DNA of 64,000 nucleotides from Heterotrichella gracilis (lineage: Eukaryota > Sar > Xanthophyceae > Tribonematales > Xanthonemataceae): assembly GCA_032358255.1 (NCBI GenBank), contig JAULBX010005887.1, positions 62,001-126,000 on the forward strand, read 5' to 3'. The position numbers were made by a program, and so were the translations under genes. This document shows positions 1 to 64,000 of the stretch, in pieces (the stretch's first letter is position 1; the number at the start of each line of letters is the position of its first letter). The notes under the pieces are model-generated. The model did no database searches, was not told where the DNA came from, and saw only the letters and a program-made list of their open reading frames with translations.

Positions 1-908
1 GGTGCTGAGCACAGGTACGGACCCCGCACCCTGCAGGCTGCACGACCTTCATGGCCACAAGGTTCTTGCTGAAGCCCAAGGCACGCGTGGTCAGCGTTGA
101 GGAGAACCCAGCAGCCAATAAAGCTAGAACCTATTATTGCAGTGTCAGAACAAGGGTTGCAAGTTATAATGGCGTGGCGTCTTGAGGAAGGTGGGTGTAC
201 ACAGAGTAGACGGTGCGAAGTGAGCTACTTGCGGCAAATAGCGTAGAAGCATGTGAATACCTTTTCTCAGGACATACAACGGGGTGAACATGCTAGCACT
301 ATCTAGTCTCTATCTATATGGGTTCCCATGGCCACCGAGGTTTGTGATGCATGCATGTTGTGAAGTCTAGCACTCCTGCTGCAGGGTTTGAAGCGTTGCT
401 ATCAGGGCAAGCACGCTGCAGGAGGCACCCTTGTCTGCTCACACTGTGGCGGAGTGCTGGCACTGAAGCGGCAGCAGGGAACAATGCGCCTAGAGTTTCT
501 GAGTACGATTATTTTGCAGAAAGCATGCATATGTGACCATGCCGTACTGAAGTACTGGACAGGCACGCAGCTGCAATATTGCGCCAGGTTGTAGGTGTGA
601 CGGTAATGAAGTGGCACTGTTTGTAACTAAAGCCGTCTTATAACGGTTTTAACGCCAGGACACGTCCGTGCAGGGGATGTGCAGTACCGTGATGCTCTGT
701 GCTCTAGCAACGCACAGAGCCACTCAAGCGCGTCAACAGGTTGCTGAAACAGCTGGCCTGCAACACTAATACTCCTAGTATGAAGCTCTGCTCATAAACC
801 CCACTCCAGCCCAAACTTTGGGCCTCCTTTACCCTTTACCCTCTCCACCAAGTACCCGCCGGCCCAGCCCACCCCATCCCACCCAGCGCCTCCATGGACC
901 AGCAAGAT
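1..908. other. Unassigned left edge, no supportable gene
   Basis: I see no exon chain here that keeps frame. Near 20-115 both strands can be read for a few dozen codons, and the minus-strand reading resembles an organelle-targeting stretch, but neither reading can be tied to splice sites or a family. A gene cut by the window edge is possible. Confidence 0.3.
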
Positions 909-1845
909 CTAGATGAGCAGGCTAGTGCTCCCTCCCGCTTGCCCCGCCGCCTTGCTGCTCGCCAGCTGCCCGAACAGCAGAAAGCTGCCTGCTGCACTCC
1001 TCCCTTTCTGGTCCTCAACCCCAACCTGTGGGCAAGGTCAGCCATGTCACACACAGCCAGCTGTACGAGGGTTTGGGGGACTATTGTTGACCGACAAAAG
1101 TAGACCAAGTTGCAGTACATGCAGGGTGTGCATCTGTAGTATCTGCCTCCATCGCTAACCAGGTCCCAGGATGTGATGGCGTGCCTCCTGCCACCTGACA
1201 GCAGCTCATCCAGAAAATCTTGCTCACCCTCCACCCAATCTTTGAAGTCACGTTTGTGTCTGAGGTGCAGTTCCTGTTCTGTGCCGTCGTCGTCCACAGC
1301 CACAATGGTCTTACCAGGGCCTGGAGGCAAGCAGCAAAGTTGGCAACCACTGACTCTTTGGCAGTAGAGGGTTATGGCCCACAGCGTCGCACAGTGCAGC
1401 CCACGGTGTGGCAAGTGGGGGTGATGCAGGTTAAAACTATCCTTCAAGTTGTTTGCTCACCAGCTGTTTCGAAACCCTCAAGTAAAGCTAGGCGCACAGC
1501 CGCACGATGGATGCCAACATCTGCCAGCAGGTCATAAGTGAGCGTGGGGATAAGGTCTTGTTTGGCGCCTGTGAAGCCCTCTGCCACAAGTACAGCCGTC
1601 ACCTCTGCCTTCTGCTCTTCACTGAGCAGGGTCATATACTTCTGCATGTACTGCCTGAGGGCTGCTGCTTCAGGAGTTGAGGTGGGAGCCTTGCTCTCCG
1701 ACTGGGCAGTGCTGGAGCTACCTTTGCTGCCTGCCTCAGCTGTGCATGCATGTGGCCCAGCGCTGGCGCTGAGCTTGCACGGCACACGCGCCATGCCAGG
1801 CCCAAGGCCTTCATGCTTCTGCAGCCTTTGAACGTCTATATGCAA
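909..1845 (-). CDS. Hypothetical protein with SAM-like helical segment (3-exon model)
   Basis: I do not recognise this gene. Three minus-strand exons join in frame: about 1845-1461 (donor gtgagc, phase 1), 1320-1160 (acceptor ctccag, donor gttagc) and 1025-909 (acceptor cccacag, TAG at 911-909). The 5' limit is uncertain: the first in-frame ATG is at 1794, and the open frame runs back to 1845. The first exon has a Ser/Thr/Ala-rich start, then a helical stretch ending in DLLADVGIHRAAVRLALLEG, which resembles the C-terminal helix of SAM domains. The second exon is charged (KRDFKDWVEGEQDFLDELL) and could be a helix. No membrane segment or catalytic motif is visible. It could be a small cellular protein or a remnant of a larger transposon-encoded one. 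Confidence 0.45.
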
Positions 1846-2590
1846 GCATTGCCCTTCCTGCTCGCTTTGAAAAGGAAGGCATCACCTACATAGAAGTACT
1901 TGTGATGCTCTGAGCTGAGGTTTGATAAGCCGTAGACGTGACGCTGATTCTTATGAAGGTAGTGCACGCTGTTTTTCAACTATTGGAACGCAGCTTACAA
2001 AAAGAAAATGTACATATTATATTATTTCCTGCATATGGTCTGACCTCCCAAACGGTGAGATGTCACATACGCAATATCTTATCCCAGGTGCAATCCCAAG
2101 CAACTGTTGCGACCAGCTTGGCACGTTCAATGCAAGCAGTCAATGCTCACTCGAGACTCATGGCTTCCAACCAGCACATGGCCCACTTGCGGGTTAACAT
2201 CCAACTCTGGCACGTCAAGCAAGTGGCTTGCAATATTGCACTGTGAAACACCCCCCAGTCGTATTTAACTGAAAAAGAACTGGACAACGCTTGTGGCCAC
2301 AGCAACTGCTGGCACAAGAAGCAAAGTTCAACTGATAAGTAACATATTCCAATTGGTGGCCAGCCAGCGGTATAACAAGCACACAACAACAATATGCCAG
2401 CCAGCAGGGCCACTCCTCAAATTACACATAATCAACAACCCAAGTGTTCCCATAGCAAAGGGGTACGCTGGTTACCCCAGCACTGACGCTAAACGAGCTG
2501 ACACATGGAGTTGTAACTAGGCGCTGAGAACCCCAAGTAAGGGTATTGGGCCACCGTCTCCCCACCCCAGTGCACCACCAAGGACAGCTC
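1846..2590. other. Intergenic, presumed syntaxin 3' flank
   Basis: No supportable exon on either strand. The right end lies directly downstream of the syntaxin stop codon and should hold its 3' UTR and polyadenylation site. Confidence 0.4.
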
Positions 2591-5500
2591 CTAGCCCTTG
2601 ACGTTGGGTATGACCGTACCCAGCACCACCCCAAGTATGACCAGTAGTATGAGTATGACCAGAATGATGCAGCAGCACATCCACCTGCGGGAGCGCTTGT
2701 AGTACAGCTTGGCCTGGATCAGGTGGTCGGTGCCCCGGGACACGTAGTTGGTGGCAGAAGAAACCTGCACGCAGCAACTGGCACCCTCAGTGCCCACCAC
2801 CCTATGATTAACAAAAAATTCAAGTTTGAAACTGCAGTTTTATGTCCCGCAGGTATTTGATGAAAAATGTAGCTGCAAGGATGCACATAAAATTCAGTTA
2901 CTGCGGTATTGATATTGGGTACCCTCGATTGTACGCATTGCACCTTCAAGCCTCCATTCTACACCCTGCCGCTACGCACCATCACCCACCTGCGCCTCTG
3001 CACCGTCCCTACACCCTATTCCTCAATACCCTAAAATACAACCCTGCATCCAAGATCCAAGCGCCGCCGCCCCCCAACCCCACCTGCTTCTCTATGTTGC
3101 CCAGTATGTGGCCCTGCACCCTGTATCTTCAAACCCTAATATAAACCCCACCGCACCCCCCACCCCCCACCTGCTTCTCTATATTGTCCAGCATGTGCCC
3201 CTGCTCCTCCACCACCACCGCCATGTCCAGGAAGACCTGGTGCAGGCCAAGCAGGGAGCGCTCAAGCTCGCGCACAGCCGCGTTGCGCTCCTCAACCTCG
3301 GCAAGGGTGTCCAGCACCTGGGAGGGGAGGGGAAGGGGAGGGGGGAGCGTGTAATGCAAATAATGTGGGGGTACTCTGCTGGAGAAGCCTGGTAATGGTT
3401 TTTGCTTATTGCGGTTCATTGCATAAATCACTGGCATTATCTAAAAAACGTATACGCTGTTAGTGTACATTCTGACATTTCTTTCAACTAGCAAAAGCAT
3501 ACTTAGATCAACATGCGCTGCCAATTTGCTCTGGTACTACGTACATACTTCGTACATATGTGTAATCAGGCACATGCTTTGCAAACCTCCTATTTTTCAG
3601 ATTCTCACCATTGCCCCCTTGCCCTGGTTGATGAGCGCCTGTCGGTAGATGTCGTCCACGCCCCCCGCATCAAGCATCTCGTCCACACGCTCCTCGCTGG
3701 GCTCAACACCTGCGCAATAATATTCATTTCACATTATTATTGTTACAGGCAATCCAGCTAAAATGCCACACATGGCCGAACTTTAAACCCTAAACCCCAA
3801 GCCTCAAACCCTAAAACCATCATACTGACATCAAAGCATCTCATCCATCTGCCTCTCCGTAGGATCAACGCCTGCGCACACATCGTCATGAGGGTGTAAA
3901 ACATTTCTAAGTGTGTCAAAGTGGGGTAAGCAGCACAACTGGTTAACCACCATCTACCACATGGAGAATAGCACACCTGGCAATGGGGCATCAACACATG
4001 CGCTGAATCCCGCACATGCACGACAACATATCATCCGGGGTGTGCACAGATGATACGTTATTGTGCCAAAATTGAGTGTGCACCTGAGACGGTGACAAGA
4101 TCCAATGATAAAGGACAATATGTAGCGATTATCTGCCCCCTGCGCACCTGTGCCACGCGTGTCGGACACGTGCCGCTGCACATTGACGTATCGAAATTAA
4201 ACATGATAACATGACCATTACATGTCTCGCACCCCTGGACCATGACAAAACACCGCTGCACAGCAACAGGCCATTTATAAAGGATACAACATATCCATTA
4301 CATGCCTCCCGCGCACCTGTGACCGTGAACAGGCGCCGCTGCACAGTAACATATCAATAACAGAAATAGATTATACCATACTTGTCACATATCCTATGCG
4401 CACCTGTGACTGTGAACAGGCGCCGCTGCACTATCTCGCGGTTGTCGGCCCGCACCCGCTCACGCAGCGCAGAGAACTGACCAGTCAGGTTGCGCAGCTT
4501 GGTGCGCAGGCCAGCCGTGAGGCTGGTGCGGGTGCGGTGGGAGGCCGAGCCAGGGCCAGCGCCCTGCAATCATTAGAATATGAAGATTGGGTGTCACAAC
4601 CTCTGCAGATACAGGCTTCCTGTGCACCTGCTTGGTGGCTGCATTACTACATGATTTAATCTACATTCTTATGGTATACTTATCTTTTATAACATAGCAA
4701 TATACTATCATTATAAAAGTACTATCTTCAATGACCACATGGCAGCTTGAAGCCCAATGCTTTGTTTCTTTTCTGTAGTTTGAAGTACTGTAGAGCAGCC
4801 CCCCCACCAAACGCACCGGAATGGCTGCCGCCACCTGATTGAGGCTGTCGATCACATCCAGCTTGCCCTTGATGACGTAGGCCGCCTGGCTGGCGCTGGT
4901 GATGCGCGCCTGGATGTCCTCCCGCAGCCTGTGCACCTCGCCCTTGCTGGTGCTCAGGCGGGAGCGCTCGTGCAGCTGCTCGACGTCGCCCTGCTTGGCC
5001 TGGAGGTCCTTCAGCATGGCCTGCGGGGTGTTAGGGTTTAGGGTTTTGTGTTTTGGGTCCAGGGTCAGCAATTTAGGGTTGTGCAGCTGCTCTATGTTGT
5101 GCTGCTTGGCCTGGAGGTCCTTCAGCATGGCCTGCGGGGTGCAGGGTGCAGGGTTGGGGTCCGGAGTTTAGGATTTTAGGCTTTAGGGTTAAGGGTTTGG
5201 TTTGGGGTGAGTTTGGGGTTGTGCGCTTTGCTTGGCCTGGAAGTCCTTCAGCATGGCCTGCGGGGTGTAGGGTGTAGGGTTTGGGTCTTAGTTCAGGGTT
5301 TAGAGTTGTTTGGGTTCTCTGTATCGCGCTGCTTGGCCTGGATGTCCGTCAGCATGGCCTGCAGGGTGTAGGGTGTAGGGTTTGGCTCTGGGATTCAAGG
5401 GGTTAGGGTTATGCGGTTGCTCAAAATCGCGCTGGCTTGGTCTAAAAGTGATTCAGCATCATGCAAACCCTAATATGCAAACCCTAAACCTCAGGAATCA

Positions 5501-6576
5501 AACATCATGGCCCTGTGGGGTATAGGGTGTAGGGTTTGGGTGCTGAGGTTTAGGATGTACTGTTGTGCAGCTGCGCTGTTTCTCGCTTTGTCTGCAAGAC
5601 CTTCACTGAAGGCTGGCAGGCTGAGCATGGCCAGGCGCAATGGGTTATGCACATGGGAATGCTTCAAGTGTAAATTGTACAGGTAGGGTGCTCCTCGGCA
5701 TGGCCTCAAGATGGTGTAAACAAACACCCCCCAAACCTGCCTGCAGACGTGGACACTGCCTGCTGTGCTTGCCGCACCCGCTACAGGATTACATTCCCAC
5801 CCACCCACCTGCACTTGCTTCACCTCCCGCAGGAAATTCTGCATCTCGGTGTGGATGGGGTCTATCAGGGGGGCGGCAGGCTCCTTGCCCCACCCCCTGC
5901 CCACCGCACCCCCTTGGGCCTCAACATCGTACACATCTGACGCGCTCTGCCTGTCATCCCTGGGGCTCCGCTGCCTGGCGGGGACTGGGAAGGTTGACGG
6001 GCGATAACGGGGATTTTTATTCTGTGGAGGAGGGGGATTTGTGGTCAGCATTCTGGTGGTGGTGGTGTGGCGGGCAGGGGTTTGGAAGAAACCCTAATTA
6101 TGGTCATGCGAGATTTGGTGCAAAACTACTACCATGGCGGCAGTGCATGGTAGGACTTTCGTACTGGCAAGGAGGAGGCGCAACAGGACTACGAATTTAG
6201 CTTAGAGGACGTACTTCAGTACTATTAACACTGTTAATAGTAATAGTGACTATGCATGCCATGCCATGGCGGCCAATATTAATATTATTATTTACTAAAT
6301 AGGACTGTTAACATTGTCACAATAGTATTCAATTATAATGCGTGCCCTTCAGGGGCACACAGGGCAATAAGCCGATGACGGCTTGGAACGCCTTTTGTTT
6401 GTTTGTTTGTATTCAATTATGCATGTGCACTTCATGAACAGTGCCCGCCTTAAAATGCCTGTGGGTGCTCCCACGCACTGCACACACCCTACCAGCAGCG
6501 TGCGTGGTCCATGACTGCCGCATGCATGAGTCATGATGCCACTCACCTGGTCAATCTCGCCCAGTAGGTCATTCAT
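2591..6576 (-). CDS. Syntaxin, Qa-SNARE (SYP1-like), plasma-membrane type
   Basis: Membrane-fusion t-SNARE of 336 aa in seven exons: 6576-6547, 6021-5809, 5020-4835, 4563-4404, 3709-3609, 3317-3171, 2764-2591. Phases join cleanly, including a split Gly codon between exons 4 and 5. The start [10 protein letters not shown] matches plant SYP1 proteins. Residues about 60-200 are the helical Habc-type region, ending in the family motif RRLFTVTG. The SNARE motif runs from about 222 to 290, with [17 protein letters not shown] carrying the central zero-layer glutamine (Q257). A basic patch (KRSRR) precedes the tail anchor at about 307-330, and the protein ends NVKG. The motif GTDHLIQAK is typical of the plasma-membrane clade. 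The intron between exons 2 and 3 and those after exons 4 and 6 carry exon-edge copies (separate entries). Family assignment is firm; the subclass is inferred. The donor of exon 3 (gtggcg) is weak. Confidence 0.93.
3081..3115 (-). repeat. Copy of syntaxin exon 6 3' end
   Basis: This intronic block repeats the last ~30 bases of exon 6 plus its splice donor (original at about 3168-3205), with a few substitutions. It lies about 88 bp downstream in the transcript. Confidence 0.75.
4141..4345 (-). repeat. Three degenerate copies of syntaxin exon 4 3' end
   Basis: The exon 4 end encoding RRLFTVTG plus its gtgcgc donor (4396-4431) recurs at 4311-4345 (almost exact), about 4228-4260 and 4141-4182 (increasingly diverged). 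Spacing is roughly 80-90 bp. Each copy keeps a usable-looking donor. Confidence 0.75.
4970..5530 (-). repeat. Tandem copies of syntaxin exon 3 5' end with TTTAGGG-like spacers
   Basis: The acceptor and first ~50 bases of exon 3 (codons for [10 protein letters not shown]; original about 4973-5023) recur at about 5081-5140, 5229-5265, 5331-5368 and, more degenerate, 5435-5530. The first period is 108 bp. Spacers contain gtagggtttaggg-like sequence. Every copy keeps the cag acceptor followed by gccatgctgaag or a near variant. Confidence 0.8.
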
Positions 6577-9212
6577 TGCTGCTGAAGGCACCTGGGGTCC
6601 TTATCTCAGAGTCTGACACTGGTGTTGACAGGGCTATCCACAGCGCCTGGCAGGAGCTCCGAGCTTGGAACCGCTTGAAACCGCCTTCAAGTTAGCAGCG
6701 CTGGAGTTAAGAGCTAAACCTCCAGTGCAAGGCAATGATAGGGCAATGGAGCCTGCAGGGTGCAGGAACTGTCAGTGAATGCCTTCCTTCCTGCTAGTAA
6801 AATGTTGCCTAGCTAGGACAGGCTACCAGAACAAAGCTTGTTACAACGCTTACCCTGACTCTGCTTGGCTCACTCACAGTAACAGCTGCATCTTCTGGTC
6901 GAGTAACAAGGCTACCAGGCTAACAAGGCTTAAGGCTGAGCCTTAAGGCAGCATGAAGTCACTGACCTAGATATTACAAGTCTGGCTCTTAATGACAACA
7001 ATGCCAAGTGGTCGCCAGTCAAATGAAACTCAAGGCTGGATGCAGCATGGGGTGTTTCCACTTTTAAGTTGGGAAACTGTAATAAGCATAAGAACTGTAG
7101 TAAGCATAGTATGTGTTACAGGTGCTCACCCAGGCTCAGTACAGAACCCACTTGCAAATTCAGTGTCACGCTGTCAGCTCCGAGCAGTTCCAGCTGTTGC
7201 TGAAACATTAGCCAGCGTGAGTCACCCGGACTTTCTGAGAAGCCATGTGATAGAGGCCCACGGTTGTTCTGGCTGTTGTCCTGACTGGCTCTTTGAAAGG
7301 CTACAGCTGCCCTCCCAGCTGCCGGGCTGCCTATAATGCAAGCAGGTGCTCTCACCAATCCTAGCGCTGAGTTAACCCGACTTTACTGCACCCGAGGCTG
7401 CCTTTAAAACGTTCGGAGTCAATGCTGAGTAGACTATTAAGTACACTTGGTGTGGTATCAAGGCCGGTGTCAAGCCTAGGGCTGTTTTGCTTGGGTCGAT
7501 CCGAGTGCACCAACAGCTGTCAACAAACCATCGTTTAGGACTCCCAGCGCCTTGAAAAATAGAGGTTCAAATGATGTGACGGTGTGTTTTGGCTTCATGC
7601 TTGGCAATGCGAGCAACCGTTGCTCTTTTGCACAGCACACGCATGGAGGCAGCTCCTCGTCACCATCACGGCACGATCATGAAGAGCTAGATGAGCACGA
7701 CACGTGTAACTGAATCCCTGCAAGCTGTTCAGGTAGGAATCCCAGCCTTGGCACGCCGGGATGGGGTCACCAAATGGGGGGGTGTGAAGTACAGAGCCCA
7801 AGGATGATCCCCGAGGATCATCCGAGGTCCCTGCGTGTAGTCTATGGCTTTCTGAGCCGCGACGGGCACATTATTATTCTAATTCTAATGATCCCCGAGG
7901 AAAATGTAGCATCCTGTGTGAGAGAGTCCGCTCAGGTGCAAAATCTTTGAGCGCCAAGGAATGAACGGGATCCTGAGTGCTGCAGTGTTACATGTGTGTA
8001 CTGAAGATATTATAGATGCCATGATGAGCTGAAAACCAGACTGGGAGTTGCTTCCAAGCCTAAGTTCTCGGCTAGCAACGCGCAATATTGAATCTTTAGC
8101 AGCCCTGGGCTGTCGCAGGCTGCAGCATGCGCTTGACATCCAACATGAATACAGAATGCTCGTGGCAGAATCAGAAACGCATTCCGCCAGTTCATCCAGA
8201 TGTGATTCAAAATCTTTGGAATGCCAAGCACACTGTTTGCCTCCAAAATTGCGGCAGAATCGTAGCCAACTCAGCGAGTGCCTACTGTAACACACTGACA
8301 CACACTCCTACTTAATGAAAAGGTGAGTAATCTACAAACAGCCACTGCAGTGCTGACGTCATAGTACTTCAATTGAAAACCGGTGCGCAATTGCCAGGTG
8401 CACACCCACAGATGCACTTGAATCGGTGTGTGCCCTACACCGCTGTGAACTGACCACAGCACTGGACATGCTCTGTCATGTCGCCCACCATACATTTGAC
8501 CCCAAACCATATAGATAAACTAGACTATTTAGTAACCCACGGAAACAAGAGGCCAGAAAACGCCTCGCACTGAAATGTAAAAGTCACAGCGGACACGCGC
8601 AAGCAGCCACAGCGACCAGTGCTCCATTCGTTATGTGTGTATCAAAGAGAGAACGATGCTTTGCAACCAACGACTGGCTGGGACCCTATATAGGGTTCAT
8701 GTATAAACCCTAAACATGTGCAGCGCATGGCACCAGCCCTAGGCTCAATTGCTTAATGCTCAGAAGATAATCCCAGGCATATTCCAAGCACACAAGAAAA
8801 AGCCTGTCTGCCAGCTGATGCATGAGAGACTCACTGGCCAACTGCAAAGCGCAAGCAAGCAACAGATCTCCGCTGCCCTCCAACCCCAAGGACCCCTGCA
8901 GCTTCATCGTTTGCTGGCACTTACAAGCGCTCCCGGGTCACCGCATGGCACCCCATGAACAGTTGCGATGTGCCCTATCCCCACATGGGAAAAGTACAAT
9001 GTATTATCCCCACCTGCCAGGAGAGACACATGAACCCCTGCGCAATTCTTTACAGGGCACCGCTTCATGCGCAGTCACCGTCCTAGCCTACCCTTTTGGC
9101 GGCATGCCTGCGATGGCACCAGATTCCTTCCGCTGCCCCTTTGGGGAACTAAAATATACCCTACCCAGCTAATCCCAACCCAGCCCCACAAGTCGTAAGA
9201 CCACCCCCTTGC
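6577..9212. other. Gene-poor interval between syntaxin and kinase
   Basis: The right of this 2.6-kb stretch is the kinase 3' flank and the left is the syntaxin promoter and 5' UTR. Open frames around 7885-8315 exist on both strands, but none shows a domain, a consistent exon structure or biased composition. I see no supportable gene. Confidence 0.4.
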
Positions 9213-12200
9213 TTACAGCCCGATTGAGGATTCCCTGGCTGGTAGGTGCACGTTCCCCTTTGGCGGTGCCGACCGGCTGCGGTGCGCGCCCGCCCGCCCC
9301 AGCGCCCGCATTGCCCGCACCATCTCCTTGAGATCCCCCACAATCTCCTTGAAGCTGGGACGGGCTAGGGGGTCCTCCTCCCAGCACCTGGGAAATCAAC
9401 AAATTTATATTGATTAAAATACATCACTAAATAACAATCTATAGTTTTCAGGGTAAACAAGTATGAAACATCCAGATATTGTTAGTCTGCGCTTGACTTA
9501 CAGATATACGATGAAGGAAGGAATCTAAGACTGCACATGCAACCCTCTGTATACATACATGGAAGCAGCACATGAGCCAAGAAATCAGAGTCAGGCCGTC
9601 ACACCCAGATCTCTGCGCACCTCTGCATGAGCTGGGACCAGCCCGGGCAGGGCTCGGGAGGAGACTCCCCTTCCCACTCTGCTGTGCCTGGGAGCGCAGG
9701 GCGCAGCCTGGCCCCACTGGTGAGCTGGTGCAGCAGCGCGTGGTAGTTGAGGCCCTCGAAGGGTTCCCTGCTGGTCCAGAACTCCCACATGACCACGGCA
9801 AAGGAGAATATGTCGGCCTGAGGATGGCAAAGATGTGTCAGCGGGCGGGCACTTGCTTACAATTGATTGAATGTGAAGTGAACATATGCACAGATGCATT
9901 GCTGTCAAGGAATGGTAATATAAGGGTTCAACCTTGCATGCAAGTGTGAAGGGGCCCCCACCTCAAGGGGCCAGCTCGATCAAACCTCAAGTACAAGCAT
10001 ATATGTATATTGAGATAAGCAAGAAGAGAAAACTTTTGCATAGAGTTGAAATTCATGAATGCTACAAGACCATGCCATCATCCCATTCCCACCAGCCATA
10101 CCCAGCGCCTCACCTTTTCTGTGACCTTGGTCGGCGTCTTGATGATCTCTGGTGCTGTCCATGGCAGCGTGCCCCTGGAGCTGTTCACCCCACTGATGTA
10201 GGTCTGCATCTTTTGCTTGGACAGACCAAAGTCGCTCACCTGGGGAGGGGGGCCAGGGTGGAGCTTAAAATCTGAACCCTAAACGATACACCCTGCATCT
10301 GCTTAGGCAAGGTCAAATTTCCCGCTCTACTGTTCCAATTGCAGACTGTCTGAATTGTAAGCTGAAAGCAAATATACCACTTGCAACTGGTAGGCCACCA
10401 GGAAGTTGAAACTTTCCAATTTCTGAGAGAAAGCTGAGGCAGCAACCAGTACATGCTTTCCCATCTCCAACAGAATCAAACGCTTGCTGTTGCAATGGGA
10501 GGCCTTGTCTGCGCGCTCACCTTGCACACCGGCCGCTTGTCCCTGTATCCCAGCAGCAGGTTGCCGCTCTTGAGGTCAAAGTGCACCACGTTCTTGTTGT
10601 GCAGGTACTCCATGCCCTTGGCGGCGTCAAGCGCAAGCACCAGGCGCTGCAGCGGGGTGGACACGATGTCCGCCTTGCGCGTCAGAGCGTTCTGCAGCAG
10701 CCACAGGGTTCTGTCAGGGGCAGCTTGCAAGGCTGCAACAGCAGGGTGATGTCATACATGATAATGTCCGCATTGCATGTACCAGGACACTGCCTGGAAC
10801 CGGATTAGATAGGGTTTTCATTCGTTTGCTTGAAGAGAAGTGGCTGCAGGGTTTGTTATTAAGCTCCCATTATGCATTACATCATATCATTTACAGCAAA
10901 GATGTGTCACATCCGCCATGCGCACCTTGAGCGAGCCTGCGCCCATGAACTCCTCCACCAGCGCCGGTGGCCGCATGGCCCCCATGGGCTGCTGGTTGTC
11001 GTTCAGCTCGTCCATGAGGTCGTCTAATAGGTCGTCGTCATCAAGGTCCAGCGGGTCCTTCTTGAACTCAGGCAGCACCATGCCGTACACCCACACGATG
11101 TTGGGGTGCCGGAAGCTGCCCAGCATGTCGGCCTCCTTCACCAGGTCCTGTAGGGTATGAGAGAAAGAAATGGTAAGAACCATTTCCCCCATTGGTTGCG
11201 CAACAAAAGTACTCACCTACATAGAGATTGGGTAGAAAGCAAAGATGGATACTTAATCACACAAGGTGGACATGGTGCGATTCTACCCCTGATCTCTACC
11301 TGAATGGCTGAGCGGTTAACTCCGTTGCTGTCGTTGGTGTTCATGGCAGAGGGGTTGATGCACTTGACAGCCACGTCGGAGTTGTGCCACCGGCCCAGGT
11401 ACACCTGGCCAGCAAGATACAAGTGAATAAATAAAACATTCATAAAGCAAAATACAAATGATTAATAAGAGATGCATCAAGCGAAAGTATATAAGAAACC
11501 GCTGATCATGGTATGTGGGCACAAATGATTACAAAACAGTGAAAAAGCAAAATACTCATGATTTATAATACTTCCATAAAGCGTCTGTCACATGAACCAC
11601 TAACCCAAGAACCCAGCTCCTTCCCCCTATCCCTGCCTCCCCCACCACGCACCTCCCCATAGCTCCCGCTCCCCAGGAAGCGCACCAGCTTCACATCCTC
11701 CACCCGAATCACCTCCATGCGCTCAACGATGTCGCTCAGGTCCAGCCTGCCCTCCTTCTTGCTGCCGGTCACCGGGCTGTTGGTGTTGGTGGTGAACCCC
11801 GAGGCGCCCAGGGAGCCCTTCCCGCTGTTGTTGAGCGAGCCCCTGCCGCTGTTGTTCAGCGAGCGCTGGCCCAGGTCGGAGATGTTGGCAACCACGTCGC
11901 CTGCCTCGGAGCCTTGGGGTGGGAAACAGAAGCATTAGTTAGTACCCACATTGACAGCACATGCTTAAAGATGGAAGAACAGAGCAAGCTGGATTGGGCG
12001 AGCGCTGGCCCCGGTCTGAGATGTTGGCGTACTACCAAAATTTCCAAGCATGATCCTAATAGTATCATTAGAAAAACAGCAAACAGTCCCCACCTGATCC
12101 AGGCACCGAGGATGCTTGCCACCTGCAGTGCTCATCTGATGACCGGTTCTGCGTGGGCGACTCGTTGCTGTTGGGGAACTCAGAACCCGTCATGGCAAGC

Positions 12201-14579
12201 GTACCCTGGCACCACAAAAAAGAAGATGGATAGAATTATACACTCTGTAAAGTGTGGTTTCAATATAAAAAAACCTGGCAATCTTAATTGATAACATCTG
12301 ATTGATTAATCGTTTGTAGAATGATTTCTATTAGCACAGTCCTGCTGCTGCACACGCAGCTGCAGACCCTAACCCCTAAACAGCGTGCAAACCCTAACCC
12401 CCACACCCTCCCGCGTCCCTACCTGGCAGTCGTGGTACTGTACAAACAGCTGCATCTTCTCCTTAAAGGCCACCGCGTTGGAGCAGTAGTCCTGCCACTC
12501 GTCAAACATGAGCCGCACATCCTCGTTGTCCCGCAGGTCAACGTAGATGGGGTTGCCGTCGGTGGGGCCCGGCAGGCGGTACTTGATGGAGGCCACCTGC
12601 GGCAGACCAGTATGTGTGGGATCAGACCTCTCCGGTCATGATAAACCGTAAACACATTGCCGTTAGCACCGCTTGGAGCCTCATCACGCCCAAGGGTTTT
12701 GAGGTTTACGGGATGATCATGTATAAAATGGAAAAAGACCCACAAATCTGCTGCCAGGTACGCTTCCATTTCAACCGCTTTTCAAACCAGTAGAGTACAA
12801 GGGAACTGTTCAGGGTTTTCAAGGGTGTGGCCATTACCGTGAGCTCCGGGGCACTGCTGTCGCTGCTGCGTGACCCAGTCACCCTGTCCAGTGCATCCAT
12901 GAGCTGTTGGAAGGTGCAGAAGTTGCGCAGCGACAGCAGGCGGGTCTCGCCCCCCATGTAGATGGGCTGGGAGTCGTCGCCGCGCTCAAAGGCGCCGCCC
13001 ACGTGGCACAGCACCTTGATCTGCACAGGAGAGCCGGGTGAAAATTAGGGTTTAGGGTTTACAGACAACCACAAGGTCATGGGACAAGAATTGCATGAAC
13101 CCAGTGTGACTCTCAACATAAAATCAGACAGGCCTTCCTACATGCATCGAGCAGAACATGTGGACAGACCCTTCAAAACCTCAAGCCTCAGCAGAAGTCA
13201 AACCCAAGGTTTACATGCAACAACACCAAACACGTACCATGCTCACCGATTGGCTGGATGCAAGCTCAGCAGGCGGCTGCGCAGCTGGGGACAGGAGCGA
13301 AGTATCCACAGACAACCCGGTCAATCCCGGCATCCCGGGGATCGCAGGGACAGTCCCCAGAGTCCCTGGCAGCCCCGCCCCACCGAGCGGAATGTACCCT
13401 CCTATGCTGCTCTGCAGCACTTGCGGCGCTGTTGCAGGGGGGAAGGCGAGCACAGGCTGCATGGGAAGAGGGGGAAGGGCAAGTGCGGGGGGGCTGGGCA
13501 GCACACTGGGTGCTGTGGTGGTGGGTACAGACTGCCCCGGGACATTGCTGAAGGGTGTGTCCAGCTGGGGATCCGTGGGTGGCAGCAGCGGGGCCGCGGG
13601 TGGGTAGCTGTACGCCACTGGGGGGCGTTGCTGCGCGGCTGACTGCTGGACGGCAGCCTCGGAGGACTGCAGGTGCAGCGAGGCCTGCTGCTGCGCGATC
13701 TGCGACTGCAGCGTAAGCACCTGCAGCAGCAGTTCAACAGGTTCAGGGTTACATGCAGGAAGGTACTGCCACATGGGACAAAAGGATGACTCCCCTCCTG
13801 TAAGTATGAAGTAAAGAAATAAAAGTGATTTGCTCCATGAAACGTATCTTATTTATGAATATTGCACGTTAAATGCTGATAAAAATACCTCTTGTTTTGC
13901 GCACCTGCAGCTGCTGCTGGAGCTGTTGGAGCTGGTTGGTGTACCCTATTTGCGCCGAGGACAGCGACTGGGTTGCGCCTGGCACCTGCAAGGGGGCTGC
14001 TGGAGGGTAGGAGTAGGCCGGCACAGCGACGTGGGGCATGCTTTCTGCCAGTGGCCTCATCAGCGCAGGGCGAGGCAGGGCTGCAGCTGCTGACAGTGGA
14101 TGCAAGGGCGGCAGCGTTTCGGCGGGCAACCGGGCGGGCTGCACCATGCTGGTTGATGGTTGGGGATCCGTGCCTGGTCCCCGTTGCTGCATTGGGGCAT
14201 AGCTGGCATCTCCCCCTGCGTTGTCTGGCACCGATTGCCGCATCGCCCCTGCGGTTTCGTCCGAGGACGAGTATGAGGAGCCCTGCTCTGCCCGAGCCGC
14301 TTCCGAGGGTGTGGTGGGCTCCGAGGGCTGGTGTGGGGTGGGTGGGTGGTTCAGGCCTCCGCCTAGGTTAGCTGACGGGTACTTGGTGGCTGTGCCCAGC
14401 GAGGGGGTCAGGAGGGTGAGGCTGTGCTGGAGGGATATCTCCACTGGGTAGTCCACGGGGTAGGGGTCCATGCGTTGGGGGTCAGTGGGAGGGTAGTAGG
14501 CGTGCTTGGAGGCGATTGTGCCACACGTCTGCGCGCTCGAGTAGTCCTGGGACAGGGCTGGTGGGACCTGCAGCGGCAT
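9213..14579 (-). CDS. PB1-domain Raf-like MAPKKK-type protein kinase
   Basis: About 957 aa in twelve exons: 14579-13905, 13720-13247, 13020-12838, 12596-12423, 12205-12094, 11912-11653, 11404-11300, 11147-10926, 10691-10521, 10239-10114, 9817-9621, 9387-9213. Residues 1-383 are low-complexity, rich in Pro, Gln and Ser. A PB1 domain follows (about 384-490, with YMGGETRLLSL). The kinase domain starts near 612: glycine loop GSGSYGEV, ATP-binding lysine in VAVK (K640), helix-C glutamate (E666), catalytic loop VHFDLKSGN (771-779), DFG (795-797), APE (821-823) and CWEEDPLARPSF near the end. HFD in place of HRD and the GTLPWTAPE signature match plant PB1-Raf (B-group) kinases. An acidic insert (PLDLDDDDLLDDLMDEL) lies between helix C and the hinge. 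The start is provisional: the first ATG sits beside a possible acceptor, so an upstream exon may exist. Confidence 0.9.
11998..12028 (-). repeat. Partial copy of kinase exon 6 in the preceding intron
   Basis: Thirty bases repeat exon sequence 11859-11890 with about three changes, 139 bp upstream in the transcript. This is the same pattern of exon-derived intronic copies seen in the other genes. Confidence 0.7.
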
Positions 14580-17012
14580 GAAATAACGCTTTCAGATTGA
14601 GACAATGGCACTGGAAATTCATATGGGGTGCACTTTGCCTCTGCCCATTGCACCCAATGGCTCCGTTTTAAACCATCAGAGAAATGCACACGCAGCACTG
14701 CATTTTCCTTGGATTCAGCAGCAAGTCTGGCCAAGTAGTAGACGCCACCGCTGCTTGTAGGTTTGTTACCCTAAAACCTAAACCCTAAACCCACTAAACT
14801 AAGTAAACACCATTATGCCAGATTTGAGCCTAAGTGAATTCCAAAAGTGCTAGTAAGCACGTTTCGAGCCATACCAAATACCTTCCCAATACCATGATAC
14901 TACCCTCCTTACAACCAATTGTTGCAACTTGCCTGATCCAACCGCTGAATCAGCTCTCCGCTTGTCAGGCCGCCTGGTGGCAGGGTTGGGCAAGCAGCTG
15001 GCATGCTGCCTGGAGGTGGCTGCTGGCCGTTATCCATGGCATGGGTGGCACCGGGCAGGTGCACACTGGCAGGTGTGGCTGCCAGGTGTCACCACTTCCA
15101 CTGCTTGCGTTTACCAGGGCCTGGGTTGGAAGCTGCTGCTCAAAGTTGACTCTGGAGTGGCTCCTGGACAAGGGAAAACGTAATAGGTACCGTGGTCACA
15201 GTGGTTACACTCGGTAGCCGCTGTAGTCACTGTTAGTCATTGCATTCACTGTCAGACATGAGGCAGAGGTTGCAAACTTCAGAGCTGAACAGGTGGGAGA
15301 CACACTGTGCCCCTGGAAAGTAGTCACCACAGGGACTCTGTTTAACAACTTGAAGTGTGAGCTGGTTCAACGCTGTGACACTGTGAGGCTAAGCCTCTGT
15401 GCTGCTGCTGCCATGTGCCTCTGCTTGACCCTCACAGTACTGTCTAAACTGCACTGCACACTGCCACACTGTCCAAAAGGCTCACAGATGAAGCTGTTGT
15501 TACAGAGTCTCAATCTAGCCAGGCTCTGGAAACTCCCAACCTTTGGCAGCCGACTGGCACTGCTCACTATGATGGGCATCTTACAATCCCACCAGTGTGA
15601 CTTGGGAGTCTGCCTTGAGATCCAACCTTGGCCAGCAGCACCGAAGGTAGTTTACACAGGTTGGAGTAACACAGGCCAATGTGCCACCGCATTGTGTCAC
15701 ACCTCGTGTCGTTGGTACACAGAAGACCTCCTCTGATGTCGATATGTATACACAGTCGGTCCTCTGAAACAATGTAGAGGGGATACGCAACTCGAGGGTG
15801 AAGCTGGTGGTAGAGTCTAGCAAAGCTGGGTCCAAGGTCGCCGAGAAACGTTGTTTGCTGCGTTGCCAGGGGCGTTCACAACGCGCATTGTCCACCGCAA
15901 GAATGGCCAACGAGCCAGCATGAAGCGGTGATAAACACGAGTACCAGCTGTTCGCCTGACCGATCGATCAGAAGCCACGCAATGTTGGTTACGTAGTTCT
16001 CGCACAAGCCTTGACATCCATGAGACTATCACGGTGTGGTAACACTCTGAAAGGTTTCGACGTGCAAGTGGTATAGTCTGGAGACGGCTCCCAAACAGGC
16101 TTGCCCATGCGGTCAGCTGACGAAATGCTTGGCCCGTAATCAGAGCCCGTAAGCCCGTAATCCTCAGCACAAAGGCAGCCACAAAGGCAGCGACTTGCCT
16201 TGTCACCTGTGATAATTGAAGGGTGCGGATCCCCAGCTTGCGGTTTTTCCAGCGCAAGCAAGCTGCACATGATGCATGTGCGCACCCCATGTGACCGATC
16301 AGATTACGTACCCCAGTGGAAGCACTTTTGCGAGCACATGCTGGAAAAGCGGGACACGTCAATGCCACATCACAGTGGTGTGATGTGACGTCAATGTTGC
16401 ATCATTCTTGCACATCAAGGAAAATCTGGGTCGAATTTTGAATAAAATCTTTTAACCTCTGCGAAGCTGCGGAGACATTGCACATTACCAACGTGGCCCA
16501 AATAACAGCCCCAATTTGACACCTGCCCATAAAGCGGTGATCGATCCAGCTTTTGGTTGCAGCCACCAGAAATCCTGCAATTCAAAGTTGGGGTTGTGAA
16601 CGGCCACAGGTGAAGTGTGCACCTCCAGAGAAGAGGTGCCCTGCCATGCCCTCAGAGGCCTCAGTGACACCTCAGCGGCCGCCCATGCCACCGAGCCGAT
16701 GCCTTGCCAAGCCATGGGTTGCTGTGTCCACTTATACAAAAAATATGTAAGCTTACACCCGCACCTCTCCCAAACCCAGGCTGTTGTGCCAGGCTACCAC
16801 TTGCAAAGGGAGCAGGTTCCCGCAAAATGCACCCAGCAACAGCCATAGCCAGCTATGACTCCTACTCGCCCGCTGCTGCTTGTGCCAGGCCACCCTTGGG
16901 GATGCGAAAAAGCACCCTTGCATCCGTGAGCATGCCCTGCTCACAACTCACACGCTGCACTTACTGGCTGCTGCTGCACAACAATCATAGGCACTGCCAG
17001 AGCCATGGCCGG
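14580..17012. other. Interval between kinase start and HISN3 stop
   Basis: No supported gene. Open frames of 147 codons (15293-15736, +) and 183 codons (15817-16368, -) lack domains or exon context. A TTTAGGG-like tract lies near 14770-14790. The right third holds degenerate copies of the HISN3 terminal exon (separate entry). Confidence 0.4.
16776..16905 (-). repeat. Degenerate copies of the HISN3 terminal exon
   Basis: Segment 16780-16839 resembles the last-exon segment 17044-17104, coding a variant of [16 protein letters not shown] (here GNLLPLQVVAWHNS). Segment 16872-16905 repeats the same WHNQQ-coding stretch again. The flank agccat.gcc.gct..gactc occurs at both 16842-16863 and 17001-17021, which shows tandem units. 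The copies lie downstream of the stop codon, so they are probably non-coding. Confidence 0.7.
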
Positions 17013-19075
17013 CTACGACTCGTGCGCTGCACCCACTGACCGCTGCTGGTTGTGCCAGTCCACCACCTGGGTGTAGGGCAGGTTCCCGCCAAATATATCC
17101 AGCGCGCTGCCCACAGTGATGTCCACCCGCCCAGCCCCAAAGCTCTTCACACGCTCCAAGTCATCCTGGGGTGGGGCCAAGCGGCAGCACAAAGTCAAGG
17201 CCAGATGGTGGCAGGCACAATGATGGCACATTGCAGTCAGTCACCTACATGTCGCAGTCACCTACTGGCGACTGGGCATGTATACCACGGATTACACACT
17301 GTAAGGCAGATGATCAGGCCATAGTGGAGCTTGTGCTTGTCATTGGTCTGCATGCTACAATCAGAGGACGGCGCCAGTGCATGTGCACACCCAGCATGCC
17401 ATGCAACAATGCCCGGCACAGAGGGCTGCAAACACACACAATGCCCTCACCAGCGTTGTCGCGCCCCCTGCGTACGTCACGGGGATGGGGGACCATTTCC
17501 CCAGGGTTTGCACCAGCTCGTCGTCGATCCCCAGCTTCATCCCCTCCACATCCACCCCATGCACCAGGAACTCATCGCAGCAGAGCGCCAGGCGGGCCAA
17601 GGTGGGCTCTGTCAGCGCCAGGGAGCTGAACTTCTGCCACCGATCTGTGACCACGTAGTACACCCCCTGGTGCTTCCTGCAGCTTAGGTCCAGCACCAGG
17701 CGCTGCTTGCCAACCTGCTTCACCTGTGACCGGTGCGTGCATTTATTAGGCACATGCATTGCGCCATTATTAAAAAAACCATGATCCATGATGCCCTCCG
17801 CAGCTATCCCATGCGAACATCATATATACAGTTCCCATGTCATGCGGATACGCAGCTATCACGTGCGGATATCATACATATACTTTCCAGTCATGAGCAT
17901 ACCCACCAAGGCAGCCAGGCGATCCTCCTCCAGTTTCCCGTCCCGGAAGACAAAGGACGTGACGATGACATGGCTTGCCCCCGCCTCAAGGTACTCTCGG
18001 GCGTTGTCAGTGGTGACGCCCCCCCCCAACTGAAGGCCCCCGGGGTAGGCTTGCAACGCCCCAAATGCCGCCTCCCTGGGTGACAGCATGCGAGTCAATC
18101 GCAGTTGGTTTTTGTCGAGACAATATTAATAAGTGCCCATTGCACCTCAGGCAATGTCTTGCCTTCCTTGTCGTTGCAATAAGTGTGTGGTGATGGGAAC
18201 CCTGGCAAGGTTGTCATGCCATGGACATGGTGTCCCTGTGATACCCGGGGCGGCCGCTCTCCCAGGCAACCTTGCAACCTCAGCACAAGGCAACACTGGG
18301 GCAGCAGACTGTACGAGCTGATCCCACCTGCTGGCCACATCTGCGCCTAGCAACTAGTGCTGGGGACACCATTGCACCAATGAGCCAGCAAGCGCGGGCG
18401 ACCACCACCACAGGTTGCCTTGCAAACAACAGGGTACTGAAAAGCAGCAGTTTGTGCGGTGTGGGGCGCACCTGCTGGCAGCATCTGCGCCCAGCATGAT
18501 GACGTGCCCTCCCGGCAGCCTGTCCTGTTTGTACAGCTCAGCATACCAGTTGGCGGGCTTCTCGCTCTCAAAATTTGTGACAAGCTCTGGCGCAGCAGTT
18601 TTACTGCAAGGAAGGGATAGGACCTCTGAATTGCAGGGTTGGTGCACCAGCGATGCTAGACTGGCAATGGCGAGTTGGCGGGTGGTATGCCAGGGGTGGG
18701 TTGTACAAATAGAAGGCAGATTACCTGGTGCTTGCTTCGTCTGACAGCGTGGAACCAACTATTTGCTTCACTTTGCCCTGCATGGGAAACAAGTCGCGTT
18801 GACGCCTCGGTCTAGGTGCGCATTTTGATGGTTGAAGTAGTTTTGATGGCATGCACGAAAGTGCTGGTCAAGCCTTGTAGTTGTAGTGCATTGTAGTGTT
18901 TAGCACCGGCACTACACACCTTGTGGATGTCAATGCAAGGTCTGAAGCTGACACAGGTGGTTTGAGGGTCCACTGCTGAGCTGCATGCTACAGCTTGTCT
19001 CCTCGTCTGTCTCCCATGCAACGGGCTGGGCCCCAGCCTCCCACTGACACTGTGCACCAAACTTTGACAAGCCAT
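17013..19075 (-). CDS. HISN3: HisA/BBMII isomerase, chloroplast histidine biosynthesis (ProFAR isomerase)
   Basis: This enzyme (EC 5.3.1.16) isomerises ProFAR to PRFAR, the fourth step of histidine synthesis, in the plastid stroma. The 311-aa model has six exons: 19075-18920, 18777-18725, 18603-18472, 18075-17907, 17723-17451, 17165-17013. About 45 N-terminal residues form a Ser/Arg/Ala-rich transit peptide ([18 protein letters not shown]). The barrel starts with [20 protein letters not shown]. Further family motifs are [69 protein letters not shown] and [18 protein letters not shown]. First-strand and fifth-strand aspartates (FRPCID, LDLSC) are present. Length matches plant HISN3 (about 300 aa). 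The ATG at 19075 is the first in-frame ATG giving a complete transit peptide. The gene is transcribed away from the SPT small-subunit gene. Confidence 0.95.
17799..17902. repeat. Two-copy 52-bp tandem repeat in a HISN3 intron
   Basis: Two adjacent 52-bp units (17799-17850 and 17851-17902) share the frame cgcagctatc.c.tgcg..ata..cata. They end just short of the donor of the exon at 17907. Confidence 0.7.
18323..18352 (-). repeat. Copy of HISN3 exon 3 3' end
   Basis: Intronic sequence encodes a near-copy of LGADAASR plus its donor (original about 18467-18500), about 145 bp downstream in the transcript. Confidence 0.75.
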
Positions 19076-19785
19076 AACGAGAGGGGATAGTCCACTGAGA
19101 AATATATTGAAGGCACCGAGCACTAGTGGTAAGCAGACCGTATGGGTTTCCTAATGGCATGAAAGATGCATGCATGCAAACGCGGTTTTTAAAATAGACC
19201 ATCAATGCGCCCACTTAGACAAGCGAGTGCTAGTGTGATGGGCTATTGATAACCTGGCTGAGCATGTATGACGCAAAGCGGTGTCAAACACTTTATAAGA
19301 TGAGGGTGTGCGCAGCCAGTACTCCACATGCCTGGGGGCCATTTTCATATGGACAGAAGCGTTACATAACAGCAGCAAACGTTGCTTCATCTCCAACTTG
19401 TCTTTTTCAGTTGACCGCTATCTGACATTCGAGGAAGGCAATGTGTATTAGGAAGAAAGCAGCGCGCTGATCATCTGTCTTGCATGCCATATATATTCGA
19501 GTGAATACATTTCTCGTTGAAGCTCCGTAGGCTCGAAGTGAGTCAATCGTCCAGGCACTAGTTTAGACTGCTTTTTAAATAAACGTCCAAGTGTGCACCC
19601 GCCGGTGCAGCGTTCGTCTTCGGCCAGGCAGCCGTTTCTTGTGCCAGTTGAGGGGGGGCATGCTTGGCCCCTTACAGCTCCACTTCTGGTGTTGTTATCC
19701 ACGGTGCCCGATCATCACATAAAGCGTGTTTGTGGGACGTGCTTCTGACCGTTGAGAGCCGTCTTTGGCTCCGCCGTGGTTCAGC
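19076..19785. promoter_or_regulatory. Shared divergent promoter region, HISN3 / SPT small subunit
   Basis: The 710 bp separate two head-to-head start codons, so the region must hold both promoters and 5' UTRs. I see no clear TATA element that I would assign to one gene, and no supportable exon. Confidence 0.5.
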
Positions 19786-20064
19786 ATGGCCAATGCTGCA
19801 GCACAGGGCTCAGTCAGTCCCCACGCCAGGCGAAGGCAACGAAAGCAACAGGCACCCACCACCTTGCTGGGCAAGCTGAGGCAACGGCTGGCGCTGTTGA
19901 AGCTCCAGTTCGACGTCACCTTCGTTCCCTTCATGCTGGACCCCTTGGAGAGGGCCTTGTTCTACCTGGGACTCCTCTTGATATCTGCCCTGGTGCTCTT
20001 TGGGGCCCATCGGGTGTTCCTGAACACTGTCACTGTTCTGGACAGGCTATCCAGCAGTAGGTAA
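19786..20064 (+). CDS. Serine palmitoyltransferase small-subunit-like membrane protein
   Basis: Predicted 92-aa ER membrane protein. The N-terminal ~35 residues are basic and polar. Then come LKLQFDVTFVPFMLDPLERA and a hydrophobic segment (LFYLGLLLISALVLFGAH, about residues 63-80). The order aromatic stretch, then MLDPLERALF, then one membrane span, then a short amphipathic tail, matches the ssSPT family, where LEPWER is conserved. These subunits activate the LCB1/LCB2 enzyme that makes long-chain bases. The start is the ATG at 19786; nothing upstream in frame is an ATG. The stop TAA lies within AG|GTAAGA, a strong splice-donor match, so either the protein ends here or an extra exon replaces the last residue. 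Assignment rests on a short domain. Confidence 0.7.
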   Translation: MANAAAQGSVSPHARRRQRKQQAPTTLLGKLRQRLALLKLQFDVTFVPFMLDPLERALFYLGLLLISALVLFGAHRVFLNTVTVLDRLSSSR

Positions 20065-21156
20065 GACCCAACAGCAACCCAAGCTATGGATGCTTGCAAT
20101 GCATATGCCATGCATATGGTTTTTGTCAAGAACCCTCGGGACATGGCTCGCAGCTAACAGCCTATGGGACTGTGGTGCAGGGCACTGATAAACGGCGGCA
20201 ACACCCACTAGCAAAGTCACCAATGAACGGCGGCAACACCACCAGCATAGTCCTGCAAGTTGGGAGCATGATATACACAGCATCAGCTCTCCAACGGCTC
20301 TGCAGCCATGCCATGTGGCCTACAGCGTGATCAGCATTTAACAAGGCGTTTTCCAGAGGACTTGGCAGCCTTGGAGTTGCAGCTGCACCGGCTCTCGCTT
20401 CTGGCAGTGTATTGAGTGATTTTAGAATTTGAGAAGATGGCTGTCGATTTTGAGCGGCCCCTTTGTGCAAGTAGCTGCACTGTATCTGGTTCAATCAACG
20501 TATGGCATTGCAACCTTGTTCAACTTGTATGGACACAGCAGTCGCTGTCCCTCACAGCGACCAGCGATCACACCGGTAATATTTCCTATGGCAGCCTGTG
20601 GTATACATTCTTACACGGCAATACTGCAGCAGCCAAAACAGCGCCGCCCGCTGTCATACATCAAAGTGTGATACAGAAATAGGCTGTAAGCAAACACAAA
20701 CCATTAGCACAACACACAGGCAAGTGACTGTGGAACTTTACACAGTCCAGACCCCATGGTACCCGTAGGCCACTATGTGGCTGTTGATACAACAACCCTC
20801 TCTGGGTTAAAAAGCGTGCAAGCAAAAGTGCTAATAATCAGGGCATATAAACATTGCCAGCCAGGAAGTGCAGACACTGCACTTGATAGCAACGCTGCAC
20901 AATGCGGTTGGTGCCTAGCTCCACCCTGACGGCATAACCTGAAATAAAGAACCCATCGAATAACAAACCCATCCCACGATAGTATCGTGCCCCCCCAATA
21001 ATGCAGTGACACCCAGTTCAGGGACATTCAAGAAGCCACACAAAGTGAAAAAATCTCTTCCCCATTTATTTGCTAGCAAACAGTCCCACAGGGTGCACAG
21101 TCCTTATTGGCCTATACAGTACCCCTATACAGCCACCCCTTCCCAGAGGCGCATGG
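20065..21156. other. Interval between convergent gene ends
   Basis: This should hold the 3' UTRs of the SPT small-subunit gene (+) and the remodeller (-). A short direct repeat (gaacggcggcaacacc) occurs at about 20190 and 20223. I see no supportable exon. Confidence 0.4.
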
Positions 21157-24100
21157 TCATTGGCCAGCATCCGGCTGCGGCTGGGGCAGAGGCCCTTGGC
21201 CATTCGCCGCATCCCCCGCCGCAGGCGCCTGCTGCTGCTGCTGCTGGGTTACCGCTGCAGCCAAGCTGCCCTTGCCAGGCGCCATCCACGAGCTGAAGCT
21301 GTTCACCCGCAGGTCAAGCGCACCAGGCTCAGCCTCCACCGCCCCGCTGGGGTGCGCGGCGGGCGGTGCGGGGGCCGCCTCCGCGGCGGCGGGCGCCTGC
21401 CCGGCATGCGCCATCACCGCCGCCGGCGCCGCCAGGACCGACTGGAAGGGGCTGGGGATGTCTTGCTGCAATAGCGCGGCGGCGGTGGGGAAGGAGGCGG
21501 GCACGTGGGAGTGCCAGCCGGCGCTGCCGATGCTCTCCGCCTGCGCAAACGCCGAAGCGATCGGCTGCGCAACACCCACCGAGGGGCCGCGCTCCAGCGA
21601 CGCCTGGCGCTGTGGAGCCGCCGCCGCGGCAGCGTACCCAGGCCCCGAGTCCCCACTAGGTCCCGAAACCCCCTCCCCCGACGAGGCGGTCGGCAGCGCC
21701 GACGGCGCGGCGATGACCAGATCCGCCGGGAGCACGCCCGACCCAAACCGCAGCGGCGGCATGCCAGGGGCGGGCGTGGTGACCGTTACCCTGGTGCGGG
21801 GCGCGGACGCGAACCCGCCCGAGTCCTGCCCGGGATCTGACTGCGGCGAAGGCACCGCATTGGGCCATGAGGGCTGGCGCAACAGCCCTGAGCTAGCCTT
21901 TCGGTCCAGCCCGCTGCTGCCAGTGGAGATGCTGACCGAGGGCTGGCGCGACGCGTGGATGGTGGGCGGGCCCGGCTGCGGCGCCGCCGTCGACAGCACG
22001 ATCTGCACCGGCAGGCGCTGCGCCTCGGTCAGCGGCGTCTGCTTGGCCTCCACGATGGCGGGGGCGGGGGAAATGGTGACCTTGGTGGAGGTGTTGTCGC
22101 TCAGCGGGTTGCTGGGCTCCCGCTCCAGGGAGAGGGCGCGGTTGAGGGCGGCGGCGGCGGGGGCAGGGGCCGATGCCGGGGGGTTGGGCTGCTGCTGCTG
22201 CTGCTGTGCCTGGCAGGGGGCGAGCCAGGGTGGTTGGCGAGGGGTGTGTGGCAGGCGAAGACGCAATTTCGAATGGCAGATGGCCCATGTCAAGCAATGG
22301 TAGCCAGGTGAAGCATGCAGTTAGTGATACAACTGAAAATAAGCAGTAGCAGCTCACAGTTGAGTGTAAAAATGCATGATACAACACAAATGCCACCCTG
22401 GATCGAGAGAGCAGCACTAATGCCAGCTGGCAGCGAGCCGACGCTGGCACCCAGACCCTAAGCTTAGGGTTTTTTGGCTCTAATTCCACTTCATTTTGGC
22501 GCACGCGTACCTGCAGCGCCTGGCCCACACTGGGCAGCGCCACCGCATGCTCCTGTGCCTGATCGCCACCTGGCGCCGCTGCGGCTGCGGCTGCTGCATC
22601 CGCCGCCACCCGCTGCGCCTGCTGGGCCACAGAGAAGAATGCGGGGAAGTGCTGCTTGGCGCCAGGGGAGGGCATGGCAGGGGGTGCAGCCTGTGCCGAG
22701 GCGCCTGACCGCACGGCGGCGGCGTGCGAGTCGGGCTTACCCTCCTGCAGGGTTTGGCAAGGGTTTGTGAGCGGATTTTAATGGGGCAGGCACCACCAGC
22801 GAGGCTCTGTTCAACCGCATGTACAAAACACTTTTACTTTTACAAAATATTGTCCTTGATGTAATGGCCTAGCTTTCACTAATGCAATTTGGCTTTTTTT
22901 TACAAACACTTTGCTTGGAAGGGATTCTTGCATCACATGCTCTGTCACAATGTTAAAAAATGGTGATGTTAAAGACATCGCGCCGCCCCACCCCCTGGCT
23001 TGCCCCATCTGCGCCGTGGCAGCTGTCAGTTATATACATGTACACAACGCACACCGCCTCAAACCCTGACTTGTCCCTCCCAAACCCCAGACTATAACCT
23101 ACCTGTGCCACGCCGCCGCCCGCCTGCGCCGTGGCCGCCGCCTGCCGCTGCTGCTGGTAGGCCGTCAACACCTGCTGCTGCTGCTGGGGGGTCAGAAGCT
23201 TCATGGGAAGCTGCGTCCCTGGCTGGTTCAGCTGCTGCGCCAACAGCTGCTGCTGACTGACCAGGTAGGACTGGTAGGGCAGGATGTTGGCGGGCGCCGA
23301 GGCGGCGTTGGAGGGGTTGGGTGCGCGGGGGGGTTGGGCGGCGGAGGCCAGGGTGTAGGCCAGGTCGGAGGGTGGGTACTGGGGGCCGGCGGCGGAGGAG
23401 GTGGGGGGCTTGGGGGGGAAGGTGGGGGGGCGCACGGCGGGGGCGGAGGGCGCCTGCGGGGGGAGGGGCGGTGAGGCGGGTAGGGGGTGCGTTCCACATT
23501 TCTTCTCAATATAAAAAATTCCTTTGTTATCATAACAGGACAACCTGGTATGGATACAGGTACTGCAACCATAGAGACATTACTCACATCCCCATGCCAC
23601 CGCAACACCAAGGGGTGTACAGAAAGACAAAACGGTTCCCTTTGGTGGCATCACGCAAACCACCCATCCCAATGATATCAGGCCCACACATACCTTGCCG
23701 CCTGCCGACCCACCCGCACCCGCCCCGCCGGGCACCGCCTGCGGCTTCCCAGCCAGCACCTTTGACGCAGCCGCCATGCCGCCAGGCTGAATGAGCTGCG
23801 CCAGTCCCGCCATCACCTGCTGCTGGAGGGCGGAGGGGGCGATGCCGGAGGAGGGGGGGGCGGGGGTGGCGCTCGTGCTGGCCTCGGGGGCGCCGCCTGT
23901 GTGGGGTGGGGGGTGGGGTCAGGGATGGTGCTTGGTGGGTGGCATTTGCATGGCCTAACGCACCTCGGGGTGTAACCCAACCCTAGCATGAACAGATGCT
24001 CATTAATTTTGGTGATGAGGAGTGGACATCTAGAGCAACCAAGGGGAAGTGTGTTGATAGATTAGACACCTAAACCTGGACCCTAAATCTTCAATCCTAA

Positions 24101-27100
24101 ACAGCAGCCTTTTGGGCCGTGCTTTACTTTTACGGATTGGCACTGCTTGGTCCAGGGAACAACCCACACCACAGCATCCCCTGCCAAAACCCCACCCTTG
24201 GTGCTGTCATTTCCCCACCCCCCTGCCTCCACCCCACACCCCACACCCACCTGCCGCTTTTGCCGCCTGTTCCGCCTGCCTGAGCGCCCCCGCCAGGTCT
24301 TCCCCCTTGGCCGCCGCCAGGTACTGCAGGTAGGGGTGGGTGGCGGCCAGGTGGAGGGGGGGCTTGGGGGGGGGCAGCACGCCGCCCTTGTCCCCACCGG
24401 TGGTGGTGGTGGCGGGGGTGGGGGGGTGCTTGGAGGGGTCCGTGGCCAGGCCTGGGGGTGGGGGGGAGGGTTAGGAAAATGCATGGTGGTGCATTTTTGA
24501 TTGAGGTGCGCGTGGGGGTTGAGGCGCGGAGTAGTTTGCATGGACGTGCGGCGATGAGTGTCATGGTGGCGTGGTGCAGTTTCTCCACCTTTTCACCGAC
24601 ACAGCACCCACAAACCCCAATTTATTCGCCATGACCAACAACAAACACTTTCCAGCCATCTCAAGGGAGGGAACCTAGCTAAAACCCCACCCAACACCCA
24701 CCTGTGGTCACAGGCGCTGCCGCCAGGCCTCCCCTGGTCTGCCCCCCACCACCAGCCACAGGGGCAGTGGTCACCGTTGGACCCATGCCCCCTACCCCCC
24801 CATCGTGCTGCTGCTGCTGCTGCTGCGCCGCCTGTGCAGCCTGCGCCGCCCGCACCGCCTGGTGCTGCTGCAGCGCCTGCGGGAATAGGACATCGTTGTT
24901 ATCCGTTATGCTGATCAACTATTACTATTTATTAAAACTCAAAGATTCCCACTCAATAACGTTTTATTTTTATAGCAGGGGGGTTACACAGAGCCTACTA
25001 AGCAAGACTTTTGAGGGACACATGCAAGAATTAGACTTGTGACGCACTGCAAACTGGTCTTTCAAGTCTGACACCATAACCATCCCCTACCTGCGTCTGC
25101 AGCTGCCTCTGCTGCAGGAAGTGCAGCACCGTGTTGATCCTCGCCTCCATGACCGAGCGCGTGTGCTGGTAGTGCGCGTTGGCCTGGTCGATGGCCGCCT
25201 GCGCCTTGGTGCGCACCCGCTCCATGTAGCGCTGGTACTCCTCCTGGATGTGCTTCACCCTAGAGGGGAAAGTGGAAGAGGGTTTAGGGTTGAGGTGTTT
25301 ATGGTAGAATTCAGGTGTCCAGGGTTCTCTAGTCTACACGCACCCACCATGCATATCCCGTCCCTCCCCCCTCCCTCGCGGAACCACACCACACACGACA
25401 CACTCACGCCCTCATCCCCTTCCCTCCCTCCTGCCACAACCACAAAACACACCATACACACACATACACCGAATCTGGCGCCCCATACCCCCCAGCACAT
25501 CCAGTCAAACCCCCCTCACCGTATCTGGTGTATCCTGTCGAACAGCGCCACCTGCTCCTGCATGGTGCGCAGGTTCTTCAGAAGACCATCCATCTCGGGG
25601 CTGCCCTCCGCCTGGAGCAGCGACTGGAGCGGGCCTGGGGGAGGGGAATGGGTGGGTGGGTATGGGGTAGAAAGGGTGGGGCGGGGGTGTTAAGTTGGAA
25701 AAAGCAGATAGGGGCAAGGGGGCGGCAGAAGATTCCAGGCTGAATATTGTAGGCCCGGGCGCTGTCGCTAGATGCGCACCGCAACAGCCCATCGGAGAGA
25801 CGCAATTGAAGCAATGAGAACCCGCAAAATGCCATTCCTTGTCCCCACAGGTATCCACAGTGGGGCGCTTCCAACGCTGGCATTTAGGGTTCAAGGCTGG
25901 GGTTTTCGGCAGCTTGCCGAAACACGTCCAGCATGCTCGCCCCCAGCGCTGCTTAGGATTTTACAGTCAGGGTTCTTAGGGTTTAGGGTATTTGCGCACC
26001 TGCCCCATGCACCGCCTCCACCGACCCCACCCCCAGAGCTGATCAAGGTCCAACTCCAGGGTTCAGGTTTAGGGTTTAGGGTTAGGGTTAGGGTATTTGC
26101 GCACCTGCCCCGTGCACCGCCTCCAGGGGCCCGGCCCCCAGCGCTGCCTGGGTGAAATCGACAGTCACAATGGCGTTGAGCTTGCTTGTGAAACCATCCA
26201 GGTCGCCCATTTGGGCGGGGGGCGGGGGCGCCGCGGGTGGCGCGTGCGCGTGCGCGTGCGCCTTGGGCTCGTCCAGGGACTTGCTGTCCAGGCGGCCTGC
26301 GGGTAGTTAGGGTTTGTTTTTTAGGGTTTAGGTTGCGCGGGATGCGTTCAGGGGTTTGCTGGCCCTGCGCTGGACTGGGTGACGTGATGCAGCCTGTCCC
26401 TAGGCAGAGGTTCACATGGTGCTGGCACTTGGCTGCTGCATCCCCTGCTTGGGTCCAAGCATGTTTCGTGTGCCTTTAGGGTAATAGTAGGGTATGTGTA
26501 GGGTGTGTTAAGGGCAGCCTACCTCCCATTGGCTGCGGCATCTCCAGCTCGCCCTGGCCCTCCCCCAGCAGCCCCTCCCTGAGCAGCTGCTGCATGCGCG
26601 TGTGCAGGGCGCGGTAGTTGGCCAGGCAGTGCATGATGTAGTCAAACACCTGCGGGCGGGGTTTGGCGGTTAGGGTTCAGAGTTTGGGTTTAGGGTAGTT
26701 GGCCAGGCAGTGCATGATGTAGTCAAACACCTGTATCGGCGGGTGGGTAGGGTTTAGGCTTCAGTATTTAGGGCAGTTGGTCATGCAGTGCAAATGCATG
26801 CCATGCGCCAGTACTACAGGTCCCAACATGCCATGCTATCTCCTGCTTTAGGGTTCATGCTAGGGTTTGTGTGCACGCCGGCTCCAGCGCCTCCTGTGTT
26901 TGACGTAAGGAAGAAACTACATTTATTTCTTTCTATGATAAGCTAGGGTTTGCCCTAGGGTTTACCCACCTGCTCCAGCGCCTCCTCGTCCTGGCTGTAC
27001 TTCTTTGCCAGGAAGGTGATGCCGTGCTTCTCGCCCAGGCCCCTGCCCGCCAGGTGGCTCGCGATTGCCACTATTGCCACCAGGGTGTAGTCCTGGAAGT

Positions 27101-30100
27101 CGGAGGGGACCTCGTCCTCGGGGCGCATCATCAGCAGGATCTCGGCAGCCTGCAATTATTGGTTAAATATTACTAATAAATTCTCATCCTTATTCTAAAT
27201 TGATTCAATATGCTTTCAAGTTCCTAACCTATGAGTACCTTATTTCGACAGCCTACAGAGAATCAAATCCGAATCCCTGATTCATATTCAAAGGAATCAG
27301 AGACAATCTCCTCACCACAGCGCACTCTGGCATATAATCTGGCGATTCCCGCTTACACCGAGAGTTACGAGCGAGATTGGGAGCGTCCCCCTTCTCCTCA
27401 CAACTCCCACCCACCCACCCTCAGTGCCCAAGACCCAAAGCCTGGCAGAAAACCCTAACCCACCCTGAACCCTACACAGCCCTGGTTCCCCGCCACACCC
27501 CCACCTGGTGCCCCAGGTCCACGATGCTGCTGTCCAGCTTGAGGCTCGAAGCAATCTCAGCGATGCGCTCATTGGCGCGCCGCGAGATGACGCCCTCGGG
27601 TGTGGTTCGGTCCGCGATGGCGCGCATGATTGCCTCGTGGCGCAGCCACTCGCGGCGCAGCAGCTCCTGCTCCTGGGTGCTCACAAGCATCTTCTGGCCG
27701 CCGGGCTCCGCCCCGGGGGCTGCGGGCGGGGGATGGGGATTGAGAACAGTTTGTTTGAGTTTTCATAATCTTTGCCTTGTTTTCAAGGTTTAGCGCCCAT
27801 CGTTTGTGGTGTAAGGCCTCCCGGCGCAGCAGGAATGTGGTGCACACTGTGATGTGGTGCATGCTTTGAGGTGGGGACAGCAGGATCTAGGGTCTAGGGT
27901 TTGGGATTAGGGTGTGCACCACCCACCTCTCCGCCGCCGCTTGCCCACCCGCCCGTCCTCCCCATTGCCGCCACCCGCCACCACCACCCCCTCCACAGCC
28001 ACCTCTACCTCCTCCGTTCGACGTCGCCGCTGCCCCCGCCCCCCCCGGCCCCCACCAAAGCCCCGCCCCCTGCCCCGCCCCCGCGCCCGCGGCATGCCCT
28101 CATCACCCCCGTAGGGATCGTGTTGGTTGTCTAGCAGGGATGAAGAGGCACGATTGAAATCCCGGGGAGGCGGTTCCTGGGGCTCGTTGTCCTCGTCCTC
28201 TGCTGGGAGAGAAGTGGGTGGAGAGGGTGTGAGGAGGAGGGGACAAGGCAGGGTGAGAGGATACGCAATGTGGACTATTGAGGGCTGTGTGGTGCACCAA
28301 GCAACTGGCCCAACGGCTTAGCTACCAGCCATACACAAACCCCATGGAGACACAGAACCTCCATCCGCCACCCGACAACAACACCAAAAGAACATCAGGC
28401 CCCCCCACCCCCCGCCACCACCACCACACAAACACCCACAATCCCCACCCACCCACCTGCCAAGCCCAGCAGCGCCACGCCCGCAGGCGACGCCTCGTCA
28501 TAGTCCACCCCCTCAAGCACTGCCTTGCGCGCAGCATCGGCCTCCTCCTCCTTCTGAAGCTGGTTGTAAAAGTCACCCAGGGCTGCCTCCCAGTACCGCG
28601 CGCTGCCCTGGCCGCTGTCTGTGCGCCCCAGACCCTCGCCAGGGTTTTCGCCGTCCTCGTGCTCGCCCTCCTCATTCTCCTCATCGTGCTCCTCACCTGG
28701 AAGGGGAGGCAAACCTTCAATAGGACTTCCTTTTACCCTATTTATCCTCGTATATTTAACTTCTTTGGGCACAAGCTACTGCACCAAATAAGATGGGTAT
28801 TTCTCACATGCCACTAAGTTCAAAAAATGCCTGTTGAAACAAGCCCACTTCAAATTATCATGGATGCAATCCACAGTGCCACCTGTGCTTTGTAGGGTGA
28901 TGATTAAGATTGGCTATTCTTATTGGCTATTCAAACAAACAAATTGAATACAAGGTGTGCTCACCTTCATCCCCCCCTTCATCCTCGTCCACCGTCACAT
29001 GAGCCCAGTCCTTCACACACACAAACTCCAAACCAGCCGCCAGTGGGCGCGCAACACCACCACCCGCATCCGCCCCACCCTCCGTCGGTGCAGCGGCGGC
29101 GGTGGTGGTGGTGGTGGGTGTGTTGAGCTGCAGCGCGTGTTCCAGCAGCTGCTCCAATTGGGCATCGGTGTAGGTCACGTGGGGGGTGGGGGGAGCTGCG
29201 GGAGGGGGGGAGAGGGGGTGTAAATTATGCCATCCACTTCACAAACCGTTAAGCCTTGGCTCTAGGACTGGGGTGAGGCATACCCAGACATGCTAACCTG
29301 GCTTCAAAGCTGGAAAGCAAACACTTACTTACTTACTTCCTTCCCAAACAGGAGTCAGGACCATACGCCTACATATGAGGCTAATGATAGAGAACCTATA
29401 TGGGATGACAAGATCACATGTGCTGGAACCTCCTCACGCCCCAGTGACAAAATAGGCCAATGCGCACCCAAGCAGCACCTCACACCCCTCCTGCACCGCA
29501 TTCTCCTCCCCATTTTCTCCCCACCTTTTGCTTCCCCCCCTTCCGCGACGGCCCCCTGCGCATCAGCCATCTCCGTGTCCTTGTCCTCGCCAGCTGGCGG
29601 TTGGGGGTTGAAGAGGTCCGACACCCCCCACCGCAGGATATCCTCAAGCAGCTGGGCACCCGCACTAGAGGATCTGGGGGGGAGGAGGTTTTAGGGTTTT
29701 AAGGTAGAGTCAACTTGGGTAAATTATTACCACAGGGTATGCTGTTACCCATGCATACATGCCTGACGCTGTGTGTACAAAGGTTGACTGCTAATCTTGC
29801 CAATTCGTGCAAGTCACCAATGATCCCCGGGATGCAAGTCACCAACTGGGCTAGGATTTAGGCTGCTGGTTGGGTTGGATGTTGGGGTTTGAAAGAGCGG
29901 CTCCCTGATCCCCAACCTCGTCCACAGCTTGCAAACCCCAGCGCTATCGGCAGCCCGTACACACTTTTGTCAGATGATGGCAGATCAAAACGCCCATTTA
30001 CTGCAGGTCCCAATTTGAACCCACCTGCTTGGCCCAGGCTTGAAGATGGTCTCCAGGCCCCGCTTCTTCTCAACCAGCTGGAGTATCCGCTCCTCAACTG

Positions 30101-33100
30101 TGCCCCGCACATACAACCTCAGCAGCCGCAGCCGCCCCCCGCCCCCCACCGCATGCGCACGCGAGATCGCCGCCACATCCGCCGCGGGGTTCCAGTCCGA
30201 ATCGTAAAACACCACGGTGTCAATGGCAGGGAGGTGGGTGCCCAGCCCACAGGAGCGGGTGGCCATGAGAAAAACAAAGCCGGGGGAGGAAGGGGTGTTG
30301 AAGCGCTGCACCGCGTCGTGGCGCTGCTGCGCGGGTGTGTTGTTATCCATGCGCTCCACCGCGGCAGGGCCGAAGGCGGCCGCGGCGTAGCGTTCCAGCA
30401 CATCCAGCGCCTGCAGGCACAATTTACAGCATTAAAACCTAGTAGAGTACTTAAACCAAGAAGAACTGGCCACCACTGGTAGCGGTGATGAAAAAAAACG
30501 GCCTCTATTTATACTGCACTGTTGTGCAATGTGCAAAGCAAGTTAACTGCACACATTGGGAGTACCGCATGCGGGGGCACCAAGTCCACACGCCGGCATC
30601 CCTCCAGCCTAGCTAAGCACCAGCGCCCAACATCACCCAAGAGTACTGCCGAGCTTCTCCCGCAATGGTTTCCTGCCCTTGATAATTTACAATCGCACCT
30701 TGCTGCTCTGGCTGAGCACCAGCACTTTGTGCCCCCCCTGCCTGAGCATGGCCAGCACCCGATCCAGCATCTGGAGCTTGCCGGAGGCCGCCACCAGCTC
30801 CTCCTGTGGCGCACCTTCCACCTCAAAGTCGGGGTTGGTGAAGGGGTGGCTGCACACCTGCAGTAGATAGGGTTTAGGGTGTGAGCTTTAGGGTTTGGTG
30901 CAGATGGAGGGGTGCGCCACCTCAATGTTGGAAGGTTAAAATCCCAGAATAAACAAGAAGCCAGGGCAAACACAACACAAATGCAGTATCATCATTAGCA
31001 CGGAAAGTTGCGGGCACTCTCGCAAAAGTTGCGGTCAAGTCAGGGCAACTCCACGAGCCTTAAGCTGGGTCTATGCCAAACAAGACCCACAGGCCTCAGA
31101 TCGGTGGGTCGCAGAAGCTACCACCCACCTTCCGCAGCTCCGAGCACACCAGCCTCAGCTGCCAAGCCCGGTGCCCCGAGTGGCACACAGGCCTCACGTC
31201 GGTCAGCAAATCACAAAATTGCGCCAGCATGGTCTCGTAGCGCTTACCCTGACAGGCCCTACCACCCCTCCCTATCCCCACCATTTTTCTCCGCCACTCC
31301 AACACCCACCCCGCATCCACCACCCACCTTCCGCAGCTCCGAGCACACCAGCCGCAGCTGAGCAGCCCGGTGCCCCGAGTGGCGCACAGGCCTGGGGTCG
31401 GTGAGCAGGTCATAGAAGCGCGCCAGCATGGTCTTGTAGCAGTCAGCCTGGGGCGGGGTCAGGTCCACGGGGATCATGATCTCGGTGGTGGTCCCCAGGG
31501 TGGGTCCCAGGGATGTGCGCTCGCGGCGCAGCATGTGCGGGGACAGCAGCTTCATCAGCTCCTCAACCTGGAAAAAGCATTGCAAGGGGTGTGTGAGTGG
31601 GCGTGTGCATGGGCTAGGAAACCCTACTGAAGGGGTTATAACCCAAGAACCCTCTCGTGGGTTAACTAATTTTGTGTGCTTTGGGCGAAACCCTTCCGCA
31701 GGGTTTGTGTCTTGCCTGCTCCTCCCTGTAAGCCTCCAGGCCCTCCCCATTGAGAACCACCTCAACTCCCACACCCACACTTTACACACTCCACACCCCA
31801 CACAGCCCTTCCCCCGAGGCGCCGACCCCAATCCCCCACAACCCCACCACCACCCACCCCACACCACCCACCTGCTCCTCCTCCTCCAGCTCATCCGCGT
31901 TGTGCACCACATCCCCAACCTCCTGGTACTGGGGCTTGATGAACGACAGCAACTGCATGGCCTCCTCCACACCCCCTCTCGGGGCGCCCCCCAGCAGCAG
32001 CATGCGGTACTTGGCGTTGGCGTCAGACAGGGCAAGGTGCGCCTTGGCGACGCTGGACTTCTGTCGGTTGCGGTCATCCACAAGCACCACCTCCCAGGTG
32101 AACGCCTTGAGGGCAGCCGCGTCGGATGCCACCACCTGGAAACGGGAGGAGATTATAAGTATTTGATTCCCAAGACATAATGCCACAGTATTTCTGCGGC
32201 GCAATTCCCTGCACGGGGGTGAACCAAACATATTGATTGCAGGCCGCGACCTGCCCATCCAACACTGCTTGATGTTACCTAATGGGTTTCCCCTACTTTG
32301 TAAACACTCTTGACAGCAACTGTAATTCTAAACCAATCAAACATTGCAACCTCTCATTCGTAGCCCTGGGCAAGTGCATCCCGCCTACAGTGCATCCCCC
32401 ATACCTCAAAGGTGGTCAGCACGTCCCAAAACACACACACACACATCCCCGCACCCCCATACCCCACACCCCACAAACCCGTACCTCAAAGGTGGTCAGC
32501 ACGATGTCTGCCTTAGGCACCCGGTGGGGCAGCAATCAAGCCCAAGGCCTTCCCATCCAGGCTTTAGAGAGGCCAGCCCCAATCCATGATCATGGAGGAC
32601 TGCGCCCTTCCCCCACACACCCCTTCACTCACATCCCACACCTACCTGCCTCCCCACACCCCACTGCCCCACCTACACCCCACCACAACACAGACCCCGT
32701 ACCTCGAAGGTGGTCAGCACGATGTCAGCCTTGGGTACCCGGTGGGGCAGCAGGCGAGCCGATGCCTTCCCATCCAGGCTTTGAGGGGCCAGCCACAAAT
32801 CATGGTCATGGATGACTGTGCGGGCAGCCACCGAGCCCGCGTAGGACACCACGCTGGCCCCCTGGCCCGCCCAGAATGCCCACTCCCCTTCCCAGAAGGG
32901 GAGCATGTTAGCGGGGACCACGATGAGCACGGGGAGGGAGGCCTTGAACTCCTGCCTGCAGGGGGGGGAAGGAAGAAAAGGGTGAGCGAGGCAAATCTGC
33001 AAATCTAAGGATTAGCACAGGGAAGCAACATTCCTACAGCACAAGTAGTACAAGCACGACAAGTGGGTAAAAGACAAACAGAGATGGTTTTCCCTTATTC

Positions 33101-36100
33101 TGTTTTATTATAATTATTCTTTGCCTGTTTTGTTGAATTAGCAGAAATAGGAAAGCGGTCCAGCCAGCTAAAGTCACAAACCCACCTGAGGCACTGCAGG
33201 AATGTGATGACCGCCGCCGTCTTGCCCAGACCCATGTCATCCGCAAGCAGGCAGCTGGTGCCAGCAACCCACATGCGCCGCATCCAGTTCACAGCCGCAA
33301 TCTGGGGGGGCAGGGAAGCGGCTGCTTGAAGACCGTTCTTTTAGGGTTTCTAACACATTACATTAGGAATTACACAGCAGCGGGGCACTGAGGAGTTGTG
33401 TCAGACTCGTGTGTTGCCACACATGGCATGCACAAAAAAAGAGCTACCTGGGGCTGGCAGCGACTTGTGAAGGACAGCGAGCATGGCGTGTGGCCACTGT
33501 CGGTGGAATGCATCCCTCTGAAACCACGCGTGGGTAAAAGTGACTGTAGACTGGACACGGCATGCAGCAATAAAGGGGGAGCCACCCCCTCCCTCCCACC
33601 CACCCCCACCCACACCAACACCCCTTCCCTGCGCACCTGGTGTGGGTACAGCTGCCCCCCCGTCACCCAATCCGGCTGCGCATCCAGGTCTTGAAGACTG
33701 GTTGCTGCCGCCTGCCGCAGCTGCACCGCCGCAGCAATTGCCTCATCGCCCGCCCGCTGCAGCGCGCTCTGCTGTCGCTGCCACAGGTCCCGGTGCAGGG
33801 GTAGGTACTCGGGGAGGACAAGCACGCCCTCGTTCTCAGCCTGCAAAGGCAAGATGCTCATATGTGAAAATAAATTCTTTAAAAAAATTTAAGATATTTG
33901 TAATCAACTACACATTCAAATTTACACCTCGTTCGCAGCCTGCAAAGGAAAGGTAAAAATTTACTTATTCTTACTGCTGTTTGAACTTGGAACTACTGTT
34001 TGATCAATTAAATTTTAAAAGTTACATTTTCAATTGATGCTGTTCTCCTTTATCATTGCAGTGAATTTGGGAAGGGCAGGCATGCGCTCGTTCTTGCTGC
34101 AGAGGTGACACACAAACTCGCTCATTTCACTGCTGTTTCTATTTGAGAGTGTTGATCGTTTCTCAATGTATATAGTCAGCTTCAAGCGTAATCATTGTTT
34201 GATTATCAAATCTGCACCCCACCTCCCAGGTGCATGCGTCGTATCTCAGCTCCTCCCACTTGACCAGCACCTCCCACCCGGGACCGCAGGGCGCGGGCCG
34301 CCGCGCCACAAATCTCCCCGGCAGTCGCCAGCACTCTTCCATGAAGGAGCAAGGGGCAGCCGAGTGCCTGCGCTTGAAGTTGATGAGCTTGCGCTTGGCG
34401 ATCTTGACCAGGAGCGGCTCGGCCACCCACTCGTTGTGCACGTGGGACTTGCCCAGCCACTTGACCAGGTACTCGGGGGTGCGGCTGGGGTCTGGGGATG
34501 GGGGGGTGAGGAGGTTGGGACCGGGGGAGTCAGAAATGTGCATTATGTATATGGCAATGCAGCCAGTTACAACCGGCGCCAAGCATCTGCTATACATATT
34601 TACCTCATATAACAAGCATATGACCCACGCGCCTTGCTGTTCTCCCCCGTTTCCTCACCATACTGCGCCACTCCTTACCTTGTTGTGTCCCCCCCTCCTC
34701 CCCTGCCACCATCTCTCCTTCAACTTGCTCACCCTCCATTCCTACCACCCCTGCTCCTCAACGCCCCCCCATTACCTTGCTGGTCCCCCCCTCCCCCCCC
34801 TCCTCCTCCGCCACCATCTCCCCAGAGGCCGCAGCCAGCAGCGCAGCCACCGCATCCGTCACCATCTCCCCATTACCTTGCTGTTCCCCCCTTTATTCCT
34901 CATCCCCGTCACTCTCTTACCTTGCTGTTCCCCCCCCTCCTCCTCTGCCACCATCTCCCCAGAGGCCGCAGCCAGCAGGGCAGCCACCGCGTCCGCCTCC
35001 TCCTGCTGAAGCTTCTCCTCCTCGTCAGCTTCCATACCGCCCTCCCCTGGCTCCTCGCCCACCTCCCCTGCGGGGTCGACCTCCTCCTTCCCCCTGATGC
35101 CCAGCGACACCTGTTGCTCGCGCAGCTTCTGGAGCTGCTCCTTCTGGTGGGCGCGCTGCTGATCCCTGGGATGCGGGAAATCCCTCGTTAGTTTCTGACT
35201 TGCCTTTTTACGCTATCAAATGGGGTATCATCTTCAAAAATGCATTTCATTAGGGTGTAGGTGCTCGACTAGGGTTTCGGCGCAAGTAGAAGGCGCTTCC
35301 GTGAAGGCGTACTCAGGCTGCGCAAGCAACCTTCAAATGCACATCCAAAGCCCCCACACGCAAAAAACCTGCCCTCCATCCTCTCGCCCCTGACATGACC
35401 ATTCGCCAATGCCTCCACCCAACATCCCCATCCCCACCCCACCGCCCTAGCCCACCCACCTCTCCTCCTGCTTCTCCTTCTCAGTGAGGGGCCACCTCCA
35501 GCCCAGGATGGTCTCAACAACAATCTTGGAACCAGTGGGGCCCTCAGCCGCGCCATCATACCCGGGCCCGGCATCATAGTCCTCGTCGCTCCCATCGTCA
35601 TCGCCATAGTCTCCTCCCCTGCAGAAGCCACGTGGCAGTCTGTCAGCCATGTCTAAACCCCAGCAATACCCTAGCGAAACCCTTGGCAGGGGGCAACAAG
35701 CGTGTGCGGCTGCTTCCGCCGCAACGATGAAATGCAGCCAGCTTGATTTCCAATTCATTTTCAAAGATGTTCCTTTGTCGTGGCTCATATCCGATTTCCA
35801 CGCTGGCATTTCCTCAATTCTCACACCTGTGAACAATTTTTTGTACAGCCATACTAAAATGCCTGTACTCTGCAGAACAATAAAAAGGCAGGACAGCAGC
35901 CCTGGTTGCGCACGCTGTTGAGGGGTTGACATTATATTCATTAGTGTGTCTATCCTTTTGCAGGCGCGTACCTGGTGAAGCGGCGGCCGCGGCCTCGCCT
36001 GCTGCCCCGCCCCCTGCCGCGCCGCCCGCGCCCCGCCCTGCCCCGCCCTCGGGAGCGTGGGGTGGCGGTCATGTCAGCCGCTGCTGGTGCGCCCCAGCCT

Positions 36101-39100
36101 GCAGACATGTAAACTGGTAAGTACAGCTGACCAAAAGTAATGTAAAAGAATATTCAAAAATCATTGATGCATGATTATGTGTCCCAACGTGCACATTGGA
36201 GCCAACAACTTCTCTTAAAATATTCCAATGCGGTAAATGCACTCCTTTGCATGTAAGTGATGCCAAGTGCCGGGTCCACGGAAACCTCTGGCAAAAAGGC
36301 CCCTAGAAGCATGCCATTAGACACCAATGTGGTTGTCCCTCCTTGGGTCACCCTGGCAAGGGTATGCACACATGCCCGCACCTCCATCTGCTCCAACCTC
36401 ACACCCTACAAAGCCCATTCCCTTCTCCACCTAAACCTTAAACAAGGATGAGCATGCCCGCACCTCCACCTGAGTCGCTGGCCAACTCCGCCTCGTCCCC
36501 CTCCTGCTCCAACCCCACACCCTAACAAGTGCACTCCCCTCCCCACCCTAAACCCTAAACAAGGGTGTACTTGCACGCACCTCCATCAGAGTCGCTGGCT
36601 GACTCCGCCTCGCTGCCCTCCTGCTCCAGCCGCCACTGCTTCTTCACCTCGTCCGCAGCAACCGCCGCCTCAGCAGCCGCGATGCACGCCAGCAGGTTCT
36701 CGTCGGCGCTCGCCGTCCCATCCCCAGACCCATCCCCAACATTGAAGGGCTTCAAACACACCACGGGCAGCCACGCGTACTCGGCCTCGTCCTCTTTGCC
36801 TGTCTCGGTGAGGTGCATTGCGCGCATGCAGGCCGCCATGGCGCCCTCCACGTGGCCCATGGATTTGGCCACCTCCCCGGGGATTCCCTTGGGGGTGAAG
36901 AACACCACGGGGATGAAGGTGTGGACCTCGGAGGCGCCGCCGGGGGGCGGGCCCACCTGAGGGAATAGGGTGCAGGGTTTAGGGTTTCTGCTTTAGGGTT
37001 GAGGGTCTGGGGCTTTGGGTTCAGTTATGCAGGTGCAGGGGCGGGTCCACCAAGGAAAATAGGGTTCATGGCTTAGGGGGGGGTGAAAACCTGGACACGC
37101 AAAGGTTTGGGGTTCATAAGAGTGGGTTATGCAAGTGAAAAGACGGGCGCATGTCAGAAGGTTGATCAGGTAGTTACATGTGTTCCAACAGAACACAAAA
37201 CTCTAAAATTACCTCGTTCACCGAGCAAAACGCTGGTTCAACACCAAATTCTTGCCACAATTAGTGGCCCGCCAAGGTGGTGCAGTGCCGTTCGGTGCAA
37301 CCCACCTCTTGTGGCACCGAGCGACGCTGCACCACCTTGGCTGGACACCAATCGTGACAAGAATTTGGTGGTCAAACAGTGGACCTAACCCTAAACCCTG
37401 ATTTAGGGTTTACCCACCTCTCTGGCACCGCACGACGCCGAGCCTGATACCTATTGACAACCCTGAATATATACCCTAAACCCTAGACTCACCTCTCGTG
37501 GCACCGAGCGGCGCCGCACCACCTTGGCTGGCCAACAGTCGCGAGAATACATTCAGTGATCCCTAACCCTAAGCCCTTATTTAGGGTTTCACCCACCTCT
37601 CGTGGCACCGAGCGGCGCCGCACCACCTTGGCAGGCCACCAGTCATGGCCCTCAACCTTGGCCCACACCGATCGCCCTGGTCTGAAGGAGCCAGGGGGAT
37701 ACAGCGAGGCTGGGTCGTTCGCCGCACCCTCCTCATCCAGGTCCTCGTCCTGGAGACAAGGAAACAGCAAGTATTATGTCGCTGCCAGTACATGGAACCC
37801 AAAACCCTTATATGTGACTGCAAGTGCACGGAAGCCTCAACCCATTTAGGTGGCTGCATGTATATTGAAGCTCTTCCTGATTGATTGTTGGTATCTATAT
37901 ATGTATAAACATTTGCTGGCAATAATGGCCCTTGGCCAAGAAAGGCGCCATGTCCCCAGACTGTTAACCTTTCACCTTAAACCCTAAGCCCTCCTTGCCC
38001 CGCACCATTGGCTCCTGGTCATCAAACTCAAGAGGCCATGTTCACACCCTAAACCCACACCCTAAACCCTAAACCCTGCCCCGCACCATTGGCTCCTGGT
38101 CGTCAAACTCAAAGCCCATGCCCAGCAGCGCCTCAGCCGCCTCACTCAGGTTCTTGCCGATGCGGCTCCCCGCGCGGCCCCCGCCCCGACCCGCAATGCC
38201 GCCAGCCCTAGCTCGCCCCTTGCCCCTCCTGGGGCCCCCGCGCTGCTGCTGCTGTTGCTGCTGCTGCTGTTGGCCCCCTGCTCCCAGGGATGGGGGCTGG
38301 CCCCCCGAGGTGGCGGTGGGGAGGGGGGCGGGGGCGCAGCCCCCGCTGCCCACGGAACCCTTGCTTAGGGTTCTGCCCAGTTCGCGGCGGCCGCTGCCTG
38401 TGCGGGAGATGACGCGCCCCTCCTACGGCAAGGGGAAGAATGGATGAATCACGCTAGCCGGTGTGATGTAAGTGCACAATGCACTTTTTGGAACCCCGTC
38501 CCACCCCACCTTGCAGCTTCCATGCCTCCCACACCTTTCCATTTTAACACACAACGACCCTTTGCAACACACATCCTTCCCTACCCATGCCCTCCACCAC
38601 ACACACCTTTCGGAACGAACCGCTGCGCCCGCCCTGCAGCAGAGCACCCACCCCCCGCAGCCCCTCCTCGCCCCCTGGCATGCCGCCGGAGCGCACCTGG
38701 CCAGGCACCCTCCCCCCACTGCGCCCGGGGCCCCGCTGCGCCCTCGCAGCCTCCAGCCTCTGGCTGTCAAAAGGCGCATTTGGGTCATCCTCGTCCATGT
38801 CCTCCTCCCCTTCCTCGTCGTCAAGGGGGGCGGCGTCCTCGTCGTACCTGGGGCGCCAGGTGGCAGCACGTGAACGACTCATACCAAATGCATCGGAGAG
38901 TTACCGCGGTGCCGCGCATTGTACTGCCAAGCCACAATGGCTTGGGGCATGCTCCTGAGCGACACTTTATCAAGTATCCTTATTTAGGGCTCCCGTGATA
39001 AACCCTGATCCCCAACAAGGTACCAGGGCGTCCATATTGAAGGCAGGGTAATAATGTGAGGGCTTGAATCGTATACATTTGGCCAGAGATTCAGCCTCTT

Positions 39101-41852
39101 ATGTTGCATGTCTTGGATTTTACATGCATTTATATCCCAAACACGTGTGGCCCCAATACAGATGTCAGCTCACCCGTCATATGGCTCCTCCTCTTCCTCC
39201 ATGTGTGCCTCATAGTCCTCAGCCTCAGCCTGGAGCAGTGAACCACATGCGTGAAACCCTGTCTCCTACAACCTGAACCCTAAACCCCAAACCCTGAGAT
39301 CAAATTCAAAGCTGACAGGGCAGTCCTCAGCCTTGGCCTGAAGCACACCATGGAACTTTATGCAGAAATACAATGACTTTTTAAGAAAACACGTGCTACG
39401 GTATGCTTTTCAAGGCAATACGTGGTATGCTTTCTAAGGCGACGCATGGTATGCGTGTTAGGCAACGCATGGAATGCTTTCTTAGGCAACACATGGTTAG
39501 GAAAAGCCTGCCCACGCGCCGCATGCAACAGGCAACCCCAGTGCCTGCGCCTGGTACCTGAGGTTAAAATTTGGGGTTTACCTGCAGTGCCAGGATCTCG
39601 TCGATCTGGTCGTCTGACAGCGCCTGCGGCACGCTGCACTGCGCATGCTCCAGGTCCCACACGTTGTCCTTGCACTCCCAGTCGTCAGGGATGTCCTCGT
39701 CGCTCACGGTGTAGGGCACCTGGCGCAAGGGGTGGAGGGGTAAGGACGGAGGGGAGGGGCTGAAATGCAAATGGTCAGAGGCCGGCCAGCTAAGGTACAG
39801 GCTGGGTGGTGCGAGCTGTTAAACAGTGACTGCTTATTCAACTGTCCTGGTGGAATGCATGTGACGGGGTAAGCAACCACTGGTTATGTGGAGAATTCTT
39901 GTGAACCAGCACACCTGAAACAACCAACGTAGTTCCGTCAGAATTTAGGATTTTAGTTAGGGTTTGGGATGCAACTGCGAAACGCTAGCAGCACAGGCTT
40001 ACTTTGGCACACTGAGCCCTGAACCACAAGCCTTGCTACACCCTAAACCTGAACCCTAAACCTGACCCCCTGGAGCACTACACCCACTTCTGCAGCGCCT
40101 CCTTCTCCATATCAAAACCCTTGCTACACCCTAAACCTGAACCCTAAACCCTACCTTGCGCCATAGGTTGCAGCTGGAGCACTACACCCACTTCTGCAGC
40201 GCCTCCTTCTCCATGTCAAGACCCTTGCTGCACCCTAAACCTGAACCCTAAACCCTACCTTGCGCCACAGGTTGCAGCGGGAGCACTGCACCCACTTCTG
40301 CAGCGCCTCCTTCTCAAGGTTGAGCCCCTTGCGCAGCTTGCGGTGGGGAGGGGCAGCGCCTCCCCCTTCGTCCTCTTCGCCCTCGCCCCCTTCCTCGCCA
40401 GCGTGGCCTTGTTGGTGGTCGTACTGGTCGCTGAACAGCGGGGCAAGGTGTGGGGTTAAGGTTTGGCAGGGGTTGGGTGCGGGTGTGGTGTAGGGTTTGA
40501 CAGGAGCTGCAGGTTAACCTAAGTAGGGGTGCGGATGTAGTTAGGGTTTTGGAGGGCCAGCAACCATCTGTGGGTTGTTGGTCAGGGAAGGGCGTGGTTT
40601 TAGGGCAGCGGGTTGTGCAAGGCAGAGGGGTTGTCCCATCGGGGAGCTCAGGGTTCAAAGAGCTTCTACACTGTACAAGGTACCTTGCAAAGTCTGCGAG
40701 GGCTCCCAGTGCGTCCAGGGCCGCTAGCTCATCGTCCTGCTCGTCCCCAGCCTCCTCCTCCTCCTCCTCGTCACCATCCAGCTGCAACCAGACACCAGTG
40801 CCTATATTTATGTCAGGTCGTTTTGCATGCAAACACCACCAGACATGGGTCGAAGACCAACAGCGCTCACTGTGCAGGGCAAGCGATAACAGGTGGCCTA
40901 CGGGTAACCTGGGCACTTTTCACGTGCTTCCGTCAAAACCGAGCATTGTGTGTGTATGTGCGCGGTGAGAAAGCGAGGGAAAAAACTTTTCAAACGAAGG
41001 TCAGCCAAGTGCGGTGGTAGACAACAGAGCTGAAGTATATATGCAATGCCCAGTACGAGCACACTTGCACACTTGGTAACAACTGAGCGGGAGCGAGTCT
41101 TAGCTCATCCCGCTCGCGCTCCGCCCACCGACCACCCGGATTAATCAACCACCCCAAAACATCACGTGTGCAAGGGCTTGTAGTGTTCGGAAATAGCCCA
41201 GACGCCTAAAATATGCTGGTTAGAGTGCAATAACATCCCCCATATGCAGACGAGCTAGGGCAGCTCTTGCCCAGGAAGGTACCTCGTGGCCTTCATCATC
41301 TTCGACGAGGTCGCCTTCATCCACTGCACAGCCAATAAGCGTGTCTCAGCGAGCTTAAAAACAGCTAGCCATGGGTTACGCTTGACTGGTGCAAAATCAG
41401 TGTGGCTCGGATTTTTCGAGCGGTTTGGCGGAAATTGAAGGCAGCCGGTAGCTGAGGCTACCACGCCAACCCCACACCAACGCAAGTGCAAACTCCTCAA
41501 CCGCTTATATGCATGATGGGTCCCAAACGGCAGTAAAGAAGTTGCATTACTTTTGCAAAGCGAGCACACAGCAAACGCGCAACATTGCGTGCACCAGAAT
41601 TTGAAGGTGCTCGAGACCGGCTTTCCCCAGTGGGGGTGCGAGGCAGGACAACAACAAAACCACAACCGCGCTAGCACCAGCAGTGCATACATACTTTAAA
41701 GGACCCACGCAGGAACAAAGACTTGTAGAGGCATAGGTTTTGCAAAGTTATGTTTGGGAATCGGGTGCGATGCATGGATAAGGTTATTCACCGTCAGCCT
41801 CTACTGGATCTCCCTGATCCTGCACCACATCCTCCTCTCGCTCCTCTGACAT
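21157..41852 (-). CDS. CW-PWWP-double chromodomain-SNF2 (CHD-like) chromatin remodeller, probably ATPase-impaired
   Basis: I model 37 exons totalling 8202 nt (2733 aa plus stop), with every junction in phase and GT-AG throughout. The ATG at 41852 starts an acidic N-terminus (exons 41852-41792, 41323-41283, 40781-40684). Then come a CW zinc finger, acidic and Gln-rich linkers (exons 39229-39174, 38847-38607, 38422-38087), a PWWP domain, an RGG-like segment (36098-35972), two chromodomains, the SNF2 ATPase lobes and a 1350-residue C-terminal tail; each module has its own entry. Order and motifs from the chromodomains to VSDLFNP follow CHD proteins of the nucleus. Several ATPase residues differ from all active SNF2 enzymes I know. 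The CW and PWWP modules suggest reading of methylated H3K4 and of methyl-lysine or DNA. The tail exons stay in phase with the helicase exons, but a second gene in 21157-28199 cannot be excluded without transcripts. Confidence 0.85.
25990..26040 (-). repeat. Copy of remodeller exon 29 3' end
   Basis: Repeats about 26094-26143 (VHGAG codons plus gtgcgc donor) 104 bp downstream in the transcript. A TTTAGGG tract lies between copy and original. Confidence 0.75.
26066..26095. repeat. Interstitial telomere-like tract
   Basis: Four consecutive (T)TTAGGG-type units inside an intron, between an exon edge and its copy. Shorter tracts occur near 14770, 36545, 37385, 38044-38078, 40130 and 57250. Confidence 0.85.
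26695..26900 (-). repeat. Copies of remodeller exon 28 5' end and exon 27 3' end
   Basis: 26695-26745 repeats the exon 28 start with its acceptor (original 26617-26660), and 26774-26795 is a weaker second copy. 26878-26900 repeats the end of exon 27 with the donor side altered. Both exon edges bounding this intron are thus duplicated inside it. Confidence 0.7.
30025..30857 (-). other. SNF2 C-terminal helicase lobe (exons 20-21)
   Basis: Exons 30857-30699 and 30410-30025. VCSHPFTNPDF, ASGKLQMLDRVL and HKVLVLSQ are standard. Motif V reads FLMATRSCGLGTHL (usual STRAGGLGINL). Motif VI reads SRAHAVGG (1319-1326) where RAHRIGQ is expected, so the second arginine and the glutamine are missing. GTVEERILQLVEKKR completes the lobe. 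Confidence 0.9.
31122..31245 (-). repeat. Nearly exon-sized duplicate of remodeller exon 19
   Basis: About 125 bp repeat the second half of exon 19 and its gtgggt donor. The reading frame is open and codes a variant (TMLAQFCDLLTDVRPVCHSG) of the original TMLARFYDLLTDPRPVRHSG. A possible acceptor (ggcctgtcag) lies just upstream. Confidence 0.8.
31328..33840 (-). other. SNF2 N-terminal ATPase lobe (exons 15-19), motif I intact, motifs II and III degenerate
   Basis: Exons 33840-33637, 33301-33186, 32955-32703, 32135-31872 and 31567-31328. QPDWVTGGQLYPHQ opens the lobe. Motif I is DDMGLGKT (913-920) and motif Ia VLIVVPANMLPFWEGEW. Motif II reads VLVDDRN (D1035, D1036) where active enzymes have VDEAH. 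Motif III reads LLLGGAPRGG (1061-1070) instead of LLTGTPLQN. LLSPHMLRRER and MIPVDLTPPQ match the CHD consensus that follows. Confidence 0.9.
32401..32590 (-). repeat. Two copies of remodeller exon 17 3' end
   Basis: 32481-32590 repeats about 110 bp of the exon end and donor (original 32700-32810), with an indel and several substitutions. 32401-32425 is a shorter copy with the same donor. Confidence 0.8.
33926..33952 (-). repeat. Copy of remodeller exon 15 5' end
   Basis: Repeats the acceptor and first codons of exon 15 (original 33829-33852), about 100 bp upstream in the transcript. Confidence 0.7.
34223..35618 (-). other. Double chromodomain of the remodeller (exons 12-14)
   Basis: Exons 35618-35460, 35165-34921 and 34491-34223. 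The first chromodomain begins KIVVETILGWRW (exon 12) and resumes YLVKWLGKSHVHNEWV (exon 14), with about 90 acidic, Gln/Glu-rich residues inserted between. The second has WEVLVKWEELRYDACTWE. The SHVHNEWV motif is characteristic of CHD chromodomain 1. Confidence 0.85.
34676..34890 (-). repeat. Copies of remodeller exon 13 3' end
   Basis: 34771-34855 repeats about 85 bp of the exon end and donor (original 34918-35001), roughly nine bases in ten identical. 34676-34712 and 34861-34890 are partial copies. All keep the caag/gtaa-type donor. Confidence 0.8.
36371..36530 (-). repeat. Two copies of remodeller exon 10 3' end
   Basis: 36452-36530 and 36371-36413 repeat the end of exon 10 (original 36570-36633) with the flanking ccctaaac-like sequence. 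Confidence 0.75.
36581..37749 (-). other. PWWP domain of the remodeller (exons 9-10)
   Basis: Exons 37749-37597 and 36956-36581. The signature is RSVWAKVEGHDWWPAKVVRR (HDWWPA at residues 415-420). The second half, VHTFIPVVFFTPKG and AEYAWLPVVCLKPF, supplies the remaining barrel strands; there is a linker of about 30 residues (MGHVEGAMAACMRAMH region) inside. An acidic Ala/Glu/Ser tail ends the exon. Confidence 0.85.
37242..37545. repeat. PWWP exon-end copies, including an inverted foldback
   Basis: The exon 9 end (original about 37590-37640) recurs at 37487-37545, 37412-37444 and 37303-37370. A further copy at 37242-37298 is in opposite orientation and pairs with 37314-37370 as two 57-bp arms around a 15-bp loop. 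Confidence 0.85.
37995..38078 (-). repeat. Copy of remodeller exon 8 3' end plus telomere-like tract
   Basis: 37995-38032 repeats the exon 8 end and donor (original 38077-38115) with few changes. The spacer at 38044-38078 is ccctaaaccc-type sequence. Confidence 0.8.
39321..39346 (-). repeat. Copy of remodeller exon 6 5' end
   Basis: Repeats the acceptor and first codons of exon 6 (original about 39212-39238), upstream of it in the transcript. Confidence 0.65.
39582..40430 (-). other. CW-type zinc finger of the remodeller (exons 4-5)
   Basis: Exons 40430-40259 and 39719-39582. WVQCSRCNLWRK ends one exon and VPYTVSDEDIPDDWECKDN continues in the next. Zinc ligands are C116, C119, C140 and C152, with conserved tryptophans W113, W122, W138 and W145. 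CW domains bind H3 tails methylated at K4. The domain is split by the intron at a point where tandem exon-edge copies have accumulated. Confidence 0.9.
40071..40330 (-). repeat. 104-bp tandem repeat of the CW exon end (original plus two copies)
   Basis: The exon 4 end coding for the first zinc knuckle recurs with starts at about 40071, 40175 and 40279, an even 104-bp period. Spacers contain ccctaaacctgaaccctaaaccct. Confidence 0.85.
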
Positions 41853-42978
41853 ATTTGCACCTACTCCAGACTTGCAACCGCGCAAAGTTGTCTATTCATG
41901 CATTGCCTTGCCGCAGGTTCTGAGCCAAGTCGCTGAAACGAAGCATTCTGGTGGCACCGAACCCCGCAATCACAGCCGTTCCGGCAGGTGTCAAACGACA
42001 AGAGATATTAAAAGGTTTGCAGGCGGTAGTTGCGAGTCACAAGCATGCAATCGTGTTGCTGCCTTGCATCCTAAGGACTTCAAACTCTTCAACCCCTCGC
42101 ACAAAAAAAAGTTCTGGCTCCCAAGTGTGGCCAATCCAAGCACGCATCAGGGGGGGCTAGAAATCTGATAAAACGGGAGAGCAAGCCAGCTGGCTGGACC
42201 CCATGTCTGTCATTGGAGATAGGCCGTCGCCACCGGTCGCCACCTGGCAATGTTGTCCACGTATTTCCCGTATTTCCCCACAAATAGTAATCTCGTTGAA
42301 TTTCGAGTTTTTATCAAACGTACTAACCATAACCAACAAGGCCAGTGCAACCCTACCCTGAGGGTCACAGAGTCAACTTCATCTACACGGGGGCCTAGCT
42401 CCCTTCATCTACTCAGTGTGCTATGCCTTAGAAGGGCGAGCACTCCTAACACTGAGAGTCTTGACAGTTGTCACATGCATGCAGGGTACAACTTCGCCCT
42501 AGAAGGCGACCGCACTCGCTCTGCTTCAAAAAAGTTGTGTTGCTAGAAATTTCAGGTGGGACTGCACCAACGTGAAGGTCCAGCAGTCCTGGTATTGAGA
42601 GTCCAAGGCGTCTAGCCAGTCTTGAAGTACTGCACATGCATGCATGCACAAAAATCGGGGGTGCTCAGCCCCGAGCAAATGGACTAGAACGGGAACGGGC
42701 ACTCGACTCTGCTTGAAACAGCTCTTTGTGGTAAAAGGCAACTTCGGATGGGACTGAACCCCTGCGAAGGGCAGTTAGAAGCCGAGTCAAGGTGCAAAAA
42801 GCCCATGCCTGACATGCATGCAAGCATAAACATGGGGTGCCCATTGCAACAGATTCATGAAGCGCAACCCACCTAGGTTTGCACCTCAGCTTCAACGGTT
42901 GCGTGGCTGCAGGCCACTGGCCAGTAAGCGCAGGTTTGGAGTGCAAAAGAGCAACAAACCAAACAAAAGCAAAAGTCT
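41853..42978. other. Upstream flank of the remodeller
   Basis: This should contain the remodeller promoter and 5' UTR. No supportable exon or RNA gene was seen. Confidence 0.4.
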
Positions 42979-43101
42979 CGCAACCTGCAGGATTCGAACC
43001 TACGCGGGCGAACCCAAATGATCTCAAGCCCTTGCATTGCAAAGGTAGAAACACTGGTGTGGATTTCTAGTCATTCGCCTTAACCGCTCGGCCAAGGTTG
43101 C
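42979..43101 (-). tRNA. tRNA-Ser(AGA) with 42-nt intron
   Basis: Reading the minus strand from 43101, a seven-base acceptor stem (GCAACCT with AGGTTGC) closes the cloverleaf. The D arm is GCC...GGC, the anticodon stem AATGA/TCATT, the loop CTAGAA plus A, and the anticodon AGA (43068-43066). A long variable arm (GGG-TTCG-CCC) is typical of serine tRNA, and the T arm contains GGTTCGAATCC. A 42-nt intron (43064-43023) sits one base 3' of the anticodon, the canonical eukaryotic position. It contains TTTCTA, which can pair with the anticodon loop. Discriminator base is G (42979). Confidence 0.93.
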
Positions 43102-44600
43102 ACAGAATGAACAATGCGCAATTTTCTGGTGGCTATATATTTATATGCTTCGCATTTTGGCTTCTTCAAATCTTTTACGCATGGGGCAACAATCTCGATG
43201 AGCCCGTGCACCTCCGACACTGTTGGCAACAGCCTAATGAGCCTCGGGCTGGGCTCCATATATTTTATTCCCGTGATTCTTGTACATACGGCACAGGTGG
43301 TCTTTTGGAAGTGTCGAGCTATCAGAAGCTGCACAGAAGGCTGATGGTGAAGGGCATGCCCACACCACCCATCCTGTCGAAAAGTGGGCAAAGGGCTTCA
43401 ACTTGAAGATCAAGTGCTCTCAATGCGATATCTAGACACGTTTTATCATACGTGGCTGTAAGGGTGACTGCCAGCTCGGTTTCTCGTCAGTTGGCAATTG
43501 GGCAGTTGTGATGGGCATGCCAAGATGGAACATTGCTGATGAACGCTTTGGCACAGTTTAGGTCAGAGTCCCTGACGCGCTTAAGCAGCACATCATTTAC
43601 TTTATGGCACACTGAGTACGTAGCCGTCTCTGGGTCAATGTCTCTATGCTTCCGACGGCGTTTGGGTAGAGCCTGGCTGGCAACCCAAACGCTGGGCTGT
43701 AGGTGGGTCAAGAATCACTGGTCCCATTTGCAACACCAGTGGCAAAAGCTTCGAATACGCCATGACCACACTCTGCTGCTCAGTTTCTTGCATACCCACT
43801 TCCTGTGAGTTTGTTTTATGCATACTGTGCACAGGTGCCCTCACACGTCCCTCACCCCTGAGCTCATGACAGCTTGGCCTTGACCATTTTGGAACCACTC
43901 TGCAGCAGGTGAACCAGCAAACCCTGCCTGTTAGTTGTGTTTAAAATGGGCATCGTTTGATGTTACCTTCCCGGTTTGGTGTGAAGGGTGATGCTCCTCT
44001 GCCGCACTTGAAGTGTGTTTCCATATCCTGTGCAAGATAGCGGTGGGTAAGTGAAAAGCTCTCCACTACTGCAGGACAGCCACAGTCATGCCTGGTCCTG
44101 GGCTCCACTCCGCATTGCCTGACCATGATAGCATGCCTACTGCTCGGCTGAGCCTCGCTCCACTCTGTTCCGCTCGGCTGAGCTTCGCCTGTCCACCTAC
44201 TGGTCATACTAGCGTACGCCGGCTGCTGGCTGCACTTTTGCCACAACAACATGAATGCGCAGGTTCTCATCCTGCCAATATGTCCTGATAGCGCAGCATG
44301 CGGTGCGCACCCATTGCAAACATGACATTGTAGGATATGATGGGCAGGTAGTCAAGCTACAAGTGCATCAATGCAGTAGTGTTGGTCTCAATAGCAGTAG
44401 AGCAGCTGCACAAGGGTGCTTTCCATCACAGCTTGTGCACTGGCCTGCAGGGTTGCACCATGCAGCACGTGAGAAGCAGGCAATGTTGATGGACCATATT
44501 TTTGCGGACCCTTGCATGCTCAGCTGACCCCTGGAAAAACAGTTTGGTCCATACATCCTTAGTTGGGAAAATGTACACAGAACACGGGCAAAATAGGCAG
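43102..44600. other. Intergenic region downstream and upstream of nothing recognised
   Basis: I see no supportable gene or exon chain. Short open frames on both strands lack domains. Confidence 0.35.
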
Positions 44601-47600
44601 ACGGTAATTTCCATTCAATTGAATCTCGACAATATGTGTTAATTGTGAACTGTGCACATTGCACCAGGCACTTGCTGCTTGCTGAATCCAATCTTCTGCC
44701 TTTGTGTTGTCTCCGCGTTTTGGTTGCTGCAGAACTCCATTGCCAATATAAGCACAGCGTTTGTGCAGGCGTTTAGTTCTGCAGTAATGGAAATGTAGGG
44801 ACACCACACAGGCACGAGACTAGACTCAGCATGCTTGCAAAAGGGGAATGGAGAAACAATGCATTGACATTCCTGTTGCATGTGACTCATGCCAGTTTGA
44901 TTCCTGCTCCGCCAGGTGCTTCAACTGTCAACCTGTGGTGGGGATTTGCCCTGAGAAAACTACAGGCATGCCACCAAACATAGAAAGACTTGGCAAGCAA
45001 TGCAATGCCAACCGCCGCGCGTGTGTCATGTTCCCTGGATGGAGGGTGGGGATCGCACCCTTCATGAAGCCTTTCTGAAGCCCAACCCCACCCTCCACCC
45101 AGGCACATGCAACGCACGCCAGGGGTAGGCATGCCATTGCTTGCCAAGTCAACATGCTGTTGGATTTGGGACCACCGACACCAGGACTCAACATCATTGC
45201 ACTGCAGTCATGATGCAAACCACTGATTGGCATAGCTGTTGCAGAAAAGATGATCCATGCATGTCGTGAGCTAATTAATTTACATATAAATAAGGATTGC
45301 ATTTGTGTGCCAAATCAGGGATGGTTGGCGCAAGCTTTGGCAAATAGGACCCGCTGTTACTCTTATTATGTTGGAACGCGTGTGACCCTATCTAGCTATT
45401 GCGTTTGTTATGATGGTTGTGTTTGCGCAGGCGGTAGTATGTGCAAAAATAGAAGCGCAGAGATCCTACCAAATGGCCAATTGCCGGCAGCATTATGACT
45501 TTTCTAACACGTTTATGCCTACCCTTACGTGTAGGTCATGCGCTTTGGCATGTGGAGATCCCTTCCAACTCAAAAGTTTCCCCACCTGCCACTCTAAAGC
45601 ACATGGTACCCATGCCAGGGGGTAGGCATCACATCACTGGGAAGTCAGGCTGCGATTTTGAGGGCGGCACTGCAGCCAGGATTTGACCCCCTCACCAATG
45701 ATGGCATCAAGCAAGCAAGCAGTCAAGGCTGTTTTCTCTCCTTGGTAAGCTCATCAACCTCGTGCTACCTCAGGTGTGTGTTAATGTCACCCTGCTCATT
45801 CCACCCCGCTTGTAGCTGCCAACTAGGAGGTTGATACATCTTGGCAGCGGTTGTCCCAAAAAGTTGCCATTACTGATCTCGAGACTGAAAAGTGATGTTA
45901 AGCCTACCTCTGGGATTTGCAAAGTGTCATGCGTTTGGGGTGCAGGGTAGAATTTGAACCCTCTTCTAAAGCCCATCAGGTCCACCTTGTCGCAAAACAA
46001 ATTCAGAATAGATCGTTGCTGCCAGTCTTGCTCCTGTGGGTGGATTCCTGCGTTTCCTGTCCTACAGAAGTCCACCGCCTGCACAAACACAACGTTCAGG
46101 ACGAATTGTGACTGTTAGCAGGCAGTTGGGTTATGCGGGAACGAAAATGCAGACACCAGCTACACCATGATACGCAAGGCTGGCTTCAGCAAGCTTTGAA
46201 GGGCTTTGAAAAGAGCGCAATTTCTACCCTGCACCCTCTGATCAAATTCACATCCCATGGGCAAGTCATGGCAAGTTTCTGGACTCAACTGCTGGGGTTG
46301 GGGGGAAGGGATTGCCCACTTTGTGAAGCGCTTCAGGTCTGCACCATTGCCAGCTCATAAGGCTTGCTAAGGCCAGTGTCATGGCGGTGAGGAAGTTTCT
46401 GCGTTCTGGTTCTTGCAGAATTTCACTGCCTGCACAATCACAGATTTGAAGCAGGTAGTGGCATTCTGCAAAGATGGAAATGCTTGAAACTACCCATCGC
46501 CATGAGATTGGCATTGGCAAGCTTTGTTGGATGGCGATGCATAAGGCCTGAATCCCATCACAAAGTGCGCAATCTCTACCCTCCTACGCCAGCACCTGAC
46601 ACGCAAGCCAAGAGTAGGCATCATACCAGTGGACGAGTTGTCAGGCTGCTGCAGGATCCATGGATGCCAATTTGTTTAAAATGTGGGACTCAGTGCCACC
46701 CAAAATCCTCATCATTGCCAAGCATGCATGCCAAGCTTCACACCGGTTTCCTTGCCCTATATTGATATCAAGCCCATCAGTCTCATGGCATGAGACTGGT
46801 GACATTGATTGGGTAAGGACATTGGTCTGACGCTTTGCATGCTTGGCAATGGCGAGGAGGCTGGTGGCACCGGCCCTAAGCACAAAATTATTTTTACTGC
46901 TATGTTCACCTTGATCACCCACTTCTAGAATTCTTACGTTTTCTTTTTAAATGGGTTCCACGGTATTCAACCCTGCTTGTAGCTTCCCATTTGTAGTTTG
47001 TGTCCTGGCTCAAGTGGGTCCATGGGCCCCAGAATATTGTCATCCAGGAGCCAGGTGGCTTTTCCCAGGGATGCTATGCCTGACTGGCGTGAGTGTCCAC
47101 GTGTTGAGGCGGTAGAAGTCTCCAATTTGCCCTGCAAGCACATGGCATGTGCTTGGCCAAGGGGTGCAAAGTGGGGAATTACCCGCTCTAATCACGTGAA
47201 GCACATGACACACATGTATGCTAGAAGAAGGTATCGCATTCCTGGAAAAGCCATCTGCCTGCCGGATGACAAATTGTGTATGGGTTTACTGGAGCCTGGA
47301 ATCATCCCCTAGTCATTAATCTCAAACAAGCAGTCAAGGGCATCTGCTGTACCACTCGCGCGCACCATAATTGTGCCACCTCAGGTATGTCCATCTTGGC
47401 CATTGCAACATTCTTGTAGCTGCCATCTAGTGCTTTGTACCCTGGGGCCGGAGGCCCATGCCCTATAGGACCGTTGACATCCAGTATACTACGTAGCCTG
47501 AGGTTTTGTCCAAAGACCTACCCCTGGTGTGCATGTTAACTACTTGTGCTTTGGGTGGCAGGGCCTGGCAGAGGGTTGATACTTTTTTAATCAAGCTCTT

Positions 47601-48250
47601 CAGGCCCAGGTAGACAGTCTACCCTGTCGCCAGCCCAGATAAGCTTGCCAAGCGGCTGAGGCTATCTGTTGGTGTGCAGTCTCTGCGTTCTCCACTATGC
47701 AGCATTCAGCTGCCTGCACACACACAGAGTGGATGCAGGCGGTGGCGTTTTGCAAAGGTGGCAATGCTGAAACTACACACAGGCCCGATTCTGGCCTGAG
47801 CATGCTTTTTTGGCCTGGTGGCGGACAAAACAGACGGGATCTGGGAAGTGCTTAGTCCCTACCTGTCTGACTGATAACGTATGCCAGGGGTAGGCATCAC
47901 ATCACAGGGCAAGCCATCAGACTGAGCTCAAGATTCTGACCAGTGAGGTAATGCCTGCCCCTGGCGTGCGTGTCATGTGCTTTGGTTGGAAAAAAGGAAA
48001 TTGAGACAGGTGTCAAGCCCTTGAAGACTTCCCCATTACCGGCCCTGAAGAGCTTAGACAAGCCAGTCTCGTGTCGGTGTGATGTTGTTTTGGTGTGATC
48101 TTTGCGCAATCTCGCTGCCTGCACAAACACGGTATTGATCCAGGCAGTGGCATTGTGCGAAGATGGAAACGCTGAAACTGCACACAGGCATGAATCGGGC
48201 CTGAGCAGGCTGTTTTGGAATGGCAACGGGCTGGGGCTTCAAGAAAGGGC
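44600..48250. repeat. Cluster of diverged repeat units, non-coding or dead mobile element
   Basis: A core resembling tgcctgcacaaacac, then (g)caggc(a/g)gtggc, then tgcaaaggtggaaacgctgaaac occurs at about 48113-48190, 47706-47785, 46425-46500, more weakly 44706-44800, 45410-45465 and 46050-46100. Other shared blocks are ggtaggcatcacatcac (45620, 47890), caagcagtcaaggg (45718, 47328) and cttgtagctgcca (45810, 47414). Blocks occur in a similar order, with some spaced about 1.6 kb apart. No intact ORF, terminal repeat or polymerase motif is visible, so class is unknown. Confidence 0.6.
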
Positions 48251-48736
48251 ACATTCACCACCACGCCAGGTCAAAATAAGTCGATCACAAAATTTGCCCA
48301 ACTGCATTGGATGCGCTGCGTGTTTACAATGAAATTACCAAGAATTGGAATTCTAGAAATTCCTGTCACAATTGCCAAATTGGCACGGTGTTGCACTGCA
48401 TTTAAGGCTGAGGGATGTATTCTATGAACTCGAAAATTTGTTAACAAATTAGCAACTAATTGTCAGAAAAAATCTTCTGTAGATCTAACTCTCACTCTCA
48501 GTGCAGTCTTGACGTCTGTCGAATCATTACATGAATGTTCGACCTACTACGCAAATCTCCTAATTTGTCTGTTAATGGTCACCCTTAAATGTTGAAGTGT
48601 GAGTGGGCCTACCAGCCCCATGTCTGACAAACCCTATACCGCCTCAGCGCCCCTGCCTGTGTTGATGGACTTCAACTTGTACCCTGATACCTCGCTACTT
48701 GCGCTGTCACTTGATTTAGCCACTGCTGCAGCAGCA
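48251..48736. other. 3' flank of membrane-protein paralog A, with its abandoned tail reading frame
   Basis: From 48634 upward the sequence still codes, in the frame lost by the 2-bp deletion, a tail almost identical to paralog B (ending [11 protein letters not shown]). No other gene is seen. Confidence 0.6.
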
Positions 48737-50272
48737 TTAGGTGTCCAAAGGCGCCCACTGGCAGCGTATCTCTTCTCTTCTTGGTGCCTCTGGTACCCAT
48801 AGTGCAGCCACGGCAGCCAGAGCAGTGGCCAGCACGCCAGCTGGGAGCAGTATCCATAGCAGCTTGCGATTGGAGCTCTTGGTGGTGGCGGGAGGTGGCG
48901 GTGGGGAAGAGGGGGTGCTGGTGGTGGTTTGTGCGGGTGGGGACGACAGTGGGAGGGCCTCTGGTGCTGGTGCTGGTGCTGACATTGGGGCGGAGACGGG
49001 GGCGGGCATCTCCTGGGATGAAGGTGTGGGGACTGGGACTGGAATGGGGATGGAGATGGGGATTTCAGCCAGGATGGGGGCGGCGGCTGGGGCTGCAACT
49101 GGTACTGCCACTAGTGCCGCAACAGGTGCAAAGGTGGGTACTGGGGCAGGGGCGGGGGCGGGGTTAGCATCCATGCGGTCAGACTCTACCACCAGTGGTG
49201 CGGGTGCGGGTACTGGCTTGGGTGGTGGTGGTGGGATGGTGGGTGGCTGGGATGGTGGTGTTGGCTTCACTTCATAGGCATCATCCTCTGGCTCCTCATC
49301 CACGTAGTCGGAGTAGTCATCCAGGTAGGCGTTTTGGTCAAAGTTCACTCCACTGCCTGCTGGCATCACCTCAAGCTGCAAGCGCCACAAAAAGAAACTG
49401 TCAGACATTATGTGCATTCCATTGGTGCTGCAATTGATGCTGCAAAACCCTGGAAGTATACCCTGCACTTTTATTGTAATTGTAAACCCTTGCTACACGC
49501 TCGCTACAGGGTGCCACATGGACCCTAGTGCACATGATGAACCATACAACATGTGCCTGCTTAAAAGCTACACCCACTTAGCACACGCAGGTACAACAGC
49601 CACTGCTGAGGTGCAACCACTCACCAGTGCACGGCGGTGGCGGCGGCGGGAGCCATCCAACCCCAGATCCTTGCGCACATGCGTCAGCAGGGCATGGAGC
49701 CTGGCCCTCTCCGATGCAACCATGCTGGCCACCTGGCTGGTGAAGTCCCCCATTGTGGTGCTGCTGGCCCACATGTCTGACAGGCTGGCAGTGGGGCCTG
49801 GGGCGGTGGGGTTGCTTAGGGTTTGGAAGAGGTGCTGCACGCGTGCGCTGCTGGAGAGGATTTCATTTTCAACCTTCGCATGTGCAGGGGAAGTGTGTCA
49901 GGCATATTTATGTGGCCATTTTTTCTTCTTTTTGTTATGATGTGGCCATTGTGGTGGGGCAGTGGGAAATGGCGGGAGGTGCAGCCCATGCATGCAGGCT
50001 GTGGCTGCTGCACAAGACAGGTAGCATGCTCTGAGGCTGTCCCTGGGATGGGCCATGCTTGCAGTGAAATGGTGTATTGCACTGTGCATGATAGCCCATG
50101 CAGGACGGCACATGGCTATTCGCAGCATGGCAGGCAGCGTTGCAGTGCTTACCTCCTGGCTGTTGCTGTTCCACTGGTCAACACCCTCCTGGCCCTTGAT
50201 AGGCAGCACCACGTGCACCAGGCACATGGCTGCCAGGCAGACTGCAACACCGCGAGGATTGCTGCAGGCCAT
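48737..50272 (-). CDS. Paralog A: signal-peptide, proline-rich, single-pass membrane protein with frameshifted tail
   Basis: I do not recognise the family. Three exons: 50272-50153, 49873-49625 and 49375-48737 (335 aa). A signal peptide ([16 protein letters not shown]) opens the protein. Exon 2 carries one W/TMGDF unit ([14 protein letters not shown]) and a basic end (GSRRRHRRAL). Exon 3 has an acidic start (YLDDYSDYV), a long Pro/Ala/Val/Thr-rich linker, and a membrane span ([19 protein letters not shown]). Compared with paralog B, the codon after the span lacks 2 bp (near 48802-48808). This replaces the 56-residue cytoplasmic tail with a 22-residue unrelated end (stop at 48739-48737). The exon holding three to four further TLGDF units in B is absent. 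Surface or secretory-pathway location is inferred from the signal and anchor. Confidence 0.8.
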
Positions 50273-51382
50273 TTGGTTCTTCTGACGCTCAGCCTGATGA
50301 GACTTATTAGTAGCCAGTGGTCAATCTGGAAGTGATATGTCCGTGAATTGCTGGGTAAACTTTATCACAGTGACTCACAAATGGTGTAATAGTTAGCCCC
50401 GAGCCAATGGCAAGCTTTGGCACTGGCAACGCTGCCCTATCGAAGTTTTAACGCACTTCGTGGGTATTGGACTTCTTTGACTCGAGAGTTGAGCTGTGAT
50501 TGGGAGGCTGTTGTCGAGTTCAAGTTGGTTTGGTGCGCTAAGGAATGAAGAAAGGCCACTAGTGCGTGGTCTTGTGTAGCCAAGCCGTCGAAAAGTCCAG
50601 AGGGTGCGGGTCGCTATCAATGACAGTGCGGACGGAGAGGCGTCTCGCCGACTGTCACTGGCATGACACGCGATGCAACCTGCCTGTCGCCGGGATCGAC
50701 GATCGCTCAAAATGCAGCGTGGCCTGCGCGCCCGCTGGATCAACCCTTCAGAAGGGTTTGAAGTACTTGGATTTGAAAACTTGGATTGAGCCTTTGAGTC
50801 AGGTTGTCAGGGCTGTGGACAAACATCCACAGGAGAGGATGTCAGGCCTCACCCAGCACCTGTTTGAAATCCCAATTCCAACCTTATGGTTCCAAGAAAG
50901 AAGAAAGAAGAGACACACCCACAGGCGCCTGGCGCAGTCAAGGCAGTGGCAGTGGCAGGATTTGGGCTGCCTGACAGCAAGGTTCAAATAAACTGCAGTA
51001 CAGTCATGTACAGCTTTCACTGTTGACCAAGTTACACATAATTACGCACAGTGATCATGAAGTCCTTGGCACAACATTTGTGGCAAATCATTGCGCGGCT
51101 TGCAAGCCATGGCAACCATTGTGGCATATTGTTGTGAGGAAAAGAATAATACTATCAAGGTCATCATCACATGACACCTGGTGCTCCATCTGATGGCATG
51201 GTCAGTCAATTAACAATGTATGGAATTAAGACCTAAATCTATGCAAAAGAAACACTGCACATTTATCTGCTAATCAATGAAATCACACGCAACAGACAAA
51301 AACGACTGTTGTCAGTGACGTTTACGTGGCAAGCTAATTTCCCAATTACGTTGGCCAGGCCAAACCCCATTCAAACAAACCC
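50273..51382. promoter_or_regulatory. Region between paralogs: A promoter and B 3' flank
   Basis: Sequence at about 50485-50580 (gctgttgtcgagtt, then a gaatgaagaaa-like block, then cttgtgtagc) matches the block at 53825-53925 upstream of paralog B. The promoter was therefore duplicated with the gene. A 141-codon open frame at 50566-50991 (+) overlaps it and is not supported. Confidence 0.5.
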
Positions 51383-53650
51383 CTATACCGCCTCAGCACC
51401 CCTGCCTGTGTTAATGGGCTTCAACTTATACCCTGATACCTCGCTGCTTGCGCTGTCAGTTGATTTGGAAACTGCAGCAGCAGCATTAGGTGTCCACAGG
51501 CGTCCACTGGCAGCGTATCTCTTCTCTTCCTGATGCCTTTGGTAACCATAGTGCACAGCCACGGCAGCCAGAGCAATGACCAGAACGCCGGCAGGGAGCA
51601 GTATCCACAGGAGCTTGCGGCTGGAGCTCTTGGTGGCGGGTGGTGGCGGTGGGGAAGAAGGGGTGCTGGTGGTGGTTTGTGCGGGTGGGGGCGACAGGGG
51701 AAGGGCCTCTGGTGCTGGTGCTGGTGCGGCCAATGGGGCGGAGACTGGGGCGGGTGTCTCCTGGGATGAAGGTGCGGGGACTGGGACTGGGGTGATGATG
51801 CCTGCAGTGGCGGGGGCGGCGGCTGGTGCTGGTACTGGTGCTGCCACTGGCGTCGCCACTGGTGCTGCAACTGGTGCAAAGGTGGGTACTGGGACGGGGG
51901 CGGGGGCAGGGGTAGCATCCATGCGGTCCGACTCTATCACCATTGGTGCGGGTGCGGGTGCTGCCTTTGGTGGTGGTGGTGGGATGGTTGGTGGCTGGGA
52001 TGGTGGTGTTGGCTTCACATCATAGACATCATCCTCTGACACATCATCATCCACATAGTCTGAGTAGTCATCGAGGTAGGCATTGGGGTCAAAGTTGACT
52101 CCACTGCCTGCTGGCATCACCTCGAGCTGCAAGCAAAAGAGGGGACAGCGTCAGAACTTTGCCAAGTGTGTCACACATGCCGCAAGCCCTAATAGACCCT
52201 AATAGATCATCACAGCAGTTGCGGTGCATTGATCACCCACCCAACATGCACGTTCATCACTGCAACTCTACACCCATGTCATGCATGTACACCAGATGCT
52301 GTTCAAAATTAATCCTGATGATCTGAAGATACTGCTCAGACAAACCAGCTACTTTTGATCCACTCACCAGTGAGCGGCGGTTGCGGCGGCGGGAGCCCCC
52401 GAGGCCCATCCCCAGGCGCACATGGTTGAACAGGGCGCGCAACCTGGCCCTCTCAGATGCCACCTGGCTGGCCACCTGGTCGGCAAAATCCCCCATTGTG
52501 GTGCTGCTGGCCCACATGTCTGACAGGCTGGCGGTGGGGGCGGGGGCGGTGGTGCGCCTGGTGGCGCCGCGTAGGGTTTCGGTGAGGTGCTGCACCCTGC
52601 CGTGGATGATGGAGTGGACCTGTGGGGATCAGGGGGGGGAGGTGGGTCAGATGGAGGGGAGGTAACATGGGTGGTTGTGCGCTATAGCGCTGCAGTGCAT
52701 GCATGGTGGTGGAACCATAACGGGCAGCAGGGCTAGAGCATATTTGACAACACAGTGCGCTGTACTACAATGGACTATCAGCAGAGCAGGTGTAACAGAG
52801 CAGGTGTGACAATACAATGCCGCTGTAGCGCAGTGGGATTCCGCAGATTTAATGCCTTTCTCATGCCCATGTCCCATGCTCACCTTGTCCACAAAGTCAC
52901 CCAGCGTCGCGCTGCCGTCCCAGGCGTCCGCCAGCGTCGCGTTATCCCCAACGATTTGCGCCCGCATCCCCGCCAGCTTGTCGCTCACATCCCCAAGCGT
53001 GCTGCTGCTGTCCCAGAGGTCAGTCAAAGTCATGTTCCAGGCTCCCAGGGACTGCTGGCGGGCTGAGGCAAGCTTGTCAGCAAAATCCCCGAGGGTGGTG
53101 CTGCTGTTCCACTGGGATTCCACTGTTGCTAGGGAGTCGGAGATGAAATTGAGGACGGGGAAGTCGCCGAGGGTGGAGTTGGATTCCTCGGTGGCGAGCA
53201 GGCGGCGGGAGGAGGTGGAGGCGGGGTTGAGGCCAAAGATGGAGTGGTACATCTGCTGGATCTCCTCATCAAACTATGAAAGTGCAGGGGAGGAAGCGTC
53301 AGGCATGGCCATGTGGCTGGTTCGGTATGGAATAATATTATGAAAAGGGTAGGAAGTGTGGCTCATGCCATGCAAGATGCAGGCTGCTTTGTGGGCTGCG
53401 GCAGCCACATGCACGCAAAAGTTGACCAGTTTAATCTCATGAATTACAACGAATTCAAGTTTGTAAAATGTACATGCAAGGCTACATGTTACTGTGGCAG
53501 CACCCTAAGGGTTTCAACTGCGCTCACCTCCTGGCTGCTGCTGCTCATTTGGTCACCCTCCTCCTGTCCCCTGATAGGCAGCACCACGTGCACCAGGCAC
53601 ATGGCTGCCAGGCAGACTGCAACACCGCGAGGATTGCTGCAGGCCTTCAT
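51383..53650 (-). CDS. Paralog B: type I membrane protein with W/TLGDF repeats
   Basis: Four exons: 53650-53528, 53273-52884, 52619-52368 and 52126-51383 (502 aa), all phase 0. Signal peptide residues about 1-28 end near LPIRG. Exons 2 and 3 hold repeats of about 26-32 residues with consensus LxDxWxSSxTLGDFxDKLA: TLGDF at 75-79, 101-105, 133-137 (TLGDV) and 164-168, then TMGDF at 212-216. Four N-glycosylation sequons (NST, NSS, NMT, NAT) lie among them. A basic strip ([10 protein letters not shown]) precedes the acidic YLDDYSDYV segment, a Pro/Ala-rich stalk, a membrane span (about 427-446) and a 56-residue cytoplasmic tail. The layout suggests a lumenal or extracellular repeat domain on a stalk. 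I know no named family with this repeat. Confidence 0.85.
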
Positions 53651-55188
53651 CCTGCTGCTGTGCCTTGATAAGACTCTAACCTTAGGATCGGATCAAATAT
53701 AGCTGTGTGGAAGAGACGTAGAAACTACTTGTCAGGCACGTTTCTTCAATGAACACCAATGCCTTGAAGAAACGTGCAACTCGTCGTTATGAACTGCAGT
53801 GGCCTTGAGATTCGAGCTGGTGTTGAGAGTGTGTATTGCAAAGCTGTTGTCGAGTTGGTCGAGTGCGTTTGGGAACGAAGAAACAGTTCGAGGTGCATGT
53901 TCTTATGTAGCAAACGTGCAGCTAGTGAGCTTTGCACAACGGTCCCGATTTGACTGGTGACACTGACCGGACGTCAGCTGCAGTCGTCGCCGACAGAGAC
54001 TGTCGACAGCACGATCGCGCGCGCGCTGTCCGCCGGCGTCCTGCAGTACAGCACCGGACGGCATGCCCGCGCGCGGCGCCATGTCCGCGACATGTACCGG
54101 TCAGAGCACCTGGTCTCCGGGACCATCATGCGGTGCTCCGGACGAGGACCCTACCCTAGGGTCGACGCCTCTAGGGAATGCCCAGCTCTGCATGCATCCA
54201 CAGTGACCCAATGGCATCCCCTACCCCACAGTTGCCAACGACGTCCAACCCAGGTTGCGAATGACATGTGGCAGAAATAGCCTACAGGTCAGGGATGTGG
54301 TCAGGGCTGGAGTTAAGCAGCGCGAGAACAGCTTTCAGCTGAGCTGGATCATTCATGATGCAGCTGCACTCATGATAATATGTAATTGCATGCCATGGTG
54401 AGTGCTGCACTCGTGCTCATCTCCTTGCCCGGCCCAGCCCCACATTGCGCACTCAGCGCAGCTCAGCACTCGAGTGATCAGCCTGGGGGAATGAGGCCGG
54501 CTACCAGTTCAAGAGCACATGATAGAACATGGGAGGCTGCAGCCAGCAGAACAAGCATGGTGCGCCATCAGCTCCTTCCATTCGGAGTGCAATGTATCAA
54601 CAGTGGTGCATTACACCACGCAACTGGTTGGGGTGGGCGTGGCCGCCACACATGCGCACAGCATGCCTTGCACATCGTAGTGATAGCTAACCTAGCGATA
54701 CCTTGCCACAATCCCCAATGGATTGTCCATGAACCAGCTCAATGCATCTGAGCAGGTGGCCATTGCCGTTCAACTGCGAGCTACAGGATTCACTATGGGA
54801 CACATACCACCCAATAAATTTGTTGGAACCTTTGTCATGGCGCCGCAAGCCTGGGAACTAGATAAACGGCACGGCGAGCCTCAAATGCATTTTTAGCCCG
54901 GGAAAATGCTAACCTACGTTCCTGAGACTACAGCGCTTCCACGCGTTGAAATGGTGGGCTGGCACTCACTCTGTCCCTGCTGCCAGGCCCATTGGAAACT
55001 TACTATCCTTAATCCCTAAATCCTCTAGCCATTGCCAAACCTCCTGCCTGGCAAACCCTTTAAAGGGCTTACACTTCCCCATTTTACCCTCCTGCAGTGG
55101 CCACACCTTGGAGGTTCTCCCCCATTCCATGTGCACGCCTCCCCAGCCACGCCCCTTGCCCCTTCCTCCCCTTTCCCTTGATCCCGCC
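53651..55188. promoter_or_regulatory. Paralog B promoter and FKBP 3' flank
   Basis: The block at 53825-53925 is shared with the promoter of paralog A. 53990-54170 is GC-rich (CG-dense). The remainder has no supportable gene. Confidence 0.45.
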
Positions 55189-58100
55189 TCACTGGCCATA
55201 CACCTTGAGCAGTTCAATGTCAAACAGCAGTGTCTTGTCGATCATGCCCTGGTTCTTCAACACAAACTCAAGGGTGCGCCGGCCCTGGACAGGAAACCAT
55301 GCACAAGGGTTTTCAAGCAAGGGTTGCACTGCATTCTGTGTGCATTTGGCAGAAGGGAGTCCCCTCCCCTGCCAAATGCTGTATGAGCTACATTGAGTTT
55401 GTGGCCAATTGCAAGGCTCCCCACTCCTTCAGCACATACTCAAGGGTGCGCCGGCACAAGAGTTTTCAAGCATGAACACCACACAAACCAACAAACAGCA
55501 GAAAGGTGTTCCCAGCCGCGATCGGTTTATTGTCTTGTGTGCAAGTGAAGGGCACACATACACACTGCAAATCATACACAAGGGTTTTGAAGCAAGGGTT
55601 GCAATGCATCTGTGTGCGTTTGGCAGGTGGATCCCCTCCCCGCTGCATGGGCTACATGTGCAATGGGTATATATGTGGGGCCCTGTGCGCAAACAAGCAT
55701 GCATAACCACTTCATTTAGTAACATAATTTAGCACAGTAATGGTGCTGATTGTAATGGAGTCATTGATGTTGACTGGATGCAAATATATACAAAAGCCAC
55801 ACCCAGCGACCCTGGCACGCCACCAGGGCTGCATACATCCTGCCACACTGCATCAAAGGGTCATAAGGTAATATGAGGTCCTAACAGATACTTGTGACCA
55901 TTGGCAGCACGCACCGAGAAAGTCGTGGGTTTAGGCCCCTGCTTGTTGAAGTCATTTCCAGGGTACCCCAGCTCTACAGGCACAATGATTCGGCGGATGC
56001 CGCCCACCTTCATGCCCTTCAAGGCCTCCTCAAACCCAGGGATCACCTGCGGGGATAAACGAAGTACATCAATAAAAAAAAGGCTTCAAGCAGTACAGCT
56101 AAATTGAACACTCTGACTAGATGAATAAGTGAATATGCATTCATCTGCAATTGCCAAATTACAACAACTGGTACATGCGGTCGGTGTATGCAGGCGTGCA
56201 GACTAGTGAGTTGTGGTGACATGCACTTTGAGCAGATGTTGATGTTCTAGCGACCATTCCCTATTGATCGCTCACCTCCCCACTCCCCAGCTTGAACTGG
56301 AAGAACTCCTTTTCATCCCCTTGGAAAGCGCCCCCCTTGGCCTGCACACAACCCATGGATGCTTTCAGTTTGGCAAGCTAGTTATTTGGCATACCACATG
56401 GGCGTTGCATGCTGAGCAGATTATGCGGCTGGCCCATTTTTTCCACTATGGAATTGAATTGATTATATGTCATCACTATGGCATTGACTAGTTGCCATCA
56501 CTGTGGCATTGATTAGTTGTCATCATTATGACATTGATTCGTTGTCATCACTATGGGGCATTGATTAGTTGTCATCACCATGGCATATTGGTTAGTTGTC
56601 ATCACTATAGCATTGATTAGTTGTCATCACCTGTGGCATTGATTAGTTGCCATCACTATGGCATTGATGCCAGCCGCTTGTTAAAAACCTGGCCATTGTG
56701 CCCGGCTTTACGAATTCAGATCGTGTGCATGCTGGGCAGGTGATACATACACATGCACGTTTCCTAGTAAACCCTAAGCCGCACGGCTTTGCATACCGTA
56801 CCTTGTTGCGGGCCTCAAACGGCCTGCCATAGTAGCCAATGGTGTAGCCATCCCAGTCCACCGTCACCCTGTCCCCAGGATTTGGTGTTTGCCCCGTCCC
56901 TTCTTTCAAATCCTGGTACTGCAGCCCTGACGCTGTGGTCACATAATCCTTGTACCTGCGCCAGATATATAATAATTATTTTTATATAATTATAATTGTT
57001 TTCATAACTACATTATAATGATTTTTAATAGTTATATCGGAACAGTAGTTGCGCGCGTGACTGTGCTTGTTGGTTGTGGCGGTGAGTGTGATGGCGGATG
57101 TCAATATGTTGTAAATGTGTCAACGTCCTGGTAGTGGAACCCTGTACTGATGGACATGTCATCCGTGTACCTGCTGGATGGAAATTAGTAATGTGTTTCC
57201 GTAACCCTTCCATTGGCTCAATTGCCCTAGCACACTATCTGAGAGGCCCTAAACCCTAAACCAGGCTCTCGCAGCTAGCCACATGAGGGGCAGGAGGTGC
57301 ACACAGAGTCGCTCACCGCCGTCTATACAGGCTTACATAAAGACATCACGTAACCCCAGAGGGCACGCCTACGGTCCCTCTATTCAACAAAACTTAAGAA
57401 ATAGTGTATGATGTGATGATGCAGAAAATCTTGAAAGCAAAATATTTCCATAGGGTACGCCCTGCTTTCCACCTACGTCATGCGCGGTTTTCCATAATCC
57501 TTCCCCTTAAGCGCCTCCATCGGCTCGAAATCCTGCGCATGGCTCGGGGCACACCCCAGTCCCAGGGATAGTCCAGCCAGCAGTGCTGCCTGCAGATGCT
57601 GGCGCCTGCATCATAGGGATTGCATCACATGGTGTTCACACACACGCCGCTAGAGCTACAGACTAGCTGCTAGTGCTTTAATTACTGGCCGGGAAGTCAG
57701 TGCGGCAACAAAAAAGGACAAAAAAAAACAATACAGCCCTCAAGACCTACCTGTCAATGGCAACAGCATCGACGGGACTGTGCGTCCCAGTGTCATGGCG
57801 AGGAGTTGCAGCAGCCACGGGCTGTGTGCACCGCCTGCGGAGCAGGTTTAAGGTCACTTTATTTGCGACAAGGCTGCGGGTTTAGGATTTGGGCTTTAGG
57901 GTTTCGGAGGAGCATGTCGTGAGTGCAAGAAAGGCTGCCCTTTCCAGATGGAAACGGTGTGTGCTGGGATATCCTGGGCGCACACACACGCAACACCACA
58001 AATAGGCACCCAACAAGGCACATCTTTGTGACATCCAACAACCCATACTGGGTGAAACAACTCGTCCAGTCTGCAAGTGCTGGAACCATATACGGTACAT

Positions 58101-58375
58101 ATAGCTTTCAGCAGCCAATTTGTACAATGTGGGTTGATGGTTTGTTGACAGTGACTATGCATATGGTATGCATGCATGTGGCAGCTGACCAATATACTGC
58201 CTATGGAGGTTAAAGTCTTTCATTTATGGCTTATTGATATGTTATATGACACAGACAAGGCGCAACCCACTTTGGGCATCAACGTCAGGAGTCGTTCAGC
58301 ATACCTGCCGTTGGCTGGTCTCGTTGCCCTGAAGCAAGCCCTTTGGTGCATGGGTGCTGCAGTCATGCTGGCCAT
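55189..58375 (-). CDS. Thylakoid-lumen FKBP-type peptidyl-prolyl isomerase with twin-arginine signal
   Basis: Folding catalyst of 243 aa in seven exons: 58375-58305, 57834-57751, 57605-57477, 56955-56802, 56341-56276, 56046-55915 and 55284-55189. Phases agree at every joint. Exon 1 (MASMTAAPMHQRACFRATRP) is a chloroplast transit peptide. DRRQHLQAALLAGLSLGLG with PSHAQ after it is a Tat-type lumenal signal; the first arginine of the RR pair is split by an intron. The FKBP fold follows: SGLQYQDLKEGTGQTPNPGD, VDWDGYTIGYYGRPFEARNK, GGAFQGDEKEFFQFKLGSGE, VIPGFEEALKGMKVGG, RRIIVPVELGYP and TLLFDIELLKVYGQ. This matches the plant lumenal FKBP clade, many members of which have weak isomerase activity. 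Introns hold a minisatellite and an exon-edge copy. The far-upstream first exon is inferred from phase and its transit-like sequence. Confidence 0.9.
55407..55660 (-). repeat. Duplicated exon 7 5' end and flank in an FKBP intron
   Basis: 55407-55470 repeats the exon 7 start region (ctcaagggtgcgccgg, original about 55265-55285). The flank 55301-55390 (acaagggtttt.aagcaagggttgca) recurs at 55576-55660. Together they suggest a duplication of the acceptor region and part of the intron. Confidence 0.7.
56467..56668. repeat. Minisatellite, 8 units of 25-27 bp
   Basis: Eight head-to-tail units near tgtcatcactatggcattga in an FKBP intron between the exons at 56341 and 56802. Units differ by one to four bases. 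Confidence 0.9.
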
Positions 58376-61076
58376 GGTTCTTCCAGTCTCAACAACCCAG
58401 TGCTCAAATCGTGCTGTTACGGCAGCTTGACTACGGGAATGGTATCACACCACCAGCCAACCTTGACCAGCAACGGCTCGTGGTTTGAGACCTACTCACG
58501 GACGTGGAGCTAGGTGTCGTGCAAGCTCAGGCGAAGCCCGCTCCCTGCATGTCTAGGAGGGCGTATTCAGTATAGCAGGGCTGTTGTTTATTTTTTGGCG
58601 CAACCAGCAGCTGGCAATAGGTGAGATGCAGGCCAGGTCCACTGGAAGTTCTAGTGATACGGGTTTCGTGGAACAAAGTTGCCCAGTTAGTGGGTGCTGG
58701 CAGCAGACTTTTGAGTGCACACCGAAATCGAGCGAGTTATCTGTACCGAGGAATAGGTTGCGAGGCGCTGTTGAGGTGCAGACAGTAGCGTGTGCAGCAA
58801 TGCGGGCTCGCACGCTGGCGCATGTGGCGCCCCGAGAAACTGCCGCAAGCAATAGCAATGCATGCATGCATGCATCAACTGGCCATTGAACAAGGGTACA
58901 AGCTAGTGTACGACGCAGGTTTTCAGCTTCCACGCGGAACCACAACCACCCTCCAGGTCACGTTGGTCATTTTGGAGATCCGGTTTGCGTGCGCATACTG
59001 TGGCAAACCAGCACCCCATTCCAAAGCCCCACCATTACAACCAGCCTCGTGAACACCTTGTTACTATTTGCGCCCTCCTATCGTGGACCGTTGAAACGGT
59101 TGGATCCAAGAAGGTATAGGGTGCGGCGTTTTCCTCTTAGGTTTGCAAGTTGGCCCAGAACCGGCCAGCAGGGCACAGGGCCAACAGTGGACCTGGACCA
59201 AAACGCTGCTCTAATGTCACCTGTGTATGAGGCTGTGACACAGGTTATGCAGGGAGACTTTAAGCATTCACCAACGATACTGGCCTCAGCGCTAATCCGA
59301 ATACCAAGAGGCCACAGATGCAACCTTCATGAATGTTGCATGCACCTGACGCCACAGGGCAGCGCCAAGAGGAAAGGCCCTGTTCACCTGTGCATATATA
59401 TGGTGCTTGCTTGTTAATTCCCCGGGGCCTCCACAGAGCGTCGGTATGGTTGTGTGCTGTGGGCGCAGTTGTCAACTAGTCGACCTGGGCCATATAGGTG
59501 CCACAGCCTGCCCTCCCCAGTGCTCTGGGCCCACTTGGTGCTGTATGGTCGCAAGCAAGCTGCTGGCTACCATGACAGTTTGGTTTATGCTGCACGTAGG
59601 TAGCGGTAGACTACGCTGGTTTATCCAAACGCGTGTTAAAGTGTGCGGGCTGGGATGGCAACACAGACAACAAAATGGAACCCAACGTACAGGTGTGTGC
59701 CAACTTGGGGCAGGTTTCATGCCGGCCATTGGAGTGCTTGGTAGGTTAAAAGGGTGTCTGGGCTTTGGGAAACCACACATGCATCTGGGCACCAGTGCGC
59801 CAGCGATACACATATGTACTCGTTGTGCTGCCACCTTTGCACCCATTTGGTCACTGGACACCACCATGCTCAAGTGTAAGCAGACACTTGCCCGGCACCA
59901 CTACCACTGCAGCAGCGGGTACAGTGTGGGCCATGGCTATCTTCATTCCAAGATCTATCAGGAGTGGCGTGTTGCTGCCAGTACACGCCAGGTGTACAAT
60001 GGGGTTTTGAGGTTTGGTAGGCATGCATTTTATGAGCGGCAACAATGATCTGCTATAACAAGCGGCCTAATGGGTGAAGGGATGCTGCTTGTCCTGCGGA
60101 CGAACACATGCTTTGCCAAGTGGGGTGTTGACAGGTGGGCAACAGTACAGGATTGAGCAATAATGTACTGAGCAGGGCTTCCCGCTCAAAAGCAAGCCAG
60201 CAACTTCACGCCCACCTTGCCTGCTGCCCAACTGATATCTAGTTGGAAACAAGGCAGCTGCATTAGTCAACAGTGCACTGCTGTTTGTGCGTGTTGCAGG
60301 TCGTTCCGTGCACTGCACTACCGCGCGCATGCATTCAATGCATGCCTGGGCAAGTGGGTCCCCCACCTTTGCTTGCCACCCAAAGACACGTAGCACATCC
60401 ACAGTCTCTGATGGAGTATTATGGACCACCTGCGTGTCACCGTTGACGTCTAGCACCCTGCTTTCGTGTGGCAATTTTGCCTGAGCTGTGGTTTCGGCTT
60501 CACAGCGGCTTCAAAGTCGGTTCGAAAACCTCGCGCCCAAAAACTCAAAAGAAGGTGCCGCGCCGGGCAGCCGAGTGTCGCTCTGCGCTCCATTCACGTC
60601 ATTTCTCATCATCGGCCGCACGGGAAGTGACTTGGCGTATTGCTGGCAAGGTACTAATTTTGCCAAGGCAGCACATTCTGACGTAAATCTGTCACATGGT
60701 CCTGGTCACGTGCGTTTTTGGGCGGTTCTTCAAGTTTTTGCCGGTCAGAAATCACGTCATTGTCTCGAATGCCTGGTGCCACTTGGCAAGGACAGAAGCG
60801 CTGGCGGGCCGAATTGTTGACCGACCTGACCGGGGCGTCAACACAGCTTTGCGCCTCCTGGGCTTTGCCTTAAAACTTCCAGCCAAGAACGCCTGTATCA
60901 TCGTAAACACCCATTCATTCTTGCGTGTATCAGCTGCCGTTGTGTTGTGTAAAGCGTTGATATTCGTTACCACTACAGTGAGCCGCTTCCACCTCTGTCT
61001 CGATCCAGCATCCAGTCGGAATGGCCCCGCCCGCTTGGCATGCACACTCGCAGCGTTGAGCTCCACACGGAATAGC
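58376..61076. other. Divergent interval between FKBP and proline-rich gene
   Basis: Both promoters must lie here. Two open frames could be considered: 60067-60474 (-), which reads as a plausible protein segment (VLDVNGDTQVVHNTPSETVD) but has no clear exon joins, and 59407-60048 (+), 213 codons with no domain. Neither is claimed as a gene. A short catgcatgcatgcatgcatc run lies at about 58860. Confidence 0.4.
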
Positions 61077-64000
61077 ATGACGCCCACTGGGCGCCGGTCC
61101 ACCACGAGTGGATTGGCACTGTTCTTCTTCGTCAGCTGTCTACTCCAGATAACGGCTGCAGGTAATGCTTCATGGGGTTTAGGTCGGCAGCAGGGATGGG
61201 CAGGTTTAGGCGGGATGGGGCATTTCGGACGACTGTAACAGCGAAAGGCGGGGGCCAAGGCAGCGCATCAAGCTTGAAGCCAGCAGCAATCGGTAGTAGA
61301 TACCCAGCTCGTACCTAGGAGCAGCACCAGCGGCATTCGGGCTGGGCAATCGGTCTCCAAGAGGGTTGCAGCGTTTGGCACTTCGGCCCCGCCAAGATAA
61401 TAGCACCCAGACATTGCAGCACAAACCCACGCCAGCGACAGCCTCAATAGCGCCACCGTTGTTTTACCCTCTATTGTACTCGTAGTTGGACCTTTTTCGT
61501 GCAATCGCCGATGGTGATTGGGTTGTTTGCGCCATCGCATCCGTGCGGGGGCGGGAGGGCAGCAGCCTTGCAGTAGCAGCTCACAAACCGCACTTGAGGG
61601 CACTTTCGCCTGTGCATAGCGCACATAGTTGTTTCACAAGATCGTTCCTACGTTTAGTGCCGCCGGAACTTGCTGGTTTGGGTGGGCAACATCGGCGCGT
61701 TACACTGTCTCTGGCATGCCTCGGACATACCACTGTTACGTCTAAGCCACCACTGGTTCGACCACCTCGTCTCAGCTGCACTCGGGAACCGCATACTCGG
61801 CTAGTCTGGTTAGTTGGGCTGGCTTGTGGGCAAAATGGGCTGGTCTTGCTTTCATAAACCTGTCAACCTTGGTTCCTAACACGGCCTGTGTGTCTCTCTT
61901 CCAGGTGCCAAGCAAAAAGTGCCGAGCTACACAGTGTCCATCAACAACAAGTGGTTTGGTGGCGACAGCTCGGATGGCGCTGTTGACAATTTGGAGGAGC
62001 TCGACAGTGACCTGTGTGGCAACTTTAGGGTCACCCTGTCCTGCCCCTCAAACTGCAAACTAGGCTGCAATGTGGACATCACAGGTGCGCACCGCAGCCC
62101 CACTCCCACGTGCACGGTCATTTGCTGGTCACTGCACTGCACATATGGGGGACACACACCTGGGGCTCTTTGCATTGCGAGCACCCGCACCCATCACCAA
62201 CCCCACACACCACCCACACCACCACCTGGGACTGAGTGCATCACAAGCACGCTAACCGGGACCCCTTATGGTGCAGACTTTGGCTATACCCGCAATTTCT
62301 TCGAGCTGTATGAAGACTCCATCTTCTTCGGGGCCACCCCCGACTACTCCAACCCCCTCATCAGCCCCATGCCCAACGTGGACCCGCTGGACGACTACCC
62401 AGCCTTCCACCCGCACGCCAAGCCACCCCAGGAGGACTACTCCGCATCCAGCTTCATTTTTACCCACGGTGTCCACTCGGTGGAGGTGGTGGGGTTCAGC
62501 CAGCTGGGGCCCAATGGGGAGGTCCTGGTTGAGGCGCAACGGGGCGCCGACACAGCCTGTGCCTTCGTCCGCGCCAGCTGCTACGCTCCAGGTACTGCCC
62601 CCAACCCGCCGCATCTGCACAGCCCCACGCTGCAATATCCGCACTCGACCCACCTGCACCTCACGCCTGCACTCACACCCTGCACTACCAACCCAATACA
62701 CTCGTCTAGGTACCAGCTACTTCCCATGCATGCATTTCCCAAGTGAAACCCCAACACTTGCACAGCCGCTTACCCTGCCACCCGCTCCCCGCAGGCACCC
62801 TGAACGAGATCCTGAGCACCCCACCCGCCAACAGCCTGCCCGACTTGCACAAGGACTCCAGCATGTCATGGACCAGCAAGGACGGTGTGGACTACAATCT
62901 GGTGTCAGATGGTGCCGCGGGGCTGAACCTCCAGGTCAGCAGCATCAATGCTGACCAGGCGCCCAAGGTGCACAGCGTGGCGCCAGAGGTGCTGCTCCCT
63001 GAGATCAGCGCGGTGACGGCGTCCCTGCTGGTAAGCCCTTGGTTAGGGTTTTGGGTTTAGGACTGCCCTTGTGTAGGGTTTGGAGCTGGTGGCCCACACT
63101 GCGTTGCATTGCTTCCCTTCCAATAAGCACTTTTTGCTGCGCTAGGGTTTAGGGTGTTGGGGTGTAGCTGCCTGCACTGTCACATCCAACCCCTAGCATG
63201 CCATGTTGCGCACACCTTAGCACCATACACTCCCCCTTGCCCCCTCCCCCTTGGCACGGTGTACTTACCCCCCTTGGTTCCCTCCCTGCAGGCAATGGAG
63301 GGTGACCTGTCCGCCAGCCAGAGCGAGGCCCCCATGGAGTTCATGACCCACGACGACACCGACGCAGACCCTAGCGAGCCTGAGGGAAACCCTAACGACA
63401 GCCTGCTCTGGCTGCCCAACCTCCAGCCCCACGTGGACCTGCTCGAGAAGCGCATCCTGGCGGGGTATAGCTACCAGCCCCCACCGGCGGCCCCCGCGCC
63501 CCCTGATGCACCCTCCGGCGGCAACCTCTTCGACCCCCCACCACCCCCCCGCCCCCCCAGCGGCGCCTACGCCCCCGCCCCACAGCCCGGCGCGGCGGGA
63601 GCCGGCGCCCCCATCATGGGCCCCGGCCCTGGCCCATCTGCTGGCATCCTCAGCGGGGGCGCGGAGGGTTTGGGGTCGGCCCCTGCTCCCGCCCCAGTCA
63701 GCGTGGATCTGGGTGGTGGCCTCCCCTTTGACACTATCGAGCTCCCCTCCACCAACTCCCTGGCCAACAACGGGGGGCTGACCAACCTCCTGGGCCGACT
63801 GGGCAAGCCACCCTCGCCTGCCGCCGCCACGCCACCACCAACGGGCCTCGCCACGCCTCCACCAAAGGGGCAGTCCCCACCGGCGCACCCACCACCCATG
63901 GAGGGCCAGTCCCCACCCGCACAGCCACCACCCCTGGCGGCGCGCACCCCCCCACCGGCGCACCCACCACCCAAGGCCCAGACGCCACCCGCCCACCCCC
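61077..64000 (+). CDS. Secreted proline-rich protein, 3' end outside window
   Basis: Five exons so far: 61077-61161, 61905-62084, 62277-62591, 62795-63030 and 63292 to the window end (508 aa seen). Signal peptide: basic start, then LALFFFVSCLLQITAAG, cut by the first intron at its end. The following lumenal part has a cysteine cluster (LCGNFRVTLSCPSNCKLGC), an acidic aromatic stretch (FGYTRNFFELYEDSIFFG) and a SFIFTHGVHSVEVVGFSQLG strand-like segment. Exon 5 becomes a Pro-rich stalk (PPPKGQSPPAHPPPMEGQ and similar), as in algal hydroxyproline-rich wall proteins. It is not a standard pherophorin as far as I can see. The ATG at 61077 is chosen because it places the hydrophobic core correctly; upstream in-frame codons run on without a stop. 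Confidence 0.75.

Follow-up and report, generated by a model that had tools for sequence, protein, structure and literature searches.

Intronic copies of neighbouring exon edges in the xanthophyte alga Heterotrichella gracilis, and a possible origin in small duplications across exon-intron junctions

A question raised by this locus is how introns in several genes of H. gracilis came to carry sequence resembling the edges of their own flanking exons. The source of intron length in compact genomes is, to our knowledge, poorly known. We analyzed a 64,000-nucleotide stretch of contig JAULBX010005887.1 (hereafter, the window), using gene models from a gene finder whose training set was 314 kb of the alga's own genome (the 64-kb window plus 250 kb). 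From 481 predicted introns, the 299 flanked by reliable exons formed the intron set; introns longer than 1500 bp, and exons shorter than 60 bp or with a weak coding score, were excluded before counting. The outer 60 bp of each flanking exon was compared with the intron, and a direct copy was called at a score threshold of 20.

Exon-edge copies and their controls

Intronic copies of neighbouring exon edges are real. In the gene-model scan of the 314 kb, 45 of the 299 introns contained a direct copy from the outermost 60 bp of an adjoining exon. At score 20, 49 of 598 edge comparisons gave a match, versus none of 598 when other introns were used, 1 of 598 with the reverse complement, and 1 of 332 when the query was a segment 120-180 bp inside the exon. 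The excess that the original prediction had proposed to scan for was thus found within these 314 kb, but pieces of contigs C46, C24, and C57 held no copies in 49 introns, which counters a genome-wide rule and makes the process look uneven along the genome. Self-BLAST of the window, which uses no gene models, returned 25 direct repeat pairs versus 2 inverted ones (<1.5 kb apart, E<1e-3; these pairs are alignments, not independent loci), and 8 of the 25 contain no predicted exon, as in the FKBP array at 56458-56668. One dinucleotide shuffle of the 64 kb gave no repeat pairs by self-BLAST. For the window and C2 together, close pairs were 68 direct versus 3 inverted, and the remaining 50 kb of the sample had neither kind.

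The window contains 22 intronic copies from 14 exon edges, in 14 introns (Table 1), with additional copies of an edge admitted from score 16; 13 of 69 window introns reach score 20, and the HISN3 intron passes only a threshold of 18. Copies occur in all five genes for which they had been predicted, with three copied edges in the syntaxin gene, one each in the PB1-kinase, HISN3, and FKBP genes, and eight in the predicted run containing the CHD remodeller. Assembly collapse is a poor account of the copies, whose exon parts are 73-100% identical and graded like an age series.

Table 1. Exon-edge copies in the window
Gene	Feature	Position	Strand	Match
Syntaxin	3'-edge copy, exon ending at 3171, in downstream intron 2765-3170	3084..3120	-	32/37 bases
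Syntaxin	3'-edge copy with donor GTGCGC, exon ending at 4404	4317..4344	-	27/28 bases
Syntaxin	Four 5'-edge copies of exon 4817-5131, with acceptor and CCCTAA-rich tract, unit ~111 bp	5171..5605	-	self-BLAST E 2e-56
Syntaxin	The four 5'-edge copies individually	5171-5248, 5249-5358, 5359-5459, 5503-5605	-	
PB1-kinase	Copy of a piece 23-54 bp inside exon starting at 11912, not the outermost edge	11998..12028	-	29/31 bases
HISN3	Weak 3'-edge copy, exon ending at 18472	18328..18352	-	22/25 bases, score 19
Remodeller run	Two 3'-edge copies, exon ending at 26105, telomere-like spacer	25939..26041	-	35/42, 26/31 bases
Remodeller run	Identical 5'-edge copy, exon starting at 26649, CCCTAAA-like spacer	26694..26730	-	37/37 bases
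CHD remodeller	120-bp copy, 3' edge of exon 31328-31567; predicted as an exon by the gene finder	31129..31248	-	85%
CHD remodeller	3'-edge copies, exon ending at 32703	32405..32605	-	103/119, 18/19 bases
CHD remodeller	Partial 3'-edge copies, exon ending at 34776	34689..34768	-	27/30, 32/40 bases
CHD remodeller	3'-edge copy, exon ending at 36581, telomere-like spacer	36464..36518	-	47/55 bases; TRF 117-bp array
CHD remodeller	Two 3'-edge copies, exon ending at 37597, telomere-like spacer	37306..37540	-	46/48, 44/51 bases
CHD remodeller	3'-edge copy, exon ending at 38087, TTTAGGG-like spacer	38006..38040	-	32/34 bases
CHD remodeller	Two 3'-edge copies, exon ending at 40259	40072..40232	-	69/77, 45/53 bases
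FKBP	5'-edge copy, exon starting at 55284	55427..55455	-	27/29 bases

The event set undercounts exon-edge copies that the gene finder called exons. The copy at 31129..31248 lies outside the 58 counted events for example, and CHD4 and Chd1 align over the junction once it is omitted, as they do at 32405..32605 once the copies there are left out. The gene finder also set one exon edge inside the syntaxin array. Eight orthologues back an exon edge near 5020 (position by eye), one unit inside the predicted 5131, and the sequence between these two positions is therefore probably a further, uncounted copy. Elsewhere in the syntaxin gene, older and more diverged array units are visible by eye further down the intron beyond the 4317..4344 copy (BLAST pair 4102-4261 / 4271-4431). 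Among the 120 best matches listed for HISN3, many of the named ones are chlorophytes (Tetradesmus 77%), and the top match, at 64%, is labelled Rhododendron.

Direction, spacing, and fate of the copies

Exon 3' edges were predicted to be copied downstream and 5' edges upstream, and the sample bears this out, with no matches at score 20 in 434 wrong-side intron comparisons across the 314 kb. The rule requires no special process, since a duplication across a junction keeps the mRNA intact only with this outcome. Copies lie 53-227 bp from the exon edge in 57 of 58 events. A typical spacing of 80-110 bp had been claimed, and offsets of the best copies in the window are 80-117 bp in 9 of 14 cases, but their full range is 81-227 bp. 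The median offset is 105 bp for donor-type events (35 events) versus 175.5 bp for acceptor-type events (22 events; p 0.006), which is expected if an acceptor-side unit has to include a branch site and a pyrimidine tract of its own.

Once in the intron, the copies decay neutrally. Codon positions 1 and 2 change at equal rates (0.123 and 0.120), 56 of 63 indels are frame-breaking, and frameshifts and stops are present in 29 and 11 of the 58 events, respectively. Duplicated alternative exons are disfavoured, as the reading frame is not maintained. It might be argued that selection keeps the copies as functional alternative exon edges or as decoy splice sites, given that 33 of the 47 copies aligned to within 2 bp of the junction still have GT or AG. 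Mean identity alone, however, predicts about 35 of 47, and we see no sign that selection retains these splice sites; together with the codon-position, indel, and stop counts, this leaves selection on the copies a very improbable account. The predicted multiplication of splice sites is seen in these retained dinucleotides. The accompanying claim that local duplication adds intron length is supported by direct orientation, neutral decay, and a median intron length of 407 bp with copies versus 299.5 bp without (~108 bp longer).

Could the duplications instead have created the introns? Junction duplications resemble the known geometry of intron gain, and telomere repeats hold both GT and AG. A review of intron gain by tandem genomic duplication describes, in the part available, duplications that likewise carry splice-site sequence within a gene (PMC3443670), but there the duplicated unit is the intron itself, whereas here existing introns grow. 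Gain of that kind makes the intron one unit with both splice sites matching, and such matches occurred in none of 283 introns of at least 130 bp (score 18). Two event regions searched against the alga's own genome matched only their own place (E<=1e-10), and no second allele with an empty site was seen; on these two regions, a dispersed element is disfavoured. New introns arising by tandem duplication or from introner-like elements are the least credible of the accounts considered here.

Junction preference and telomere-like tracts

Tandem duplication striking at random and at a uniform rate would account for the direction rule, the orientation, and the neutral decay, with junction copies standing out since their exon part stays recognisable longer and exon-only duplications are purged. 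In simulations of random placement, about half to 70% of the detected events already span a junction. Introns with junction copies outnumber those with interior-only duplications by 45 to 11, an interior fraction of 0.196 (the 11 are counted like those of the simulation, including introns whose edge score is a weak 18-20). The simulation, which starts from real introns and supersedes a first version with edge:interior ratios of 0.72-1.31, gave average interior fractions of 0.29-0.50. The observed value lies under all 100 runs, the lowest of which was 0.224, although cutting introns to 0.6 of their length brings the expected fraction to 0.29-0.32, near the observed one. Junctions are thus duplicated more often than intron interiors, a moderate excess in this sample that depends on gene models of our own and on a simple model of decay. 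Random duplication also leaves the association with telomere-like motifs unaccounted for, and we hold it possible but rather less probable than a bias toward junctions. Junction excess and motif association are the two features that exceed random duplication.

A telomere-like motif lies near the junctions of 30 of 53 copy-bearing introns versus 64 of 246 others (odds ratio 3.7, p 3e-5), and the 50 bp next to each splice site are enriched in it. Telomere-type repeats are found inside this genome above chance: intronic telomere-like heptamers are 3.9x and 5.3x the reversed control, and exact (TTTAGGG)3 occurs 406 times forward and 428 times reverse in 68.5 Mb, versus 0 for the reversed control (these counts may include true chromosome ends, and adjacent matches overlap). 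Eight (TTTAGGG)3 loci yielded five distinct scorable repeat-bearing introns, three with a qualifying edge copy (one already sampled). The tracts had been said to sit often between copies, and they do so in 7 of 14 window events, but the pattern is not general, as 21 of 57 events in the sample have one there. The link to the proposed priming by telomere-like microhomology is one of association, and 33 of 57 events have no tract in the spacer or beyond the copy. Tracts occur in the spacer only in nine events and beyond the copy only in three; a control motif also has the larger share in spacers, 4.2% against 2.7% beyond the copy, and the counts do not settle the order of arrival. Regional telomere-like density and copy frequency show a merely suggestive correlation (rho 0.35, p 0.06, 29 bins).

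Plain tandem units and copies with an unrelated spacer both occur. The copies at 40072..40232 belong to a true 104-bp tandem unit that includes the TTTAGGG tract (TRF 104 bp x 2.4, 95%). Several high-identity events, by contrast, have filler-like spacers. In several, too, the exon part is 92-97% identical beside an intron part with no clear homology, a difference not predicted by plain tandem duplication and neutral decay. One possibility is that gene conversion with the exon, perhaps via spliced RNA or cDNA, keeps the exon part of the nearest copy similar, such that edge copies outlast interior ones. In the high-identity class (17 events), identity on the exon side is 0.96-0.88 over the first 30 bp versus ~0.6 on the intron side starting 10 bp in, and some copies stop at the exon boundary (C2 181242-181609 and 189655-190082). 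This class was selected on exon-part identity, however, which inflates the contrast; DNA conversion ought to homogenise the adjoining intron parts too, and fully tandem units similar on both sides exist (window 40072-40332 and C2 134304-135714). Conversion is therefore an improbable explanation.

The best reading, and on balance a probable one, is that small repair-type duplications favour junctions. A small local DNA duplication (offset 53-227 bp) would span the exon-intron junction and could reach fixation, because splicing at the outermost donor or acceptor yields the same mRNA as before; the surplus exon edge would then become intron and decay neutrally. Most likely, the DNA near the junction would first suffer a break or a pair of nicks, and fill-in followed by rejoining would leave a plain tandem duplication or two duplicates with filler between them. 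The telomere-like tracts may be break-repair filler, fragile sequence that provokes breaks, or both. A more specific version holds that a recurring, telomere-linked duplication process prefers junctions: breaks there would be mended with telomere-type filler plus a 20-120 bp exon-edge copy, and introns would grow stepwise from their ends inward, each step seeding a spare splice site. This version is tentative, and we think it unlikely as a whole.

Known systems and implications

Titles and abstract openings, mostly from non-subscription literature, yielded no description of exon-edge copies in introns as a class, and the comparisons that follow extend to the available parts of each paper. Pace et al. 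2009 (PMC2671141) described short local duplications formed by capture of nearby DNA (median 147 bp in the proximal group), many with breakpoint filler and some involving duplicated exons and intron splice sites. Donor-acceptor distance averages 1.2 kb there (partly set by method) and partial exon/intron donors number 4 of 824, whereas the likewise short and local copies here are direct, junction-preferring, and offset by <230 bp in 57 of 58 events, a closeness that fits repair-mediated local duplication. Small, direct, and adjacent duplications also arise at Cas9-induced breaks in cultured cells, where overhangs are filled in by CST and Pol alpha-primase, the telomere fill-in complex (PMC8355091), although the text available does not connect them with exon edges or with local telomere-like sequence. 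Interstitial telomeric sequences are inserted at breaks, sometimes with a duplicated flank (PMC2246262), but flank duplications are a minority there (6 of 130 rodent and 4 of 25 primate loci); here, the flank is 20-120 bp of exon plus intron, and most of the events are tract-free.

If duplications start mainly at junctions and just the outer splice site survives, then introns would grow from their ends and hold a traceable record in which each copy carries its own age. Tandem repeats in introns of the green algae Chlamydomonas and Volvox likewise concentrate near intron-exon junctions (PMC3887541), a clustering that junction duplication could explain; the available text describes short repeat motifs and does not state an exon edge or telomere-like tract within the unit. 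The H. gracilis introns would also, if this reading is true, be a natural setting in which to test telomere-linked break repair within transcribed genes.

Copies of exon edges within introns

Whether intronic copies of exon edges exceed chance was examined in 314 kb of the 68.5-Mb assembly, consisting of the window (bases 62001-126000 of contig C61) plus 250 kb (C2 1-200000 and five 10-kb pieces of C46, C24 and C57, all further contigs). A simple gene finder trained on the full 314 kb predicted 481 introns (median 290 bp) with AG|GTGCG-like donors and TGCAG|G-like acceptors. Its window models are a syntaxin, a PB1-kinase, HISN3, a CHD-type remodeller and FKBP, all five with Pfam backing; the SNARE domain of the syntaxin itself fell below the cut-off, and the PB1 label is our own reading. 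Orthologues back the HISN3 and syntaxin models, and a PDB search backs the remodeller. The remodeller's predicted run may contain more than one gene (table). By its HISN3 matches, the source resembles a chlorophyte alga.

When each 60-bp exon edge was compared with its own intron across the 299 introns between reliable exons, 29 of 299 3' edges and 20 of 299 5' edges matched at a score of at least 20, so that copies were present in 45 introns. Matches were nearly absent from the controls: other introns (0/598), reverse complements (1/598), exon segments 120-180 bp inside (1/332) and the intron on the wrong side (0/434). The original prediction was mostly correct, both in that the copies are real and in that exon 3' edges are copied downstream and 5' edges upstream. 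Lowering the score to 18 gave 58 events in 53 introns, and 73 copies were found once further ones were counted from score 16. Copy-bearing introns made up 13 of 69 in the window and 32 of 181 in C2; none of the 49 introns in the C46, C24 and C57 pieces had an edge copy. Telomere-like motifs are fewer in those pieces, and their codon usage is still like that of other contigs (r 0.83-0.94).

Self-BLAST (E<1e-3), in which gene models played no part in finding pairs, returned 25 close direct and 2 close inverted pairs in the window, 43 and 1 in the 200 kb of C2, and none of either kind in the other 50 kb; one shuffle each of the window and the first 64 kb of C2 gave no pairs. A predicted exon was touched by 17 of the 25 direct window pairs and by 42 of the 43 in C2, where some of the exons are tiny predicted ones that may themselves be copies.

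An alternative is that duplications fall at random. Interior direct copies accompanied edge copies in 19 introns and occurred without one at score 20 in 11 (8 under stricter exclusion); set against the 45 introns with an edge copy, those 11 make an interior fraction of 0.196. In simulations, duplications of the observed sizes were dropped at random onto actual exon-intron-exon sequences and left to decay neutrally; four settings of 25 runs each gave mean fractions of 0.496, 0.461, 0.316 and 0.294, the lowest single run being 0.224. Since the observed value lies below these, junctions are favoured about 1.7- to 4-fold in odds under the gene models used here. Of the main results, this moderate preference stands on the least firm ground, because the exon edges come from our own gene finder and because the two shortened-intron settings approach the observed value.

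Anatomy and fate of the copies

Offsets ranged from 53 to 227 bp, save one of 351 bp with nearer copies present. Median offsets were 105 bp for the 35 donor-type (3' edge) events and 175.5 bp for the 22 acceptor-type (5' edge) events (p 0.006), with median spacers of 59 and 116.5 bp. A number of events consist of nearly exact tandem units. Elsewhere the exon portion matches at 92-97% identity and no repeat is recognisable in the intron sequence next to it, so that the two copies flank a filler-like stretch. Over the 47 junction-reaching events, mean identity was 0.84-0.88 on the exon side (first 30 bp) and 0.65-0.72 on the intron side (bases 3-30), against 0.46-0.53 for mismatched pairs. The palindrome in the remodeller is probably the source of the single strong reverse-complement match.

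Coordinates of features in the window, C2 and L002
Feature	Sequence	Position	Strand	Remarks
Near-exact tandem unit	window	40072-40332
Near-exact tandem unit	C2	4374-4808
Near-exact tandem unit	C2	134304-135714
Copies flanking filler-like stretch	C2	181242-181609
Copies flanking filler-like stretch	C2	189655-190082
Copies flanking filler-like stretch	C2	29451-29939
Imperfect palindrome	window	37233-37379		147 bp, 78% against own reverse complement; in remodeller intron, holds exon-edge copy
Minisatellite	window	56458-56668		25-bp unit, about 8 copies, predicted FKBP intron; no exon edge seen in unit
Remodeller run	window	21290-41323		46 exons in one predicted run
(TTTAGGG)3 locus	L002	1474-2683		three neighbouring introns with high edge-copy scores (21, 51, 44)
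tRNA match	window	42979-43101	minus	Rfam, 45 bits, 123 bases
Neighbouring predicted genes	window	48040-50229, 51508-54135		similar proline-rich proteins, hydrophobic stretch near end (by eye)

The tRNA match suggests an intron-containing tRNA; ARAGORN under bacterial settings made no call there.

The direction rule may be explained by splicing and selection. A tandem duplication over a donor would leave the mRNA unchanged if the first donor were used, the second copy becoming downstream intron, while over an acceptor the last one would have to be used and the spare copy would lie upstream. The greater length of the acceptor-side units would be consistent with every unit needing both a branch site and a pyrimidine tract. 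Between exon and copy, the fraction of differing sites is 0.123 for first, 0.120 for second and 0.192 for third codon positions (about 1030 sites each). Of 63 indels, 56 disrupt the reading frame, and 29 and 11 of the 58 events carry a frame break and a stop, respectively. The pattern fits a freely decaying copy and an exon changing chiefly at silent sites. Of the 47 copies that reach the junction, 33 retain their splice dinucleotide, where mean identity alone would predict about 35. CHD4 and Chd1 alignments bridge two remodeller junctions, and eight algal syntaxins align over the syntaxin junction, in each case omitting the copies.

Telomere-like sequence at the junctions

AAACCCT is the commonest intron 7-mer, and TTTAGGG and CCCTAAA heptamers cover 3.9 and 5.3 times as much intron sequence as reversed controls. 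Across the 68.5 Mb of the genome, (TTTAGGG)3 is matched 406 times forward and 428 times in reverse, and its reversed control has no match. Enrichment of the heptamers is seen in the 50 bp next to either splice site, with one exception: across the 299 introns no TTTAGGG-strand heptamer occurs in the final 25 bp upstream of the 3' splice site, where CCCTAAA is frequent. The AG of the G-rich strand might serve as a premature acceptor there, and the C-rich strand may also supply the branch site and the pyrimidine tract.

A telomere-like heptamer lies within 60 bp of a junction in 30 of 53 copy-bearing versus 64 of 246 copy-free introns (odds ratio 3.7, p 3e-5). Such sequence makes up 14.4% of spacers, 7.4% of the equivalent stretch beyond the copy and 7.0% of the remaining intron (control motif, 4.2% of spacers and 2.7% beyond the copy). 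Tracts occurred in both places in 12 events, in the spacer only in 9, beyond the copy only in 3 and in neither in 33. The link is genuine without extending to every event, and the claim that tracts often lie between copies is fair, applying to 21 of 57 events.

Origin of the copies

The duplications most likely arise when staggered or paired breaks are filled in and rejoined, a process that would yield small duplications with a preference for exon-intron junctions; telomere-like sequence could act as filler or as fragile sequence. Vaughn and Bennetzen (2014) and Schiml et al. (2016) reportedly treat such duplications in rice and plants. The fill-in model parallels duplications in Pace et al. 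2009 (PMC2671141) and CST/Pol alpha work (PMC8355091), and a filler role would resemble that of mammalian interstitial telomeric repeats (PMC2246262). The nearest algal report in the literature searched describes tandem repeats concentrated near intron-exon junctions in Chlamydomonas and Volvox (PMC3887541). A 2025 paper on intron insertion (PMC11782384) describes short direct repeats of 4-30 bp at the borders of introns; their geometry differs from that seen here. Among the papers listed by the literature searches, none describes intronic copies of exon edges as a general class. The copies are a variant of known local duplication, marked by a moderate preference for junctions and a link to telomere-like sequence, and these two properties merit testing across the genome.
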